Shown here: one piece after another, positions 1 through 64,000 of the stretch
How positions within the stretch are numbered: the stretch's first letter is position 1
How the letters are laid out: each line of letters starts with the position of its first letter
Source of the DNA: an uncultured Oscillospiraceae bacterium
GTDB taxonomy: Bacteria > Bacillota > Clostridia > Oscillospirales > Oscillospiraceae
DNA length: 64,000 nucleotides
Direction of reading: 5' to 3'
Assembly (NCBI GenBank): GCA_949841355.1
Contig: CATKZP010000003.1
Coordinates: 124,001-188,000, forward strand
Made by a program: the position numbers and the translations under genes
The notes under the pieces: model-generated
Told to the model about the DNA's origin: nothing
Seen by the model: only the letters and a program-made list of their open reading frames with translations
Databases searched by the model: none

Positions 1-1
1 G

Positions 2-676
2 GATGAGATGGGGCTGCGGGTAGCCCAGGAATTCACCTCGTCCGACACCATCGCGGAGGGCTATGTGATTTCCTATACCCCCATGGCAAAGACCCGGGTG
101 GGGGAGGGCTACCAGATGGATGTGACCATCCTCATCAGCACCGGCCCGGATACGCCGCAGGCCACAGTGACCCGGTTCCTGAACGTCCCCATTGAGGACG
201 CCAAGGCTCAGATCACCCAGCTGGGGCTGACGGTGGGCAAGGTGGACGAGTATTACAGCGACGAGTACGCCGAGGGCCGGGTGATGTGGCAGAGCGTGAA
301 CCCCGGGGAACAGGTGGACAAGGGGAGAGCCATTGACCTATGGGTCAGCAAGGGGGCGGAAGCGCCGCCGGAGCCCACTCCCTCGGAGGCGCCGGAGGTG
401 AGCGAATCGCCGGAGCCGAGCGACATGCCGGCAGAGCCCACCGTGGACGTGGGCATCCCCACCAGCACCCAGACCATTACGGTAAATCTGGACGCCTATA
501 GCGGGAGCGTCCTTGTGACCATCATCGTGGGGCAGAACACCATTTTTGATAATACGGTGGACGCCAATTTGAACAATGTGGTCAGCCGGACGGTGTCTGC
601 CTCCGGGCTGCAGCACGTGTACGTCTATATCGACCGGACGCTGGTTGAAAGCTATCCTCTGGATTTCAGGCAATGA
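2..676 (+). CDS. prkC: PASTA-domain Ser/Thr protein kinase, C-terminal part
   Basis: The reading frame is open from the first bases, so this is the extracellular end of a membrane Ser/Thr kinase whose catalytic domain lies before the window. The first 115 or so residues hold PASTA-type repeats (for example VPIEDAKAQITQLGLTVGK followed by VNPGEQVDKGRAIDLWVS), which bind muropeptides in this family. A Pro/Glu/Ser-rich linker and an 80-residue beta-rich C-terminal domain of unknown role follow. The stop overlaps the rsgA start (ATGA), matching the conserved prpC-prkC-rsgA order of Firmicutes. The kinase assignment rests on the PASTA repeats and this context, since no kinase motif is visible. Confidence 0.85.
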   Translation, partial: DEMGLRVAQEFTSSDTIAEGYVISYTPMAKTRVGEGYQMDVTILISTGPDTPQATVTRFLNVPIEDAKAQITQLGLTVGKVDEYYSDEYAEGRVMWQSVNPGEQVDKGRAIDLWVSKGAEAPPEPTPSEAPEVSESPEPSDMPAEPTVDVGIPTSTQTITVNLDAYSGSVLVTIIVGQNTIFDNTVDANLNNVVSRTVSASGLQHVYVYIDRTLVESYPLDFRQ

Positions 677-1560
677 CGGGCCAAATTGTCAAAGCCCTGA
701 GCGGATTTTACTATGTGGACACGGGGGATGGGGCGCCCATCCCCTGCCGGGGCCGGGGCCGGCTGCGCCACCAGCGGGTTACGCCATTGGTGGGCGACCG
801 GGTGGACATCACAGTCACCAGCGAGGGAACGGGGATGGTGGACACCATTCTGCCCCGGAAAAACCAGTTCCAGCGCCCCGCCGTGGCCAACATCGACCAA
901 ATGGTGATTGTGTGCTCCGGGGCTGTCCCGGTCACCGATCCCTTCCTCATCGACCGCATGGCAGCTATGGCGGAGTGGAAGGGCTGTCAGCCCCTCATCG
1001 TATTCAATAAGTGCGACCTGGAGCGGGCGGACGGCCTGGCGCAGCTGTACCGCAGCGCCGGCTTTCCCACCCTCCAGGTGAGCGCGGAGACGGGGGAAGG
1101 GGTGGACAGCCTCGCCGCCGCAATAGCAGAAAAGGTATCTGCCTTTACAGGAAATTCCGGGGTGGGAAAGTCCAGCATCCTCAACGCCCTGCACCCGGGC
1201 TTCGCCCTGGAGGTGGGCGAGGTGAGCGAAAAGCTGGGCCGCGGCCGGCACACCACCCGCCATGTGGAGCTGTTCCCGGTAGCCGGAGGCTTGGTGGCGG
1301 ACACGCCGGGGTTCTCCTCCTTTGACGTGGATCAGATGGAGGCCATCCCAAAGACGGAGCTGGCCGCCGCGTTTCGGGAATTCGCCCCCTATCTGGACCG
1401 CTGCCGTTTTCAGGGCTGCGCCCATGTGAAGGAGCGGGGCTGCGCCGTCCGGGAGGCGCTGGAGGCGGGAGAAATCGCGCCCAGCCGCCACGCCAGCTAC
1501 GTCCGGCTGTACGAGCAGGCCAAAGAGGTCCCGGACTGGAAGCTGGCGAAAGAGAAGTGA
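673..1560 (+). CDS. rsgA: Ribosome small subunit-dependent GTPase A
   Basis: Circularly permuted GTPase that acts late in 30S subunit maturation. An N-terminal OB-fold is followed by G4 (NKCD, about residue 117), then G1 (GNSGVGKSS, about 161) and G3 (DTPG, about 214), which is the permuted order typical of the family. The C-terminal zinc site is visible as CRFQGCAHVKERGC. The length (295 aa) is usual. The start overlaps the kinase stop, so the two are translationally coupled, and a strong terminator follows directly. The neighbouring PASTA kinase and the nearby spoVM match the B. subtilis order prkC-cpgA-...-spoVM. Confidence 0.96.
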   Translation: MTGQIVKALSGFYYVDTGDGAPIPCRGRGRLRHQRVTPLVGDRVDITVTSEGTGMVDTILPRKNQFQRPAVANIDQMVIVCSGAVPVTDPFLIDRMAAMAEWKGCQPLIVFNKCDLERADGLAQLYRSAGFPTLQVSAETGEGVDSLAAAIAEKVSAFTGNSGVGKSSILNALHPGFALEVGEVSEKLGRGRHTTRHVELFPVAGGLVADTPGFSSFDVDQMEAIPKTELAAAFREFAPYLDRCRFQGCAHVKERGCAVREALEAGEIAPSRHASYVRLYEQAKEVPDWKLAKEK

Positions 1561-1597
1561 AAAACGCCCCTTCGAGCACAGCTCGAAGGGGCGTTTT
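1561..1597 (+). terminator. Intrinsic terminator after rsgA
   Basis: A perfect 17-bp stem (AAAACGCCCCTTCGAGC with its complement, 3-nt loop) begins with A-runs and ends with TTTT, so it can terminate on both strands. It separates rsgA from the small minus-strand gene that converges on it. Confidence 0.9.
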
Positions 1598-1668
1598 CTA
1601 TTCTATTGTGTCAAAAGGGCGTTAAGTCCGCCTTTTGCATGTATTCAATTGTGAGGCCCAATGACCCG

Positions 1669-1776
1669 TCAGCCGTTCAGGTAGGGGTAGTAGGCCACAT
1701 AGCAAAAGACGTCCATTTCGCGGCTGTCCGCGCCGTTGCGCTCCCGCAGCTCCATGAGCTCGCAGCTGTCAAACAT
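1669..1776 (-). CDS. Putative 35-residue small protein
   Basis: A 36-codon frame starts at ATG 1776 behind a near-perfect ribosome binding site (AAAGGAGGTG, 9 nt before the start). The peptide is acidic in its first half (FDSCELMELRERNGADSRE) and ends aromatic (DVFCYVAYYPYLNG). It converges on rsgA and stops before the shared terminator. I do not recognise the family. The strong Shine-Dalgarno sequence supports translation; the overlapping plus-strand frame in the same place has none. Confidence 0.5.
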   Translation of the reverse strand: MFDSCELMELRERNGADSREMDVFCYVAYYPYLNG

Positions 1777-2027
1777 CTGGACACACCTCCTTTCTATGGA
1801 CTGAGTATACTACCTTTCGGAGAAAAATGGAAGAGCCAGACTATATGATATCACCAAAAAATCATCTGAATTTTTGTGCAATAAGCAGACAAAAAGAAAA
1901 GTAGAAACGTATTTCCTTCAAAAATAAGGCTTGACCGCATGTGATTGAGCAAAAAATGAATGAACAGGACAGCCTTCTTTCACATATGCTGATATATCAT
2001 CCCGCAGCGAGAGAGGAGGTCGGTTTC

Positions 2028-2099
2028 ATGCGGGTCATGGTGGTGAAGTTTCCGAAGGCGCTGTGCGGCCTGATGCGCAGGATCTTCCACATGGAGTGA
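2028..2099 (+). CDS. spoVM: SpoVM, 23-residue spore-envelope curvature-sensing peptide
   Basis: A 23-codon frame follows GAGAGGAGGT at 2011-2020. The peptide MRVMVVKFPKALCGLMRRIF plus three residues has the SpoVM pattern: short hydrophobic N-terminus, a K-x-P-K turn, then an amphipathic helix with paired basic residues (B. subtilis: IKLPKFLGGIVRAML). SpoVM sits on the positively curved outer forespore membrane and recruits the coat ATPase SpoIVA. The context supports the call: rsgA upstream as in B. subtilis, and sipL and spoIVA immediately downstream. The frame is too short for default gene callers. Confidence 0.85.
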   Translation: MRVMVVKFPKALCGLMRRIFHME

Positions 2100-2172
2100 G
2101 GCAGGGGAGGCATATCCCATCTGGTTTTCTCATATAGTGGGCACAGAATACGTGTAAGGGAGAGGAAGCCTT

Positions 2173-3684
2173 ATGGATATGGAGCTGCAGCGCGTCATGC
2201 TGGAGGGATACCGCAGCGTGGCGCAGATGATGTTCACCCAGGAGGAGACGTTGGAGAGCATCGTGCCGGACGCCTGCCCGGATATCGCCCGCATCGTGTC
2301 GGCATCGGCCAAAATGTTCCTCAAGGACAAAGAGGTGGGAGAGGGGACGCTGCGCGTCAGCGGCACGGCGAAAGTCACAGTGCTTTACATACCGGAGGGG
2401 GAGGAGCTGCCCCGTTCTCTGGAGGTAGCCATCCCCGTTCAGTGCACCCGGGACGACCCCAGGTTCCACGCCGGGGCTCCGGTGCTGGCCGATCTCCAGG
2501 CGCCGTCGGCGGACGCCCGCACCATCAACCCCCGGAAGATTCTGGTGCGGGTGGACGTGTCAGTGTGGGCGGCGGCCTATGAGAAGGAGTCCCGGGAGCT
2601 GTCCTCCGGCCTGGTGGGCGGCGAGGAGGAAAAGCTGCAAAAGCTCATCAGGACGCAGAAGTGTTGCGTCATACCAAGCGTAATGGAGAAATCCTTTACA
2701 TTTTCCGACGTGCTTCGCCCGCCCGCCTCCCGCCCGGAGATCGAAGAGCTGCTGGTGTGCCGGGCGGAGCTGGGGACGGCGGACGCGAAATTCATCGGCA
2801 AAAAGCTGGTGCTCAAGGGGGACGTGCAGCTCTCAACGGTGTACCGTTCCGGGGAAGGGGTGTGTCAGACCCGGTTTGAGCTGCCCTATTCCCAGATTTT
2901 GGACATTGGCGAGGTGCCCGACGACGCGGAGCCGGACGTGACGGTGGCGCTAAAAAACGTGGACTGCCGCGCCCGGGAGGGAGAGCTGGAGGTCTCGCTG
3001 GAGCTGCTGGCCCAGGCGGCGGTATGGGAGCGGCGGAGCGTAGAGCTCATCAGCGACGCCTATTGCGTGGGGAAGCCCATCGACGTGGAGCGCTCTCCCG
3101 TCCGGCTCTGCACCCTGGCGGAGCGGTCCGCCCGGCGGGAGATGGGCCGGAAGCTGTGCGAGTCGGGCATACCGGCCAAGCAGGTGCTGGACTGCGCCGC
3201 CACGGTATCCTCCCTGGCGGGGGCCCCGGCGGAGGGTGGAATGGAATTCACCGCCCAGGTGAACGCCTGCGCCCTCTACCTCAGCGAGGACGACGCCCTG
3301 TGCGGCGTGGAGACGGATATCCCCGTGTCCTGCCGGGTGGACCTGCCTGAGGGCTGTGAATGCGCCTGTCGCTGCCGGACGGTGGGGGAGGCCACCGCGG
3401 TCCCCGTCACCGGGGGGCTGGAGGTGCGCTTTGAGGCGGAATTTACCTGGACCATCACCCGGGAGGAGCAGGCGGCCTGCGTCACCGACGTAAAGCTCGG
3501 GACTGTGGAGAGCACCGGTCCCCGCCCGTCGGTGGTTATCCGCCGGGTGGAGCGGGGGGAGGCGCTGTGGGATATCGCCAAAGCCTGCGGCTCCACCGTG
3601 GACGACATCCGCTGCGCCAACACCCTGCCGGGTGAGGAGGCGGAGGTGGGCGCGCTGCTGCTCATCCCCGCCCGGCGGAGCTGA
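2173..3684 (+). CDS. sipL: SipL-like SPOCS/LysM spore coat morphogenetic protein
   Basis: 503 residues with repeated DUF3794 (SPOCS) domains over roughly residues 1-430 and a C-terminal LysM domain (about 450-500, VERGEALWDIAKACGSTVDD). In Clostridioides difficile the SPOCS/LysM protein SipL binds SpoIVA through its LysM domain and is needed to place the coat around the forespore. Its position between spoVM and spoIVA strongly supports the same role here. The start ATG 2173 is preceded by GGGAGAGGAAG. It acts in the mother cell during engulfment. Confidence 0.88.
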   Translation: MDMELQRVMLEGYRSVAQMMFTQEETLESIVPDACPDIARIVSASAKMFLKDKEVGEGTLRVSGTAKVTVLYIPEGEELPRSLEVAIPVQCTRDDPRFHAGAPVLADLQAPSADARTINPRKILVRVDVSVWAAAYEKESRELSSGLVGGEEEKLQKLIRTQKCCVIPSVMEKSFTFSDVLRPPASRPEIEELLVCRAELGTADAKFIGKKLVLKGDVQLSTVYRSGEGVCQTRFELPYSQILDIGEVPDDAEPDVTVALKNVDCRAREGELEVSLELLAQAAVWERRSVELISDAYCVGKPIDVERSPVRLCTLAERSARREMGRKLCESGIPAKQVLDCAATVSSLAGAPAEGGMEFTAQVNACALYLSEDDALCGVETDIPVSCRVDLPEGCECACRCRTVGEATAVPVTGGLEVRFEAEFTWTITREEQAACVTDVKLGTVESTGPRPSVVIRRVERGEALWDIAKACGSTVDDIRCANTLPGEEAEVGALLLIPARRS

Positions 3685-3692
3685 GGAGAACA

Positions 3693-3708
3693 TGTTTCAC
3701 GTGAAACA
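3693..3708. other. parS: parS chromosome-partitioning site
   Basis: The sequence TGTTTCACGTGAAACA is a perfect 16-bp palindrome and matches the ParB (Spo0J) binding consensus at every position. It lies 9 bp after the sipL stop and just upstream of the spoIVA promoter. In Firmicutes such sites cluster around the replication origin, where they load ParB and condensin and, in sporulation, serve the RacA/Spo0J-dependent anchoring of origins. Confidence 0.93.
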
Positions 3709-3720
3709 TTCGTACTAAGC

Positions 3721-3759
3721 ACAAGGGACGGCGCGGCGAAAAACCGCACCGTCCCTTGT
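3721..3759 (+). terminator. Stem-loop between sipL and spoIVA
   Basis: A 16-bp stem with one mismatch (ACAAGGGACGGCGCGG pairing with CCGCACCGTCCCTTGT) and a 7-nt loop. There is no T-run, so it is either a weak terminator for sipL or a structural element. Its last two bases overlap the -35 box of the spoIVA promoter. Confidence 0.5.
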
Positions 3760-3787
3760 CATAATCCACAGCTTATCCCCATACATA
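3758..3787 (+). promoter_or_regulatory. Sigma-E type promoter of spoIVA
   Basis: GTCATAAT (3758-3765), a 14-bp spacer and CATACATA (3780-3787) fit the mother-cell sigma-E consensus (GTCATATT, 13-14 bp, CATACAnT). The predicted transcript starts near 3794, so the ATG at 3787 cannot be the initiator of spoIVA. Confidence 0.72.
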
Positions 3788-3819
3788 TGGAATTGAGTAT
3801 GCGTGAGGAGGGTTCTGCT

Positions 3820-5295
3820 TTGGAAAACAAACTGTATGAAGATATCGCCCAGCGCACCCAGGGCGACATCTATATCGGCGTGGTGGGTCCCGTGCGCACC
3901 GGGAAATCCACCTTCATCAAGCGGTTTATGGAGACCCTGGTGCTGCCCAAAATTGAGAACAGCTTCATCCGGGACCGGGCCCGTGACGAGCTGCCTCAGA
4001 GCGGGTCCGGCCGGGTGGTCATGACGGCCGAGCCCAAGTTCGTCCCCGAGGATGCGGTGGAGATGGCCATGGAGGACGGAGGCGTGTTTTCCGTCCGGCT
4101 CATCGACTGCGTGGGCTACATGGTGCCCAGCGCCCTGGGGCAGATGGACGGCGAGCAGCCCCGGATGGTCACCACCCCCTGGTTCGACCACGAGATTCCC
4201 ATGACCCAGGCGGCGGAGTACGGCACCCAGAAGGTGATTACCGACCACTCTACCATCGGCATTGTGGTCACCACCGACGGCTCCGTCACCGACATCCCCC
4301 GGGAGGACTACCTGGAGGCGGAGGAGCGGGTCATCAGCGAGCTCAAGGGGCTGGGTAAGCCCTTTATGGTGCTGCTCAACTCCGCCCAGCCCTATGGGGA
4401 GCGGGCCCAGACCCTTCAGGCGGACATCGCTGAGCGGTACGACGTGACATGCCTGGCCGCCAACTGCCTCACCTTGGACGAGGGGGCGGTGAGCGAAATC
4501 ATCCGGGCGGTGCTCCACGAGTTCCCGCTGAAGCAGATGGACCTGTACCTGCCCCCCTGGGTGGATGTTCTGCCCTTCGACCATCCCATCAAAAGCGGGC
4601 TGTACGCCATGATCCGGGAGGAGACGGCGGGGCTCCAGCGCCTGCGGGACGCGGAGGGCGCGGTGCTGTCCATGGGCGACCGGGAGGAGGTGAGCTCCGC
4701 GGCCCTCAACCGGATGGACATGGGCAGCGGCGTGGTCACCGCCACCCTGGAGCTGCCCCGGGGGCTGTTCTACTCCACGGTGTCCGAGCGGTGCGGTCTG
4801 GAGATCCGGGACGACGGCGACCTCATCGACCAGCTCACCCAGATGGCGGCCATGAAGCGCAGCTACGAGAAGGTGGAGGGGGCGCTCAAACAGGTGGAGG
4901 CCACGGGATACGGCATCGTCATGCCCGACCCCGAGGAGATGAGCCTGGAGGAGCCGGAGATCGTCAAGCAGGGGGGACGGTACGGCGTGCGGCTGAAGGC
5001 GTCCGCGCCGTCCATCCACATGATGCGGGCGGATATCCGGGCGGAGGTGTCCCCCATTATGGGCACTGAGAAGCAGTCGGAGGAGATGGTGGACTACCTG
5101 CTTCGGCAGTTCGAGGGAGATACCGGAAAGATCTGGGATTCCAACATTTTCGGCCGCTCCTTCCACGAGCTGGTGGGGGAGGACTTGAACGGCAAGCTGA
5201 AACGGATGCCGGAGGAGGCCCGGGAAAAGCTGCGGGAGACCCTTCAGCGGATCATCAACGAGGGGTCCGGGGGACTGATCTGCATTATTTTATGA
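3820..5295 (+). CDS. spoIVA: SpoIVA, spore coat basement ATPase
   Basis: A mother-cell ATPase that polymerises on the forespore surface as the foundation of the coat. The Walker A motif is GPVRTGKST near residue 27 (after LYEDIAQRTQGDIYIGVVG), and the C-terminal region that meets SpoVM/SipL is intact. I place the start at TTG 3820 because GAGGAGGG lies 7 nt upstream, the resulting 491 aa equals the family length (492 in B. subtilis), and the upstream ATG at 3787 falls inside the -10 box. It has its own sigma-E type promoter and terminator. Confidence 0.96.
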   Translation: MENKLYEDIAQRTQGDIYIGVVGPVRTGKSTFIKRFMETLVLPKIENSFIRDRARDELPQSGSGRVVMTAEPKFVPEDAVEMAMEDGGVFSVRLIDCVGYMVPSALGQMDGEQPRMVTTPWFDHEIPMTQAAEYGTQKVITDHSTIGIVVTTDGSVTDIPREDYLEAEERVISELKGLGKPFMVLLNSAQPYGERAQTLQADIAERYDVTCLAANCLTLDEGAVSEIIRAVLHEFPLKQMDLYLPPWVDVLPFDHPIKSGLYAMIREETAGLQRLRDAEGAVLSMGDREEVSSAALNRMDMGSGVVTATLELPRGLFYSTVSERCGLEIRDDGDLIDQLTQMAAMKRSYEKVEGALKQVEATGYGIVMPDPEEMSLEEPEIVKQGGRYGVRLKASAPSIHMMRADIRAEVSPIMGTEKQSEEMVDYLLRQFEGDTGKIWDSNIFGRSFHELVGEDLNGKLKRMPEEAREKLRETLQRIINEGSGGLICIIL

Positions 5296-5301
5296 AAACG
5301 C

Positions 5302-5355
5302 TTGAGCCGGATGTGAGGGGAGACAGGGCCTTCATGTCCGGCTCAAAAGTTTTTT
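5302..5355 (+). terminator. Terminator after spoIVA
   Basis: TTGAGCCGGA pairs with TCCGGCTCAA across a 25-nt loop and is followed by a run of six T residues. Confidence 0.75.
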
Positions 5356-5481
5356 GCCGGTTTTGGTTGCATTTTACTAACGTCCATGATACAATAAAAT
5401 GGAAGTGGAATAAACATATATTTATGCCGCAAAACGGAGAATTTTCCGCGAGACGGCTTCAAACCGTTTCAATTAATCCGC

Positions 5482-5522
5482 AAAGACCCATGGGTCTTTA
5501 TTCGTGCCGGGACGGCACGAAT
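5482..5522 (+). other. Two back-to-back hairpins in the SLH-gene leader
   Basis: AAAGACCCATGGGTCTTT (5482-5499) is a perfect 18-bp palindrome. It is followed at once by ATTCGTGCCG-gga-CGGCACGAAT (5500-5522), a 10-bp stem with a 3-nt loop. They stand in the non-coding stretch 5356-5621, which has no convincing gene, ahead of the riboswitch units. They could be leader RNA structure or protein sites; the function is unknown. Confidence 0.5.
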
Positions 5523-5621
5523 AACAAACGCTTTTCGCAGGAAGGAGAGCCCGGCATGATGGATAAGCCTCCCAGGAAAGAGCCTGCCGGCGCATGCCGA
5601 CGGCGGCAGGGTGAAACGTAA

Positions 5622-5718
5622 ATGGCGCTTGGCAAACCGCAGGAAACTGCGGGACTGCAAAGCTGCGGGACTAAGGTAACGGAGATCCTTTCCGATGCTA
5701 CGTTAGCCGGGTTGCGAT
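5622..5718 (+). promoter_or_regulatory. c-di-GMP-I (GEMM) riboswitch, unit 1
   Basis: The conserved features of the class appear in order: GGCAAACC, a hairpin capped by a GAAA tetraloop (CGCAGGAAACTGCG), GGGACTGCAAAGC, GGGACTAAGG, a second hairpin, and GCTACGTTAGCCGGGTTGC. The GAAA loop and the CTAAG/TACG receptor pair give the class-I fold. It lies about 200 nt upstream of the exported SLH protein it probably controls. Confidence 0.82.
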
Positions 5719-5790
5719 TTTGGCAAACCATTGGAAACGATGGGACGCAAAGCCAGAGGCGTCGGGGGATACCCCACGCTCGTTCGGTTG
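5717..5790 (+). promoter_or_regulatory. GEMM-like riboswitch unit 2 (divergent)
   Basis: This unit repeats TTGGCAAACC, a GAAA-capped hairpin (ATTGGAAACGAT) and GGGACGCAAAGCC, and ends CGTTCGGTTGC. The second helix (GGCGTCGGGGGATACCCCACGCT) lacks the canonical tetraloop receptor. It is either a degenerate or a variant c-di-GMP-I aptamer directly adjoining unit 1. Confidence 0.65.
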
Positions 5791-5880
5791 CAAAGCAAAC
5801 CAGCGGAAACGCTGAGACGCAAAGCCAGAGGCTGTGGCGCAGTACGGCGTGGTGTTGCGCTATGCTCGTTCGGCTGCCGG
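5789..5880 (+). promoter_or_regulatory. GEMM-like riboswitch unit 3 (divergent)
   Basis: GCAAACC, a GAAA-capped hairpin (AGCGGAAACGCT), GAGACGCAAAGCCAGAGGC and a terminal CTCGTTCGGCTGCC repeat the unit 2 layout with a longer second helix. It ends about 40 nt before the start codon. A short hairpin (CTTTGC...GCAAAG, 5884-5905) sits between it and the ribosome binding site and could be the expression platform. Confidence 0.6.
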
Positions 5881-5920
5881 ACCCTTTGCGTCCGAAAAAG
5901 CAAAGAAAGGAAGTAGAAAG

Positions 5921-8215
5921 ATGAAAAAGTTAAACAAAATGCTGGCGGCTGCGCTGGCGCTGGTGCTGTGTATGAGCCTGATGCCCCTGGGCGCGTTCGC
6001 GGCTGATTCGGATTGTTCCACCTGCGGCGGGACGGGGAAAGTTAAAACGTCTACCGTATGTTCCATGTGCAAGGGAAAGGGCAGCTGCACGGAATTTGAC
6101 TGGACCATAGGGGGGCCGGTAACTAAGAAATGCGAAGACTGCAATGGAGCAGGGTACCTTCTTGAGGATTGCCCTGACTGTGACGGCATTAACCCTGACG
6201 ATTGTGCCCATGAATGGGTTAAAGTGGTGTTAGCGCTTGAACCTACATGTACTACCAAAGGGCGGTATGACAAGGTTTGCATGGATTGTGGTACGGTTCT
6301 TGAGCAACACGTCGGGAGAGATCCCGTACCACTGTCCCATAAGTATGAGCCGACCGTGGTGAAGGAAGCAACCTGCACAAACGAGGGTCTTACGGCCCAA
6401 GTGTGTTCCTGTGGCGCCCGGAAAAATGTTCCCAATGAACCGATTCCGGCCTTGGGTCATGATTTGGTCAGGGAAAGTGTGGACAGTGAAACAGGAGACG
6501 TCACCTATAAGTGTTCCAGGTGCGACCATAAGGAAACCGGCGCGTGTAAACACGAGGACACCAGCACAATCAATGAGCCATCGACTTGTGTGCTGCCGGG
6601 ATACGACGTGACGACATGCAATGATTGCGGTCAGGTTATTTCCAAAAAGCAAACAGAAACCGTGAAGGACCACAGTTGGGATAACGGCGTGATGTATGGC
6701 GGAGTCCAGAAAATCACCTATACTTGTACTGACTGTGGTGCTAAGCGCACCGAACAGAATAAGATTCCTGAGAAGCCCTATGACCGCGAAATTGAGATTT
6801 GCATGGGGTTCCAAACCACTGACGGCGCCTCCTTTGGCACTGAGGATATCCCGAAGGGCTTCAGCGTAACTTACAGCTATGAGTGGAATGGCAAGACTTT
6901 TACAGTAACGCTCCCTGTTGAAGATGCTGAGATCAAGTCGAGACCTATGGCGTATCAGGATGAAAAAGGAAATTGGATTTTTGACGACGATACACAGGAA
7001 AAGTATAGCACTGCATCCTGGAAAATCCGCGTCCCGGTGGACCCGACCACGGGCGAACCGATGAAGGGGACGATCCTGAATATTACCGAAAGCGGCCACG
7101 ACAAGATCGACGGCTATGAGTGGGATCATGCTTTTGGGTATAACCCGGCGCATAGCACGGATGGCACCGGCATACTCTATGTTCCCTCTAATGGCTCCAC
7201 CGTGACGTGGGTCTACAACGTCTACGCCAAGACCGCGTCCTATACCATCAACTATTACTATGGCGGCGCGCTGGGTTTGACCAGCGAAGGCACGGCGCGG
7301 GTGGGCAGTACCATTACGGTCAGCACAGGTCCCGCCAGCTACAACGGGGAAACCTACGTGTTCTCCAGCGTGAGCGGGGATACCACCATCGGCGCGGGCG
7401 GTAATGTCATTAACGTGTACTATACTCTGCCTGCACCCGAAACAGATCCGGGAGATCCCACTGATCCCACCGTCGAGATCGACGAGCCCGAGGTGCCTCT
7501 GGCCGGTGCAATCGGCCTGAACGATGTGGACCATATGGCCTACATCATCGGCTATGAGGACGACACCGTGCGGCCGCTGGGCAACATCACCCGCGCGGAG
7601 GTGTCCACCATCTTCTTCCGCCTGATGACCGACCTGTACCGCACCATCAACTGGTCCACCACCAACGACTTCAGCGACGTGAACGAGGGCGACTGGTTCA
7701 ACAACGCGGTATCCACCTGTGCCAACGCAGGGATCGTGGATGGCTATGCCGACGGCACCTTCCTGCCCAATAAGGCGGTCACCCGCGCTGAATTCGCGGC
7801 CATCGTGGCCCGGTTCCTGGGCGATGAGTACACCGGCGAGGGTATCGAGGACTTCTCCGACACTGCGGACCACTGGGCCGCTGAGGACATCCGCCGCTGC
7901 GTGGAGGCCGGCTGGGTCACCACCGAGGAGGATGCCTTCCGGCCAGACGATCTGATTACCCGTGCGGAGGTCATGACCATCATCAACCGGATGCTTCACC
8001 GCACTCCGGACGAGGATCATATGCTCCCCACCATGAAAACTTGGACCGACAACCCCAAGGGCACCGATTACTACGAGGCCATTCAGGAGGCCACCAACGA
8101 GCATGAGTACGAGCTGGACGAGGCCGGGATCGAGACCTGGACCGCTCTGCTGGAAATGCGCGACTGGGCGGCTCTTGAGGCCCAGTGGGCGGCTGAGATG
8201 GGGGAAGCGGCATAA
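5921..8215 (+). CDS. Secreted SLH-domain protein with DnaJ-like zinc-finger repeats
   Basis: 764 residues. The signal peptide covers about residues 1-27 (KKLNKML, then ALALVLCMSLMPLGAFA). Next come four CxxCxGxG-like motifs (CSTCGGTG, CSMCKGKG, CEDCNGAG, CPDC) as in the DnaJ zinc finger, then several CxxCG/HxW repeats of about 40 residues (for example CTTKGRYDKVCMDCG), a MucBP-like region (YTINYYYGG) and three C-terminal SLH modules (about 525-715) that bind cell-wall polymer. The start at ATG 5921 follows AAAGGAAG; the frame runs open upstream through the riboswitches, but that part is not coding. It is probably cell-surface attached and c-di-GMP controlled. Its ligand is unknown. Confidence 0.85.
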   Translation: MKKLNKMLAAALALVLCMSLMPLGAFAADSDCSTCGGTGKVKTSTVCSMCKGKGSCTEFDWTIGGPVTKKCEDCNGAGYLLEDCPDCDGINPDDCAHEWVKVVLALEPTCTTKGRYDKVCMDCGTVLEQHVGRDPVPLSHKYEPTVVKEATCTNEGLTAQVCSCGARKNVPNEPIPALGHDLVRESVDSETGDVTYKCSRCDHKETGACKHEDTSTINEPSTCVLPGYDVTTCNDCGQVISKKQTETVKDHSWDNGVMYGGVQKITYTCTDCGAKRTEQNKIPEKPYDREIEICMGFQTTDGASFGTEDIPKGFSVTYSYEWNGKTFTVTLPVEDAEIKSRPMAYQDEKGNWIFDDDTQEKYSTASWKIRVPVDPTTGEPMKGTILNITESGHDKIDGYEWDHAFGYNPAHSTDGTGILYVPSNGSTVTWVYNVYAKTASYTINYYYGGALGLTSEGTARVGSTITVSTGPASYNGETYVFSSVSGDTTIGAGGNVINVYYTLPAPETDPGDPTDPTVEIDEPEVPLAGAIGLNDVDHMAYIIGYEDDTVRPLGNITRAEVSTIFFRLMTDLYRTINWSTTNDFSDVNEGDWFNNAVSTCANAGIVDGYADGTFLPNKAVTRAEFAAIVARFLGDEYTGEGIEDFSDTADHWAAEDIRRCVEAGWVTTEEDAFRPDDLITRAEVMTIINRMLHRTPDEDHMLPTMKTWTDNPKGTDYYEAIQEATNEHEYELDEAGIETWTALLEMRDWAALEAQWAAEMGEAA

Positions 8216-8244
8216 CGCATTCCTCAGCAACCGCAAGCCTGCAA

Positions 8245-8280
8245 AAAAGACCCCGGAGGAATGTCCCTCCGGGGTCTTTT
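8245..8280 (+). terminator. Bidirectional terminator after the SLH gene
   Basis: AAAAGACCCCGGAGG pairs with CCTCCGGGGTCTTTT. It serves the SLH gene and overlaps the last codons of the convergent Crp/Fnr gene. Confidence 0.9.
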
Positions 8281-8887
8281 ACGCCTCAAAAGCCAGTGCC
8301 TCCAGTCCGGACCGGTCCAGCACCGAAACCGAGCGGTAGCTCAGGGCCGTCAGCCCCAGGGCGGACAGCTCCCCCAGCACCCGGCTCACCGTCACCCGGG
8401 ACAGGCCCACCGCCTGGCCGATGCCCTCGTGGGTGGCGCGGATGGCGCCGCCGTCATCTTCGGGCTGGGAGAGCAGCCACCGGGCCACCCGCTGCCGGGC
8501 GGGCAGAGCGGAGGCCCCCACGTGGTCGGACAGCAGCCGCACCGTTCTGGCCAGATGCTGAAGCATAGGCAGGGCCAGCTCCGGATGGCGCTGAAAGGCG
8601 CGGTCCAGCTGGTCCCGGTCGATGGTCAAAATCTGGCAGTCCTCCAGCGCCATGGCGGAGGTCACCCTGGGACAGCCGTCAAAAAAGGACGCCTCCCCCA
8701 TCAGATCGCCAGAGCGGTGGATGGCCAGCACCCGTTCCTCGCCGTCCCCGGTGCTGATGAAGCTGCGCACCGAGCCGGAGACAAGGTAGTAGAAGCACTC
8801 CGGGCGTGCGCCCTGGAGATAGACGATCTGCCCCGCCCGGCAGATTCGGGGGCGGCGGCCCTCGGCCAAAAGCGTCCAATCCGCCAT
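8279..8887 (-). CDS. Crp/Fnr-family transcription regulator
   Basis: 202 residues from ATG 8887, which follows AGAGGTG. The cyclic-nucleotide-binding fold spans about residues 15-115 (GEASFFDG loop) and a winged helix lies near 140-195 (THEGIGQAVGLSRVTVSRVLGEL is the recognition region). There is no N-terminal cysteine cluster, so it is not a canonical Fnr iron-sulfur sensor; the effector is unknown. It is divergent from leuC across a 140-bp gap that contains a GTA-N8-TAC dyad, a spacing used by some members of this family. Confidence 0.88.
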   Translation of the reverse strand: MADWTLLAEGRRPRICRAGQIVYLQGARPECFYYLVSGSVRSFISTGDGEERVLAIHRSGDLMGEASFFDGCPRVTSAMALEDCQILTIDRDQLDRAFQRHPELALPMLQHLARTVRLLSDHVGASALPARQRVARWLLSQPEDDGGAIRATHEGIGQAVGLSRVTVSRVLGELSALGLTALSYRSVSVLDRSGLEALAFEA

Positions 8888-8951
8888 GAGATTCACCTCT
8901 GTACAGTTTTCCCCGCCTGGGGGAAATGAAAATATGGATCGCTGCCTGCAT

Positions 8952-8967
8952 TGTATCATAGTTTACA
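8952..8967. promoter_or_regulatory. Candidate Crp/Fnr-family operator
   Basis: TGTA-tcatagtt-TACA fits the GTA-N8-TAC dyad known from NtcA-type members of this family. It lies midway between the regulator and leuC, where one protein could control both. Confidence 0.4.
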
Positions 8968-9027
8968 TTGTTTCGCCGGCGGTTTTGGCATAATGAGTTC
9001 ACGAAATTTTTTGAGGAGGAATTTTTT

Positions 9028-10287
9028 ATGGGCATGACCATGACCCAAAAGATTTTGGCCCGCTCCGCGGGGCTGCCCCAGGTGGAGGCGGGCCAGCTCA
9101 TTGAGGGGAAGCTGGATCTGGTGCTGGGAAATGATATCACCACGCCGGTGGCCATCACGGAGTTTAAAAAGGCAGAGTTGTCCGCTGTGTTTGACCGGGA
9201 TAAAATCGCCATTGTGCTGGACCACTCCACCCCCTGCAAGGACATCAAATCGGCTCAGCTGTGCGCCGCCTGCCGGGAGTTCGCCAAGGAGCACGCCATC
9301 ACCCACTTTTACGATGTGGGCCAGATGGGCATTGAGCACGCCCTGCTGCCGGAAAAGGGGCTGACCGCCCCCGGCGAGGTTATCATCGGGGCCGACTCCC
9401 ACACCTGCACTTACGGAGCGCTGGGGGCGTTCTCCACCGGTGTGGGCTCCACCGACATGGCGGCGGGGATGGCCACGGGGCTGGCGTGGTTTAAAGTGCC
9501 CTCCGCCATTAAGGTAACTCTGACGGGCAGATTGGGGCCATATGTCAGCGGAAAAGACGTAATTCTCCACCTCATCGGCATGATCGGGGTGGACGGGGCG
9601 CTGTATCAGTCCCTGGAGTTCGCGGGGGAGGGGGTGGCCGCCCTGGAGATGGACGACCGCTTCACCATCTGCAATATGGCCATCGAGGCCGGGGCGAAAA
9701 ACGGCATTTTCCCGGTGGACGGCAAGACGCTGGACTATTTGAAGGGCCGGGTGAACCGAGACTTCACCGCCTTTGAGGCCGACCCGGACGCCCAATACAC
9801 AAAGGAGGTCGCCATTGACCTGTCCACCCTGCGGCCCACGGTGGCCTTTCCTCATCTGCCCTCCAACACCAAAACCGTGGACGAGGCGGCGGGTAAGGCT
9901 ATTCAGCAAGTGGTCATCGGCTCCTGCACCAACGGGCGGCTGAAGGACCTGCGGGAGGCGGCCGCCATCCTCCGGGGCCGAAAGGTGGCGCCTGGTGTGC
10001 GCTGCATTGTCATCCCCGCCACCCAGCAGATCTACTTGGACGCCATGGCGGAGGGGCTGGTGGCCGACTTTATCCAGGCGGGCGCGGTGGTGTCCACCCC
10101 CACCTGCGGACCCTGCCTGGGGGGACATATGGGCGTTTTGGCCGACAACGAGTGGGCTATCTCCACCACCAACCGTAATTTTGTGGGCCGTATGGGACCC
10201 ACTAGCTCCATGATTATCCTGGCCAGCCCGGCCGTGGCGGCGGCCAGCGCCGTGGCCGGTGCGGTTACCGATCCGGCCAGTCTTTGA
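9028..10287 (+). CDS. leuC: 3-isopropylmalate dehydratase large subunit
   Basis: Aconitase-family subunit that isomerises 2- to 3-isopropylmalate in leucine synthesis. It carries the [23 protein letters not shown] active-site region in two parts, SCTNGR and [12 protein letters not shown]. The three cysteines of the last two motifs hold the 4Fe-4S cluster. The start ATG 9028 follows TGAGGAGG; the frame extends further upstream but without a binding site. 419 aa is the length of the compact archaeal/clostridial LeuC form. leuD follows after 15 nt. Confidence 0.95.
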
Positions 10288-10302
10288 AAGGGGTGTAAAG
10301 GA

Positions 10303-10788
10303 ATGAAGATTTACAAATATGGCGACAACGTGGATACAGACGTCATCATACCAGCCCGGTATCTCAACGCGCCGGATGAAAAGTCCCTGGCCGCCCACTG
10401 CATGGAGGACATCGACGCCGGCTTTGCCTCTGCCGTGGAGGCGGGGGATATCATGGTGGGCGGGAGCAATTTCGGCTGCGGCTCCTCCCGGGAGCACGCC
10501 CCCCTGGCCATCAAAGCATGCGGGGTAAAGTGCGTCATTGCCAAGAGCTTCGCCCGGATTTTCTACCGCAACGCCATCAACATCGGCTTCCCCATCCTGG
10601 AGTGCCCGGAGGCGGTAGACGGCATCAGTGCCGGGGACAGCGTCAGCGTGGATTTTGAGCGCGGCGTCATCACCAACGAGACCACCGGGGCAAAATTCCA
10701 GGCCGCGCCTTTCCCGGAGTTTGTCACCGGTATCATGAACCACGGCGGGCTGCTGAAAGCGCTGAAGGCGAGAGGGATGGCCAAGTGA
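10303..10788 (+). CDS. leuD: 3-isopropylmalate dehydratase small subunit
   Basis: 161-residue swivel-domain partner of Leu[17 protein letters not shown] is the substrate-loop region and [15 protein letters not shown] is the conserved family signature. The start ATG 10303 follows AAAGGGGTGTAAAGG. The stop overlaps the next gene, so leuD and the TraX-like gene are coupled. Confidence 0.95.
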
Positions 10789-11693
10789 ATGGTGTGGAAG
10801 AGCGCCAGCAGGAGAGGTGGACGCTGAAAAAGGGGCTGTCCACCAGCGCAATCAAGTGGATCGCCCTGTTTTTCATGACGCTGGACCACATCGCCGCCTT
10901 CGGCTTTGAGATTCCCATTGTGGGGCGGTTCTACAATCCGTTGAGGATGGTGGGCCGGATTGCTGCGCCGCTGTTTCTCTTCGCGCTGGTGCAGGGACTG
11001 CGGCACACCGGCAGCAGGTCAAAATTTCTCCTCCGGCTGTATCTGGCGGGGATGGGAGCGGGGCTGTTTGTGGCGGTCACTGACCTGCTGTTTGGCGATA
11101 TTGTGGGATATATCACCCCGGCGAATATAATCTTCACCTTCTTCTATGTGGCGCTATACGCCTGGGCCATAGAGGGATTGGCGAATGCCGTCCGAGAACG
11201 CAATTGGCGGGGAGCGGCGCTGGCCGCCCTGTGCTGTGCGCTGCCGCTTCTGGCCCAGCCGCTGCGGTTGGAGCTATGGGAGCTGTCTCGCGCAGCGGAC
11301 AGTATTGCGGGAAGTTTTCTGGTGCATAACCTCATCGACAGCTTTCTGCCCACCTTCAACAGCGTGGATTACGGGTGGGGGATGATCCTGCTGGGAGTAG
11401 CGCTTTACTTTGCCGGGACGAAAGGGAGGCAGTGCGGGGTGTTCGCCGCGTTCTGCCTGGTGTGTATGGCCGGGGCTGTGGCGGGCCGGTTTTATTATCC
11501 CATCCAGGATTTTTCGTCCTTTACAATGACATTTTTTAGCCCGTCTCAGTGCCGGATGATACTGGCTCTGCCCTTTATGCTGCTTTACAACGGGCAGAGG
11601 GGAAACGGGCCCAAGTGGTTCTTCTACATCTACTATCCTACCCACAGGTACGTTGTTTCCGTGATTTCAGCGGTAGTGCAGGCGCTTTCTTGA
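10785..11693 (+). CDS. TraX-like membrane acyltransferase-family protein
   Basis: 302 residues with about eight hydrophobic segments. It opens [21 protein letters not shown] and continues [16 protein letters not shown], the signature of the TraX family (first known from F-pilin N-acetylation; common and uncharacterised in Firmicutes). The initiator is GTG 10785, overlapping the leuD stop, or GTG 10794. It sits between leuD and leuB, and no conjugation genes are near, so a role in conjugation is unlikely. A membrane acyl-transfer function is only inferred from the family. Confidence 0.75.
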
Positions 11694-11727
11694 TAGATTG
11701 AAATTTCAGGGGAAAGGTTGAAAAGCT

Positions 11728-12825
11728 ATGAATTATAAAATTGCCCTCATTCGAGGAGACGGCATCGGACCGGAGATCGTGGACGAGACCGTGAAAATCA
11801 TCGACAGGGTGGGGGAGAAGTTTGGCCACGCCTTTGAATATGTGGAAGTGCTGCTGGGGGGATGCGCCACCGACGCGGTGGGCAAGAGCTATCCCGACGG
11901 CACGGCTCAGCGGTGCAAAAGCTGCGACGCGGTGCTGCTGGGAGCGGTGGGCGGTCCCAAATGGGGCAGCGACCGGCCCGCGCAGGAGAGGCCGGAGACG
12001 GCTCTGCTGGCCATCCGTAAAGATTTAGGCCTTTACGCCAATTTGCGGCCTGCCGCCCTGCGCCCGGCCCTGGCGGACGCCTGCCCGCTCAAAAAAGAGA
12101 CGGCGGAAAAGGGCATCGACCTGCTGATGGTGCGGGAGCTCACCGGGGGAATATACTTCGGTAAGCGGGACCGCTACCAGACTGAGGACAGAGGGGTGGA
12201 GTGCACCGACCTGATGGCCTACTCCGAAAAGGAGATTGAGCGCATCGGCCGCCGGGCATTTGAGATGGCGCGGCTGCGCAGGAAAAAGGTGACCAGCGTG
12301 GATAAGGCCAACGTGCTGGAGACCTCCCGGCTGTGGCGGTCCGTTATGAACAGGCTGGCGGAGGAGTACGCCGACGTGGAGTACGAGGACGTGTTGGTGG
12401 ACAACTGTGCCATGCAGCTGGTGCGGGACCCGGGGCAGTTCGACGTGGTGGTCACGGAAAACATGTTCGGTGACATCCTCTCGGATGAGGCGTCCATGAT
12501 TACCGGGTCCATCGGACTGTTGCCCTCCGCGTCCATGGGGGACGGCGCCCCGGCGCTGTACGAGCCCATCCACGGCTCTGCGCCGGACATCGCGGGTCAG
12601 GACAGGGCAAACCCCATTGCCACCATCCTGTCCGCCGCCATGATGTTCCGCTACTCCTTTAAACTGGCCGCCGAGGCGGATGCCATTGAGGCCGCCGTGG
12701 ACAAGGCGCTGGCCGACGGCTGGCGTACCGCCGACATTGCCCGGGCAGGGGAGAGCGTCGTCGGGACGAAACGGATGGGCGAGGTTATCCGGGATAACAT
12801 TTGGGTCCAACTGGAGGGGATATGA
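11728..12825 (+). CDS. leuB: 3-isopropylmalate dehydrogenase
   Basis: NAD-dependent oxidative decarboxylase of leucine synthesis. It carries [11 protein letters not shown] at the N-terminus, the [10 protein letters not shown] loop, the catalytic YSEKEIERI region, [13 protein letters not shown], and the [17 protein letters not shown] nucleotide-binding segment. 365 aa is usual. The start ATG 11728 follows GGGGAAAGG. With leuC and leuD it forms a nearly complete leucine branch; leuA is not in the window. The next gene overlaps its stop. Confidence 0.96.
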
Positions 12826-13268
12826 CGGAAATTCACCTGATGGCGTCGGGGCACGCGCTGTGGGATGAGGTCACCGCTTTGGCCGAGGCGTGTTTCTGGT
12901 GGGCGGGCCCCTTTCTGGCGGAGAAAATGAGGCGCGGGGAGTTCAGGGGGTGGGAGCGGGTATGCGCTGCCCGCGTGGACGTGAGGGTGGCGGGGTTCTG
13001 CACCCTCACGGAAAAGGACGAGCTGCCCGGGAGATACGGGTTTTCGCCCTTTATCGGCTTCCTGTTCGTGGACGAGCGGTACCGGGGGAACAGGCTGTCG
13101 GAACGGATGATCCGCCAAGCGGGCGTCTACGCCCGGGGGCTGGGCTATGAAAAGCTGTACGTCATGAGCGGCGAAACCGGCCTGTACGAAAAATACGGGT
13201 TTGTGAAAATGGGCGGCTATGAGACGATATACGGCTCTGTGGAGCAGCTTTTTGTGAAGCCCCTGTAA
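12822..13268 (+). CDS. GNAT-family N-acetyltransferase
   Basis: 148 residues from ATG 12822, which overlaps the leuB stop and follows GGAGGGG. The acetyl-CoA binding region is [19 protein letters not shown], and [20 protein letters not shown] is the typical C-terminal strand-helix-strand. The acceptor substrate cannot be inferred. Coupling to leuB suggests co-expression with the leucine operon. Confidence 0.82.
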
Positions 13269-13287
13269 AGCGGAGGCCCGTTTTGCC

Positions 13288-13318
13288 GGCGGGAAATCTC
13301 CCGCCCCGCGCTGTTTTT
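13288..13318 (+). terminator. Probable terminator of the leu operon
   Basis: GGCGGGA-aatc-TCCCGCC is followed 8 nt later by TTTTT. The stem is short but GC-rich and sits just before the next promoter. Confidence 0.55.
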
Positions 13319-13320
13319 GG

Positions 13321-13349
13321 GTGACAAAGGGGAAAAAATGGTGTATAAT
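13321..13349 (+). promoter_or_regulatory. Sigma-A promoter of the CoaX-like gene
   Basis: GTGACA, a 17-bp spacer and a perfect TATAAT, 25 bp before the start codon. Confidence 0.75.
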
Positions 13350-13374
13350 ACCCGGTGGAAAGGGGAGAGGGCAC

Positions 13375-14148
13375 ATGATCCTGGCCATCGACATCGGCAA
13401 CATCCGCACCACCATCGCCCTGTTCGACGGGGCGGGCGAGCTGTCTTTCCAGTCGGAGCTGGAGACGGACACAAAAATGACCGGCGACCGCTGCGCCATC
13501 GACCTGATGGGGGTGTTTCACCTCTACCGGGCGGACCTGAACGGGGTGGAGGGGGCCATTTTGTCCAGCGTGGTGCCGCCCATCACCGGGATCTATGCCC
13601 GCACCCTGCGGCGGCTTACTGGCAAGCCCCCCCTGGTGGTGGGGCCGGGCCTGAAAACCGGGCTCAACATCAAAGCGGAGGTCCACAACCAGCTGGGCAG
13701 CGATATCGTGGCCTCCTGCGTGGCCGCCTCCGTCCTTTACCCGGCCCCGGCCATTGTCATCAACTCCCGCACTGCCGTCACGTTCTCTTACATGAGCAAG
13801 AACGCCTTTGAGGGCTGCGCCATTATGCCTGGGGTGGATATTGCGCTGGAGGCGCTGTCCCGGAATGGGGCGCAGCTCCCCCAGATATCCATGGCCCAGG
13901 TGGACAGCCCTCTGGGGCGCAACACCGTGGATTCCATGCGCGCGGGGGTGCTGTACGGCTACAGCGGTGCCTTTGACCGGGTGATTGAGTCGCTGGAGGA
14001 GGCTGCGGGGGCCAAGGCCGCCGCCGTGGTGGCGACAGGGAGCCAGGCCCCGGCCCTCTACCGGCTGTGCCGCAGAGAAATCAAGTACGACCACGATCTG
14101 CTGGTGAAGGGGCTGTACCATCTCTACCGCAAGAATATCAGGCGCTGA
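13375..14148 (+). CDS. coaX: Type III pantothenate kinase-like protein with altered motifs
   Basis: 257 residues of the CoaX fold (ASKHA superfamily; ATP plus pantothenate in CoA synthesis). The scaffold is clear: LAIDIGNIRT, SSVVPPITGIY, GPGLKTGLNI, CAIMPGVDIALEAL and ATGSQAP. Two signature motifs differ from the family: GADR is replaced by GSDI and the DxGTAxT phosphate loop by NSRTAVT. The first retains the catalytic Asp; the second loses its Asp and Gly. It may be a paralogue with changed activity or a regulator. The start ATG 13375 follows AAAGGGGAGAGG. No second pantothenate kinase gene is in the window. Confidence 0.8.
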   Translation: MILAIDIGNIRTTIALFDGAGELSFQSELETDTKMTGDRCAIDLMGVFHLYRADLNGVEGAILSSVVPPITGIYARTLRRLTGKPPLVVGPGLKTGLNIKAEVHNQLGSDIVASCVAASVLYPAPAIVINSRTAVTFSYMSKNAFEGCAIMPGVDIALEALSRNGAQLPQISMAQVDSPLGRNTVDSMRAGVLYGYSGAFDRVIESLEEAAGAKAAAVVATGSQAPALYRLCRREIKYDHDLLVKGLYHLYRKNIRR

Positions 14149-14158
14149 GCGCCGTTCT

Positions 14159-14189
14159 GCCCCGTCCGCTTCGGCAGACGGGGCGTTTT
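14159..14189 (+). terminator. Terminator after the CoaX-like gene
   Basis: GCCCCGTC and GACGGGGC form a stem across a 10-nt loop, followed by GTTTTC. Confidence 0.8.
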
Positions 14190-14254
14190 CTCGGCCTTTT
14201 TGCAATGCGGTTTTGTCGAAATTGCAAAAACTTCAAAAATGCCCCAAAATGTGC

Positions 14255-14283
14255 TTGCATTTTTGCAAGACTGGGAATATAAT
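14255..14283 (+). promoter_or_regulatory. Sigma-A promoter of the aminotransferase gene
   Basis: TTGCAT, a 17-bp spacer and a perfect TATAAT, 30 bp before the TTG start. Confidence 0.75.
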
Positions 14284-14313
14284 GTGCACGATACAAAGTT
14301 TGGAGGGATCACC

Positions 14314-15504
14314 TTGAAGGAACTTGCTCAAATCGCGTCTGCGGTGCAGGCATCCAGCACCATGGCCATTGACGCGCTGGCGAAGCAGATGAAGGCGGAG
14401 GGCGTGGACGTGGTCGGCTTCGGCGCCGGGGAGCCGGATTTTAATACACCTGACCATATCAAGGCGGCGGCGGTCCAGGCCATTGACGACAATGTGACCC
14501 GTTATACGCCCGCCTCCGGTACGGTGGCGCTGAAGCAGGCGGTATGTCAGCGCATGAAGGAGGACTGCGGGCTGGACTACAAGCCCTCTCAGGTGGTTGT
14601 GACCAGCGGAGCCAAGCACTGCGTATACATCGCCCTGCGGGCGCTGGTGGACCCCGGCGACGAAGTGATTCTGCCCGCGCCCTTCTGGGTGAGCTATCTG
14701 GAACTGATTAAAATGGTGGGCGGCGTGCCTGTGGTGGTCACCGCCCAGGAGTCCGCCGGGTTTAAGATGACCGCCGAGCAGCTGGCCGCCGCCATCACCC
14801 CCAGGACGAAGGCTTTGATCCTCAACAACCCCAGCAATCCCACTGGCATGGTGTATTCTCAGGAGGAGCTGGCCGCTATCGCCCGGGTGTGTGTGGAGAG
14901 GGACATTTACGTCATCTCCGATGAAATTTACTACGGCCTGCTGTACGATGGGGTGAAGTCGGTGTCCTTTGCCTCCCTTGGGGAGGATGTGAAGGAGCGC
15001 ACCATCCTCATCAACGGTGTGTCCAAGTCCTATGCCATGACCGGCTGGCGAATCGGCTATCTGCTGTCCAACGAGAAGATCGCCAAGGTGATGGGCAATT
15101 TCCTCAGCCACTCCACCGGCTCGCCCAGCTCGGTGTCCCAGGCCGCCTCTGTGGCCGCGCTCAACGGTCCTCAGGACTGCGTGGAGGAGATGCGCCGGGC
15201 GTTTGAAGAGCGCCGGAACTATATCGTCAGCCGGGTGAACGCCATAGACGGCGTGAGCTGCATCAAGCCCCAGGGCGCGTTCTATATTATGATGAACATG
15301 GAAAAGCAGTTGGGCCGCACCCTGCACGGGGAACTGATCAAGACGGGGGACGATTTTTCGGCCGCTCTGCTCAAGCACGGCTTGGTGGCCACGGTGCCGT
15401 GCAGCGGCTTCGGCGCGCCCAGCTTTGTGCGCTGGTCCTATGCCACCAACATGGAGAACATCAAGAAGGGGATGGACCGGCTGGAGGAGTTTCTGAAAGG
15501 CTGA
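14314..15504 (+). CDS. aspB: Class I/II aminotransferase, aspartate aminotransferase type
   Basis: PLP enzyme transferring amino groups between aspartate (or related acids) and 2-oxoglutarate. It carries GAGEPDFNTP near the N-terminus, NNPSNPTG, SDEIYYGLLYDG, the PLP lysine in NGVSKSYAMTGWRIGY, and the carboxylate-binding Arg near FVRWSYAT. I use TTG 14314, which follows GGAGGG and gives 396 aa, the AspB length; the frame is open further upstream but overlaps the promoter. It is monocistronic. Confidence 0.9.
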   Translation: MKELAQIASAVQASSTMAIDALAKQMKAEGVDVVGFGAGEPDFNTPDHIKAAAVQAIDDNVTRYTPASGTVALKQAVCQRMKEDCGLDYKPSQVVVTSGAKHCVYIALRALVDPGDEVILPAPFWVSYLELIKMVGGVPVVVTAQESAGFKMTAEQLAAAITPRTKALILNNPSNPTGMVYSQEELAAIARVCVERDIYVISDEIYYGLLYDGVKSVSFASLGEDVKERTILINGVSKSYAMTGWRIGYLLSNEKIAKVMGNFLSHSTGSPSSVSQAASVAALNGPQDCVEEMRRAFEERRNYIVSRVNAIDGVSCIKPQGAFYIMMNMEKQLGRTLHGELIKTGDDFSAALLKHGLVATVPCSGFGAPSFVRWSYATNMENIKKGMDRLEEFLKG

Positions 15505-15530
15505 TGGGCAGGGTTTAAACGCAGTGTTTC

Positions 15531-15566
15531 AAGCCATACGGCTCCGAACCCGGGGTTGTATGGCTT
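15531..15566 (+). terminator. Stem-loop after the aminotransferase gene
   Basis: AAGCCATAC pairs with GTATGGCTT, with a further AACCC/GGGTT helix inside. There is no T-run, so the termination strength is uncertain. Confidence 0.5.
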
Positions 15567-15602
15567 TGGCGCGAAAAAAACACAAAATATTGCGGAAAAT
15601 GT

Positions 15603-15631
15603 TTGACATTTCCGGTCAGGTCTAGTATAAT
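15603..15631 (+). promoter_or_regulatory. Consensus sigma-A promoter of yceD-rpmF
   Basis: TTGACA, a 17-bp spacer and TATAAT. Both hexamers match the consensus exactly, as expected for a ribosomal-protein operon. Confidence 0.88.
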
Positions 15632-15660
15632 ACCAGTCGTGCCATTATGCGAGGTGTGCC

Positions 15661-16173
15661 ATGAAACTGGATTTGAAGCCCTTAGCCCAACAACCCGGCG
15701 GGGTGCTGCCCTTTGCCCTCCAAATGGACCTGTCCGATGTGGAGTGGAGCGGGACCAAGCCCTTTGCCCAGCCTGTCCATGTGGAGGGTCAGGTGCGCAA
15801 CCGGGCGGGCGCCCTGGAGCTGAAGGCCCGGCTGGACACGGTGCTGTCCCTCATCTGCGACCGGTGCGCCAAACCCTTTCAGCGGGAAAAAGCGGTGGAG
15901 TACGAGACTCTGCTGGCCTTTGAGCTGGCCAACGGGGAGAGCGACGACATCGTAGAGCTGAGCCAGGACGGCGAGCTGGAGCTGGACGAGCTGATGCTGG
16001 AGGTATTCCTCCTTGAAATGGACACGAAAAACCTCTGTTCTCAGGATTGCAAGGGCCTTTGTCCCGGCTGCGGCGCGGATCTGAACACAGAGCAGTGCCG
16101 CTGTAAGAGGGAGATCGACCCACGCTGGGCCAAGCTGGCGCAGCTGTTGGAGCCGGAGGAGCGAGAAGAGTAG
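15661..16173 (+). CDS. YceD/DUF177-family protein
   Basis: 170 residues. Family members are nearly always encoded directly before rpmF, as here. The conserved cysteines are visible: LICDRCAKPF at about residues 63-72, and CSQDCKGLCPGCG with CRC in the last 50 residues, which look like a zinc ribbon. Plant and bacterial homologues are linked to 23S rRNA processing; the molecular role here is inferred. The start ATG 15661 is preceded by GAGGTGTGCC. Confidence 0.88.
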   Translation: MKLDLKPLAQQPGGVLPFALQMDLSDVEWSGTKPFAQPVHVEGQVRNRAGALELKARLDTVLSLICDRCAKPFQREKAVEYETLLAFELANGESDDIVELSQDGELELDELMLEVFLLEMDTKNLCSQDCKGLCPGCGADLNTEQCRCKREIDPRWAKLAQLLEPEEREE

Positions 16174-16215
16174 TCCTTATGTCCGCGGACATTGACCAAA
16201 TAAGGAGGTGTCAAA

Positions 16216-16398
16216 ATGGCCGTCCCGAAGAGTAAAGTATCCAAGCAGCGCAGGAACAAGCGCCGCAGCTCCGTGTGGAAGCTGGAAACTCCCGGTATCA
16301 ACACCTGTCCCAAGTGCGGTACCGTCACCCTGCCCCACCGTGTGTGCAAGAACTGCATGAGCTACAATGGCCGTGAGGTCGCCCCTGCCGAGAAGTAA
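16216..16398 (+). CDS. rpmF: 50S ribosomal protein L32
   Basis: 60 residues opening [17 protein letters not shown] and carrying the zinc-type CPKCG...CKNC pair, so this is the zinc-containing (C+) form. AAGGAGGTG precedes the start. It is co-transcribed with yceD. Confidence 0.97.
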
Positions 16399-16406
16399 AT
16401 AGACGA

Positions 16407-16436
16407 AAAAAGCTGCCGCTGACCCGGCAGCTTTTT
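16407..16436 (+). terminator. Terminator after rpmF
   Basis: AAAAAGCTGCC and GGCAGCTTTTT enclose an 8-nt loop; T-rich sequence follows. Confidence 0.88.
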
Positions 16437-16480
16437 GTCGTTTTGAACCAAAATTTTTGCTGTTTTCCCCTATCTTTTTT

Positions 16481-16509
16481 TTAACAGATTTGGTATACTA
16501 CTTTATAAT
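16481..16509 (+). promoter_or_regulatory. Sigma-A promoter of der-plsY
   Basis: TTAACA, a 17-bp spacer and a perfect TATAAT, 84 bp before the der start. Confidence 0.75.
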
Positions 16510-16592
16510 GTGTGAAGTATTGCCCGTCGTCTGTCGGCGGTTGACGCTTTTCCCTGTGGGAGAGGCACTGTCTTTAGATAGGAGGGATATCC

Positions 16593-17921
16593 ATGGCAAA
16601 GCCCCTGGTGGCCATCGTAGGCCGACCCAACGTGGGCAAATCCATGCTGTTCAATAAGCTCACCGGCAAGCGGCTGTCCATTGTGGAGGACACACCCGGC
16701 GTGACCCGGGACCGGCTGTATGCCCAGGCGGAGTGGCGGGGCCGCACCTTCGACCTGGTGGATACCGGCGGCATTGAGCCGGGCACCGATGATCAGATTC
16801 TGTCTTTTATGCGGGAGCAGGCGGAGATCGCCATTGCCACCGCCACCGCTATCATTTTCGTGTGCGACATCCGCACAGGCATGACCGCTGCCGACCAGGA
16901 TGTGGCTGGGATGCTCCAGCGCTCGCGCAAGCCGGTGGTGCTGGCGGTGAACAAGATGGACTCCACAGGCCATACTGACCCGGACATGTACGAGTTTTAT
17001 AATCTGGGGCTGGGAGATCCCTACCCGGTCTCGGCCGTCCATGGACATGGAACCGGCGACCTGCTGGACGCCTGTTTTGAATTCTTTCCGCCGGAGGACC
17101 AGGAGGAGGAAGAGGACGATGTGGTAAAGGTGGCCATCATCGGCAAGCCCAACGTGGGGAAATCCTCTCTGGTGAACCGCATCCTGGGCCAGGAGCGGGT
17201 CATCGTGTCCGATATGGCTGGCACCACCCGGGACGCGGTGGACAGCTATTTGGAGAAGGACGGGCAGAAGTACCTCATCATCGACACGGCGGGGATGCGC
17301 AAGAAGTCCAAAGTGGACGACAGAGTGGAGAAGTTTTCCGTCCTCCGGGCCACCATGGCCATTGAGCGCAGTGACGTGTGCGTCATCATGATTGACGCAC
17401 AGGAGGGGGTCACCGAGCAGGACACCAAGGTGGCCGGACTGGCCCACGAGGCGGGCAAGGCCTGCGTCATCGTGGTGAATAAGTGGGATATCATCGAAAA
17501 GGACGGCAAGACCATGCAGCGCATGGAGGAGGACGTGCGGCGGGATCTGAGCTACATGACCTACGCCCCGGTGCTGTTCATCTCCGCGCTGACGGGCCAG
17601 CGGGTGGAGCGGCTGTTTGCCCTCATCGACAATGTGGTGAATCAGGCGGCGATGCGCATCCCCACCGGAGTGCTCAACCAGGTTCTGAACGACGCTCAGG
17701 CACGGGTCCAGCCCCCCACTGACAAGGGCAAGCGGCTGAAGATCTATTACATGACCCAGATCGGGGTAAAGCCGCCCCACTTTGTCATCTTCTGCAACGA
17801 CGCCAAACTGTTCCACTTTTCCTATCAGCGCTACTTGGAAAACCAGATCCGGGCCACCTTTGGCCTGACGGGAACCCCGGTGCGCATCACCATTCGACAA
17901 AAAGGCGATAAGGAGGACTGA
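16593..17921 (+). CDS. der: GTPase Der, 50S assembly factor
   Basis: 442 residues with two tandem GTPase domains and a C-terminal KH-like domain. G1 motifs are GRPNVGKSM (about residue 9) and GKPNVGKSS (about 182); the G3 motifs are DTGG and DTAG; the G4 motifs are NKMD and NKWD. The KH-like part ends near FGLTGTPVRI, the usual Der terminus. The start follows AGGAGGG. plsY begins 3 nt after the stop. Confidence 0.97.
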   Translation: MAKPLVAIVGRPNVGKSMLFNKLTGKRLSIVEDTPGVTRDRLYAQAEWRGRTFDLVDTGGIEPGTDDQILSFMREQAEIAIATATAIIFVCDIRTGMTAADQDVAGMLQRSRKPVVLAVNKMDSTGHTDPDMYEFYNLGLGDPYPVSAVHGHGTGDLLDACFEFFPPEDQEEEEDDVVKVAIIGKPNVGKSSLVNRILGQERVIVSDMAGTTRDAVDSYLEKDGQKYLIIDTAGMRKKSKVDDRVEKFSVLRATMAIERSDVCVIMIDAQEGVTEQDTKVAGLAHEAGKACVIVVNKWDIIEKDGKTMQRMEEDVRRDLSYMTYAPVLFISALTGQRVERLFALIDNVVNQAAMRIPTGVLNQVLNDAQARVQPPTDKGKRLKIYYMTQIGVKPPHFVIFCNDAKLFHFSYQRYLENQIRATFGLTGTPVRITIRQKGDKED

Positions 17922-17923
17922 CC

Positions 17924-18712
17924 ATGAATTCTCGTATGCTGGAAGCAGCAGGCGTCAGCCCAGGCTGGCTGGCCGGCGCGGCTGTAGGCGTAGCTGTGGT
18001 GGCCTATTTCCTGGGATGTTTCAACGGCGCTGTGGTGGTCTCCCGTTACATTTTGCGGGACGACATCCGGGACCACGGCAGTGGAAACGCGGGTCTGACC
18101 AACTTTTACCGTGTGTTTGGGGGCCCGCTGACGGCGGTGGTTATTCTCAGTGACGTGGTGAAGGCTGTTATTGCGGTGTTGTTCGCGATGTTTATTGCCG
18201 GGCATATTTCGCCGGAGCTGGTTATCCTGTCCAAATATTGGGGGGGCGCGTTCTGCATTCTGGGGCATATGTTCCCCTGTACCTTCCAGTTCCGGGGGGG
18301 CAAGGGTGTGCTGTCCGGAGGGGCCATCGCCATTATGATCGGGATAGACGGCGGGGGCGTGTACCAGAGCTGGTGGATTCCCCTGGTGGTCTGGGCGGGG
18401 TTCATGATTCTGGCCGTGGCCACCAGGTATGTCTCCCTGGGGTCCTGCTGGGCGGGATTTTCTTTCCCTATCGTGTCTGGACTCGTCTACCGTGATCCTC
18501 TTATCATTTTGCTGGCTGTTATTATGGGCGGACTGCTGCTTTGGAAGCACCGCGGGAATATGGTCCGCATTGTAAAGGGTACTGAGTCCAAGTTTACCCT
18601 TCATAAGGGAAGCCAGTCCAAAACAGCGACAGGGGAGAGCGCCCCCGCGCCGGAGGCGGAAGCTCCTGCCGGAGAGACTGCTCCCGAGGAGAACAAAACG
18701 GAAAAGAAATAA
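17924..18712 (+). CDS. plsY: Acyl-phosphate glycerol-3-phosphate acyltransferase PlsY
   Basis: Integral membrane enzyme that makes lysophosphatidate from acyl-phosphate and glycerol-3-phosphate. It shows the three PlsY motifs: SGNAGLTNFYR (about residue 47), FQFRGGKGV (about 122) and the later GFSFP region. There are about six membrane segments. It has a hydrophilic Ala/Pro/Glu-rich tail of about 45 residues beyond the usual end, which is unusual. It is downstream of der with a 2-nt gap and probably shares its promoter. Confidence 0.94.
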   Translation: MNSRMLEAAGVSPGWLAGAAVGVAVVAYFLGCFNGAVVVSRYILRDDIRDHGSGNAGLTNFYRVFGGPLTAVVILSDVVKAVIAVLFAMFIAGHISPELVILSKYWGGAFCILGHMFPCTFQFRGGKGVLSGGAIAIMIGIDGGGVYQSWWIPLVVWAGFMILAVATRYVSLGSCWAGFSFPIVSGLVYRDPLIILLAVIMGGLLLWKHRGNMVRIVKGTESKFTLHKGSQSKTATGESAPAPEAEAPAGETAPEENKTEKK

Positions 18713-18747
18713 AAACTGGACCCTGTGCTTACAGCACAGGGTCCAGT
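18711..18747 (-). terminator. Shared plsY/rpmB terminator
   Basis: A perfect 14-bp stem (ACTGGACCCTGTGC and complement, 5-nt loop). The T-run lies on the minus-strand side, so it mainly terminates rpmB and may also stop plsY. Confidence 0.8.
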
Positions 18748-18805
18748 CGTTTGCGGAAAGCCTCGCGGCTTTAAAAGGGCACCACTCGCCGGAAAACAAA
18801 ACTGA

Positions 18806-18994
18806 TTACACAGCGCGGGTGACCTTGCCGGAGCGGAGGCAGCGGGTGCACACATAGACGTGCTTGGGCGCGCCGTCCACCACAGCCTTGACGCGCTTGA
18901 CGTTGGGCTTCCAGGGACGGTTGGAGCGGCGGTGGGAGTGGGACACCTGGATGCCAAAGTTCACGCCTTTGCCGCAGAACTCGCATTTGGCCAT
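18806..18994 (-). CDS. rpmB: 50S ribosomal protein L28
   Basis: 62 residues from ATG 18994 behind AAGGAGGTT. AKCEFCGKGVNFGIQVSHSHRR and CTRCLRSGKV identify L28; the CxxC pairs are the zinc-binding form. It is a monocistronic gene convergent with plsY. Confidence 0.97.
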   Translation of the reverse strand: MAKCEFCGKGVNFGIQVSHSHRRSNRPWKPNVKRVKAVVDGAPKHVYVCTRCLRSGKVTRAV

Positions 18995-19161
18995 ATTGAC
19001 TAACCTCCTTGCTGGTTGGAATTCGTTCAAACGATAACTACATTATGCTACCATAGAGAGGGGAAAAAATCAAGTGTGAATTTGATGGATTTGCTATTTT
19101 TTTCGGGGAAGGAATGTGGTAAGATAAAAAAGAACATATTGTGAAGGGGAGCGTGACCAAA

Positions 19162-20115
19162 TTGGCAAGTAAGACTGGCATCAAGCTGGGCACAATCATC
19201 GACAACTTTCACCTGGACGTGCTGTATGGTCCGGAGGGGTACCGGGAAAAATTGGTTACAATTGATGATGTGAACCGGCCCGGTCTCCAGCTCAGCGGTT
19301 TTTTCGACTACTTTGACCGGGAGCGGATGCAGCTGCTGGGCCTGGTGGAAATCTCCTATCTGGAGGGAATCCCAGCCACCATGCGGGCGGCGGTGTTTGA
19401 TACCCTGTTTTCTTACCACACCCCGGCGGTGATTTTCGCCCGTGGGCTGAAGCCCTATCCGGAGTGCATGGAGATGGCGAAAAAGCATGGGCAGGCCATC
19501 CTCAGCACCCAGGAGAATACCTCCAGCATTATGAGCACCATGATCGCTTACTTGCGCACGGCGCTGTCCCCCACCATCACCCGCCACGGCGTGCTGGTGG
19601 AGGTATACGGCGAAGGAGTGATGCTGGCAGGGGAGTCAGGCATCGGAAAGAGTGAAACCGCCATTGAGCTGGTCAAGCGGGGACACCGGCTCATCGCTGA
19701 CGATGCCATCGAGATTCGCCGCTCTCCCAGCGGAGGGCTGGTGGGTACTGCGCCAGAGCTCATCCGCTACTATATTGAGCTGCGGGGCATCGGCGTGGTA
19801 GATGTGCGGCGGCTGTTCGGCATGTCCGCCGTCAAATTCGACAGCACAATCGACATGATGATCGAGATGGAGAACTGGCAGGATGGCAAGCTGTACGACC
19901 GGCTGGGGGCGGATGAACACTTCACCACGCTGCTGGATGTGCGCATTCCCTCCATCACCATTCCGGTTCGTCCCGGGCGGAACCTGGCCGTGGTCATTGA
20001 GGTGGCCGCCATGAATAACCGGAATAAGAAGATGGGGTGCAATGACGCCCTGGAGCTGGCAATGCAGGTGGACAACCATATTGACCAGAAATATTTGGAG
20101 CTTAATCCCCAGTGA
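19162..20115 (+). CDS. hprK: HPr kinase/phosphorylase
   Basis: Bifunctional enzyme that phosphorylates HPr at Ser46 and reverses this, linking carbon status to catabolite repression. It carries Walker A GESGIGKSE (about residue 155), the HprK signature ELRGIGVVDVRRLFG, and a C-terminal helix. Start codons at GTG 19141 and 19153 are also in frame, but only TTG 19162 lies a proper distance (about 10 nt) from AAGGGGAG; it gives 317 aa, near the family norm of 310. Confidence 0.93.
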   Translation: MASKTGIKLGTIIDNFHLDVLYGPEGYREKLVTIDDVNRPGLQLSGFFDYFDRERMQLLGLVEISYLEGIPATMRAAVFDTLFSYHTPAVIFARGLKPYPECMEMAKKHGQAILSTQENTSSIMSTMIAYLRTALSPTITRHGVLVEVYGEGVMLAGESGIGKSETAIELVKRGHRLIADDAIEIRRSPSGGLVGTAPELIRYYIELRGIGVVDVRRLFGMSAVKFDSTIDMMIEMENWQDGKLYDRLGADEHFTTLLDVRIPSITIPVRPGRNLAVVIEVAAMNNRNKKMGCNDALELAMQVDNHIDQKYLELNPQ

Positions 20116-20281
20116 GCCGTGAGGCGGTTCTTTTATAAAAAATTATATCAAGCAGGCGGAAGGAAGACAAGTAAAGACGCATTTAAATTTGAGGCCAGAA
20201 CTCCAAACAAAAAATACCTGCTTTGAATGGACGCAACCGGCACATAATGAGTTGCGGGGACTAGAAGAAAAAGCAGGAGGC

Positions 20282-20695
20282 ATGAACATGAAGGTGAAAT
20301 ATCTCGCTCTGGCTGCGGTGCTGGCCCTGGCTCTCACGGGCTGCTCCGCAAACCGGGAGGATAACAGCGCCGATCCGGTGCAGCCCACGAACAGCGTAGG
20401 CGCCGACAGGGACGGTTATGTCACCCCGGGTATGGACGGCGATGCCTACAACAGCGATGGGATGATCGACAACGGCCCCAGCGCGGGTATGGACGGCAGC
20501 CTTGGAACCGGCAGTGATGCCGCACAAGGCGGTGGGGCCGGCGGCGTGGGCCGGAGCCGCTCCCACACGGGGAACGTGGTAGACGACATTGGAGACGCCG
20601 CAGGCGACTTAGCCCGGGGCGCGGGCAATGTGGTCCGGGATGCCGGAGACGCCATCGGAGACGCGGCCAACGACATTGGCCGGGCCATGCACTGA
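20282..20695 (+). CDS. Putative lipoprotein, low complexity
   Basis: 137 residues. A signal peptide ends in the lipobox LALTGC (Cys near residue 20), so it is predicted to be lipid anchored outside the membrane. The mature part is Gly/Asp/Ala-rich and ends in repeats of the type GDAAGDLARGAGN and GDAIGDAANDIG. AGCAGGAGG precedes ATG 20282. I recognise no family. Confidence 0.72.
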   Translation: MNMKVKYLALAAVLALALTGCSANREDNSADPVQPTNSVGADRDGYVTPGMDGDAYNSDGMIDNGPSAGMDGSLGTGSDAAQGGGAGGVGRSRSHTGNVVDDIGDAAGDLARGAGNVVRDAGDAIGDAANDIGRAMH

Positions 20696-20703
20696 TTGAC
20701 GAA

Positions 20704-20743
20704 GCAGGGCGGCTGGGAATACCCGGCCGCCCTGCGTATTTTT
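20704..20743 (+). terminator. Terminator after the lipoprotein gene
   Basis: GCAGGGCGGC pairs with GCCGCCCTGC and is followed by a T-rich run. Confidence 0.85.
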
Positions 20744-20760
20744 AAAGGCTCTACAGTGAA

Positions 20761-21891
20761 TTACAGCTCTAAGCCGATGTACTTTTCCAGGATGTCCGAG
20801 CCAACCTTGGCCGTAAAGCCATGGGCGGAGAAAAAGGACCGGGCCACTTGACTGCCCGGCGGGCAGCAGACCCGCAGATGCGGCCGTCCCATGGCGCGGC
20901 CGCCACAGACCGCCTGGCCCAGTAGCTGCACTGACAGCCCCTTCTTCCGAAATTCGGGGAACATGTAGAGGAATGAGATCCAGCCGACGCCCTGACCGGC
21001 ATCCCGCTGCCAGTCCATCTGGAGGATGCCCACAGGCGTATCACCCAGCAGGGCTAAAAGGACGCTGTCCGGGTCCTGGCTGGCGGCCTGGGCGGCCTGT
21101 GACGCGAGAGCGGGGCCGTCAAAGCCGGACAGAGAGCCCAGATCAGCCTGCCACCCGTCCTCCCGGGCGGAGAGGTAACGCGCCTCCTCCTGGGGCAGGG
21201 GGAGGGGGGCGTAGCGCAGGCCGTTGGCCTCCACGCCCGACAGGGCGTAATCCCGCCCTGGAGCCTGGGCGGGAACGGCGAGGGAGCCCAGATGGCTGTT
21301 GTCGTTGTAATAGACCACTTTGACCTGGCCGTCCTCCACCTCCAGCTTGGCGACGGCGGTGTTGTCCGGCAGGGGGATCTGTCCAATATCCTCCACCCCC
21401 ATGCCCAGCCAGGCGGACAGGCCTGTTTTGATGGCGCAGCCGTGGGACACCGCGGCCACCGTTTGGTTGGGGTGGGCGGCGGCGATGCGCTGCACCGCGC
21501 GCTGGATGCGGGCACGAACCTGGGCAAAGCGCTCGCTGCCCTCAATGTGCCAATCGGGGTCGCAGCGAAGGAAGGCCGCCAGGCTGTCCCGGTGGTCGTG
21601 GAGCAGCTGGCCCCAGGGGACGTCCTCCCAAACGCCCGCGCCGATCTCCCGCAGGTCCGGGTCCACCCGCAGGGTGAGGTTTCGGGGACGGTAGATGGCC
21701 CCGGCGGTGGACATGGCGCGGTATAGATCGCTGGAATAGACCGCGTCGATGTGGACGCCGTCAAACCGGCGCTCCAGCAGCTGAAGCTGTGCCCGGCCTC
21801 TGTGGGTGAGCAGACCGTTGTGCCAGCTGTGACAGCGGCGGTAGTAATTTCCTTCCGCATGACCGTGACGGATCAGGTATATGGTGGTCAT
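20761..21891 (-). CDS. Histidine phosphatase / GNAT acetyltransferase fusion
   Basis: 376 residues with two domains. Residues 1-205 are a histidine-phosphatase domain: IRHGHAEGN holds the phospho-accepting His, GAGVWEDVPWG follows, and AAVSHGCAIK holds the second active-site His. Residues about 215-376 are a GNAT domain (GWISFLYMFPEFRKKGLSVQLLGQ is the CoA-binding region in two parts, then ARSFFSAHGF). The join is continuous in one frame with AAGGAG before ATG 21891. The substrates are unknown; the fusion suggests sequential action on one small molecule. Confidence 0.85.
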   Translation of the reverse strand: MTTIYLIRHGHAEGNYYRRCHSWHNGLLTHRGRAQLQLLERRFDGVHIDAVYSSDLYRAMSTAGAIYRPRNLTLRVDPDLREIGAGVWEDVPWGQLLHDHRDSLAAFLRCDPDWHIEGSERFAQVRARIQRAVQRIAAAHPNQTVAAVSHGCAIKTGLSAWLGMGVEDIGQIPLPDNTAVAKLEVEDGQVKVVYYNDNSHLGSLAVPAQAPGRDYALSGVEANGLRYAPLPLPQEEARYLSAREDGWQADLGSLSGFDGPALASQAAQAASQDPDSVLLALLGDTPVGILQMDWQRDAGQGVGWISFLYMFPEFRKKGLSVQLLGQAVCGGRAMGRPHLRVCCPPGSQVARSFFSAHGFTAKVGSDILEKYIGLEL

Positions 21892-21973
21892 CTGGTACTC
21901 CTTCTTTCTCTTTGGCGCGCGCCTTGGGCCGCCGTTTGATATTGGACAGGCGAAAAACCTTTTTGAAAGGAAA

Positions 21974-22000
21974 GGGCCCCCGGGTGGTACCTGGGAGCCC
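21974..22000 (-). terminator. Probable rnpB terminator
   Basis: On the minus strand GGGCTCCCAGGT folds with ACCCGGGGGCCC (10 of 12 pairs) and is followed by TTTCCTTTC. Confidence 0.5.
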
Positions 22001-22007
22001 CATTTGG

Positions 22008-22365
22008 TGCAAGCAAGCCTGTAAGCCGGGTTCTGTCATTTAAGACAGCCATCTATCTAGGCGCATCATTGCCGGTGCGCTCCAGCCGCCTCCTGAACAC
22101 GGCCGGGCCGGCCTTGTGTGTTCCCACGGCGTTGCTCCGGATAGAGTTTACAGCAATGGGCGCTTGACACGCCATTGGGTGAGCTCTTACCTCGCCTTTC
22201 CACCCTTTCTGGCAGGCTTGCGCCGGCCAGTGGTTTATTTCTGTTGCACTTTTCCTAGGGTCGCCCCCGGCGGGTGTTACCCGTTATCCTTGCCCTGTGG
22301 AGCCCGGACTTTCCTCACGGAACGGCCTTTAGGCCTGCCCGCGCGGCTGTCCAGCTTGCTTGCGA
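22008..22365 (-). ncRNA. rnpB: RNase P RNA
   Basis: Catalytic RNA that matures tRNA 5' ends. On the minus strand the P4 region AGGAAAGTCCGGGCTCC stands near the 5' end and the conserved CAGAACCCGGCTTACA near the 3' end. The P1 helix is visible as GCAAGCAAGC (5', near 22363) against GCTTGCTTGC (3', near 22010). The length of about 355 nt fits. The ends are given to within a few bases. Confidence 0.93.
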
Positions 22366-22392
22366 TTCTGATTTTACTTCATTTTTAGGTGA

Positions 22393-22421
22393 TTGTCAAA
22401 TGGATTAGGATGGGGTATAAT
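22393..22421 (+). promoter_or_regulatory. Sigma-A promoter of murD and the peptidase genes
   Basis: TTGTCA, a 17-bp spacer and a perfect TATAAT. Confidence 0.78.
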
Positions 22422-22498
22422 AGCAATCGTATAAAATTTTGGATTGGCCTGATGATGTCCCGGCGATTGAGGACCACGATTTGGAGGTGCGGTTGTCA

Positions 22499-23878
22499 AT
22501 GAATTCGGCGCTGATGGAATATTTCAATTCGCTGAAAGGAAAACGGGTGGCGGTGATTGGCCTGGGTGTGTCCAACAGGCCTCTTGTGGAAGGCCTGCTG
22601 GACGCGGGTGTGCCGGTCACAGTGTGCGACAAACGGCGGAGGGAGGAGTTCAATGGCATCGTTGAGACGCTGGAGCGCCGGGGCATGACTGCGGCGCTGG
22701 GCCCCGATTACCTGGAGCACCTGAACGGGGCGGACATAATCTTCCGCACGCCGGGGCTCCGGCCCGATGTGCCTCAGATTGCGCAGGCGGTGGCGGCGGG
22801 AGCGGAGCTCACCTCGGAGATGGAGGCGTTTCTAAATCTGTGTCCCTGCCGGATCATCGCGGTGACCGGCTCCGACGGCAAGACCACCACTACCACCATC
22901 ATCGCAGGGCTGTTGAAGGCGGCGGGCTACCGCACCTTTGTTGGGGGGAATATTGGGCGCCCGCTTTTGTGCCAGTTAGACAGCATCCGCCCGGACGATA
23001 TGGTGGTGCTGGAGCTGTCCTCCTTCCAGCTGATGACGGTCCGGCAGAGTCCCGGCATTGCCGTGGTGACCAACCTGGCCCCCAACCATCTGGACGTACA
23101 CAAGGACATGGCGGAGTATGTGGCGGCGAAGCGAAACATTTTCGCTTATCAGGATGGCTGTGACCGGCTGGTGCTCAATGCAGACAATGAGATCACCGCC
23201 GGTTTTGCCCAGGAGGCCCGCGGCGCGGTCACTCTGTTCAGCCGGAGACGGACGGTGGAGGGCGGCGTCTACCTCAGGGAAAAGACGGTGATATGCGGCG
23301 GGCGGCCGGTCTTGACCACGGATGATATTCTTCTGCCCGGCCTGCACAACCTGGAGAACTATATGGCGGCTGTTGCGGCGGTGGACGGGCTGGTGCCCGA
23401 CGAGGCGATCCGGGACTTTGCCCGCACCTTTGGCGGGGTGGAGCACCGCATTGAGCTGGTGCGGGAGCTGGACGGCGTGCGGTATTATAACGACTCCATT
23501 GCCTCCAGCCCCAGCCGCACCATTGCGGGGCTGCGCAGCTTTGCGCAAAAAGTCATCCTTATCGCCGGCGGGTATGACAAACACATCCCCTATGACGTGC
23601 TGGGACCTGAAATTGCAAAGAGTGTAAAGGTTCTTCTCCTGACAGGGGATACCGCGGAGAAAATCAAAGCTGCCACGCTGGCCGCCCCGGGTTATGAAAC
23701 GGGCAGGCCGGATATTTACGACTGCGCCGATTTGGAGGCGGCGGTGGCACAGTCCCGGGCGCTGGCAGTCCCGGGGGATGTGGTTATCCTGTCCCCGGCC
23801 AGCGCGTCCTTTGACTGCTTCAAAAATTTTGAGGAGCGGGGAAAAGCGTTTAAAAATTATGTGAATGTACTGAAGTGA
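22499..23878 (+). CDS. murD: UDP-N-acetylmuramoyl-L-alanine-D-glutamate ligase
   Basis: Cytoplasmic Mur ligase adding D-Glu in peptidoglycan precursor synthesis. The N-terminal domain (VIGLGVSNRPLVEGLLDAG) is followed by the ATP loop AVTGSDGKTTTTT (about residue 118), LSSFQL, and NLAPNHLDVH. The start at ATG 22499 follows GGAGGTGC (TTG 22493 is also possible) and gives 459 aa, the usual length. It stands outside a mur/fts cluster and heads an operon with three M42 peptidases, the first overlapping its stop. Confidence 0.93.
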   Translation: MNSALMEYFNSLKGKRVAVIGLGVSNRPLVEGLLDAGVPVTVCDKRRREEFNGIVETLERRGMTAALGPDYLEHLNGADIIFRTPGLRPDVPQIAQAVAAGAELTSEMEAFLNLCPCRIIAVTGSDGKTTTTTIIAGLLKAAGYRTFVGGNIGRPLLCQLDSIRPDDMVVLELSSFQLMTVRQSPGIAVVTNLAPNHLDVHKDMAEYVAAKRNIFAYQDGCDRLVLNADNEITAGFAQEARGAVTLFSRRRTVEGGVYLREKTVICGGRPVLTTDDILLPGLHNLENYMAAVAAVDGLVPDEAIRDFARTFGGVEHRIELVRELDGVRYYNDSIASSPSRTIAGLRSFAQKVILIAGGYDKHIPYDVLGPEIAKSVKVLLLTGDTAEKIKAATLAAPGYETGRPDIYDCADLEAAVAQSRALAVPGDVVILSPASASFDCFKNFEERGKAFKNYVNVLK

Positions 23879-23892
23879 GTGAGGTGGTTCTG

Positions 23893-24924
23893 TTGGAAAT
23901 GGAACAGATGTTGAGGGATTTATGCGCAGTGGGCGCGCCCTCCGGCTATGAGCGCCCGGCGGTGCTTGCGGCCAAAGAGCTGCTGGAGCCGCTGGTAGAC
24001 GAGGTTTGGATTGACCGGCTGGGAAGTCTGGTGGGTGTGCGCCGCTGCGGAAAGCCGGGGGCGAAAAAACTGCTGCTGGACGCCCACTTGGACGAGGTAG
24101 GTCTGGTGGTCACCGGGATGAAAAACGGTTTCCTGCGCTTCAAGGCAAGTGGTGTGGACGTTCGGATGCTGCCTGACCGGGAAGTAAGCATTCTCACGGA
24201 CCCGCCCATGTTGGGAGTGGTGGCCTGCCTGCCGCCCCACGTGCTGTCGGCGGAGGATCGGGAAAAGGCGGCTGAGATCAAGGATCTGTACGTGGACACC
24301 GGCCTGAGTCAGGAGGAGGCGAAGCGGAAGATCCCCGTGGGTACGTCCATGGTATACCGCACCGATTTCACCGCTCTGGGAGAGGGGCAGCTGTGCTCTA
24401 AAGCCATGGACGACAGGGCCTGCTTTGCTGCGGTGCTGCGGGCGGTTGAGCTGCTCCAGGGCAGAGAGCTGGACGTAGACCTATACATCCTGGGCAGCGT
24501 GTGCGAGGAGACCGGCGGCGCGGGGGCTCAGGCGGCGGTGCAGGGGATTGCGCCGGATTGCTGCGTGGCGGTGGACGTCACCCATGGCCGAACGCCGGAT
24601 GCGTCCAAGGATGAGACCTTTGTGATGGGCGGCGGTCCGGTGGTGGGCATCGGTCCCAATATGGCTCGGTGGATGGTCCGGCGGCTGCTGGATCAGGCGG
24701 AGAAAATGGGCCTCGCCGTCCAGAAAGAGGTCATGGAGGGCAGCAGCGGGACCAACGGCTGGGAAATGCAGATTGCCAACGAGGGAATCGCTACCGCCGT
24801 CCTGTCTGTGCCGCTGAAGTATATGCACACCCCGGTGGAGGTAGTGGAGCCGGAGGATTTGGAGAGCTGCGCCCGGCTGCTGGCCGCTTTCGTGGAAAAC
24901 CTGGGAGAGGAGGGAGCGCAATGA
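23893..24924 (+). CDS. M42-family metallopeptidase 1
   Basis: 343 residues of the M42 glutamyl/aminopeptidase family (dodecameric, two-metal enzymes that trim peptides). The metal ligands appear as DAHLDEVG, KAMDDR, EETGG, DVTHG and MHTPVE. The catalytic segment reads EETGGAGA rather than the common EEVGxRGA, so specificity may differ from its two neighbours. TTG 23893 lies 5 nt after GAGGTGG; GTG 23875, overlapping the murD stop, is the alternative. Confidence 0.88.
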   Translation: MEMEQMLRDLCAVGAPSGYERPAVLAAKELLEPLVDEVWIDRLGSLVGVRRCGKPGAKKLLLDAHLDEVGLVVTGMKNGFLRFKASGVDVRMLPDREVSILTDPPMLGVVACLPPHVLSAEDREKAAEIKDLYVDTGLSQEEAKRKIPVGTSMVYRTDFTALGEGQLCSKAMDDRACFAAVLRAVELLQGRELDVDLYILGSVCEETGGAGAQAAVQGIAPDCCVAVDVTHGRTPDASKDETFVMGGGPVVGIGPNMARWMVRRLLDQAEKMGLAVQKEVMEGSSGTNGWEMQIANEGIATAVLSVPLKYMHTPVEVVEPEDLESCARLLAAFVENLGEEGAQ

Positions 24925-25943
24925 TTGAGACATTGAAAACGCTGTGCGCTCTGTCCGGCGTGTCCTCCTGTGAGGACGAGGTCCGGGATTATATCCGACG
25001 GCGGGTGGAGCCCTTTGCCGACAGCGTTCGCACCGATTCCCTGGGAAATCTCATTGTGTTCAAACGGGGGGCAAAGTCCACAGAAAACCGATTGATGCTG
25101 TGCGCCCACATGGACGAGGTGGGGCTGATGGTAAAGTCCATCACCGAGGAGGGCTATTTAAAGTTCGGCTGCGTGGGCGGCATTGACCGCCGGGTTCTGC
25201 TGGGCAAACGGGTGACGGTGGGGGAGAAAAAGCTCCCCGGCGTCATCGGGCTGAAGGCGATCCACTTGACCACACCGGAGGAGCGGAAAAAAGTGCCCAA
25301 GCTGACCGACCTCTACATTGACATCGGGGCGAAAAACAAGGCGGACGCCCAGGCTCAGGTGGAGTTGGGCGAGGTGTGCACCTTCGTGAGCGACACGGTG
25401 GAGTTTGGAAACAGAATGCTCAAGGCCAAGGCCATCGACGACCGGGTGGGCTGCGCGGTGCTGGTGAAGCTGATGGAGGAAGCGCTCCCGATGGACTGCA
25501 CCTTTGTGTTCACCGCGATGGAGGAGGTGGGCACCCGGGGAGCCTTTGGCGCCGCCTTCTCCGTGACGCCGGAGACCGCCCTTGTGCTGGAGGGCACTAC
25601 CGCCGCCGATCTGCCCGCCCTGGAGCCGGAACGGCAGGTGTGCTGGGCCGGAAAGGGCCCCGTGCTGTCCTGGATGGACGGCGGGACCATTTACGATCGG
25701 GAGCTGTTTGAGCTGCTGCGGAGGCTGGCGGAAGAAAATGGTCTGCCCTGGCAGATGAAGCATTATTTATCCGGCGGAACCGACGGGAAGGCGGTCCAGC
25801 GCACCAAATCCGGCGTGCGGGTGGCCGGTATTTCGGCAGCGGTGCGCTATCTGCACGCGCCCAGCAGCGTGTGTAGCATTTCGGATGCGGAACAGATGCT
25901 GGTCCTGGCCCGGCTGTTTATCCGGGCTATGGCGGAGCGCTGA
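24921..25943 (+). CDS. M42-family metallopeptidase 2
   Basis: 340 residues; ATG 24921 overlaps the previous stop. The motifs are CAHMDEVG, KAIDDRVG, MEEVGTRGAFG, LEGTTAADLP and YLHAPSS. At the fourth ligand position it has LEGTT where the other two have VDVT, and at the last ligand LHAP instead of HTP. It is a divergent paralogue in the tandem array. Confidence 0.88.
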   Translation: MIETLKTLCALSGVSSCEDEVRDYIRRRVEPFADSVRTDSLGNLIVFKRGAKSTENRLMLCAHMDEVGLMVKSITEEGYLKFGCVGGIDRRVLLGKRVTVGEKKLPGVIGLKAIHLTTPEERKKVPKLTDLYIDIGAKNKADAQAQVELGEVCTFVSDTVEFGNRMLKAKAIDDRVGCAVLVKLMEEALPMDCTFVFTAMEEVGTRGAFGAAFSVTPETALVLEGTTAADLPALEPERQVCWAGKGPVLSWMDGGTIYDRELFELLRRLAEENGLPWQMKHYLSGGTDGKAVQRTKSGVRVAGISAAVRYLHAPSSVCSISDAEQMLVLARLFIRAMAER

Positions 25944-25958
25944 CAGGAGGAATTTGAC

Positions 25959-26951
25959 ATGGATTTGATGAAAACATTGAGCCGGCTGGTGTCGGCCTTC
26001 GGTCCTTCCGGCGCGGAGGGAGAGGTGTCGCAAGTCATCGAGGAGCTGGCCCAGCCCTATGTGGATGAGATTGTGCGGGATACTATGGGAAACCTGATCT
26101 GCCGCAAAAAGGGGAGCGGTCCCCGGATTATGTTCTCCGCGCACATGGATTCCATTGGCCTGGTGGCTACCCACATTAACGAAAAAGGGTTCGTCCACGT
26201 GGGCGCCCTGGGCGGCGTGAGCGCCAAAGAGGTGGTTTACACCCCGGTGCGCTTTCAAAACGGGACCTGCGGTCTGATCTGCGCCAAAGAGGGGGCGGAT
26301 ATTGACAAGCTGAAGGTGAGTGACCTGCTCATTGACATCGGCGCCGCCGATGGGGAGGCTGCGAAAAAGCTCGTCCAGGTGGGAGACGCTGCGGTGTACG
26401 ACACCCCTGTGCGGACGGCGGGGGATCGGGTGATCGCGCCGTATCTGGACAACCGGGTGTCCTGCCTGGTACTGCTGATGGCCATGGAGCAGCTGGTAGG
26501 GGCAGACAATGATCTGTACTTTGTGTTTTCTGTTCAGGAGGAAGTGGGGACACGGGGGGCCAAAACTGCGGCTTGGGCCATCGACCCGGAGTATGGCATT
26601 GCGGTAGATGTCACGGGGGTGGACGACGAACCGGGCGGTAAGCACCAGGCCAGCGCCCTGTGCGGAAAAGGCGCGGCGGTCAAGATCATGGACCGCTCCG
26701 TCATCTGCACGCCTGCGCTGGTGGAAAAGCTGCTGGCGCTGGCGGAGGAGAAGGATATCTGTGCCCAGCGGGATGTGCTTCAAATGGGGGGCACCGATGC
26801 AGGACCCATCCAGGTCACCCGGGCCGGTGTGTACGCAGGGGGCATTTCCATTCCCTGCCGGTATACCCATACGCCCACTGAGATGGTAGACCTACGAGAT
26901 GTGCGTGCCTGCGTGGAGCTAGTGGCGGCGTTTGCCCATAGCGAGCTTTGA
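25959..26951 (+). CDS. M42-family metallopeptidase 3
   Basis: 330 residues; the start follows ACAGGAGG. The ligands match the family best of the three: SAHMDSIG, YLDNRVSC, QEEVGTRGA, VDVTGVDD and THTPTEM. Three consecutive paralogues with different active-site variants suggest that they form a mixed complex or split substrate classes. Confidence 0.9.
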   Translation: MDLMKTLSRLVSAFGPSGAEGEVSQVIEELAQPYVDEIVRDTMGNLICRKKGSGPRIMFSAHMDSIGLVATHINEKGFVHVGALGGVSAKEVVYTPVRFQNGTCGLICAKEGADIDKLKVSDLLIDIGAADGEAAKKLVQVGDAAVYDTPVRTAGDRVIAPYLDNRVSCLVLLMAMEQLVGADNDLYFVFSVQEEVGTRGAKTAAWAIDPEYGIAVDVTGVDDEPGGKHQASALCGKGAAVKIMDRSVICTPALVEKLLALAEEKDICAQRDVLQMGGTDAGPIQVTRAGVYAGGISIPCRYTHTPTEMVDLRDVRACVELVAAFAHSEL

Positions 26952-26976
26952 AGATAAGATAGGACGGTATGTGTAA

Positions 26977-28233
26977 ATGAATTCTCCTTTGCAGATTTCA
27001 GCGCGGGTGAGGGACCTGGCCGCCGAGGTGGAGCGGTCCCTGGCGGCCCAGTTTGCTCGTATTGACGCCATTGCTCAGATCAACAGCCAGAGAGTACTGG
27101 CGGCATTCCAGGAGCACCGGGTGGCGGAGAGCTATTTCGCCGGGACCACAGGCTACGGCTACGACGACCTGGGGCGAGACAAACTGGACGAGATTTATGC
27201 CGGCCTGTTCGGCACGGAGGACGCCCTGGTGCGCCTGCAATTTGTCAACGGCACCCACGCCATTTCCTGCGCCCTATTCGGGGCGCTGAAGGCTGGAGAC
27301 GTGCTGTTGTCCGCCGTGGGCGCGCCCTACGACACTCTGTTGGGCGTGGTGGGAGCTGTGGACAAAGGTCACGGGTCCCTCAAGGACTACGGCGTGGAGT
27401 ACCGGCAGGTGGATCTGGTGAATGACGCCCCAGACAAGGAGGGGCTGGCTCAGGCGGCCCGGGCCCCCAGGGTGAAGGCGGTGCTGATCCAGCGCTCCAA
27501 AGGGTACGCCACCCGGGCATCCCTGTCGGTGGATGAGATTGGCGAGCTTTGCGCTATTGTGCGCGAAAACAATTCGAACGCCGCTATTTTGGTGGATAAT
27601 TGTTATGGCGAGTTTGTGGAGAAGCGGGAACCCACCCATGTGGGGGCCGATCTGGTGGTGGGGTCTCTCATCAAGAATCCCGGCGGCGGCCTGGCTCCCA
27701 CGGGGGCGTATATCGCCGGACGGCGGGATTTGGTGGAGGGAGCGGCTATGCGCCTCACCTGTCCGGGTATCGGCCGAGAGTGCGGGGCCACGCTGGGCAA
27801 TAACCGCCTGCTCTACCAGGGTTTGTTTTTAGCGCCCCACACAGTAGCTCAGGCGCTAAAAACAGCTGTGTTTGCCGCCCGTCTCATGGAGCTGCTGGGC
27901 TATGAGACCCAGCCGCAGTCCAATGAGGTGCGGCACGACATCATCCAAATGATTCGCCTGGGAGCGCCAGAGGCGGTCAAGCGCTTTTGCAAGGGCATTC
28001 AGTCCGGCGCCCCGGTGGATTCCTATGTCACGCCGGAGCCTTGGGACATGCCGGGGTATGACAGCCAAGTGATTATGGCGGCGGGGGCCTTCATCCAGGG
28101 GGCGTCCATTGAGCTGTCCGCCGATGCGCCAATGCGGGAGCCGTACACGGTGTATCTCCAGGGTGGGCTGACTTACGAGTCGGGGAAGACCGGTGTGATG
28201 CTGGCAGCGGAGGAGCTGCTCCGGGAGGCATAG
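26977..28233 (+). CDS. Methionine gamma-lyase family PLP protein (YnbB-like)
   Basis: 418 residues. The family, formerly called aluminium resistance protein, has a cystathionine-lyase-like PLP fold. Visible are ESYFAGTTGYGYDDLGRD near the N-terminus, FVNGTHAISCALFG, IQRSKGYATR, VDNCYGEFVE and GSLIKNPGGGLAPTGAY, in which the Lys of SLIKNP is the expected PLP Schiff-base residue. The true substrate of this group is not established. It continues the murD operon direction with a 25-bp gap. Confidence 0.87.
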   Translation: MNSPLQISARVRDLAAEVERSLAAQFARIDAIAQINSQRVLAAFQEHRVAESYFAGTTGYGYDDLGRDKLDEIYAGLFGTEDALVRLQFVNGTHAISCALFGALKAGDVLLSAVGAPYDTLLGVVGAVDKGHGSLKDYGVEYRQVDLVNDAPDKEGLAQAARAPRVKAVLIQRSKGYATRASLSVDEIGELCAIVRENNSNAAILVDNCYGEFVEKREPTHVGADLVVGSLIKNPGGGLAPTGAYIAGRRDLVEGAAMRLTCPGIGRECGATLGNNRLLYQGLFLAPHTVAQALKTAVFAARLMELLGYETQPQSNEVRHDIIQMIRLGAPEAVKRFCKGIQSGAPVDSYVTPEPWDMPGYDSQVIMAAGAFIQGASIELSADAPMREPYTVYLQGGLTYESGKTGVMLAAEELLREA

Positions 28234-28277
28234 GCCGAGCTTCCGGCGGCATACAGTGGCCCATAGGAGGTGACTGT

Positions 28278-30972
<2,695 letters not shown>

Positions 30973-30985
30973 AGAGGGATGACCC

Positions 30986-32164
30986 ATGGAGATCAAACTT
31001 GCCCGCCGGATGGAGGGATTCCAACCGGGCATTTTCAACGTGCTGGATGAACGGAAAAATCTGAGGCTGGCCCAGGGGTTGCCGGTATATAACCTGTCCA
31101 TCGGCACACCGGACTTTCTGCCCGAGCCTCATATTGTGGAGGCGCTGACCCAAGCGGCGTCTGATCCGGCCAATTACCGTTACTCTCTGGGGGAGACGGC
31201 GGAGCTGACCCAGGCGGTACAGGGCTGGTATGAGCGGCGCTACGGCGTGGATCTGGCGGAGGATGAGCTGATGGCCGTTTACGGCTCTCAGGAGGGGCTG
31301 GCCCACATCGGCTGGGCGCTGTGCGACCCGGGGGATGTGGTACTGGTGCCCGACCCTGGCTACCCGATTTTTGAGCTGGGACCTCAGCTGTGCGGGGCGC
31401 AGTGCGTCCACTATCCGCTGCTGGCGGAGAATGCCTATCTGCCTGATCTGGAGCATTTTGACCCTGAGTTGGCGAAAAGGGCTCGGTTTATGGTGGTATC
31501 CTATCCGGCAAACCCACTGGGTGTGGCTGCGCCGGACGAATTTTACCCCCGGCTGATTGAATTTGCCCGGCAAAATGAGATCGTGATTCTTTACGACAAC
31601 GCCTATTCCGAGATCATATTCGACGGGCGGGTTGGCAAGTCTTTTCTTGACTTTGAGGGGGCAAAGGAGGTGGGGGCGGAGTTTAACTCCCTATCCAAAA
31701 CCTACAACCTCACCGGAGCCCGGGTGTCCTTTGTGCTGGGGAACCGGGAGGTGGTAGGGGCCTTCAAGCGTCTGCGCTCCCAGATTGACTACGGGATGTT
31801 CCTGCCCATCCAGCATGCGGCTGCGGCGGCTCTCAACGGTCCCCAGGACAGCGTGAAGCGCAATAGGGCAGAGTATCAGGCCCGGCGGGATGCGCTGTGC
31901 GGCGGCCTGCGGGCCATCGGCTGGGACGTACCGGACAGTCAGGGCAGCATGTTCGTCTGGGCACCCATCCCCAGGAGCCTGAAGGATTCGGCAGCGTTCT
32001 GTTTTGAGCTGTTGGACCGCACAGGACTGCTGTGCACTCCTGGCTCCGCCTTTGGGCCGCTGGGGGAGGGACATGTGCGTTTTGCTCTGGTACAGCCCGT
32101 CTCTGTGATGGAAGAAATCGTGTTGGCAGTTGAGGCTGGCGGCATTGTGGAGGGTAGGACATGA
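30986..32164 (+). CDS. Class I/II aminotransferase, LL-diaminopimelate aminotransferase-like
   Basis: 392 residues of fold-type I PLP enzyme. It carries SIGTPDFLPEPH, YRYSLGETAELTQAV, PDPGYPIF, YPANPLGV, YDNAYSEIIFDG and the PLP lysine in NSLSKTYNLTGARV. The last motif and NAYSEI resemble the LL-DAP/MalY-like branch of clostridia, but the substrate is not certain from sequence. GAGGGATG precedes the start, and the next gene overlaps its stop. Confidence 0.85.
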   Translation: MEIKLARRMEGFQPGIFNVLDERKNLRLAQGLPVYNLSIGTPDFLPEPHIVEALTQAASDPANYRYSLGETAELTQAVQGWYERRYGVDLAEDELMAVYGSQEGLAHIGWALCDPGDVVLVPDPGYPIFELGPQLCGAQCVHYPLLAENAYLPDLEHFDPELAKRARFMVVSYPANPLGVAAPDEFYPRLIEFARQNEIVILYDNAYSEIIFDGRVGKSFLDFEGAKEVGAEFNSLSKTYNLTGARVSFVLGNREVVGAFKRLRSQIDYGMFLPIQHAAAAALNGPQDSVKRNRAEYQARRDALCGGLRAIGWDVPDSQGSMFVWAPIPRSLKDSAAFCFELLDRTGLLCTPGSAFGPLGEGHVRFALVQPVSVMEEIVLAVEAGGIVEGRT

Positions 32165-32919
32165 GCGCCCGCACACAGAGGCGGCGGACCGGGCTGAGCA
32201 GGGAACGGCTAGTGCTGTTGCTGCTGGTCCTGGTTGTGGTAGTGGCAGTTACCGCCCTCAGCCTGCACCTGAATGGATCGCTGACGCTGGACAATCTGCT
32301 GGTAGAGTTGGGGCTCAAGGCCCCGGCGGCGGTGTCGCTAGAGGATATCCCCGCCTATTCCGGGGAGCCCTATGTGATTTTAGACGACAACTGGCCGGAC
32401 TTTGACGCAGAGGACCTGACCACCGAGCCCTTTGAACTTTACAGTGAGCTGGATTACTTGGGCCGGTGCGGCATGGCTTACGCCAATATTTGCTTGGAGA
32501 TTATGCCAACCGAACCCCGGGAAGAGATCGGCCAAGTGAAGCCCAGCGGCTGGCATACGGCAAAATACGAGTGTGTAGAGGGGAAATACCTATACAATCG
32601 GTGCCATCTTATCGGCTATCAGCTTGCGGGAGAGAACGCCAATAAACAGAATTTAATTACCGGGACGAGGTATATGAATGTGGATGGAATGCTTCCCTTT
32701 GAGAACATGGTGGACAGCTACGTGGAGGAGACAGGAAACCATGTGCTGTACCGGGTGACACCTATTTTTGATGGCGGAAATCTGGTGGCCAGTGGAGTGC
32801 AGATGGAGGCCCTTTCAGTGGAGGATGAGGGGGAGGGCTTGTGTTTCAATGTATACATCTATAATGTCCAGCCTGGGGTATCCATTGATTATGCCACTGG
32901 AGACAGCTGGGAAGAGTAA
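32161..32919 (+). CDS. Membrane-anchored DNA/RNA non-specific endonuclease
   Basis: 252 residues. One N-terminal membrane segment (about residues 18-38) precedes a beta-beta-alpha-metal nuclease of the EndA/NUC1 type. The motif YLYNRCHLIGYQLAGENANKQN matches the DRGH active site (here NRCH) with the metal-binding Asn. Homologues digest extracellular DNA or make uptake substrates. The catalytic His is kept, but the Asp and Gly of DRGH are changed. It is coupled to the aminotransferase by an ATGA overlap. Confidence 0.85.
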   Translation: MSARTQRRRTGLSRERLVLLLLVLVVVVAVTALSLHLNGSLTLDNLLVELGLKAPAAVSLEDIPAYSGEPYVILDDNWPDFDAEDLTTEPFELYSELDYLGRCGMAYANICLEIMPTEPREEIGQVKPSGWHTAKYECVEGKYLYNRCHLIGYQLAGENANKQNLITGTRYMNVDGMLPFENMVDSYVEETGNHVLYRVTPIFDGGNLVASGVQMEALSVEDEGEGLCFNVYIYNVQPGVSIDYATGDSWEE

Positions 32920-32924
32920 AAGAA

Positions 32925-32955
32925 GGGGTCGCTCCAAATTGGAGCGGCCCCTTTT
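32925..32955 (+). terminator. Terminator after the nuclease gene
   Basis: GGGGTCGCTCC and GGAGCGGCCCC pair across a 5-nt loop, followed by TTTT; the convergent cotJC fragment ends beside it. Confidence 0.85.
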
Positions 32956-32960
32956 GCTGG

Positions 32961-33152
32961 TCATTTGTCAAAAGCCGGATTAGTGAAGTACACGTTTTTC
33001 TGGTCCAGCCTCTGTTTGACCAGTTCGATGGCTTCGCCGAAGCGTTGGAAGTGGACAATCTCCCGCTCACGCAGAAAGCGGATGACATTGTTCACATCCG
33101 GGTCGTCGGACAGGCGGAGAATATTATCGTAGGTAAGGCGGGCTTTTTGTTC
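32961..33152 (-). pseudogene. cotJC: 3' part of interrupted cotJC (manganese-catalase-like coat protein)
   Basis: 63 codons with no start of their own. They encode the C-terminal end of a CotJC-type manganese catalase: EQKARLTYDN, LSDDPDVNNVIRFLRERE, VHFQRFGEA, ending NPAFDK. The N-terminal 135 codons are on the same strand at 49518-49922. Fusing the two at the shared GA gives EDLAAEQKARL in frame, 198 aa in total. Two of five Mn ligands (E136 and H169 of the joined protein, by analogy with L. plantarum catalase E148 and H181) are in this part, so the split gene cannot make an active site. A longer frame upstream of 33152 is element sequence. Confidence 0.92.
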
Positions 33153-33177
33153 TGCGGCGACCTTGCAAGGACAACAT
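33151..33177. other. Element attachment site, cotJC 3' side
   Basis: Crossover TC at 33151-33152, then a 17-bp arm (33153-33169) and GACAACAT (33170-33177). This is one half of the element attP. The cotJC side reads GCAGA-ACAAAAAGC on the coding strand. Confidence 0.82.
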
Positions 33178-33195
33178 TTGTGGGTTTGTCTGATG

Positions 33196-33855
33196 TTACT
33201 GCAACTGAACATATTCTGCAAGGTCAGGGTATGTTTCCAAATGTGTCCGCACATATGCGCGAGTGAATCCCGCGAACTTGTATGTACGGCTGAGCATTCC
33301 GCGCAGAGCCCGCAGACTCTTCTTAGATGCAGTTGATTGATATTCATGTAACTGCTTATAGAGCGAATCCATGGTTTTGCTCAGCTCGTCTATTCTGATT
33401 TTGCACTCCTGCTCCCGTATCCCTGTGTTTGTATGCTCAAAACAAGCGGTCAGCAAGTCAGCTGTTAAAACGGCCTCTTTTTCTGGCACTTGGGCCAATG
33501 GACAAACACAGACGTGCCCATTTGCAAGCTGATAATCGAGGATATTTTCCGGCTCAACTTTGCAGCAATCAAGAATCATATCATGGTATTTGGCCTGGTT
33601 TTTCAAAGAATTACAGTGGGAACAAGCCAGAAAAAGATTGGTCCAATCAAATTTGCGGTCTATATTGCCGCCATGGGGCCGCAGATGCTCAACTTCAATT
33701 CCGTGTGGAGGGGAAATCTCACAGAGATAGCACTTGTTATGAAAATCTTGACTGAGCTGTTCTGTGACATCCGGCTTCGTATAACTGCCGCAAGCCTTTT
33801 GCTTTTCTACCGCTAAAGACGCAGGAGGGATTGGGGTTCTCTCTATCTTGACCAT
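33196..33855 (-). CDS. ptuB: Septu-type HNH nuclease PtuB
   Basis: 219 residues with an HNH fold near the N-terminus: CYLCE (about 42), EVEHLRPHGG (about 55, catalytic His) and CSHCNSLKN (about 79), i.e. CxxC zinc pairs framing the His. The C-terminal half is helical. It stands 5 bp downstream of an OLD/AAA15-like ATPase; this ATPase-HNH pair is the Septu anti-phage layout, in which PtuA and PtuB form a complex that degrades DNA on infection. No reverse transcriptase is near, so it is not a retron-associated copy. Its stop is 43 bp from the element boundary. Confidence 0.83.
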   Translation of the reverse strand: MVKIERTPIPPASLAVEKQKACGSYTKPDVTEQLSQDFHNKCYLCEISPPHGIEVEHLRPHGGNIDRKFDWTNLFLACSHCNSLKNQAKYHDMILDCCKVEPENILDYQLANGHVCVCPLAQVPEKEAVLTADLLTACFEHTNTGIREQECKIRIDELSKTMDSLYKQLHEYQSTASKKSLRALRGMLSRTYKFAGFTRAYVRTHLETYPDLAEYVQLQ

Positions 33856-33860
33856 AGATA

Positions 33861-35096
33861 TTACCCCCTGTTGGCAAGTTCCAGCTTGAGACGGCTGTAT
33901 TCAGTGGCAAAATCCAAGGCAAGATAGTCGGGGACCTCGTCCAGATACAGTTCTAACTCGGCGGCCACGGCGAAATCTTCATCGGTTAAATGATCTTTTT
34001 GCACGAGTGTGCGGTATTGCTCAAACTTCTCACGCAATTTCTGGGAGAGAAGGTCCACACCAAAATAGCTTTCCACAATACCCTCATAGGGGAGATTAGT
34101 CAAACCGTTTTCTACCAGCGTATGCTTTTCAAGGTCATAGATTACAGCATTGGAAGCTGAATTGAGGATGAAGGGGGAGTGGGTGGTCATGATGAACTGG
34201 ATATTGGGAAAGAGCCCTGTAAGGATGGGCACGATTTGCTTTTGAAGTTCAACATGGAGGTGTGTTTCAATCTCATCAATGAGGACAATCCCCTCCAGAT
34301 CGTAGCTGCGCTGGGATTCCATGCGCATCATGAGGTCGCCGATAATGTCAAACACCGCGGCATATCCTGCGGACATTGTGTTGAAATCAAAAGGTTCCCG
34401 ATTGTTCATCAGAATTGAGAACTGGAAGGTTTCAATGTCGAAGTGAAGTTTCAGTGAATCATCGCCGTAAATCTTGCGTAAAACGGCTTCAAACCGTTGG
34501 AACCAGTTCTCAATTTCCTGGGCGCGTTTGGGGGTTCCTTCCGTTTTTGCAAAAGCCTGTGTCGCCTTTAGACTGGCCATGTATTTTGCTAATTGACGAA
34601 CGGGTTTGTCGGATAGCTTATAAATGGGGCGCAAATTTACTTTGGTAATGTCGCTAGAAATGTCTACCTTGCTATTACGGACATCCTCAAAGCGGGCAAA
34701 TATGAATTGACCTGCAAAATATTTTTCCCGCAGGGACTCTAATGATGTGTACTCAGGAACCGCTCCGTCTGTCCAGCGGGAAAGGTCTGTTTGCCACATC
34801 TTCAAACTTTTCTGCGCCTCTGCCTTTTTGTGCTTTCCCGCTTCAGTGTCATCTGCCTGTTCAATTTGTTTCAAATTATATTTGATTGAATTCTGGCACT
34901 TGTCCATTGGCGCATAAGAATTGGACAGAACATACTCAAAGTGCGAAATGAGCGCAGTCAAAACACTTGTCTTTCCGCTCCCGTTTTTTCCAGTAAGAAT
35001 TAGATTTTTACGGGCAGCAGCGGACAACGGAATATCAATATTCTCTAAATGACGAACCTTGTGAATGTGAATTCCAGTTAAAAAGGTCGGTTCCAT
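33861..35096 (-). CDS. ptuA: Septu-type ATPase PtuA
   Basis: 411 residues from ATG 35096 behind AGGAGG. It has the AAA15/ABC-like architecture: Walker A GKNGSGKTS (about residue 35), a long helical insertion, a signature region around FNTMSAGYAAVFDI, Walker B GIVLIDEIETHLH, and the switch His in MTTHSPFIL. Directly upstream of the HNH partner, it completes Septu. ATP binding by PtuA is thought to hold PtuB inactive until phage infection changes nucleotide levels. Confidence 0.83.
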   Translation of the reverse strand: MEPTFLTGIHIHKVRHLENIDIPLSAAARKNLILTGKNGSGKTSVLTALISHFEYVLSNSYAPMDKCQNSIKYNLKQIEQADDTEAGKHKKAEAQKSLKMWQTDLSRWTDGAVPEYTSLESLREKYFAGQFIFARFEDVRNSKVDISSDITKVNLRPIYKLSDKPVRQLAKYMASLKATQAFAKTEGTPKRAQEIENWFQRFEAVLRKIYGDDSLKLHFDIETFQFSILMNNREPFDFNTMSAGYAAVFDIIGDLMMRMESQRSYDLEGIVLIDEIETHLHVELQKQIVPILTGLFPNIQFIMTTHSPFILNSASNAVIYDLEKHTLVENGLTNLPYEGIVESYFGVDLLSQKLREKFEQYRTLVQKDHLTDEDFAVAAELELYLDEVPDYLALDFATEYSRLKLELANRG

Positions 35097-35220
35097 AGCC
35101 GTTCCTCCTGTGTTTGTTGACTTGAGTATACGTTGTTTGGCACGGAAAAACAAGCGGATTTCACTGTTTTTACTGACTTTTTCATTTGCCGAGATCTTAC
35201 AAAAGTAAACTGCTCTGAGG

Positions 35221-35451
35221 TCATTTCGTTTCTATCTGATCCGCAATGCGGTTGATCTTGTCTTGCATACGCTCCAGTCCTTTTTGAAGGCTACGCCTGT
35301 CCAGGCTGCTGTCACTGGCAGACAGCTCGGCCAGCAGGAGCATTTGGTGAAGGATGCGGTCGATCTCCGCAAGACCAAGCTCCAGGTTTTGACAAGGGGG
35401 AATATCAGAATTTTCTTGCGCCTGATAGGAGTTGATAGGTAAGTTATCCAT
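35221..35451 (-). CDS. Small helical protein of unknown function
   Basis: 76 residues from ATG 35451 behind TTTGGTGG. The C-terminal two thirds are predicted helical with heptad-like spacing (LGLAEIDRILHQMLLLAEL, LERMQDKINRIADQI). It could be a third, regulatory product of the Septu cassette or an unrelated small gene; it is 125 bp upstream of ptuA on the same strand. Confidence 0.5.
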   Translation of the reverse strand: MDNLPINSYQAQENSDIPPCQNLELGLAEIDRILHQMLLLAELSASDSSLDRRSLQKGLERMQDKINRIADQIETK

Positions 35452-35553
35452 GAAACCACCAAATTTTATTTTTTGCTTGTGCCGATGAGTATAGCATAAA
35501 TGTGGGCATAAATCAATAAATTCAGCCTGAATAGGTTTGCCTCGGACGCCAAA

Positions 35554-35585
35554 AAGCGGACTGACCCGGTTGGGTCAGTCCGCTT
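35554..35585 (-). terminator. Perfect 14-bp stem-loop
   Basis: AAGCGGACTGACCC and its complement enclose a 4-nt loop. The T-run is on the minus-strand side, so it would stop transcription coming from the recombinase side. Confidence 0.65.
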
Positions 35586-35651
35586 AAACTCTAAAAAAGG
35601 GTATGCTTGGAAGGAAAAGTGTGCTATAATGCCTAAAAAGGGGGTGCGTCT

Positions 35652-36785
35652 GTGAATTTTATTTTGAAGCAATACGATATTCCGCTGCTGAGCTTTTCCG
35701 CTTCCATGGACAGCATTGACCCGGAAATTGAAATCCTGTGGCATGACAACCGGCAGGAGCACTTGTTTCCGCTTGATTTACAGTTAAAGCCGGAGAGCCT
35801 GAGCCGTTGGCTGCGGCACAGGACGATTCCCAAAAACCGCGCCTATGTCCACTCCCTGCTGTCAAAGTGCGGCCTGAATTTGAACCGTCCCATGAGCATT
35901 ATCAAGGTGTGTAAAGGATTGTCGCTTAACGACAGTTATTGGGTGGTGGAGGAAGAGGACAACGGGACATTTGCGAAAAATAATCTGTACGAGAACCCCT
36001 TCAGCAATGTGCTGGCGGCCCTGGCCTTTACCGGCTATGGGAGCAGTCTGCGCTCATCCCTGCGCTCCAGCCCTGAGTTTACCACCAACGGAATGCTGCC
36101 CAAGTGCTGGCGCAGGGTGGACGGCAAGGTGACGCTTTACAAGGGCGGAACCATGGGCGCGTCCAACACGGGGTATGAGCCGTATTCTGAGTATTATGCC
36201 GCCCAGGTGGCCGCCGCCATGGGGGTCACCGCCATCCGCTACGGCCTGTCCAAGTGGAAGGGCGTGCTGTGCTCCACCTGTGAGTTGTTTACCAGCATGG
36301 ATGTGGGCTATCTGCCGGTGGGCCGGCTGGTGACCCAAGGGGGGATGCCCGCAGTGAGGGCCTATTATGAGAATTTGGGGGAACCGTATGTGGACGCGCT
36401 CCATGAAATGCTGGTATTTGACGCGGTGATCTGCAATGTGGACCGGCATTTTGGCAATTTTGGATTCCTGATCGACAGCCGGAGCAATCAGATTACCGCG
36501 CCCGCGCCGCTTTTTGACCACGGGAACGGGCTGTTCAACTTCGCTGGTACGGACTGCTGGAAGCGGGAAGGGGAGCTGGAGGAGTATATTCAAACCCTGA
36601 TGCCCTGCGTCTATGACGATTTCCTGGGGACGGCCAGGGATGCGCTGACCCCAAAGCTGAGGCAGGGTCTGCGGGGGCTGCTGGATTTCAAGTTCAAAAA
36701 ACATCCCCGGTATAACCTCCCGGAAAAGCGTCTGCGCATGGTGGAGGAACAGGTGCGGGCTCGGGCTCGAAAGCTGCTGGCGTAA
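35652..36785 (+). CDS. HipA-like kinase domain protein
   Basis: 377 residues. The C-terminal half has the HipA/CtkA kinase signature: FDAVICNVDRHFGNFGFLID (catalytic loop NxDRHxxN, about residue 255-274) and APLFDHGNGL (metal-binding Asp, about 290). The N-terminus is not the usual HipA N-domain, and there is no adjacent HipB-type antitoxin, so it is not a standard HipBA pair. Targets of such stand-alone kinases are unknown. GTG 35652 is the start. It lies between Septu and the recombinase in the element. Confidence 0.75.
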   Translation: MNFILKQYDIPLLSFSASMDSIDPEIEILWHDNRQEHLFPLDLQLKPESLSRWLRHRTIPKNRAYVHSLLSKCGLNLNRPMSIIKVCKGLSLNDSYWVVEEEDNGTFAKNNLYENPFSNVLAALAFTGYGSSLRSSLRSSPEFTTNGMLPKCWRRVDGKVTLYKGGTMGASNTGYEPYSEYYAAQVAAAMGVTAIRYGLSKWKGVLCSTCELFTSMDVGYLPVGRLVTQGGMPAVRAYYENLGEPYVDALHEMLVFDAVICNVDRHFGNFGFLIDSRSNQITAPAPLFDHGNGLFNFAGTDCWKREGELEEYIQTLMPCVYDDFLGTARDALTPKLRQGLRGLLDFKFKKHPRYNLPEKRLRMVEEQVRARARKLLA

Positions 36786-36789
36786 TAAA

Positions 36790-36833
36790 AAAAGCAGCTC
36801 AAAACCAATTAAGCGAGGTTTGGAGCCGCTTTT
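36790..36833 (+). terminator. Bidirectional terminator, kinase/recombinase
   Basis: AAAAGCAGCTCAAAACC and GGTTTGGAGCCGCTTTT pair at 15 of 17 positions with A/T runs at both ends; it is shared by two convergent genes. Confidence 0.8.
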
Positions 36834-38385
36834 AAAATTTCCAATGAATTTCCACGGGAATGTCCTGCGTCCCGGGAACGCGTTTGCCAACGGTGATGTA
36901 GTCGATGAGGGCCTCCACCATTTCCCGGGTCAGGTGATCCAGGTGGGCGTAGTGCTCCACAATGGCTTTTCGGTGATCGCCCTCCTCCATCCGGGCATCC
37001 AGCTGGGAAATTTGATGCTGGGTATGTTCCGCCAGCTGCTGAAGCCGGTCTTTTTCCGCTGAAAAGCTGGCGCTCATGTCTATGTAATCCTGTTCGCTGA
37101 CAATTCCCTTTACCTTGTCCATGTACAGCTCTTGAATGCCCTTGGCGTATTCCCCAATCTTTTTTTGATAGGCGGCCAAGCTGTCTTGCAGACGCTTTTG
37201 CTGGGATTTCAAGTCATTACAGAATTCAAGATTTCGTTCCAGCTCGTCTTTGTCGAGATATTCTGCGGAGAGCCGGTTCAATTCGTCGATGACGATGTGC
37301 TCCAGCTTGTCTACCGCGATAAAAGAGCCGATACAGGCGTCTTTCGCCACATGGCGGTTGGAGCACTGGAGATAGTGCCGGCCACGATTTTTTGAGGAGC
37401 GCATGGTATAGCCGCAGTTGGCGCAGCGCACCTTCCGGGCAAACAGGCCGATGGAGCCGCCGCTGAAGGGCTTGGCCCGTTGGGCCAGAATGGTCTGAAC
37501 ACGGTCCCACAGCTCCCGGTCAATGATCGGTTCGTGGGTGCCCTCCACGCGATACCACTCGCTTTTGGGACGGGGCTTGTTCTGTTTCGTCTTATAGGAC
37601 ACGCTGCCGTACTTTCCCTGCACCATATTGCCGATATAGATTTCGTTTTCCAGCATATCGGCAATGGCGAAGTACTTCCAAAGGGTGCTGTTTTTCCGCT
37701 TGGGCTGTTGATAGCGTAACCCGTGGAGGCGCTTGTATTCGGTGGGGTTGGGGATGCCCCGGTCGTTCAGCATTCGGGCAATGGCCGTCTTACCATAGCC
37801 CTGGGAGAAGAGGATAAACACCTCCCGGACAACGGCGGCAGCCTCCTCGTCCACGATAAGATGGCCTTTTTGCTCGGGGTCCTTTTGATAGCCATAGAGG
37901 GCAAAGGCGCCGATGTGAAAGCCGTTTTCCCTTCGATTGGTGAGAACGCTGCGGATGTTTTCAGACATATCCTCCAAATACCACTCGTTGACCAAGCCGT
38001 TGATTTGTCGGGACTTTTTGTTGCCCTTGTTGGCGGTGTCGGCGTTGTCCACAATGCTGACAAAGCGGATGCCCCAGAGAGGGAAGAGGCCGTGGATATA
38101 CTTTTCCACCAGCTCCAATTCGCGGGTGAAGCGGGACTGAGTTTTGCATAAGATGATATCAAATTTTCGCTGCTCGGCATCATGAAGAAGCCGCTGAAAT
38201 TCTGGGCGGTTTCGGTCTGAACCCGTGTAATCATCGTCACTGTAAATGTTATATACTTCCCACTGCTGTGCCATGGCGTATTGCAAAAGCATGGCTTTTT
38301 GGTTTTGAATGCTGTTGCTGTCCTGATCCTCAAACTGCTTGTTTCGGTCCTCTTCGGACAGGCGGCAGTAAATGGCTGCTTTCAC
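36832..38385 (-). CDS. tndX: Large serine recombinase, TndX/TnpX type
   Basis: 517 residues. The resolvase catalytic domain comes first (AIYCRLSEEDR with the nucleophilic Ser near residue 10, then ILCKTQSRFTREL). The recombinase domain follows at about 165-270 (IARMLNDRGIPNPTEYK), a zinc ribbon at about 308-350 (VRCANCGYTMRSSK...CSNRHVAKDAC), a coiled coil at about 380-440, and a DUF4368-like end (LTREMVEALIDYITVGKR). This layout is that of TndX/TnpX, which excise and insert elements at GA dinucleotides, as found at both ends here. The start is GTG 38385 behind GGAGGG. It is co-oriented with tnpW and predicted to drive excision and integration of the whole element. Confidence 0.93.
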   Translation of the reverse strand: MKAAIYCRLSEEDRNKQFEDQDSNSIQNQKAMLLQYAMAQQWEVYNIYSDDDYTGSDRNRPEFQRLLHDAEQRKFDIILCKTQSRFTRELELVEKYIHGLFPLWGIRFVSIVDNADTANKGNKKSRQINGLVNEWYLEDMSENIRSVLTNRRENGFHIGAFALYGYQKDPEQKGHLIVDEEAAAVVREVFILFSQGYGKTAIARMLNDRGIPNPTEYKRLHGLRYQQPKRKNSTLWKYFAIADMLENEIYIGNMVQGKYGSVSYKTKQNKPRPKSEWYRVEGTHEPIIDRELWDRVQTILAQRAKPFSGGSIGLFARKVRCANCGYTMRSSKNRGRHYLQCSNRHVAKDACIGSFIAVDKLEHIVIDELNRLSAEYLDKDELERNLEFCNDLKSQQKRLQDSLAAYQKKIGEYAKGIQELYMDKVKGIVSEQDYIDMSASFSAEKDRLQQLAEHTQHQISQLDARMEEGDHRKAIVEHYAHLDHLTREMVEALIDYITVGKRVPGTQDIPVEIHWKF

Positions 38386-38448
38386 GTTCGTCCCTCCATA
38401 TAAAGTAAGCCGCCCCCAGCGTGTTGACGTTGGGAGCGGCGGCGCCGA

Positions 38449-38580
38449 TCAATGGACGGCCACGGTTTCTTTTGAGCGTTCGATTTGGTTGATGAGGCTG
38501 ATCCAGAGCTTTGTGTATTGCTCTGATGTAAGATTGTTGTGAAAGACGCTTTGGCAAAGGGGGTGGCGGTTTCCGTTCAT
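38449..38580 (-). CDS. tnpW: TnpW-like small transposon protein
   Basis: 43 residues from ATG 38580 behind AAAGGAG. The core HPLCQSVFHNNLTSEQYTKL and ISLINQIERSK match the small TnpW proteins encoded beside tnpX in Tn4451-like elements. Its function is unknown. It precedes the recombinase by 63 bp on the same strand and probably shares its transcript. Confidence 0.78.
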   Translation of the reverse strand: MNGNRHPLCQSVFHNNLTSEQYTKLWISLINQIERSKETVAVH

Positions 38581-38607
38581 GTGTAGTCTCCTTTCGTGGA
38601 TCAAAAT

Positions 38608-38637
38608 ATTGTATGCAAAAGAGCTTGTTCAATAGAC
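38608..38637 (-). promoter_or_regulatory. Candidate sigma-E promoter for tnpW-recombinase
   Basis: On the minus strand CATACAAT (38608-38615) is an exact sigma-E -10 consensus, with GTCTATTG (38630-38637) 14 bp upstream as a weak -35 (4 of 8). The predicted start lies near 38601, just before the tnpW ribosome binding site. No good sigma-A spacing was seen for the same hexamer. Confidence 0.5.
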
Positions 38638-38715
38638 AGGGAAAGGATAGCCTCATACAAATAATATACCACTGTAGATTGCGCGATATCGTCAAGTTCG
38701 AGTGTTTCTGTGGAT

Positions 38716-39192
38716 TTAGTCCACAATTAGTTTATGTATCCCGTTTTCAGAAAGAATCTTTTTCAAGTGTTTTTGATACTGGTAATAGTCACTTTTCTTT
38801 CCTCTATATCGGCTGCCATCGACATATGAAATTTGGTTCATGACAAAATGAATATGAATGTCATCGGTATCCTCGTGGACAGCAGAAATGATTTGATAGG
38901 CATCTCCGTAGTAATTGATTGCTTCCTGAGCGATTTCTGCCGCTTCCGCTGCTGAAACATTTTCATTTGGCGCGAAACTGAGAATACTATGACGCAACCG
39001 TAGCCCGCTATTCTTTTCATATGCTACGGCTACGTCGTGCATTTCTGAAGCGGCGTATTGAGGGTCAACACCGCGAGCGAAGATTAGGTTTTGCGGGGTT
39101 TTTCTTTCCTGGAGACAGTAAGCCACTACATCATCAATTGCAGACTGATCGTAATACTGGTGCGGGGTGTGGATCACTTGATAGATTGCCAT
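38716..39192 (-). CDS. Short relaxase (MobA-like N-terminal domain)
   Basis: 158 residues from ATG 39192 behind GGAGG. The three-histidine relaxase motif is visible as DDIHIHFVMNQISYVDGSRYRGKK, given here in two parts around residues 120-143, and an early Tyr pair is in HTPHQYYD. Full mobilisation relaxases exceed 350 residues, so this is either a minimal relaxase or, more likely, a truncated remnant. It overlaps the mobC-like gene, the normal mob operon order. Confidence 0.75.
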   Translation of the reverse strand: MAIYQVIHTPHQYYDQSAIDDVVAYCLQERKTPQNLIFARGVDPQYAASEMHDVAVAYEKNSGLRLRHSILSFAPNENVSAAEAAEIAQEAINYYGDAYQIISAVHEDTDDIHIHFVMNQISYVDGSRYRGKKSDYYQYQKHLKKILSENGIHKLIVD

Positions 39193-39440
39193 GTGCTGTG
39201 CCTCCAATCCTTTAATTTGCGGCGCAAGGAGCAGTCGGTAACTTGGTCAATCAGCTCAGTAAGTGCGCACAGCTTTGCAAGAATGATCTGCTCATTGGTC
39301 TGTTTAGCCAGATTTGAAACATTATGCAAGGCTGCATTGCGCATATATTCAGATACAGAACACCCTTGATTTGCTGCGTGTCTTTCAATTTCTTCTTTTT
39401 CCTCTGTGCTCATACGAGTGTGAATTATTTCGCTTTTCAT
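39174..39440 (-). CDS. MobC-like relaxosome accessory protein
   Basis: 88 residues with an N-terminal ribbon-helix-helix region (HTRMSTEEKEEIERHAANQG, SVSEYMRNAAL), as in MobC/relaxosome proteins that bind oriT. ATG 39440 follows AAGGAAG. Its stop overlaps the relaxase start. Confidence 0.75.
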   Translation of the reverse strand: MKSEIIHTRMSTEEKEEIERHAANQGCSVSEYMRNAALHNVSNLAKQTNEQIILAKLCALTELIDQVTDCSLRRKLKDWRHSTWQSIK

Positions 39441-39852
39441 ATAATTACTTCCTTTTTATCTGAATTATCTTATTTTTAATGTATGTGTCATCATATAATT
39501 AAAATATAATATTTTGATATAAATTGTGAACGTATAAGTCAGTTCTCTTATCGCAAGGGGGAAGCACGCTGTGTTACACGCACTTCCCGGGGCCCTAAAA
39601 GTCTGTTGTGTGAGCGTTATTTTTTATTGCTCACGCGAACACTCGTGCAAGACCATAGGATTTGTTCCTCATTGATATGTTACAGCCCCTATCGAAAAAT
39701 ACGCTCCAGCTTTTTCTGGCTCATATCGGTGTCTACAAAGGCATGGGTAGATGCGTAAAAAATTATCAGAAAAAATTTATACGAAGAGAAAGTGAACTTA
39801 AATAAAAAGTTTTTTGTGATTGTGGCTTTTAGCGCGAATAAGGAGGCATGGA
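39441..39852. other. AT-rich intergenic region, candidate oriT
   Basis: 412 bp without a convincing gene, between the divergent mobC-like gene and the 705-residue gene. It contains the inverted repeat GTGAGC-gttattttttatt-GCTCAC (near 39612-39637) and a GC-rich patch (AAGCACGCTGTGTTACACGCACTTCC region, 39563-39590). This position and structure suit an origin of transfer, but I found no sequence I can match to a known nic site. Confidence 0.4.
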
Positions 39853-41970
39853 ATGAAGACGGTATCGGCGGAACAGTACTTGAAATACGCTGTAGAAAAC
39901 GCAAAAAATTATGTCGCTAATTGCGTCAACGTTGGGCTTCGAAAGCAAGCGGAAGATTTTTATATCCGCGCGATATTTCCGTGTTCAATATACGTCAATG
40001 GATCAAGAGGACAAAAACTGTATGATTTGCCATACCTAAAATATTGCAGTTTTTCGTATGTTGTATGTGAGATAAGGCTTGAGGTGGAAAAGCCGGAGAT
40101 AGCCTTAAAAATTGGGAAAAACCTTAGAAATTCCCAGGAATTTCAAACTGAAGTCGGCAAAGCAATTTTGAAGGAATTGTTACCGACATTGTATGGGCGT
40201 TCTTTTATTCCCCTGACAAAAGCGCTTGAAACTGTAATAATCCGATATGGAAATATAAAGAAGAAAGAAGTTGATGTTGATTCTATTTATCGGACACAAG
40301 CGGTTGAATTTAGTTTTAGCACAGAAAGAATTACCCAATTAACAGCAGGAGGTATTGAATACATACTTCCATCTAAGCCGCTTTTAAGGAAAATCAGCAG
40401 CAAGCTGCACAAGCTCTATTTACAAAAATTTTTTAATCCTGGCTCTGTTCATGATGAATACATGAGGTTGAACCAACGAGACAAAAAGTTTGAATTTCAT
40501 CGGCCAAGAGGTTGGATGGAAAACAACATGACGCCATTCTATTGTGGCCTTAAAGAGCTGAGCAAAGAAAAATTAGATTTTCAACCGAGATGGGAAAAAA
40601 CAGACTGCCCCGTTTCACTTGCTGAAGTCGAAGAAATCCTTTCTTTTGCCCCGCAGACGGTTTCAATTCCGTTATTCTCGTTTTCTATCTTTTCAATCAT
40701 AAAATTTTTCTTTACGAAATATCCGAGCCGGATTTCCATGAAAGACTCATATCAAAGTGTTACAAGAAGTCTGCGAAAAATACTGTTTCTATCTCTTGAG
40801 GGAAAAAATAAGACGGTTGCGCAGCAAATTGCTGAGTTATACTGCGGAACCTTTTTACGCCATTCTCTTGGAGGTACGCCCGCTCGCGATAATGAAAGCA
40901 AATATGTTCATGATGGAATCGTCATATATAGTGAAAATGTAAAAAGGCATTTGAGGATATCTGAGCGTAACATAGATTCATATTTAGTAAAAGATGCTTG
41001 TGCCCTGTTTGTTTGTATTCAACTTCCCATGAACGCAAAGCCCATTCGAATTAAGTTTGAGGGCACAATGGACAAGATATTTGAGGAAAGGTTGAAGAAT
41101 TGCCGAGACAAACTTGATTTGGTGCTACAAAATTTTATTGCGTGGCTGGAGGCATGTTGTGAAAACAATATAAGAGATTTCTCCGAGATAGAAAACTATG
41201 ATAATTTTGTACGCAAAATGAGCATTGAGGCCGAATACTCTATGTGGAAAGACTCTGTAAGCCGAACAATGAGGAGGACGTTTACAAAAATATTTGAAAA
41301 GTTCAACACTTTGTTGCTCAGATGTTCAGATGATCCTACGCGAAAAGAGAAGTTCTCATATTTGCTGGCCTCATTTTTAATTTTTACGCTATATTTGAGC
41401 GAATCATACGAAGAAGGAAACTCGAAACGTATTGAAGAATTGAGGAATGATGGTTTAGACGCGCTTTACAATTTATACGGTGAGAGTACGTCCATAGGTG
41501 ATATAGTGAAGACATTTTCTCAATATATTTCTCATCTGCTTATCACAAAAGCTATTATTCTGCTCCGGGGAGAACTGTCAGATACGGTATTGGGATGGTT
41601 TGATCCAAAGCGGAATGCTGTTTTTCTTAGATATAGCGAATACTATGAAAACTTTCTTGATTTTTGCAGGAAAAACAATTTTTATGCCCCAAAAATGTCA
41701 AAAGGCGATTTTCAGCCTAATGTTTTAGCAAAATGGGGATTTGTTCAATTGAGACAAAATGGAAAGGGGAGCGGATATTTCCGGGCCGACCGACGGATTC
41801 AAGTGAACCCCGTCAGCATAGAGGACACACCAAAAGAAAATGTGATAGAGATTAGTCTAAAACCATTTGAAAAATTAGCTCCGCTATCGCCTGAAGCTTT
41901 AGAGGTCATTTCTACTTTAAAAAAGCAAAAATTGAGGAGACGGGCGCAAAGCAAGAAAGCTATTGGCTGA
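39853..41970 (+). CDS. Large protein of unknown function (705 aa), AT-rich island
   Basis: ATG 39853 follows AAGGAGG. The protein is basic and mostly helical, without signal peptide; one hydrophobic stretch (IPLFSFSIFSIIKFFF) lies near residue 282. The C-terminal 100 residues (FLDFCRKNNFYAPKMSKGD, VLAKWGFVQLRQNGKGSGYFRADRR) look like a winged-helix or DNA-binding fold, but I cannot assign a family. Base composition is much lower in GC than the neighbours, which signals separate transfer. A hairpin terminator follows. Defence or replication roles are possible but unsupported. Confidence 0.75.
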   Translation: MKTVSAEQYLKYAVENAKNYVANCVNVGLRKQAEDFYIRAIFPCSIYVNGSRGQKLYDLPYLKYCSFSYVVCEIRLEVEKPEIALKIGKNLRNSQEFQTEVGKAILKELLPTLYGRSFIPLTKALETVIIRYGNIKKKEVDVDSIYRTQAVEFSFSTERITQLTAGGIEYILPSKPLLRKISSKLHKLYLQKFFNPGSVHDEYMRLNQRDKKFEFHRPRGWMENNMTPFYCGLKELSKEKLDFQPRWEKTDCPVSLAEVEEILSFAPQTVSIPLFSFSIFSIIKFFFTKYPSRISMKDSYQSVTRSLRKILFLSLEGKNKTVAQQIAELYCGTFLRHSLGGTPARDNESKYVHDGIVIYSENVKRHLRISERNIDSYLVKDACALFVCIQLPMNAKPIRIKFEGTMDKIFEERLKNCRDKLDLVLQNFIAWLEACCENNIRDFSEIENYDNFVRKMSIEAEYSMWKDSVSRTMRRTFTKIFEKFNTLLLRCSDDPTRKEKFSYLLASFLIFTLYLSESYEEGNSKRIEELRNDGLDALYNLYGESTSIGDIVKTFSQYISHLLITKAIILLRGELSDTVLGWFDPKRNAVFLRYSEYYENFLDFCRKNNFYAPKMSKGDFQPNVLAKWGFVQLRQNGKGSGYFRADRRIQVNPVSIEDTPKENVIEISLKPFEKLAPLSPEALEVISTLKKQKLRRRAQSKKAIG

Positions 41971-41982
41971 CAAGAGATATTG

Positions 41983-42018
41983 ACGTATGGACACTGCAAT
42001 AGAGCAGTATCCATACGT
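41983..42018 (+). terminator. Stem-loop after the 705-aa gene
   Basis: ACGTATGGACACTGC pairs with GCAGTATCCATACGT (14 of 15) across a 6-nt loop. There is no T-run; it stands between convergent genes. Confidence 0.6.
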
Positions 42019-42031
42019 GGCCTCATCAGAC

Positions 42032-42250
42032 CTATGGCAGACAATTTCCATGCTCAGCAAATGTTCGCAGATCCTCCCGCCTCACCCTCCACTGTTTCCC
42101 CACCCGGAACCCCTTCAATTCCCCCGAGTTGAGCAGCCCGTACAGCGTGTTTTTTCCGATATACAGCAAATCCATAACTTCTTTGGGCGTCAGGTACTCG
42201 CTGATGGGCTCCCGCTCGTCCAAACCCTCATAATCATCATAATCGTACAT
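42032..42250 (-). CDS. Excisionase-type HTH protein
   Basis: 72 residues. The MerR-like excisionase fold is clear: SEYLTPKEVMDLLYIGKNTL, then GELKGFRVGKQWRVRREDL. ATG 42250 follows AAAGGAG. Proteins of this type act as recombination directionality factors or small regulators. As the only Xis-like gene in the element it may steer excision, although TndX-type recombinases often work without one. Confidence 0.82.
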   Translation of the reverse strand: MYDYDDYEGLDEREPISEYLTPKEVMDLLYIGKNTLYGLLNSGELKGFRVGKQWRVRREDLRTFAEHGNCLP

Positions 42251-42339
42251 GGTTTTACTCCTTTCCGGCCCATTTCGGGCCTTATCGGTTTGTTTGACGT
42301 TATCCCGGTATTCCCAAACGATACATTATTTAAGAGAAT

Positions 42340-42391
42340 ATCCGCAGAACCCGGCGTTTCCTTACGCTTACGGGTTCTGCGGATGTTTTTA
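42340..42391 (+). terminator. Terminator-like hairpin with T-run
   Basis: ATCCGCAGAACCC and GGGTTCTGCGGAT form a 13-bp stem with a 19-nt loop, then GTTTTTA. It lies upstream of the amidoligase operon on the plus strand, so it could be an attenuator or stop read-through. Confidence 0.7.
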
Positions 42392-42474
42392 TTTCTTGCG
42401 GGAAAAACGGAAAGAACGTCTGGAATCCAAAAATCAGCCGCGATTTTCCCCAAAAATTGAAAGGAGGAAGCCCC

Positions 42475-42558
42475 ATGCTGCACCTGTTCCTGTCCGCACT
42501 TCGCACCGTCTTATACGAAGTGGCAGTCTGTCTGCTCCGCGGCGTCTGCTGCACGTAA
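42475..42558 (+). CDS. 27-residue hydrophobic micro-protein
   Basis: ATG 42475 follows AAAGGAGG with 7-nt spacing. The peptide LHLFLSALRTVLYEVAVCLL and a Cys-containing end could form one membrane helix. It begins the amidoligase operon. It is short, but the binding site is strong. Confidence 0.45.
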   Translation: MLHLFLSALRTVLYEVAVCLLRGVCCT

Positions 42559-42589
42559 CACCACAAATCACCCGGAAAGGAGTGCGATC

Positions 42590-42694
42590 ATCAATGATAA
42601 ACTGAGCAGCGATATCCTGAGCCTTTTGGCCGCCGCTGTGGCCGCTGGATTATGCGCGGCCATCGACTACATTTTAGAGGAGGAAACAGACTGA
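42590..42694 (+). CDS. Possible 34-residue membrane peptide with non-ATG start
   Basis: Codons NDKLSSDILSLLAAAVAAGL then CAAIDYILEEETD form a membrane-helix-like peptide that ends in TGATG, coupling to the amidoligase. AAAGGAG stands 7 nt before an in-frame ATC at 42590; the nearby ATG (42594) is out of frame and stops after three codons. An ATC initiator would be rare, so this is tentative. Confidence 0.3.
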   Translation: MNDKLSSDILSLLAAAVAAGLCAAIDYILEEETD

Positions 42695-43806
42695 TGACAG
42701 AAACCTTTACCTGCTGTGCCTGTGGAGAGGTCCACCCGCTGGAGGATCGGACGGAGGTAGACGGGCAGGAGTTCTGCCGCCCCTGCCTGGAGGAAGAAAC
42801 CCTGTTGTGCCGCGAGTGCGGCCAGCGCATTTTGCGGGAGGACAACGCGGGAGACGATACCACACCCCTGTGCCAAAGCTGCTATGACCGCTATTACACC
42901 AACTGCACCCGCTGCGGGGCGCTGCTGGAGCTGGACCGCGCCTACTACCTCAGCGATGACGCGGACGAGGAGGAGCCGTTATGTCACGGCTGCTATGCGC
43001 TGCGTACCGATCCCGGAGAAATCCACAGCTATTACTACAAGCCGGACCCCATTTTCTACGGGGAAGGGGGCCGCTATTTCGGCGTGGAGCTGGAAATCGA
43101 CGGGGCGGGGGAGCGCAGCGACCGGGCGTGGCAGCTGGTGAACGCGGCCAACAGCAACGGTTTGGAGCACATCTATATCAAGCATGACGGTTCCCTGGAG
43201 GACGGCATGGAGATCGTCACCCACCCCATGACATTGGGCTACCACCTCGCGGAAATGCCCTGGGGTACAGTGGTAGCCCAGGCCGTCCGCATGGGCTACA
43301 CCAGCCATAAAGCCTGTACCTGCGGCCTCCATGTTCATGTCAACCGGGACGCCTTTGGTGAAACGCAGGAGGAGCAGGAGGCGGTGATTGCCCGCATCCT
43401 GTTCTTTGTGGAGAACCATTGGAACGAGCTGCTGCGGTTCAGCCGCCGCACCCGAGACCAGATGGAGCAGTGGGCGGCCCGGTATGGCCGGAAGGACGAC
43501 CCCAAGGCGGTGCTGGACAGCGCCAAAAAGGAACACTACCAGCGGTACAAATGCGTGAACCTGACCAATTATGATACCATAGAGTTTCGGATGTTCCGGG
43601 GGACGCTGAAGCTCAATACCCTGATTGCCACCTTGCAGATGGTTGACCGCATCTGTGAGGTGGCTTTGTATTTGTCCGACCAGGAGATGCAGGGCCTGAC
43701 CTGGACGGATTTTGTGTCCGGCTGTACCGCCCCGGAGCTGGTGCAGTACCTCAAGGAGCGGCGGCTCTACATCAACGAGCCGGTGGCCGTCTCCGAGGAG
43801 GTGTGA
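42694..43806 (+). CDS. Amidoligase-family enzyme with N-terminal zinc fingers
   Basis: 370 residues from ATG 42694 behind GAGGAGG. Residues 1-105 carry several CxxC pairs (CCACGEVH, CRPCLEEETLLCRECG, CQSCY, CTRCG, CHGCY) as LIM-like zinc fingers. From about 125 is the glutamine-synthetase-like amidoligase core: YFGVELEIDG, KHDGSLEDGMEIVTHP, ACTCGLHVHVNRDAF and NYDTIEFRMFRGTLK. The family forms amide bonds with ATP. The next gene, a class II glutamine amidotransferase, is a known partner type, so the two probably modify a peptide or wall component together. The substrate is unknown. Confidence 0.85.
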   Translation: MTETFTCCACGEVHPLEDRTEVDGQEFCRPCLEEETLLCRECGQRILREDNAGDDTTPLCQSCYDRYYTNCTRCGALLELDRAYYLSDDADEEEPLCHGCYALRTDPGEIHSYYYKPDPIFYGEGGRYFGVELEIDGAGERSDRAWQLVNAANSNGLEHIYIKHDGSLEDGMEIVTHPMTLGYHLAEMPWGTVVAQAVRMGYTSHKACTCGLHVHVNRDAFGETQEEQEAVIARILFFVENHWNELLRFSRRTRDQMEQWAARYGRKDDPKAVLDSAKKEHYQRYKCVNLTNYDTIEFRMFRGTLKLNTLIATLQMVDRICEVALYLSDQEMQGLTWTDFVSGCTAPELVQYLKERRLYINEPVAVSEEV

Positions 43807-43808
43807 CC

Positions 43809-44768
43809 ATGTGCGCCATTTTCGGAGTGCTGGACTACCAGGGAAAGCTGACCCCGCCCCAGCGGATTGGGCTGTTTCGGGCGCTGGCGGATGCCGCCCA
43901 AGTCCGGGGGACAGATGCCAGCGGCGTAGCCTTTGTCCATAACGGGTCGGTTCAGATTCAGAAAGCCCCCCGGCCCGCCTGTAGAATGCGCTGGCGCATT
44001 CCTTCCCAGGCCCGGTATCTCATGGGCCACACCCGCATGACCACCCAGGGCGCGGCCAGCAGGAACTACAACAACCATCCCTTTCCTGGCAGGGCCGGAA
44101 GCCAGCCTTTTGCCCTGGCCCACAACGGGGTGATCTACAACGATGTGGAACTGCGTAAGGCCCGGAATCTGCCCGCCACAAAAATTGAGACAGACAGCTA
44201 TGTGGCGGTGCAGCTTTTGGAGGGGCAGGGCGGCTTGTCCATGGACGGCTTGCGGCAGATGGCCGAGGCGCTGCGGGGAACGTACACCCTCACGGTGCTG
44301 GACGGGGACAATACGTTGTACTTTGTGCGGGGGAATAATCCACTCGCCATCCGCCTGTACCCTCGACTGGGCTGCTACCTCTACGCCTCCACCGACGAGA
44401 TATTAAACGCGGCGCTGGCGGGGTTGGGACTGTCCGGGCTGTCCTATACCGAGGTCCCCATCGGCCAGGGAGAGATTATGGCCATTGACGCCCAGGGCCG
44501 GCGCACCGCCTCCCGTTTTGACGATGCTCACATCCAAACCCAGTTTTGTTTTGATTGGGGGTGGAGCGGCCCCGTCTGCGAATATGACGCAGACAGCTAT
44601 TTGGAGATGGTGGTGGAGTACGGCAAGCGCCGGGGTGTGCCGGAACGGGAGCTGCGGCTGCTGACAGAGGCCGGGTACGACGCCTTGGATCTGGAGGAGA
44701 TGATCTACGACAAGCAGTTCCGGGTGTACTGCCTCCGGGAGATCATGGCGGAGTACGGGGTGCGTTGA
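43809..44768 (+). CDS. Class II glutamine amidotransferase
   Basis: 319 residues. ATG 43809 places Cys at position 2 (MCAIFGVLDY), which becomes the N-terminal nucleophile after Met removal; this choice of start is decisive. Further motifs are RGTDASGVA, MGHTRMTTQGAA, NNHPF, LAHNGVIYND and ETDSYVAVQLL. The C-terminal 90 residues are not a synthase or isomerase domain, so it is stand-alone and likely supplies ammonia to, or removes an amide from, the product of the amidoligase encoded 2 nt upstream. Confidence 0.87.
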   Translation: MCAIFGVLDYQGKLTPPQRIGLFRALADAAQVRGTDASGVAFVHNGSVQIQKAPRPACRMRWRIPSQARYLMGHTRMTTQGAASRNYNNHPFPGRAGSQPFALAHNGVIYNDVELRKARNLPATKIETDSYVAVQLLEGQGGLSMDGLRQMAEALRGTYTLTVLDGDNTLYFVRGNNPLAIRLYPRLGCYLYASTDEILNAALAGLGLSGLSYTEVPIGQGEIMAIDAQGRRTASRFDDAHIQTQFCFDWGWSGPVCEYDADSYLEMVVEYGKRRGVPERELRLLTEAGYDALDLEEMIYDKQFRVYCLREIMAEYGVR

Positions 44769-44813
44769 GTGTGCCGCTGGGGTATACCCTAACGGCACGG
44801 CGGAAAAGCATGG

Positions 44814-44869
44814 CAATAGGGCCGGTTTCCGGGTTTTGGCATATGCCAGCCCGCAAACCGACCCTATTG
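44814..44869. terminator. Long hairpin between convergent operons
   Basis: CAATAGGG and CCCTATTG frame nested GGTTT/AAACC and CGGG/CCCG pairs. It lies between the amidotransferase gene and the convergent toxin gene. T-runs are poor. Confidence 0.5.
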
Positions 44870-44881
44870 GCACCAATCTGT

Positions 44882-45220
44882 TTATTCCTGTTCTGCCAGG
44901 TGCGCCGTCAAATCCTGGCCCTTGGTACAGACGGCTCGAATAAAGACTTGCCGCCCGTCCTCGTCCACACTGTACAGCACCACATCATTCCGGGTGACAT
45001 ACTGCCGGACGCCCCGTCCTTCCCACAGCTCCACATTGTAGGGCTGGTACTTGAACGGGAAAGTGGTAAGCTGTTTCTGAATCTCAAATTTCAGCCGAAA
45101 ATACCACTCCTCAGCCAAATTTGGATCATGAAACTGGGCCGCAATATAGTCCGCCTTTTCCTCAATGTCCTGTATGGCGCTTTCGGTGTAGACAATCTTA
45201 TACTGCGGTATCTGTGCCAT
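44882..45220 (-). CDS. RelE/ParE-family toxin
   Basis: 112 residues with the RelE/ParE fold: YKIVYTESAIQDIEEKADYI, then GVRQYVTRNDVVLYSVDED and VFIRAVCTKGQDL. Its start overlaps the antitoxin gene by 23 bp, the usual translational coupling. Whether it cuts mRNA or poisons gyrase cannot be told from sequence. Confidence 0.85.
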   Translation of the reverse strand: MAQIPQYKIVYTESAIQDIEEKADYIAAQFHDPNLAEEWYFRLKFEIQKQLTTFPFKYQPYNVELWEGRGVRQYVTRNDVVLYSVDEDGRQVFIRAVCTKGQDLTAHLAEQE

Positions 45221-45506
45221 GGGCGAACCGTCCTTTCATGCGGCGGTCAAGCTCGTCCTGGCTGTATACCCGGCCCGCCGCAATATCGGCTTCGCTTCGG
45301 AGCAGCTTGGCATCTACCTCCTGGGCGGTCATATTTTCCCAGGTTTTGAGAGTAGGACGGAAAGGCATCCCCCCCTCCCGCAAGCTCTGCTGGGCAAAAA
45401 TGCGCACGGCCTCCGCAAAAGAAGTGCCTAAATTGCGGTATAGCTCCTCCACTTCGGCCTTGAGGTCACTGTTCATTCTGATTTGCAGGGTGGCATCCAT
45501 TGCCAT
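45198..45506 (-). CDS. RelB/DinJ-family antitoxin
   Basis: 102 residues from ATG 45506, 8 nt after AAGGAGG. The ribbon-helix-helix part is ATLQIRMNSDLKAEVEELYR and GTSFAEAVRIFAQQSL; the C-terminal half should wrap the toxin. A perfect inverted repeat covering the ribosome binding site (45519-45542) is a likely autorepression operator. Confidence 0.87.
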   Translation of the reverse strand: MAMDATLQIRMNSDLKAEVEELYRNLGTSFAEAVRIFAQQSLREGGMPFRPTLKTWENMTAQEVDAKLLRSEADIAAGRVYSQDELDRRMKGRFAHGTDTAV

Positions 45507-45518
45507 ATCCACCGCCTC

Positions 45519-45542
45519 CTTGTAGTGCTATTGTACTACAAG
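45519..45542. promoter_or_regulatory. Candidate antitoxin operator
   Basis: CTTGTAGT-gctattgt-ACTACAAG, a perfect 8-bp inverted repeat between the divergent antitoxin and resolvase genes; its left arm overlaps the antitoxin ribosome binding site. Confidence 0.6.
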
Positions 45543-45587
45543 TATTCCCTTGCGTCAAGAAAACTTGCTTGAAAGGAAGTGGCTGAT

Positions 45588-46139
45588 TTGAAAATAGGTT
45601 ACGTCCGTGTCAGCACCCAGGAGCAGAACACCATCCGGCAGGAGCTGCTAATGGAAAGCCTGGGTGCGGATGAGGTCTACATCGACCGCATGAGCGGCAA
45701 AAGCACAGACAGGCCGGAGCTGAAAAAGCTGATGGAGTACGTGCGCCGGGGCGACACGGTAATTGTGGAATCCATCAGTCGGTTTGCCCGGAATACCCGC
45801 GACCTGCTGGAGCTGGTGGAACGGCTGTCGGCCAAAGGGGTAGAGTTCGTATCCAAAAAGGAGGCCATCGACACCACCACCCCCAGCGGGAAGTTCATGC
45901 TTACCATTTTCGGGGCGGTGGCCGAGCTGGAGCGGGAGTACATCCTACAGCGCCAGCAGGAGGGGATTGCCATTGCCAAGGCCCAGGGGGTTTATAAGGG
46001 CCGGAAGCCCATCGAACGCCCTGAGTTTCCCCAGGTGGTGAAGCTGTGGCGGGAGGGGAGGATCACGGCGGTGGAGGCTATGCGGAGGCTGGATATGAAG
46101 CCCAGGACATTTTATCGGAGGGTGAAAGCCCAGCCATGA
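45588..46139 (+). CDS. Small serine recombinase (resolvase/invertase)
   Basis: 183 residues. TTG 45588 follows AAAGGAAG, giving KIGYVRVSTQEQNT (nucleophilic Ser in RVST), DRMSGKSTDRPELKKL, SISRFARNTRDLLEL and a C-terminal HTH of the Hin type (TAVEAMRRLDMKPRTFYRRV). It acts on a short site near its gene in related systems. It is a second recombinase in the element and could belong to an older nested transposon. Confidence 0.9.
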   Translation: MKIGYVRVSTQEQNTIRQELLMESLGADEVYIDRMSGKSTDRPELKKLMEYVRRGDTVIVESISRFARNTRDLLELVERLSAKGVEFVSKKEAIDTTTPSGKFMLTIFGAVAELEREYILQRQQEGIAIAKAQGVYKGRKPIERPEFPQVVKLWREGRITAVEAMRRLDMKPRTFYRRVKAQP

Positions 46140-46153
46140 TACACAAGAAAAGA

Positions 46154-46495
46154 TCAGTTGGCAGGCGGCTGATCTTTTTTTGTGTCCATTGCCATAAGAA
46201 AGGTTCTCAGCAGCTTTTCCGCGTACTCCCGTTCTGTGGGCGTGGCACTTTGGAGCATGAGGGCTATTGTACTGCTCTCCTCCACGGTGCCTTTGCCGTA
46301 CAAAATGTAGTCTGTAGACAGCCGGAGGATACGGGATATTCTGCACAGGGTCGGGACGGACATTCCCTTCACACCCAGCTCAATATCCGAGCAGAATTTG
46401 GGCGTCACGTCCAGCAGCTCGGCAAACTGCTCCCGGGTGTAGCCCATAAACTCCCGCTGTGTGCGGATTCGTTTTCCAATCGCGCCCCAGTCCAT
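46154..46495 (-). CDS. Xre-family HTH repressor
   Basis: 113 residues: HTH IGKRIRTQREFMGYTREQFAELLDVTP (two segments) with the typical SDIELGVKGMSVPTLCRI continuation and a helical tail. ATG 46495 follows GGAGGGG. It faces away from the three-gene membrane operon, whose promoter lies 65 bp beyond its start, so it may repress that operon. Confidence 0.85.
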   Translation of the reverse strand: MDWGAIGKRIRTQREFMGYTREQFAELLDVTPKFCSDIELGVKGMSVPTLCRISRILRLSTDYILYGKGTVEESSTIALMLQSATPTEREYAEKLLRTFLMAMDTKKDQPPAN

Positions 46496-46560
46496 CCTAC
46501 CCCCTCCGTTCTTTCTGTAGTTTACCCCGGAAAGTTGTAGTTATAAATAAACTTATAGGG

Positions 46561-46589
46561 TTGACTATCCGAAACTCTTAGGGTATACT
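46561..46589 (+). promoter_or_regulatory. Sigma-A promoter of the three-gene operon
   Basis: TTGACT, a 17-bp spacer and TATACT, 84 bp before the first gene. Confidence 0.72.
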
Positions 46590-46672
46590 AAATGACAAGA
46601 ACCTCTTACACAAAAGCTTGCATACTACAAAAAACACACACGTGTCGAAATTCACAAACAGGAGGTTTGATC

Positions 46673-47965
46673 ATGGAGGCGCAGTTGATCAAGCAAGAAG
46701 ACGGTGCAGTTCTTAAAGAAATTGCTTGCGATACATCGGATTATTTTATATCCGTCGCTTGTGGCGCAATTGCGGGCCTTGTTGACATTTTTTTCGTAGG
46801 GATGCCAGGAGAAAGTACACTTGGTACCTGGACAGATTTGCAGGTGGACACAGCGGTAAAAAAATTTGCCAGCCTCAGCGGATGGAATCCAAAGCCGGAG
46901 AAAGCAGACAGCGTTGCCAGTGCGATTGGATGGTTAGAAAAGAACTACAGGGTCAACTATGATCAAAGGCATACCGCAGACGTGGGAAATCTCTTTCCGA
47001 TGAATACCAAAAACCACCATATTAAATCTCTTTCCCATGCACCGGATATTGTCGGACTGTTTTTCTCTGTATTAAATCAATTTACCTCAACATCAGCTTT
47101 CATCAGCGGCGGACAGTTGATCATGCTCCAGACCGAAACCTATGAGCTGCAAGGAGGAAATTTTCCTGCCAAGCTGTTTTGCGGCGTTGCAAATTGGTTT
47201 GGGCATGTTATGTCTGATATTGCCGGAAGCTCAGGAAGCAGGGGGAATGGCGGACGGGGATCAGGGCTTGCCATTCCTTTTTTTGAGTTGTTCCAGATGT
47301 GTACCTTCGGCGAATTTCAGGTAGGAAAGGATCGTCAGGATTTTGCTACCTTGGCGATACGGGCATTTCAGGAGGGGTATGACGCCCGTTTTGGGCTGGC
47401 AATGGCAATCCCTGTCCTGATTTGTGATTTGTCAATCCGCCTTTTGTGGATGGTAAAACGGCGTTTTTATTTGAAGATGCCGGTGAACGAGTGCATACCT
47501 ACCAGCAGGCATAGTGATTTGCGCGTCATGCTCCTTTTTGGTAATGGAACATTATGTATCATGGATGGCGCAGATGCCGCCATCCGTTCCGATGGGAATT
47601 GGCTTCTCTTTTTTATGAGGATGAACATAATAGCGTGGGCCAGATTCCTCACCCTTGTGCTAAAGGAAATCTGTATCCGGGTTGGGATCAGTGCCACATT
47701 TGAAAAACAATTAGACGCATATAAGCAAATCACAGCATCTCTCCGCGCCTATTTGCTTCAACTACAACAAATTGATGTTGAGGCATTCCGCCGTGAAACA
47801 GAGCAGTTTGACAGATTTGCAAAGTACACAGACCTTATCATGGATGAACGGCAGCTGAATGCCGCCTTAAAAGCATCCATGATTGAATTGGGAATCCGCT
47901 TACCTTGGGATGGTGATTTTGATTTGTTCATGCGGGACAAAAATAAACACCTCAGCTTTGAATAA
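46673..47965 (+). CDS. Membrane protein of unknown function, first gene of a three-gene operon
   Basis: 430 residues from ATG 46673 behind GGAGGTTT. Hydrophobic segments are seen near residues 30-50 (YFISVACGAIAGLVDIFFVG), 240-265 (FGLAMAIPVLICDLSIRLLW) and 315-340 (FFMRMNIIAWARFLTLVL). The C-terminus is a charged helical domain (IDVEAFRRETEQFDRFAKY). I recognise no family. The next gene overlaps its stop (TAATG), so the three products are probably made together. Confidence 0.75.
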   Translation: MEAQLIKQEDGAVLKEIACDTSDYFISVACGAIAGLVDIFFVGMPGESTLGTWTDLQVDTAVKKFASLSGWNPKPEKADSVASAIGWLEKNYRVNYDQRHTADVGNLFPMNTKNHHIKSLSHAPDIVGLFFSVLNQFTSTSAFISGGQLIMLQTETYELQGGNFPAKLFCGVANWFGHVMSDIAGSSGSRGNGGRGSGLAIPFFELFQMCTFGEFQVGKDRQDFATLAIRAFQEGYDARFGLAMAIPVLICDLSIRLLWMVKRRFYLKMPVNECIPTSRHSDLRVMLLFGNGTLCIMDGADAAIRSDGNWLLFFMRMNIIAWARFLTLVLKEICIRVGISATFEKQLDAYKQITASLRAYLLQLQQIDVEAFRRETEQFDRFAKYTDLIMDERQLNAALKASMIELGIRLPWDGDFDLFMRDKNKHLSFE

Positions 47966-48231
47966 TGTTTCCCTGTCAAAGATGCGGTATGTGCTGCCGG
48001 AATTTGCAGCTTTCCCTTCTATACCACGAGTTGGATCGCGGAGATGGAACTTGCAAATATCTAAACGGAAATCTTTGCAGCCGATATGATGACCGCCCGC
48101 TTTTCTGTCGCATAGACGATTGCTACACATTGTTTTTTAAGGATGTGATGTTGATTGAGCAGTACTATAAATTGAATCTGGAGATGTGCAAAAAACTACA
48201 AAGGAAAGAAAATCACAAGGAGGATTACTAA
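47965..48231 (+). CDS. YkgJ-type cysteine-cluster protein
   Basis: 88 residues beginning FPCQRCGMCCRN, with CKYLNGNLCSRYDDRPLFC further on. This CxxCxxCC...C pattern is the zinc/iron-chelating domain of the YkgJ family, a domain of unknown biochemical role. It is short and consists of the cluster plus a helical tail. It is coupled to both neighbours. Confidence 0.78.
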   Translation: MFPCQRCGMCCRNLQLSLLYHELDRGDGTCKYLNGNLCSRYDDRPLFCRIDDCYTLFFKDVMLIEQYYKLNLEMCKKLQRKENHKEDY

Positions 48232-48232
48232 A

Positions 48233-49273
48233 ATGCCATTACCGTTGATCTTAGGAGTCGGAGCGGCTGCCGCTGCCGCTGTAGGAGTTGGTGGGGCAGT
48301 ACATGGCGGCGTAAAAATGAAGCAGGCCAACGATACCATGAAGGACGCGCAATCCAAACACGAAAAAAATATCAAACATTTTGAGGAAGAAAATAAAAAG
48401 ACAACAACCGCAATGGATGAACTCGGCAAAAAGGAGCTGGAGATTTTGTCCAGCTTCAAGCGGTTCAGTGCCATTTTTGAGCGAATTCAAAACAAGCCCG
48501 AATTTAAACCCTATAAAAAAGATGATGTTGAAATCCCGTCTTATGACGCCGAGGAGCTGGAAAAGGTTTACGTTGGTGCCGGTGTGCTGTTAAGTGGGTT
48601 GAGCGGTGCCGGTCTGGGTGCCGCTGGAGGGTTTGCCGCGGCAGGAGCTACCACTGCGGCAGTGATGGCTCTTGGAACCGCTTCCACCGGAACGGCAATT
48701 GCCTCCCTGAGCGGAATTGCTGCAACCAACGCGACGTTGGCAGCCTTGGGAGGCGGTGCTATCGCGGCGGGCGGCGGTGGAATGGCATTGGGAACTACAA
48801 TCCTCGGCGCAACTACGCTTGGCGTTGGCCTTTTGGTCGGTGGAGTTATTTTTAATATCGCGGGGATTACCATATCAGGCAAAGCTGACAAGGCCATGGA
48901 GCAAATGAAGATGGCTCAAAAAGAAATTTCGCTTATTTGTGCGTATCTGAAAGACCTGTATGATACGGAGCAGCGTTTTGAAAAGTGCCTCCTGTCTGTC
49001 AACCGGGTATACCGGCTTCATTTAGACAATCTGGAGCAGATGGTAGTTTTGAACGGGAAGACGGATTGGAACCAGTATAGCGAACAGGAAAAATTGGTAA
49101 CAGAAAATACCGTTTTGCTGGTCAATACGCTATATCAAATGTGCAAGGTGAAGCTGGTCATCGTTGCAGAAGGAGATTCAGAACTGAATACGGTCAACCA
49201 TGCGGAAGTAGAGAAATCCATTCGTACAGCTGATGCGTTTATGGAGGAGAAAGGGTTCCCTACAACAGCATAA
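48233..49273 (+). CDS. Glycine-zipper membrane protein of unknown function
   Basis: 346 residues; the start follows AAGGAGG. After a short hydrophobic N-terminus and a charged helical stretch (about 25-100), the middle (about 115-215) is a long Gly/Ala-rich zipper region (GVLLSGLSGAGLGAAGGFA, AALGGGAIAAGGGGMALGT, LGVGLLVGGVIF). Such regions pack membrane helices and can form pores. The C-terminal 125 residues are helical and soluble. It could be the membrane effector of a toxin or defence module with its two partners; that is inference from architecture only. Confidence 0.75.
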   Translation: MPLPLILGVGAAAAAAVGVGGAVHGGVKMKQANDTMKDAQSKHEKNIKHFEEENKKTTTAMDELGKKELEILSSFKRFSAIFERIQNKPEFKPYKKDDVEIPSYDAEELEKVYVGAGVLLSGLSGAGLGAAGGFAAAGATTAAVMALGTASTGTAIASLSGIAATNATLAALGGGAIAAGGGGMALGTTILGATTLGVGLLVGGVIFNIAGITISGKADKAMEQMKMAQKEISLICAYLKDLYDTEQRFEKCLLSVNRVYRLHLDNLEQMVVLNGKTDWNQYSEQEKLVTENTVLLVNTLYQMCKVKLVIVAEGDSELNTVNHAEVEKSIRTADAFMEEKGFPTTA

Positions 49274-49308
49274 GCTACCAAGGTTCATACATTGCTTTTA
49301 TCATGCGA

Positions 49309-49341
49309 AATGCCCGAGCGGGATCATCCCGCCCGGGCATT
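49309..49341 (+). terminator. Hairpin after the three-gene operon
   Basis: AATGCCCGAGCGGGAT pairs with ATCCCGCCCGGGCATT (15 of 16). A T-run is lacking, but the stem is strong. From here to the element boundary (49342-49515) I see only the tail of the chimeric cotJC frame and a weak 42-codon frame without a binding site. Confidence 0.65.
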
Positions 49342-49349
49342 CGCCCCCT

Positions 49350-49922
49350 TCATCCCACTGTTTTTATACCGCTAACGCCACAGCCACCGCGTTCATCACC
49401 GCCAGCTCCTCCCGGGCGAAGTAGTCCCGGAGCGTCCGCCATCTCCGCCAGCGCCTTTCCCGCCATCCCGGCGCACACCAGCGGACTCCCATGTTGTCTT
49501 TTCACCATCGCCCCATCAGCGGCCAAATCCTCTGTTAAATCTGCAATGACATCCCCTGTAACCTGCATGGTGGAAGCGGACCAGGGATAGCCAGAGGCAA
49601 ATTGAGGATAGACACCGGTGGTGTGGTCCACAAAATAGGTGTCAAACCCGGCGGTTTTTATCTGATCTTCGCTGAGATTACGGGTGAGCTGATGAACTAG
49701 CGTGCCCACCATTTCTAGGTGCCCCAATTCCTCGGTCCCGATGTCAGTGAGCAGCCCCTTCAGCTCGTGGTAGGGCATGGCATAGCGCTGGGAAAGATAG
49801 CGCAGGGATGCGCCCAGTTCGCCATCTGGTCCACCATATTGACTGATAATCACCGAGGCCAGTTTGGGATTGCAGTTTTTGATGCGTACAGGATATTGCA
49901 GCTTTTTCTCATAGACAAACAT
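49350..49922 (-). CDS. cotJC: 5' part of interrupted cotJC with element-encoded tail
   Basis: The native part is residues 1-135 (49922 down to 49518), a manganese-catalase-like spore coat protein. It holds three Mn ligands by analogy with L. plantarum catalase: E35 (GPDGELGA), E65 and H68 (TEELGHLEM). After EDLAA the frame runs into element sequence and adds 55 unrelated residues (GAMVKRQHGSPL onward) before a stop, so ligands four and five are absent. Excision at GA would restore AAEQKAR and a 198-aa protein. The start follows the cotJB stop by 3 bp. The family sits in the inner coat and is made in the mother cell. Confidence 0.92.
   Translation of the reverse strand: MFVYEKKLQYPVRIKNCNPKLASVIISQYGGPDGELGASLRYLSQRYAMPYHELKGLLTDIGTEELGHLEMVGTLVHQLTRNLSEDQIKTAGFDTYFVDHTTGVYPQFASGYPWSASTMQVTGDVIADLTEDLAADGAMVKRQHGSPLVCAGMAGKALAEMADAPGLLRPGGAGGDERGGCGVSGIKTVG
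49491..49517. other. Element attachment site, cotJC 5' side
   Basis: Crossover TC at 49516-49517, a 17-bp arm (49499-49515) and ATGTTGTC (49491-49498), the mirror image of the other end. Reading outward from GA on both arms, 11 of 17 arm positions and all 8 distal positions agree. Confidence 0.82.
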
Positions 49923-49925
49923 GCA

Positions 49926-50384
49926 TTACTCCCCCTCACTCTTTTTGAATTCCCAGGGCCAGGGATCGTCCAGCCAACGATAGGTGGCATCTTGCCCTGC
50001 GCTGAGCTGGGTCAGCGGGCCGTGCATCTCTTCGTAGCGCTTTTTCGCGTCCTGGGCCATGGCGGCGTATTTCCTGAAAAGCTGGAACGCCTCCGCGTCA
50101 TCCTGGTGGGTATCCAGATACATTCCCAGCTCTGTGACCACGAACAACAAGGCCTGGAGCTGAGTCGAATGGCTGTCCGGCAAAGCGGCAGCGTCTGCTT
50201 TCAGGTGGAAGGGTAGGTTAAGGCCAGGGAATACAGTACCATTGGCCAAAGCATCGGCCTGGTTATATTTTTGGCTGCCGCTCTGCTGAAAGGGTACATA
50301 TGGCACCGCCAGAGGCGCGCATGCGGGCATAGTGCCGCAGGCGTCCGCACAGGGGCGGGCATTGGTTCCGGTATCAGAATTCAA
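49926..50384 (-). CDS. cotJB: Fused CotJA-CotJB spore coat protein
   Basis: 152 residues. Residues about 25-62 are CotJA-like (PYVPFQQSGSQKYNQADALA, NGTVFPGLNLPF). Residues about 75-150 are CotJB-like (LQALLFVVTELGMYLDTHQDD, split here, and DATYRWLDDPWPWE). In most spore formers these are two genes; here one frame encodes both. The start is TTG 50384 behind AAAGGAGAG. It stands 3 bp upstream of cotJC and completes the cotJABC operon. A CATAAGCT box (50432-50439) is a weak late mother-cell -10 candidate. Confidence 0.85.
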   Translation of the reverse strand: MNSDTGTNARPCADACGTMPACAPLAVPYVPFQQSGSQKYNQADALANGTVFPGLNLPFHLKADAAALPDSHSTQLQALLFVVTELGMYLDTHQDDAEAFQLFRKYAAMAQDAKKRYEEMHGPLTQLSAGQDATYRWLDDPWPWEFKKSEGE

Positions 50385-50408
50385 GAGGATCTCTCCTTTG
50401 ATGGAAGT

Positions 50409-50429
50409 CTTGACAGTTGAGCTGTCAAG
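50409..50429. promoter_or_regulatory. Palindrome upstream of cotJ
   Basis: CTTGACAG-ttgag-CTGTCAAG, a perfect 8-bp inverted repeat in the cotJ leader, in the gap between divergent cotJ and the SCIFF gene. It is a candidate operator or RNA hairpin. Confidence 0.45.
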
Positions 50430-50488
50430 CCAGCTTATGCAGCTGGGCCGCCGGGCGTCACGGGAAATGTCGAAACAATAAATTTGTA

Positions 50489-50517
50489 TTGAAATTCACA
50501 GGCCGGCATGATATAAT
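50489..50517 (+). promoter_or_regulatory. Sigma-A promoter of the SCIFF locus
   Basis: TTGAAA, a 17-bp spacer and a perfect TATAAT, 33 bp before the peptide gene. Confidence 0.78.
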
Positions 50518-50550
50518 AAGCTAACCTTTTTGAATTGGAGGGAAATACCC

Positions 50551-50694
50551 ATGACTCACATTCAGACGCTGAACGGCGCAACCCTGAAGCAGAGCGCTGC
50601 CCACGGCGGCTGCGGCGAGTGCCAAACCTCTTGCCAGTCCGCTTGCAAGACCTCTTGCACCGTTGCCAATCAGAAGTGCGAGAATAACAAGTAA
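50551..50694 (+). CDS. scfA: SCIFF ranthipeptide precursor
   Basis: 47 residues. The last 27 carry six cysteines at 21, 24, 28, 32, 36 and 43 (GGCGECQTSCQSACKTSC, then CTV and KCENNK), the six-cysteines-in-forty-five pattern. Thr and other residues between the cysteines are the expected thioether acceptors. The first 20 residues are the leader bound by the maturase. GGAGGG precedes ATG 50551. In clostridia this peptide is nearly universal and is linked to quorum-type signalling. Confidence 0.95.
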   Translation: MTHIQTLNGATLKQSAAHGGCGECQTSCQSACKTSCTVANQKCENNK

Positions 50695-50763
50695 TTTATG
50701 TAAGCGCCGGAAAGGGTGGGTTTGTCCCACCCTTTTTCTGCGTGTCAAAGGAGGATGACCTAA

Positions 50764-52131
50764 ATGGTCCACACATTCATCTGCTTAAACGTGCCCGTGG
50801 CGGTGGACGTGAACAGCGGCGCCGTCCACGTGCTGGACAGAACTGCCTACGACGTGCTCTCTCTGCTGGACGCCCCTATGGTGGACGTCTGCCCCAGGGA
50901 AATTTATGAAAAGCTGCCCCAATATACCCGCGACGTGGTGGACGGGGCTTGGGCTGAACTGCTGGAGCTCCAGAAAAACGGCCTGCTGTTCACTGATGAC
51001 AACTACATTGACCCCGCTGCGGCCGCTCTCATGCAGCAGGACGCCCCCATCAAAGCCCTGTGCCTGCATGTGTCCCACGACTGTAATTTGAGGTGCCAAT
51101 ACTGCTTCGCCTCCACCGGAGACTTTGGCACCGGCCACCGTATGACCATGGATATTGAGACAGCGAAAAAGGCCATCGACTTCGTGATCCAACGCTCCGG
51201 CGCCCGCCGGAATATCGAGGTGGACTTTTTCGGCGGAGAACCGCTGATGGCAATGGATACGGTGAAGGCTACGGTGGAATATGCCCGATCTTTGGAGAAG
51301 GAGCACAACAAAAACTTCCGCTTCACCATCACCACCAACGGCGTGCTGCTCAGCGATGAGAATATTGAGTACATTAATCGGGAGATGTCCAACGCAGTAC
51401 TGTCTCTGGACGGCCGGCCTGAGGTCAATGACCGGATGCGGAAAACGGTGAGCGGAGGCGGAAGCTATGAGGTTATTCTCCCGAAGTTTCAAAAGCTGGT
51501 GCAGGGGAGGGGAGAGAAGGATTATTACCTGCGCGGCACCTTTACCCGTCACAACCCAGATTTTGCCGCAGACGTGCTCCACATTGCCGATCAGGGTTTT
51601 CGCCATGTGTCGGTGGAGCCGGTGGTGGGCAGTCCGGACTGCGACTATGTTTTTCGGGAGGAAGACCTGCCCGGCATCCTGGAGGAGTATGAGCGGCTGG
51701 CGGCGGAGCTGCTGAAACGGAACGACGTAAATTTCTTCCACTTCAACGTGGACTTGTCCCAGGGGCCCTGTGTCATCAAGCGGATGCGTGGCTGCGGCGC
51801 CGGGTGCGAATATGTGGCTATCACGCCGGAGGGGGATATTTACCCCTGCCACCAGTTTGTAGGCAATGAGGCGTACAAGCTGGGCAATGTCTATGATGGA
51901 ACCTTCGATATAGATTTGTCCCGGAAATTTGCCGGGCTCAATATCTACACCCGGCCCGACTGCAAAGACTGCTGGGCCCGGTTCTATTGCAGCGGGGGCT
52001 GTTCCGCATCCAACCTGCTTGTCAATGGCGACATAAAAAAGCCCAACCGTTTTGGATGCGATATGCAGCGCAAGCGCCTGGAGTGTGCCATTGCTATGAA
52101 AGCTATCCGGGCAGGCCTGGCAGGGAAGTGA
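50764..52131 (+). CDS. scfB: Radical SAM SCIFF maturase
   Basis: 455 residues. An N-terminal PqqD-like leader-binding domain is followed by the radical SAM motif CNLRCQYC (about residue 104) and FFGGEPLM. A C-terminal SPASM/twitch domain carries CHQF, CKDCWARFYCSGGC and a final Cys for two more Fe-S clusters. It installs thioether bonds between Cys and the alpha or gamma carbons of acceptor residues in the SCIFF peptide encoded 70 bp upstream. Confidence 0.95.
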   Translation: MVHTFICLNVPVAVDVNSGAVHVLDRTAYDVLSLLDAPMVDVCPREIYEKLPQYTRDVVDGAWAELLELQKNGLLFTDDNYIDPAAAALMQQDAPIKALCLHVSHDCNLRCQYCFASTGDFGTGHRMTMDIETAKKAIDFVIQRSGARRNIEVDFFGGEPLMAMDTVKATVEYARSLEKEHNKNFRFTITTNGVLLSDENIEYINREMSNAVLSLDGRPEVNDRMRKTVSGGGSYEVILPKFQKLVQGRGEKDYYLRGTFTRHNPDFAADVLHIADQGFRHVSVEPVVGSPDCDYVFREEDLPGILEEYERLAAELLKRNDVNFFHFNVDLSQGPCVIKRMRGCGAGCEYVAITPEGDIYPCHQFVGNEAYKLGNVYDGTFDIDLSRKFAGLNIYTRPDCKDCWARFYCSGGCSASNLLVNGDIKKPNRFGCDMQRKRLECAIAMKAIRAGLAGK

Positions 52132-52161
52132 ATAAGGGCCTAAGAAACCCCAAAAAACAAT

Positions 52162-52203
52162 GAACAGCCCTGAATCTCAACATTTTGAGGTTCAGGGCTG
52201 TTC
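52162..52203 (+). terminator. Terminator after scfB
   Basis: A 19-bp stem with one mismatch (GAACAGCCCTGAATCTCAA with complement) and a very small loop. Only a few T residues follow. Confidence 0.7.
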
Positions 52204-52530
52204 TGTTACAATATCCTGTGTTTTCTGATGAGAAGTCCTCTTAGCCTTTACACAGTTTACATAATATTATTTACATAAAACAGCGCTATAAAAAATTTTT
52301 TTAAATTTGGCCGAAGCCTCTTGCCTTTCTGATAAAAGAGGTCTATAGTAAAAGGGCACTGTTCCACTGCGCCATAAGTGTTCTTTGCTTTCATCAGAAG
52401 CAGTTACCTACAGCTGATTACAATACGTGTTCACTGTAAGGCGTGTTGACAAAGTGTGCCCCTTTACCCTCCATAACTTTTTTGATTGACCAGCATAGTC
52501 TCCTTCTTCTCCGCATAGTATGGTTTTACT
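52204..52530. other. AT-rich gap between scfB and spoIIM
   Basis: No gene is seen on either strand. The AT-rich part (52240-52330) has several TTTACAtAATATT-like stretches, and TTGACA occurs at 52445, but I could not pair them into a convincing promoter. Any sigma-E promoter for spoIIM should lie here. Confidence 0.4.
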
Positions 52531-53181
52531 TTGAGCTATATGTGGGAAAGACGGGGTGACGGAGGGGTGACAGGCCGCAGGATAGGACGCCAGCTTAAGA
52601 TGCCCCCAGTCTTGGATGGCTTGAATCAATTGGCGGTGCTGGGTGCCTGTTTTATAGCAGGTGCATTAGGCGGTTTCTTTTTTTCCGGCTGGAGCAGAGA
52701 TAGCCTGGACCTGCTGGACTACCTACAACATTATTTTCAGTTGGCTGGTCAGGGAAACGGAATAGAACCATCTCTGTGGTCCTCCATTTGGGACTTGGTG
52801 CGTTGGCCGCTGGCCGCTCTTTTACTAGGTGCATCCACATTTGGTGCAGTGGGGATACCAGCTTTACTGGCGGTCCGGGGATTTTTGTTGGCCTACTCAA
52901 CCGCAATCTTTGCTCGGCTGTTCGGGCTGCCGGGCATGGCAGCCTCCTTGGCGGCTTTCGGTATTACCGCCTTGGTGGCGGTGCCGGTGCTGTTTGTGGT
53001 GTCAGTGGACGCGTTTCATCAATCGCTGGGCAGACTGTCCGGTGAACGTCCTCCGGCGTGGAGCCAGCGGGCTCAGGCGCTATCCCCCTGTGCGGGGTTG
53101 TTGATACTGGCTGTAGCGCTGCAGCAGACGTTGATGCCTGCACTACTTACGGCGGTGTGCGCCCGCCTGTTTATTTCATGA
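52531..53181 (+). CDS. spoIIM: Stage II sporulation protein M
   Basis: 216 residues or fewer; the start is uncertain (ATG 52531 or 52540). About five membrane segments occur, including [21 protein letters not shown], split here as [15 protein letters not shown] and FFFSGW, and GVFLL-like stretches such as [15 protein letters not shown]. SpoIIM joins SpoIID and SpoIIP in the DMP machine that thins septal peptidoglycan for engulfment. The gene order spoIIM-xerD is conserved with B. subtilis, which supports the call more than residue identity does. Confidence 0.8.
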
Positions 53182-53198
53182 GGGAGGAGGCGAGTGTT

Positions 53199-54077
53199 TT
53201 GGATCATATTTCTGGCTATGAGGAATGGTTGGCACAGGAGAAGCGGGCCGCCACCAATACGCTCAGCTCCTATCTCCGGGATGTGCGCCAGTTTGCCGAC
53301 TGGGCGGATAAAGAACACCTGGCCCTCACTCAGGTAAATCAGGAGGACATACGGCGCTATGCCCAGCACCTGGAGAAAAAAGGGAAGTCCAACGCCACGG
53401 TGGTGCGCTCAATTGCGGCGTTGAAATCTTTTTATACATATCTCATCTCCATCCGGGCGGTGCAGGTCAATCCGGCCAAAGGCTTTACCCCCAGCCGTGT
53501 AGAACGTAAGCTGCCCTCCATTCTCTCAAACCATGAGGTAGACTTGTTTTTGGAGCAGCCAGATCCCTCTGACTCCAAGGGCTGTCGGGATAAGGCTATG
53601 CTGGAACTGCTGTATGCCACGGGCATCCGAGTGTCTGAGTTGATTTCTCTGGATATCCAGGATCTGAACCTGTCCGCCAGCTTTTTGCGGTGCAGGAGCA
53701 GAAATAAGGAACGAGTGGTACCCCTTTATAAGGGGGCCGTGCGGGCCATGGCCGCCTATATCAGCGAGGTGCGTCCCCAGCTGCTGGAGGACCCAGAGGA
53801 AACCGCTCTCTTCGTCAATATGAATGGAGAGCGGATGAGCCGTCAAGGTTTCTGGAAGATTGTGAAATGCTATCAGGACAAGGCTGGTATCCATAAGGAT
53901 ATTACACCCCACACTCTGCGGCATTCTTTTGCCACCCACTTGCTGGAAAATGGGGCGGACCTGAAGTCCATCCAGAAAATGCTGGGCCATGCAGATATCT
54001 CTGCCACCCAGATCTATACCCAAGTGGTCAATCAAAAGCTCCGGGACGTCTATTCCATGGCCCATCCCCGGGCCTGA
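53199..54077 (+). CDS. xerD: Tyrosine recombinase XerD
   Basis: 292 residues. A SAM-like N-terminal domain is followed by the catalytic set: Arg in [26 protein letters not shown] (His-x-x-Arg), [15 protein letters not shown] (His and nucleophilic Tyr). TTG 53199 lies 8 nt after GGAGGAGG and gives the usual length. It resolves chromosome dimers at dif with XerC, and matches the spoIIM-xerD order of other spore formers. Confidence 0.92.
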
Positions 54078-54180
54078 GGACCAAATCTTCGCGGCGGATG
54101 ATACCATCATCCGCCGTTTTTGCTTGTCTTTGGTGCCCATCTGTGGTATCATAAGGTTAATAAACTGGGGAGGTGTACGG

Positions 54181-54672
54181 GTGCTCATCCTTGGAATAGA
54201 CCCAGGCTACGCCATCGTCGGCTTCGGACTGGTGGAGTCCACTGGTGGAAAATACCGGATGGCCGCCTGCGGCGCCATCAACACCCCAGCAGGAGTGCGG
54301 CTGCCCGCCCGGCTTTGGCAGATCGCCACTGACCTGGAAGCGCTCATCGGCCAGTTTCACCCGGACGTAATGGCCATAGAAGAACTGTTCTTCAATCACA
54401 ACGTCACCACTGGCATCGGCGTGGCCCAGGCCAGAGGCGTGATTCTCATGACGGCGGAAAAGTTGGGCCTGCCCATCTGCGAATACAATCCTTCTCAGGT
54501 GAAGCAGGCGGTGGTAGGGTATGGCAAAGCGGAAAAGCGGCAAGTGATGGACATGACGAGGAGACTCTTAAATCTCAACGCCGTTCCCAAGCCGGACGAC
54601 GCCGCCGACGCGGTGGCAATCGCTCTATGCCACGCCCGGTCATCTACCTCACTGTTAAAAACGTTACATTGA
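54181..54672 (+). CDS. ruvC: Holliday junction endonuclease RuvC
   Basis: 163 residues from GTG 54181 behind GGGGAGGTG. The catalytic acids are visible in ILGIDPGYA, AIEELFF and PDDAADAVAIALCHA. It cuts Holliday junctions together with RuvAB, encoded just downstream. Confidence 0.95.
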   Translation: MLILGIDPGYAIVGFGLVESTGGKYRMAACGAINTPAGVRLPARLWQIATDLEALIGQFHPDVMAIEELFFNHNVTTGIGVAQARGVILMTAEKLGLPICEYNPSQVKQAVVGYGKAEKRQVMDMTRRLLNLNAVPKPDDAADAVAIALCHARSSTSLLKTLH

Positions 54673-54688
54673 GTTTGGAGAGATCATT

Positions 54689-55294
54689 GTGTTTTACTAT
54701 GTGAATGGAACTGTAGCTCACATCGAGCCTTATCTGGCTGTTATTGACTGTGGAGGGGTGGGCTATGCTTGCCGTACTACCAATTACACCATTGGGAAAC
54801 TCAGTATGGGGAAAGCTATTAAGCTTTACACTCATTTGTATGTCCGGGAGGAGATTTTCGAATTGTACGGCTTTGCCAGCGAGAGCGAGCTGGGGTGTTT
54901 TCGGATGCTCATAGGGGTATCCGGCGTGGGCCCCAAGGCGGCGCTGGCCATCCTTTCTTCCAACAGCCCGGAGGGACTGGCCATGGCCATCGTATCCGGT
55001 AATGAAAAGGCGCTGACCTCCGCGCCGGGCATCGGCAAGAAAATCGCTCAGCGCATCATTCTGGAGCTGAAGGACAAGTTGGCCAAAGGACAGCTTGTCA
55101 CGGGCGGGGGGGAGACCCTTGCCAGCAGCGTCACCATTATCCCGGAGAACAAGGCCAGTGAGGCGTCTGCCGCTCTGGCAGTGCTTGGCTACAGTCAAAG
55201 CGAGATCGCCGCAGCGTTGAAAGGGATTGATTTGGACGGGCTGTCTCTGGAAAACGTCATCAAACAGGCGTTGAAGAAGATGGTGAAGGCGTGA
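54689..55294 (+). CDS. ruvA: Holliday junction helicase subunit RuvA
   Basis: 201 residues from GTG 54689. The N-terminal OB-fold (YYVNGTVAHIEPYLAVIDCGG) precedes two helix-hairpin-helix motifs (GVGPKAALAIL, APGIGKKIAQRIILELKD) and a C-terminal RuvB-binding domain (EASAALAVLGYSQSEIAAAL). The stop overlaps the next gene. Confidence 0.96.
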   Translation: MFYYVNGTVAHIEPYLAVIDCGGVGYACRTTNYTIGKLSMGKAIKLYTHLYVREEIFELYGFASESELGCFRMLIGVSGVGPKAALAILSSNSPEGLAMAIVSGNEKALTSAPGIGKKIAQRIILELKDKLAKGQLVTGGGETLASSVTIIPENKASEASAALAVLGYSQSEIAAALKGIDLDGLSLENVIKQALKKMVKA

Positions 55295-55803
55295 AAACGC
55301 TCTTATTTGTCAACGGTCCCATGGGCGTGGGTAAGACCACTGTGTGCAAGGCGCTGCTAGAGCGGCTGACGCCCAGCGTATACTTGGATGGGGATTGGTG
55401 TTGGAACATGAATCCCTTTCAGGTGACCTATGAAACCAAGTCCATGGTGCTGGACAATATCACCGCTATGCTCTCTCGATTTCTCGCCTGTCCGGAATTG
55501 GAGTATGTTCTTTTTGGCTGGGTTATGAACCGGCCTGAGATTGCTCAAACTATTTTGAACCAGCTAAAACTAGATGGTGTTAAGGTTTTTCAATATACAC
55601 TGCTCTGTACCGAAGAGACTCTGCGTTATCGCCTCGGCCAGGATATTCAGGCCGGACTCCGTGGCGCTGATATTTTGGAGCGTGGTGTCAGCTATCTGCC
55701 GCTTTATGCTAGCCAAAACACGATTAAAATTATGACAGACAGTCTCCCACCCCAAGAGATTGCGGAAGAGATTATGACGCAGATGCGAAAAAAGGCGCTA
55801 TGA
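55291..55803 (+). CDS. P-loop kinase-like NTPase
   Basis: 170 residues from GTG 55291, overlapping the ruvA stop. Walker A is NGPMGVGKTT (about residue 8), followed by YLDGDWCW, which suggests a small-molecule kinase of the shikimate/gluconate-kinase-like AAA_33 group. GADILERGVSYLPLY and LPPQEIAEEI resemble the lid and C-terminal helix. The substrate is unknown. It is wedged between ruvA and ruvB. Confidence 0.75.
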   Translation: MKTLLFVNGPMGVGKTTVCKALLERLTPSVYLDGDWCWNMNPFQVTYETKSMVLDNITAMLSRFLACPELEYVLFGWVMNRPEIAQTILNQLKLDGVKVFQYTLLCTEETLRYRLGQDIQAGLRGADILERGVSYLPLYASQNTIKIMTDSLPPQEIAEEIMTQMRKKAL

Positions 55804-55865
55804 AGTATGCTGATCGCCTGTATTCCAATTGTTGCTCGTCAAAACAATGAGAAAGAAGTGAAGCC

Positions 55866-56087
55866 ATGGACATAGACTCCCGTTTTCTCTGCGGAGAAGA
55901 GGCAGACCCGAGGCTGACCGTTGAGCTGTGGAAACCGTCGCCCTATCTGCCGAACAGTTCCCCCTGCTTTGACGGGATGTATTTTGACGAGCGCGACCTC
56001 GTATTCAGATTCAGCGACGGCGATTATCTGAGGCCCAAGACCTACGAGATGCAGGTGGTGTTTTCCGGCGCCTTTGAGAGTATGTGA
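55866..56087 (+). CDS. Small protein of unknown function (possible N-terminal half)
   Basis: 73 residues; GAAGTGAAGCC precedes ATG 55866. Acidic and beta-rich in look (EADPRLTVELWKPSPYLPNS, MYFDERDLVFRFSDGDYL). It ends in TGA directly followed, in the same frame, by the ATG of the next frame, so the two may be halves of one gene broken by a nonsense change. Confidence 0.55.
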   Translation: MDIDSRFLCGEEADPRLTVELWKPSPYLPNSSPCFDGMYFDERDLVFRFSDGDYLRPKTYEMQVVFSGAFESM

Positions 56088-56420
56088 ATGAACGCCCTGT
56101 CTGTTTATGAGGACGGCAGAATTTTTGCGCTGGCAGAAAAGGCAGGGCTTAAACACGAGGATCGACCGGGCTTCTGGGAGTTTCGCTGCAAATATACCAA
56201 TTTCTTCAACTGGTGCCTAGAAAAACAGTTTAACGACCGAATTTTAGAGGAGCAGGGATATCACTATATTCTGGTTGCGGACGATACCTTTGCGGAGGTA
56301 CTCTGCACTGAGCCGCCTTGGGTCTTTTTTGACGGATACGGTTTGGACATTCCGGAAGGGGCTTGCGAAAGGGCCCCGAAATGTGATTTCCTTTACAACT
56401 ACAAGTCCGACGGGGACTGA
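56088..56420 (+). CDS. Small protein of unknown function (possible C-terminal half)
   Basis: 110 residues in the same frame as, and abutting, the previous one; only a weak GAGAG lies before ATG 56088. Aromatic-rich (FWEFRCKYTNFFNWCLEKQF, WVFFDGYGLDIPEG). I recognise no family. It may be read separately by re-initiation or be the remainder of a broken gene. Confidence 0.5.
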   Translation: MNALSVYEDGRIFALAEKAGLKHEDRPGFWEFRCKYTNFFNWCLEKQFNDRILEEQGYHYILVADDTFAEVLCTEPPWVFFDGYGLDIPEGACERAPKCDFLYNYKSDGD

Positions 56421-56435
56421 TGAGGAGGCGGGAGC

Positions 56436-57497
56436 TTGAGCATTGATTTTTCCGACAATGGCGGCTTTGAGACGGAAGCCCCCCTGGTGACTACCTCTCT
56501 GACCCGAGATGATGAGGGGGAGGGTTCTCTGCGCCCAAAATCTCTGGTGGAGTACATCGGCCAGGAGAAAGCCAAGGGCAATTTGTCCATCTTTATTCAG
56601 GCGGCTAAGATGCGTGGTGAGCCTTTGGACCATGTACTGCTTCATGGTCCCCCGGGTCTGGGCAAAACCACCCTGTCCGGCATTATCGCCAACGAGATGG
56701 GGGTGAATATCCGCATTACCTCCGGTCCCGCCATCGAAAAGCCTGGGGATCTGGCGGCGTTGCTCACCAATTTGCAGGAAAACGACATTCTATTTGTTGA
56801 TGAAATCCATCGGCTCAACCGCTCTGTGGAAGAAATCTTGTATCCTGCCATGGAGGACTATGCCATCGACATTATTATCGGCAAGGGCCCCTCGGCCAAC
56901 TCCATCCGGTTGGATCTTCCCAAGTTTACCCTCATCGGCGCAACCACCCGGGCGGGACAACTTTCTGCGCCTCTGCGGGACCGTTTTGGTGTCACGCTGC
57001 GGCTGGAGCTATACACACCGGCGGAACTTGCGCTCATCGTCACCCGGTCCGCCGGGATTTTAGAGGTGCCAATAGAAGGGGAGGGCGCTTTGGAGATCGC
57101 TCGGCGCAGCCGGGGCACCCCACGTATTGCCAACCGAATGCTGCGCCGAGTGCGGGATTTTGCCCAAGTAACCGCCGGAGGTGTGGTCACCCGAGCTGTG
57201 GCTGACCGGGCGCTGAAAGCGTTGGAAATCGACGAATTAGGTCTGGATAATGTGGACCGAAGAATGATGGAAAGCATTATCGTCAATTACGGTGGAGGCC
57301 CGGTAGGCCTAGATACCTTGGCTGCTACCATCAATGAGGAATCCATTACCTTAGAAGATGTCTATGAGCCCTACCTGATGCAGCTGGGTTTTCTCACTCG
57401 GACGCCCCGTGGACGATGCGTCACACCAAAGGCTTACCGCCATTTGGGACTGACGCTTCCCGGCCATGAAGATATGCCGGAGCAGCTCTCCTTTTGA
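56436..57497 (+). CDS. ruvB: Holliday junction helicase subunit RuvB
   Basis: 353 residues from TTG 56436 (GAGGAGGCGGGAG upstream). [15 protein letters not shown] opens the AAA+ domain; Walker A is GPPGLGKTT, Walker B VDEIHR, sensor 1 [18 protein letters not shown] (with the Arg finger), and a winged helix closes the protein ([20 protein letters not shown]). It is the branch-migration motor, separated from ruvA by about 1.1 kb of small genes. Confidence 0.97.
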
Positions 57498-57641
57498 GCA
57501 AAGCCTCTTAAACTTGGAAGTATTCGGAAGTTTCTTCCGTTTTCTTTCAGATTTCCGCAGGGTTTAGAGCATTTCCTAAAAAAATCGTGGAAAGTAATTG
57601 ACAATTCGGCAGTTTTGTGATTAAATAAACAAGGTTGAACT

Positions 57642-58232
57642 ATGAGTGGACTCACATTAAAAATTAATGAATATAGTGATGAGGCGCTTTGCTCTCTAGC
57701 CGCCCAAGGTTGCCAAAATGCGGAAGAAGAATTGGTTAAGCGGTATTTCCGCCATGTGCGTGTGTGCGCCCGCCCCTATTTTTTAGCTGGCGGAGACAGC
57801 GAAGATTTAATTCAAGAGGCAATGTTTGGGCTGTTAAAGGCCATTCGAGAGTTTGAACCAAGCCGTGATGCCCGGTTCAAAACATTTGCGGAGGTATGTA
57901 TCCGCAATCGGATCTGTTCAGCTGTAGCCAGTGCTGCCCGAAGCAAGCATGCGCCGCTGAATGATAGTATACCGTTTGAGTCTCCCATGATGGGTTCTGA
58001 GGCAAGCCCTGAAGAACTGTATATCAGCAGGGAAGAGGAGACAGAGTTGCTAACCCGGTTGGATCAGCAGCTATCTTCGCTGGAGCGGGAAGTTTTGACC
58101 CGTTTTCTGCTTGGGTTGTCCTATCAAGAGATCAGCGAGCAGGTGGGCCGCCCAGTTAAATCCGTGGACAATGCCGTCCAGCGAATCCGGCGTAAAGTTG
58201 CCGGCAGTTTAGGCGTTTTCAGCGAAAGCTGA
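57642..58232 (+). CDS. sigH: Sigma factor H (stationary phase/sporulation)
   Basis: 196 residues. Region 2 reads VCARPYFLAGGDSEDLIQEAMFGLLKAIREF in sequence (two parts) and KTFAEVCIRNRICSAV; region 4 reads LSSLEREVLTRFLLGLSYQEI and GRPVKSVDNAVQRIRRKV. These match SigH closely (B. subtilis: ARSYFLIGADREDIVQEGMIGLYKSIRDF), so it probably starts the sporulation cascade by driving spo0A-type promoters. No clear binding site precedes ATG 57642. Confidence 0.88.
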   Translation: MSGLTLKINEYSDEALCSLAAQGCQNAEEELVKRYFRHVRVCARPYFLAGGDSEDLIQEAMFGLLKAIREFEPSRDARFKTFAEVCIRNRICSAVASAARSKHAPLNDSIPFESPMMGSEASPEELYISREEETELLTRLDQQLSSLEREVLTRFLLGLSYQEISEQVGRPVKSVDNAVQRIRRKVAGSLGVFSES

Positions 58233-58298
58233 CGCAAATATTACAGTCCCAGCAGGTTGTATTTCCGATTCTGGGCATCAAAAGAGAGGGTATTTCCA

Positions 58299-58577
58299 AT
58301 GTACGAAGACAAGACCTTAGTTTGCAAAGAGTGTGGCCAGGAGTTCGTGTTCACTGCCGGTGAGCAGGAGTTCTACGCTGAGCGCGGTTTCCAGAACGAG
58401 CCCCAGCGCTGCAAGGCCTGCCGCGATGCCCGCAAGGCCGCTGCCCGTGGTCCCCGCGAGTACTTCACCGCTGTCTGCGCTGCCTGTGGCGGCGAGGCCA
58501 AGGTTCCTTTTGAGCCGAAGTCTGACCGTCCGGTCTACTGCAGCGAGTGCTTTGCCAAGATGCGTGGCGAGGGCTGA
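58299..58577 (+). CDS. Zinc-ribbon protein
   Basis: 92 residues from ATG 58299 behind AGAGAGGG. It has two CxxC-x(n)-CxxC zinc sites: CKECGQEF...CKACRDARK in the first half, and CAACGGEAKVPF...CSECF in the second. Such short proteins are common next to sigma or transcription genes in clostridia; their function is unknown. A strong terminator follows. Confidence 0.82.
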   Translation: MYEDKTLVCKECGQEFVFTAGEQEFYAERGFQNEPQRCKACRDARKAAARGPREYFTAVCAACGGEAKVPFEPKSDRPVYCSECFAKMRGEG

Positions 58578-58590
58578 GTAGAAAAATGAC

Positions 58591-58623
58591 AAAAAGGGCT
58601 GTGCCATTGGCACGGCCCTTTTT
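58591..58623 (+). terminator. Terminator after the zinc-ribbon gene
   Basis: AAAAAGGGCTGTGCC and GGCACGGCCCTTTTT enclose a 3-nt loop. Confidence 0.92.
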
Positions 58624-58652
58624 CTCTTTCGAAAAAGTTTTTTGGAACTAAC

Positions 58653-58681
58653 TTGTGCGTTTGCACGGATTATGATATAAT
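58653..58681 (+). promoter_or_regulatory. Sigma-A promoter of purB
   Basis: TTGTGC, a 17-bp spacer and a perfect TATAAT. The leader to purB is about 100 nt; I see no purine riboswitch in it. Confidence 0.72.
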
Positions 58682-58787
58682 GCCGATAACACTTAATTTC
58701 GGTCTTTGGGGTTGAATCTCGCAGAATAGCTCAAAATCTTCAAAATAATTCCATATAAAATTTGCTTAATAAGGATGTAGGTTTTCT

Positions 58788-60224
58788 ATGAATCGGTCAA
58801 ATTACGAAAGTCCGCTTTCCTCCCGCTACGCCAGTGAAAAAATGCAGTATATCTTCTCCGCAGATAAAAAATTTTCCACATGGCGCAGGCTGTGGGTCGC
58901 CCTCGCCCGTGCTGAGATGAAACTCGGTCTCCCAGTTACGCAGGAGCAGGTGAATGAGTTGGAGGCTCACATTACCGACATCAACTACGAGTTAGCGGCA
59001 AAAAAGGAGCAGGAGCTTCGCCACGACGTTATGGCCCACATCCATACCTATGGCACACAGTGCCCCGTTGCAATGCCCATCATCCATCTTGGGGCCACCA
59101 GCTGTTATGTGGGAGACAACACAGACATCATCATCATGCGGGAAGGGCTGAACCTTGTCAAGGATAAGCTGGTTCGTGTGCTCAGCGCATTGGCCATTTT
59201 TTCTGACAAGTATAAATCCTTGCCCACACTTGGTTTTACTCATTTTCAAGCCGCACAGCTGGTCACCGTTGGCAAGCGTGCCACCCTGTGGATGAATGAA
59301 CTGCTCCAAGATTTGGATGAAGTGGAGTACCGCATCACAACACTGAAGCTGTTAGGCTGTAAAGGTACCACCGGCACCCAGGCGTCATTCTTAGAGCTAT
59401 TCCATGGTGACCACGAAAAATGCAAAGAACTGGACCGGCATATTGCCAAAGAAATGGGTTTTGAAGATACTGTTCCCGTGTCCGGACAGACCTATTCCCG
59501 TAAGGTGGACGCCGCCGTCTTGGCCACACTGTCTGGCATCGCCCAGTCTGCCTGTAAATTCGCCACCGACGTGCGGCTTCTATGCCATTTGAAGGAGGTC
59601 GAGGAGCCCTTTGAAACCAAACAGATCGGCTCGTCTGCTATGCCTTACAAGCGCAATCCGATGCGCTGTGAGCGCATCTGCTCACTAGCCCGTTATGTCA
59701 TTGCGGACGCCGCTAACCCCGCTTATACTGCTGCAACTCAATGGTTTGAACGGACCTTGGACGACTCCGCCAACAAGCGCATATCTGTACCCGAGGCATT
59801 TTTGGCGGTAGACGCCATCCTCAACATCTATGAGAACGTGGCTTCCAGCCTTGTGGTCCATGAAAAGGTTATTGAAAAACACATCTTGGAGGAACTGCCC
59901 TTCATGGCCAGCGAGAATATCATGATGGACATGGTGCGCAGGGGAGGAGACCGTCAGCAGATTCACGAACGCATTCGGGTCCATTCTCAAGAGGCTGGGC
60001 GGAACGTAAAGGAGTTTGGCCTTACAAATAATCTGATTGACCTGTTGGCGGCTGATCCATTATTTGACTTGAGCAGCGAGGAGCTTTCCGCTCATATGGA
60101 GCCATCTCGCTATATCGGCCGTTGTCCGGAACAAGTGACGGATTACCTGAATGATTATATCCGCCCTGTACTGGAAGCGCATCGCTCTGCTTTTGAGGAG
60201 CAAACTGTGGAGTTGAAGGTTTAA
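58788..60224 (+). CDS. purB: Adenylosuccinate lyase
   Basis: 478 residues of the fumarase/aspartase superfamily, cleaving SAICAR and adenylosuccinate in purine synthesis. It opens YESPLSSRYASEKMQYIFS, has HLGATSCYVGDN with the catalytic His region, and the mobile signature loop GSSAMPYKRNPMRCERI. Upstream ATAAGGATG is a modest binding site. pfkA follows after 30 nt. Confidence 0.95.
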   Translation: MNRSNYESPLSSRYASEKMQYIFSADKKFSTWRRLWVALARAEMKLGLPVTQEQVNELEAHITDINYELAAKKEQELRHDVMAHIHTYGTQCPVAMPIIHLGATSCYVGDNTDIIIMREGLNLVKDKLVRVLSALAIFSDKYKSLPTLGFTHFQAAQLVTVGKRATLWMNELLQDLDEVEYRITTLKLLGCKGTTGTQASFLELFHGDHEKCKELDRHIAKEMGFEDTVPVSGQTYSRKVDAAVLATLSGIAQSACKFATDVRLLCHLKEVEEPFETKQIGSSAMPYKRNPMRCERICSLARYVIADAANPAYTAATQWFERTLDDSANKRISVPEAFLAVDAILNIYENVASSLVVHEKVIEKHILEELPFMASENIMMDMVRRGGDRQQIHERIRVHSQEAGRNVKEFGLTNNLIDLLAADPLFDLSSEELSAHMEPSRYIGRCPEQVTDYLNDYIRPVLEAHRSAFEEQTVELKV

Positions 60225-60254
60225 GCATATTTTACAGGAAAGGATTTGATTGTC

Positions 60255-61259
60255 TTGAAATCTGCGGTCCACCGGATCGGTGTATTTACCAGCGGCGGCG
60301 ACGCCCCCGGCATGAACGCGGCTATCCGCGCCGTAGTTCGTGCCTCCTTGCACTATGGAATTGATTGTATCGGCATCCGCCGGGGTTACCATGGCCTGTT
60401 GAATGGCGATTTTACCCGACTGAATTTTGAAAGTGTCAGCGACATTTCCCGACGGGGCGGCACGATGCTTTACTCTGCCCGCAGTTTGGAGTTCATTGAG
60501 GAAGCCGGCCGTAAAAGAGCCCTGGCCACCTGTAAACTATTGGGCCTTGACGCCTTGGTCGGCATCGGCGGTGACGGCACGTTTAAGGGCCTGCTCAGTT
60601 TGGCCAACAGCGGCATTTCGGTTATTGGGATTCCTGGCACCATTGACAACGACATTGCTTGCTCCACCTACACCATTGGATACGATACTGCCTGCAACAC
60701 CGCGTTGGAGAGCATTGACCGCCTGCGCGACACCATGAAATCTCATGAACGCTGCTCGGTGGTGGAGGTCATGGGCCACAGAGCGGGACATTTGGCGGTC
60801 TCGGTAGCCATTGCCTGTGGAGCTACGGTGGTGCTGGTGCCGGAGAAGGAAGTGGATTTTAGCAAAGATGTCATTGAGCCCATCCGTCAGGCTCGTTTGG
60901 GTGGACGCACTCACTTTATGGTTATTGTCGCTGAAGGTGTGCCCGGTGGAGCATATCATGTGGCGGAGCAGATCAAAAATGCCACTGCTTTGGACACCCG
61001 TGTTACTGTGCTGGGACATGTGCAGCGGGGTGGTTCGCCCAGCGCCCGGGACCGTATGGTGGCTACCTATATGGGCCACGAAGCGGTAAAGCTGCTGGCA
61101 GAAGGTAAGACCTGCCGCGTTGTTGCTATGCACGGCGAGGATATTGTAGACTACGACATCACCGAAGCGCTGGCTATGACCAAGGGGCTGGATGCCCGTG
61201 GTCAGGCTGTTACACGGGCCATGACCGGCGTGGCTGAGAACGAAAATCAGGATGCGTGA
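60255..61259 (+). CDS. pfkA: ATP-type 6-phosphofructokinase
   Basis: 334 residues: IGVFTSGGDAPGMNAAIRAV, then GIGGDGTFKG, where Gly after GGD marks the ATP-dependent type, the catalytic loop GTIDNDI, EVMGHRAGHLA and GHVQRGGSPSARDR. TTG 60255 lies 10 nt after AAAGGA and gives the common PfkA length; TTG 60246 is too close. It is the committed step of glycolysis. It faces a second, PPi-type PFK gene across a shared terminator. Confidence 0.93.
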   Translation: MKSAVHRIGVFTSGGDAPGMNAAIRAVVRASLHYGIDCIGIRRGYHGLLNGDFTRLNFESVSDISRRGGTMLYSARSLEFIEEAGRKRALATCKLLGLDALVGIGGDGTFKGLLSLANSGISVIGIPGTIDNDIACSTYTIGYDTACNTALESIDRLRDTMKSHERCSVVEVMGHRAGHLAVSVAIACGATVVLVPEKEVDFSKDVIEPIRQARLGGRTHFMVIVAEGVPGGAYHVAEQIKNATALDTRVTVLGHVQRGGSPSARDRMVATYMGHEAVKLLAEGKTCRVVAMHGEDIVDYDITEALAMTKGLDARGQAVTRAMTGVAENENQDA

Positions 61260-61304
61260 AATTGCTGGTTTGGCTTAATAGAAAGCTCTGAATTTACATA
61301 CAAG

Positions 61305-61342
61305 AAAAAGGGCCGAGTTCCAAATGGAACTCGGCCCTTTTT
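61305..61342. terminator. Bidirectional terminator between the two PFK genes
   Basis: AAAAAGGGCCGAGTTCC and GGAACTCGGCCCTTTTT form a 17-bp perfect stem with a 4-nt loop and T-runs both ways. Confidence 0.95.
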
Positions 61343-61350
61343 AGTTTTCC

Positions 61351-62589
61351 TTACTTCGCCAGGATCTTTTTCAGGCGGGCAAACCGAGGCAGACCATTCT
61401 CAGTCGCCCGATGATTCTCCCCTTGGATCAGAGGCAGGGCATAGTCAATAAAGCCCTGGTTTACGCCATTGTGCTCAGCGTTGATCCACTCCAGCGGCAC
61501 CTTCTTCTCGAAGTTGGCCACCTCGGAGAGGTTGAACAGCTTGGTCTTGCAGGTATAGACGCCTCCCTCGCGGGTGCACTCGAAGCCCACCATCTTGTCC
61601 GTTTCACCGGCCACGGCGGCCTCCACAGCGGTCTTACCAGCCAAGAAGGATTCGTCGATATCGGTCTGGGACGCCAGGTGCGCGCCACAGCGCTGGAGCA
61701 GAGACAGTTCAATGCCGCGGACCTTGGCGCCGGTCTTTTCCTTGACCACGTTGGCCAGCAGAGCGGCCAGACCACCCAGCTGCGCGTGGCCGAACCCGTC
61801 GGTGGCAGAGGTCTTGGCCTCGGACACGAAGGAACCGTCGGCGTAATGGATGCCCTCAGAGACGGCCACGATGCAATTACCGTTCTTCTTATAGATGGCG
61901 TCCACATCGGCCAGGAACTTGTCCATATCGAAGTCCACCTCGGGGAGGTAAACCAGATCGGGGGCGCAGCCCACCACGCCAGCCAGGGCGGCGGCGCCAG
62001 CCAGCCAGCCGGCGTGACGGCCCATGATCTCAATGACGGTGACCATGCCGGTGTCATACACCCGGCCATCTTTGTAAACCTCGGCGCAGGAGGTGGCGAT
62101 ATATTTGGCGGCGGAGGCAAAGCCAGGGCAGTGGTCGGTGCCGAACAGATCGTTGTCAATTGTCTTGGGCACGCCCATCACCCGGCACTCATAGCCCGAC
62201 TTGGCCATGAACCGGCTCACCTTGGCGCAGGTGTCCATGGAGTCGTTGCCGCCGTTGTAAAAGAAATAGCGGATATTGTACTTCTTGAAGATCTCCAGAA
62301 TGCGCTGGTAATCGGTGTCGTCCACATCGGGATCGGCAATCTTATAGCGGCAGGAACCAAGCTCGGAGGAGGGGGTGTTGAGCAGAAGCTCCAGCTCTTT
62401 GGCGTCCTCCTGGCCCATGTCGTACAGCTGGTCGTTCAGCATGCCCTTGATTCCGTGGGCCATGCCGTAAACAGCGGTGATGTCAGGGCAGTCCAGCGCG
62501 GTGCGGATAACACCGTACGCGCTGGCGTTGATAACAGAGGTGGGACCGCCGGATTGACCGATAACGCAAGCGCCCTTTAACTGTGCCAT
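61351..62589 (-). CDS. pfp: PPi-type 6-phosphofructokinase
   Basis: 412 residues. IGQSGGPTSVINASAYGVI opens the fold. The nucleotide site reads FYNGGNDSMDT: Asp in place of the Gly of ATP-type enzymes points to pyrophosphate as phosphoryl donor. VPKTIDNDLFGTDHCPGF is the catalytic loop and IEIMGRHAGWLAGA the fructose-6-phosphate region. ATG 62589 follows AAAGGAG. It is encoded next to fba, so these are consecutive steps of glycolysis. Confidence 0.92.
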   Translation of the reverse strand: MAQLKGACVIGQSGGPTSVINASAYGVIRTALDCPDITAVYGMAHGIKGMLNDQLYDMGQEDAKELELLLNTPSSELGSCRYKIADPDVDDTDYQRILEIFKKYNIRYFFYNGGNDSMDTCAKVSRFMAKSGYECRVMGVPKTIDNDLFGTDHCPGFASAAKYIATSCAEVYKDGRVYDTGMVTVIEIMGRHAGWLAGAAALAGVVGCAPDLVYLPEVDFDMDKFLADVDAIYKKNGNCIVAVSEGIHYADGSFVSEAKTSATDGFGHAQLGGLAALLANVVKEKTGAKVRGIELSLLQRCGAHLASQTDIDESFLAGKTAVEAAVAGETDKMVGFECTREGGVYTCKTKLFNLSEVANFEKKVPLEWINAEHNGVNQGFIDYALPLIQGENHRATENGLPRFARLKKILAK

Positions 62590-62618
62590 GTCAAATTTCT
62601 CCTTTTACCTGTGGTTGA

Positions 62619-63587
62619 TTACGCCTTGCCGTTGCAGCCCAGCACGTCCACCAGCTTGTGGCGCACCAGCTCTTTGATGTTGGCGCGGGCGGGCTTCAGG
62701 TACTCGCGGGGATCGAACTTGTCGGGATGATCGGCGTAGAACTTGCGGATCGTGCCGGTCATGGCCAAGCGCAGGTCGGAATCAATGTTAATTTTGCAAA
62801 CAGCGCTCTCGGCAGCCTTGCGCAGCTGCTCCTCGGGGATACCCACCGCATCGGGCATCTTGCCGCCATTGGCGTTGACCATCTTCACATAATCCTGAGG
62901 CACGCTGGAGGAGCCGTGGAGCACGATGGGGAAGCCGGGCAGACGCTTGACGACCTCGTCCAGGATGTCGAAGCGCAGGGGCGGGGGAACCAGCTCGCCC
63001 TTCTCATTGCGGGTGCACTGAGCGGCGGTGAACTTATAAGCGCCGTGGCTGGTGCCGATAGCAATGGCCAGGGAGTCGCAGCCGGTCTTGGAAACGAACT
63101 CTTCCACTTCCTCGGGCCGGGTGTAGTGGGAATCCTCGGCGGAGACACTAACCTCATCCTCCACGCCGGCCAGAGCGCCCAGCTCAGCCTCCACTACAAC
63201 GCCGTGGTCGTGGGCGTACTCCACCACCTTCTTGGTGATCTCAATGTTCTCCGTGAAGGGCTTGGAGGAGGCGTCGATCATGACGGAGGTAAAGCCGCCG
63301 TCGATGCAGCTCTTGCAGGTCTCGAAGCTGTCGCCGTGGTCCAGATGGAGCACAATGGGAATTTCGGGGCACTCAATCACGGCAGCCTCCACCAGCTTCA
63401 CCAGATAGGTGTGGTTGGCGTAGGCCCGGGCACCTTTGGACACCTGGAGGATGACGGGGGCCTTCTCCTCGCGGCAGGCCTCGGTGATACCCTGAACGAT
63501 CTCCATGTTGTTGACGTTGAACGCGCCCACGGCGTAACCGCCATTGTAGGCCTTCTTGAACATTTCAGTCGAGGTAACCAGTGGCAT
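62619..63587 (-). CDS. fba: Class II fructose-bisphosphate aldolase
   Basis: 322 residues from ATG 63587 behind AAGGAG. VLHLDHGDSFETCKSCIDGG holds the zinc ligands, EAELGALAGVED and GTSHGAYKF the remaining metal and substrate residues, and VLHGSSSVP the phosphate site. The zinc-dependent class II enzyme splits fructose-1,6-bisphosphate, the product of the PFK encoded next to it. Confidence 0.95.
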   Translation of the reverse strand: MPLVTSTEMFKKAYNGGYAVGAFNVNNMEIVQGITEACREEKAPVILQVSKGARAYANHTYLVKLVEAAVIECPEIPIVLHLDHGDSFETCKSCIDGGFTSVMIDASSKPFTENIEITKKVVEYAHDHGVVVEAELGALAGVEDEVSVSAEDSHYTRPEEVEEFVSKTGCDSLAIAIGTSHGAYKFTAAQCTRNEKGELVPPPLRFDILDEVVKRLPGFPIVLHGSSSVPQDYVKMVNANGGKMPDAVGIPEEQLRKAAESAVCKINIDSDLRLAMTGTIRKFYADHPDKFDPREYLKPARANIKELVRHKLVDVLGCNGKA

Positions 63588-63635
63588 AATTGTCCAACTC
63601 CTTATCAAAATTTGATTTTGGTGGTTTCCGTTATG

Positions 63636-63664
63636 ATTTTAACATTCGCCACAGGAAAATGCAA
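63636..63664 (-). promoter_or_regulatory. Sigma-A promoter of fba-pfp
   Basis: On the minus strand TTGCAT, a 17-bp spacer and TAAAAT, 49 bp before the fba start. Confidence 0.7.
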
Positions 63665-63777
63665 GCAAAAGCTCCGCTTTTTGCGGGTCAAATCCCACAA
63701 AACAGGGGGAAATTTTCCCGGCTCGTATCAACAAAATGACGGCCCGCATAACATGGCGGGAAAGGGGGAGAGGCGGC

Positions 63778-64000
63778 ATGATACAGCTGCTCCCATATAA
63801 CCGACGGGCGGCGGTGGCTTACGCCCACAAATGGGCGTATACACGAAACCCGGCCTTTTACGATTTCAGTGACATCGGCGGTGACTGCACAAATTTTGCG
63901 TCCCAATGCCTGTACGCTGGCACTGGCATTATGAACTTTGCCCCTGACTTCGGCTGGTATTATATTGATGCCACGGACCGGGCGCCATCTTGGACCGGGG
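63778..64000 (+). CDS. Amidase-domain protein, N-terminal part
   Basis: 74 residues to the window end, continuing beyond. LPYNRRAAVAYAHKWAYTRN, then DIGGDCTNFASQCLYAGTG, match the putative amidase domain (Amidase_6) of Firmicutes, with the nucleophilic Cys in GGDCTNF. GGGGGAGAGG precedes ATG 63778. There is no signal peptide. Members are linked to wall or peptide amide cleavage; the exact role is open. Confidence 0.85.
   Translation, partial: MIQLLPYNRRAAVAYAHKWAYTRNPAFYDFSDIGGDCTNFASQCLYAGTGIMNFAPDFGWYYIDATDRAPSWTG

What the first reader, a model, noticed from the sequence alone, without database searches (positions are those of the whole stretch)
33151..49517. A 16.4-kb element splits the spore coat gene cotJC and would restore it in frame on excision
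Seen: codons 1-135 of a CotJC-type manganese catalase (49922-49518) and codons 136-198 (33152-32961) lie on the same strand, separated by 16,365 bp. Joining them at the shared GA gives EDLAAEQKARL in frame and brings together all five expected Mn ligands (E35, E65, H68, E136, H169). A large serine recombinase lies inside. Known: sigK-skin, spsM-SPbeta and gerE elements interrupt mother-cell genes and are excised during sporulation. Inference: this is a developmentally excised element in a new target gene, carrying defence cargo. The rival view is a mobilisable element that has simply knocked out cotJC.
Basis: partly seen in the sequence, partly recalled or inferred. Interest (0 to 1): 0.95.

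Follow-up and report, generated by a model that had tools for sequence, protein, structure and literature searches.

The report
Removable DNA inside a spore-coat gene
In a family of gut bacteria the gene for a spore-coat enzyme is repeatedly cut into two to four pieces by mobile DNA elements that carry their own excision enzyme, yet the pieces are conserved as if the gene still works, which suggests that the DNA is cut out and the gene rejoined when spores form.

Summary
Observation confirmed. cotJC lies in two same-strand pieces around a 16.4-kb element; joining at the shared GA of the Glu136 codon restores 198 codons. It is not an isolated knock-out. In Oscillospiraceae relatives cotJC is broken at five recurring points (codons 30/31, 62/63, 64/65, 136, about 175), in up to four pieces; breaks also occur in single-contig genomes. 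Each point has its own clade of large serine recombinase (75 LSRs, five groups, minimum changes). In 71 genomes chosen for fetching, no trimmed piece holds a stop. In four species pairs whose elements align over most or all of their length, split cotJC has 1-8 non-synonymous against 44-69 synonymous differences, so split copies stay under selection. Site-136 LSRs follow a conserved small ORF (candidate directionality factor), 14 of 20 with a sporulation-type -10 upstream. Best reading: a skin-like intervening element in a new target gene, excised by its LSR, most likely in the mother cell, with Septu and BnzB-like cargo. Excision and timing are inferred; elements also jump between species. New variant of a known kind; capped listings showed no interrupted cotJC.

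The parts
49518..49922 (-). cotJC 5' piece, codons 1-135
32961..33152 (-). cotJC 3' piece, codons 136-198 and stop
49516..49517 (-). GA crossover dinucleotide in attL
33151..33152 (-). GA crossover dinucleotide in attR (first two bases of codon 136)
36832..38385 (-). large serine recombinase, 517 aa (PF00239, PF07508, PF13408), site-136 clade
38449..38580 (-). 43-aa ORF upstream of the LSR, conserved with site-136 LSRs; candidate recombination directionality factor
   Evidence: function inferred
38607..38615 (-). CATACAATA, sporulation-type -10 candidate before the 43-aa ORF
38716..39207 (-). relaxase, MobA/VirD2-like, 163 aa (short for a relaxase)
39174..39440 (-). NikA-like mobilisation protein
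33196..33855 (-). PtuB-like HNH protein (Septu)
33861..35096 (-). PtuA-like ATPase (Septu)
35652..36785 (+). HipA-like / PDC-M03A-like protein (weak)
39820..41970 (+). 716-aa protein without family match
42652..43806 (+). amidoligase_2-like protein
43803..44768 (+). class II glutamine amidotransferase-like protein
44882..45512 (-). RelB/ParE-type toxin-antitoxin pair
45579..46139 (+). small serine resolvase, 186 aa
46592..47965 (+). BnzB-like defence protein
48233..49273 (+). PDC-M09A-like candidate defence protein
49926..50384 (-). cotJA-cotJB fused ORF, first gene of the cotJ operon
50431..50439 (-). CATAAGCTG, conserved sigmaK-type -10 of the cotJ operon

Best explanation
The 16.4-kb segment is an integrative, mobilisable-type element that entered cotJC through its LSR at a conserved attB on the Glu136 codon. 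It persists because it is removable: in the mother cell of a sporulating cell the LSR, helped by the 43-aa product encoded just upstream (candidate directionality factor), recombines attL with attR, releases a circle and leaves an exact 198-codon cotJC that is transcribed from the cotJ promoter. The mother cell dies, so the element stays in the spore's chromosome. Shown by sequence: att sites, frame restoration, LSR and its site fidelity, selection on split cotJC in relatives. Inferred: excision itself, mother-cell timing, role of the small ORF.
For: Exact att sites and in-frame join. Site fidelity: 20 of 20 listed LSRs with >=59% identity lie in cotJC at this site. Five LSR clades, one per break point (quick tree). 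68 of 71 genomes with broken cotJC show an LSR ORF in the fetched stretches (none in G005, G038, G040). 77 breaks with both sides held, no stop in trimmed pieces. dN/dS median 0.154 over 496 split-split pairs, 0.157 over 2338 intact pairs, dS under 1.2. Four pairs whose elements align over most or all of their length show N/S of 4/69, 8/63, 1/44, 6.5/58.5; P 9e-26 to 3e-37 against neutrality; LSR dN/dS 0.09-0.23. Window cotJC against G036, both split at 136: 6.5/85.5. cotJ promoter sigmaK-type in 41 of 72 genomes against 1.0 expected. Site-136 LSRs: CATANNNTR within 350 bases in 14 of 20 (2.5 expected) against 13 of 48 control LSRs, Fisher P 0.002; a homologous small ORF before 19 of 20 at E<1e-10 (8 of these are the profile's seeds), before none of 50 control and none of 53 other cotJC LSRs at E<0.4. 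sigE and unbroken sigK candidates are in the genome (told apart by me from their places).
Against: No excised junction was seen: two attP patterns found nothing in viral contigs and no reads were available. The window element shares only about 1.9 kb (mostly the LSR) with that of G007, so its age is unknown. LSRs also move between species: G036-G024/G035/G037 LSR dS 0.32-0.45 with cotJC dS 1.8 or more, G326-G120 0.41 against 1.30, G194-G080 0.39 against 0.79, so some insertions are recent. Of 35 single-hit genomes 22 hold an incomplete set of pieces, by loss or draft gaps. G312-G080 has dN/dS 0.31. For the other four LSR clades the -10 is not above control LSRs (16 of 51 against 13 of 48, P 0.67), and the controls themselves exceed shuffles. 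The -35 AC pattern of the cotJ promoter is absent from all 71 LSR upstreams. A sigmaE consensus scan found nothing, and failed on its cotJ positive control.
Confidence: 0.76

Rival explanations
1. A mobilisable defence element simply inserted into cotJC and inactivated it; the pieces are intact only because insertions are recent.
For: LSR closeness across species and genera with far older cotJC divergence shows fresh transfers; mobilisation genes and cargo; incomplete sets of pieces in 22 of 35 single-hit genomes.
Against: Four pairs share the element and show strong purifying selection on split cotJC; no stop in trimmed pieces of 71 genomes; genes in three or four pieces remain open.
Confidence: 0.1
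2. The element is reversible but not developmentally timed: it excises at low rate in all cells, and selection acts through the minority with intact cotJC (as with the heterogeneous yin element in yabG).
For: yin is found excised at all time points (passages of PMC10747680); the -10 signal is not above control LSRs for four of five clades.
Against: Genes broken two or three times at once would need several low-rate excisions in one cell; site-136 LSRs have an enriched sporulation-type -10 and a conserved small ORF upstream.
Confidence: 0.13
3. The pieces are expressed separately and act as a split protein, with no DNA rejoining.
For: Would also keep the pieces under selection; no tool result speaks for it.
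Against: Breaks fall on LSR att cores; some pieces are only about 30-35 codons long and the recalled metal ligands lie in different pieces.
Confidence: 0.01

Closest known systems
skin element in sigK (Bacillus subtilis, Clostridioides difficile)
   Same: LSR-bearing element splits a mother-cell gene and is excised to restore it; in C. difficile a 72-aa factor, CD1234, under sigmaE and SpoIIID directs excision (abstract and passages of PMC5025042).
   Different: Other gene; here five LSR clades use five points of one gene; cargo is defence and mobilisation genes; excision not yet shown.
gin element in gerE (Bacillus cereus ATCC10987)
   Same: Non-phage element in a small sporulation gene with serine recombinases and an extra factor, GirX (abstract and passages of PMC5595907).
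   Different: Reported in one strain; no repeated family-wide targeting in the passages seen.
yin element in yabG (Clostridium botulinum)
   Same: Element with an LSR and a putative small directionality factor in a spore-coat-related gene of a clostridium (abstract and passages of PMC10747680).
   Different: Described as unique to strain V73; prophage-like.
Heterocyst interruption elements of cyanobacteria
   Same: Several elements in one gene, up to four in nifD of Rivularia sp. PCC 7116; 10 of 87 interrupted genes carry several (passages of PMC4874684).
   Different: Other cell type and phylum; serine and tyrosine recombinases there; here only LSRs were looked for.

Membership tests
Sporulation gene-intervening (skin-like) element | Interrupts the coding sequence of a sporulation gene | tested here: met
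   cotJC in two pieces, cotJ operon with sigmaK-type promoter
Sporulation gene-intervening (skin-like) element | attL/attR recombination would restore the reading frame | tested here: met
   in silico join at GA, att arms with inverted repeats
Sporulation gene-intervening (skin-like) element | Carries its own site-specific recombinase | tested here: met
   LSR 36832-38385
Sporulation gene-intervening (skin-like) element | Interrupted gene remains functional for the host | tested here: met
   purifying selection on split copies in relatives; for the window copy only by comparison with a relative split at the same site
Sporulation gene-intervening (skin-like) element | Directionality factor under sporulation control | tested here: inconclusive
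   conserved 43-aa ORF and -10 candidate; function untested
Sporulation gene-intervening (skin-like) element | Excision during sporulation, in the mother cell | not testable with these tools
   no cultures or reads
Integrative and mobilisable element (IME) | Integrase plus relaxase without a conjugation machine | tested here: met
   LSR, NikA-like and relaxase genes; no secretion-system family among the 17 element ORFs scanned with Pfam; the relaxase ORF is only 163 aa
Integrative and mobilisable element (IME) | Transfer between cells | tested here: inconclusive
   LSR divergence far below host-gene divergence in some relatives implies transfer; not shown for this element

The most novel reading that the evidence does not exclude
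Spore formation in Oscillospiraceae includes an assembly step at DNA level: cotJC, and in some species sigK as well, are built in the mother cell from two to four pieces by several independent serine recombinases, each with its own attB on a highly conserved stretch of the gene, possibly in order (sigK first, then the sigmaK-type cotJ operon).
Probability: 0.5. Interest if true: 0.95.

Novelty: new variant of a known kind. Interest (0 to 1): 0.86.

Why it matters
The cases of developmentally excised elements in endospore formers that I saw in print concern one element in one gene. Here one 594-bp coat gene is the target of five LSR clades across a gut family, with up to three elements at once and selection on the broken gene. 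It makes testable why mobile elements prefer genes used only in a dying cell, gives a natural set of LSRs with known attB sites, and warns that cotJC and sigK may be annotated as truncated or missing in gut genomes that can still sporulate.

Tried and rejected
Recent-insertion knock-out as the general explanation: rejected on the selection tests, kept as a rival for single cases. Assembly artefact: rejected, since breaks occur in the single-contig genomes G138 and G404. sigmaE consensus scan upstream of LSRs: uninformative, it failed its positive control. sigmaK-type pattern with a -35 AC: 0 of 71 LSR upstreams; only the -10 is enriched. Circular attP in viral contigs: none for two patterns. 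Contig overlap at site 136 in G027 as a sign of mixed excised and integrated DNA: a 77-base overlap, but off-centre from the core, so not used. Two other LSR stretches of the window's genome (L297, L298): no split sporulation gene recognised by eye among the ORFs; no family search was run on them. Structure prediction was not run: the joined protein is not in the DNA letter for letter and the candidate factor has 43 aa.

Rows dropped before counts: HSPs under 45% identity, or weak and under 60%; codons next to each break were trimmed; the 71 genomes are those whose stretches I chose to fetch, not a random sample, and a few are represented by one piece. The 98 intact sequences include duplicates of one record under two ids. 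Tree: LSR ORFs under 400 aa were left out, one LSR of L079 was not assigned, sites were assigned by me from position; the careful tree was not finished, the quick tree is reported. Control LSRs (40 fetched, 39 used, plus 9 of L052-L061) were picked away from known cotJC places; for the 39 I did not check by search what they interrupt. Synteny was tested in 9 pairs: G252-G129 aligned end to end, G094-G237 nearly so, G220-G342 and G205-G297 over most of their length, G007-G008 over the larger part, the other four in part.
Full report
Observation. The genome (2.76 Mb, 44 contigs) holds no other Mn_catalase match. cotJC follows a fused cotJA-cotJB ORF, so this is a cotJ operon. Its upstream region was aligned in 14 genomes: CATAAGCTG or a near variant stands about 50 bases before the operon; over 72 genomes 41 have AC-N15-17-CATANNNTR against 1.0 expected from shuffles, a sigmaK-type promoter by recalled consensus.

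The element. It carries a 517-aa LSR, a NikA-like protein and a short relaxase, PtuA and PtuB of Septu, a BnzB-like and a PDC-M09-like protein, a RelB/ParE pair, a small resolvase and HTH proteins, an amidoligase-like and a class II amidotransferase-like protein, and a 716-aa protein without family match. It is best described as an integrative mobilisable-type element with defence cargo.

att sites. Aligning 17 left and 19 right ends of site-136 breaks puts the crossover on GA, the first two bases of the Glu136 codon; most element arms show the inverted repeat expected of an LSR attP. The distance between the two GA is 16,365 bp.

Relatives. In the genus (42 genomes) 37 have a cotJC hit: 12 are full length and 25 partial. 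In 400 family genomes, drawn evenly by the tool from a larger group, 315 have a hit at E<=1e-6. Of 92 genomes with two or more hits searched again, I read about 88 by eye as pieces that meet at recurring codons; exceptions or unclear cases are G212, G296, G375 and G415. Of 35 genomes with one partial or weak hit, 22 show pieces that end at the same codons without a complete set, 7 are nearly full length and 6 have only a distant paralogue or a trace. The listing was capped; breaks near codon 175 hide there among near-full-length hits (G112, G156, G243). So roughly 88 to 110 of 315, or more.

Five points, five clades. The breaks lie at codons 30/31 (core GGNGG), 62/63 (GGTAC in most), 64/65 (GARGAR), 136 (GA) and about 175 (GGYGA). 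Two fall on codons of recalled metal ligands (65, 136) and two lie within five codons of one. Of 71 genomes 68 show an LSR ORF in the fetched stretches (not G005, G038, G040). A tree of 75 LSRs puts each break point in its own clade: five groups, four changes, the least possible (quick tree). G034 has three breaks in one gene; 12 of 71 genomes have two or more with both sides held.

Are split genes alive? In 71 genomes no stop remains in the trimmed pieces, and split-split pairs have the same dN/dS (median 0.154, 496 pairs) as intact pairs (0.157, 2338 pairs). That alone could reflect recent insertion. I therefore looked for pairs that inherited the element. Elements of G252-G129 align end to end over 9.0 kb (89.8%), those of G094-G237 nearly so (4.8 kb, 85%), those of G220-G342 over 4.3 of 4.6 kb (78%) and of G205-G297 over about 2.8 of 3.0-3.3 kb (79%). 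Their cotJC differences are 4 N/69 S, 1/44, 8/63 and 6.5/58.5; neutrality is rejected at P 2.8e-37, 9.0e-26, 6.7e-31 and 1.4e-29, and their LSRs have dN/dS of 0.12, 0.09, 0.23 and 0.17. LSR and cotJC synonymous divergence are 0.71/0.76, 0.87/0.46, 0.92/0.69 and 0.86/0.59, so the fit to shared descent is best for G252-G129 and loosest for G094-G237. A functional gene in these lineages while split implies rejoining in the cells that need it.

Against this: elements also jump. G036 shares a 96-97% identical LSR with G024, G035 and G037 although cotJC dS between them is 1.8 or more; G326-G120 and G194-G080 show the same in milder form, and nearly the same LSR occurs in G404 and G321 of other genera. 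G312-G080 have dN/dS 0.31. For the window's element, LSR and cotJC divergence to G007, G013 and G036 are alike but near saturation (1.2-1.3 against 1.15-1.21), and only the LSR region and a short stretch align with G007, so its age is open. Window cotJC against G036 has 6.5 N/85.5 S.

Control of excision. CATANNNTR occurs within 350 bases upstream of 14 of 20 site-136 LSRs (2.5 expected), 16 of 51 other cotJC LSRs (5.0 expected) and 13 of 48 LSRs outside cotJC (10 of 39 with 3.9 expected, 3 of 9 with 1.3 expected). Only the site-136 class exceeds the control LSRs (Fisher P 0.002; others P 0.67), and these LSRs are related to each other. The full arrangement of -10, ribosome site and small ORF was found before 21 of 73 cotJC LSRs and 6 of 48 controls (P 0.045). 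A profile from 8 small ORFs of the site-136 class finds a homologue at E<1e-10 before 19 of 20 site-136 LSRs (8 of them the seeds; L228 only at E 2.1), before 3 of 7 further LSRs of this class at E<1e-6, and before none of 50 control and 53 other cotJC LSRs (best control E 0.45). In the window it is a 43-aa ORF at 38449-38580. By analogy with CD1234 (72 aa, PMC5025042) it is my candidate directionality factor. The genome has unbroken sigK and sigE candidates, told apart by me from their places; they lie below the curated cut-off of the sigK model, which none of the 42 genomes nor any control, B. subtilis included, reached.

Known work. Searches with cotJC or coat terms together with intervening-element, prophage, integration or recombinase terms listed no paper on an interrupted cotJC; the lists were capped (20 of 1,157, 20 of 12,109) and cover only the open library. 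Known cases are sigK, spsM, gerE, spoVFB and yabG (passages of PMC5595907 and PMC10747680; PMC4191935 only in search listings). The main text of PMC10083194, a large LSR survey, has no 'catalase' or 'cotJC' (supplements not seen). Several elements in one gene are known from heterocysts (passages of PMC4874684), so the principle is not new; its extent in spore formers appears to be.

Verdict. The finding is real and larger than stated. It works like a skin-type element; membership lacks the demonstration of excision in sporulating cells and of the directionality factor.

Noticed in passing
G034 C12:53959, C12:63169, C65:12040; G002 C102; G005 C81; G015 C28; G014, G037, G040; loci L299, L300, L305: sigK-like matches are split near codons 67 and/or 110 in several species of the genus; an LSR ORF lies in the three stretches I fetched (G015, G034, G002). 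The window's genome has its sigK candidate unbroken.
   Followed up: partly
L062, L063, L064, L065, L066, L067 (IMG/VR contigs): Contigs listed as viral carry site-136-type LSRs near cotJC pieces; one contig is 69 kb, so phages may use the same integration site.
   Followed up: no
window 50551-50694 (+) and 50764-52131 (+): A 47-aa cysteine-rich peptide (read) followed by a protein that looks like a radical SAM maturase, as in the SCIFF peptide system (recalled, no family search), lies upstream of the cotJ operon.
   Followed up: no
window 42652-44768; L302 3073-5110: The amidoligase-like and amidotransferase-like pair seems to recur, by eye, in another genus beside a different LSR: perhaps a mobile cargo pair.
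   Followed up: no
L079 6742-8205 (-): A further LSR sits inside the codon 64/65 element of G034, possibly an element within an element.
   Followed up: no
G183 C1:71980, 112357 (-) and 129685 (+): cotJC pieces on opposite strands, which suggests an inversion between att sites or another rearrangement.
   Followed up: no
L257-L296 upstream regions: LSRs outside cotJC also show CATANNNTR above shuffles (10 of 39 against 3.9), and some have small ORFs with an F-x-G motif before the LSR; what they interrupt was not determined.
   Followed up: partly
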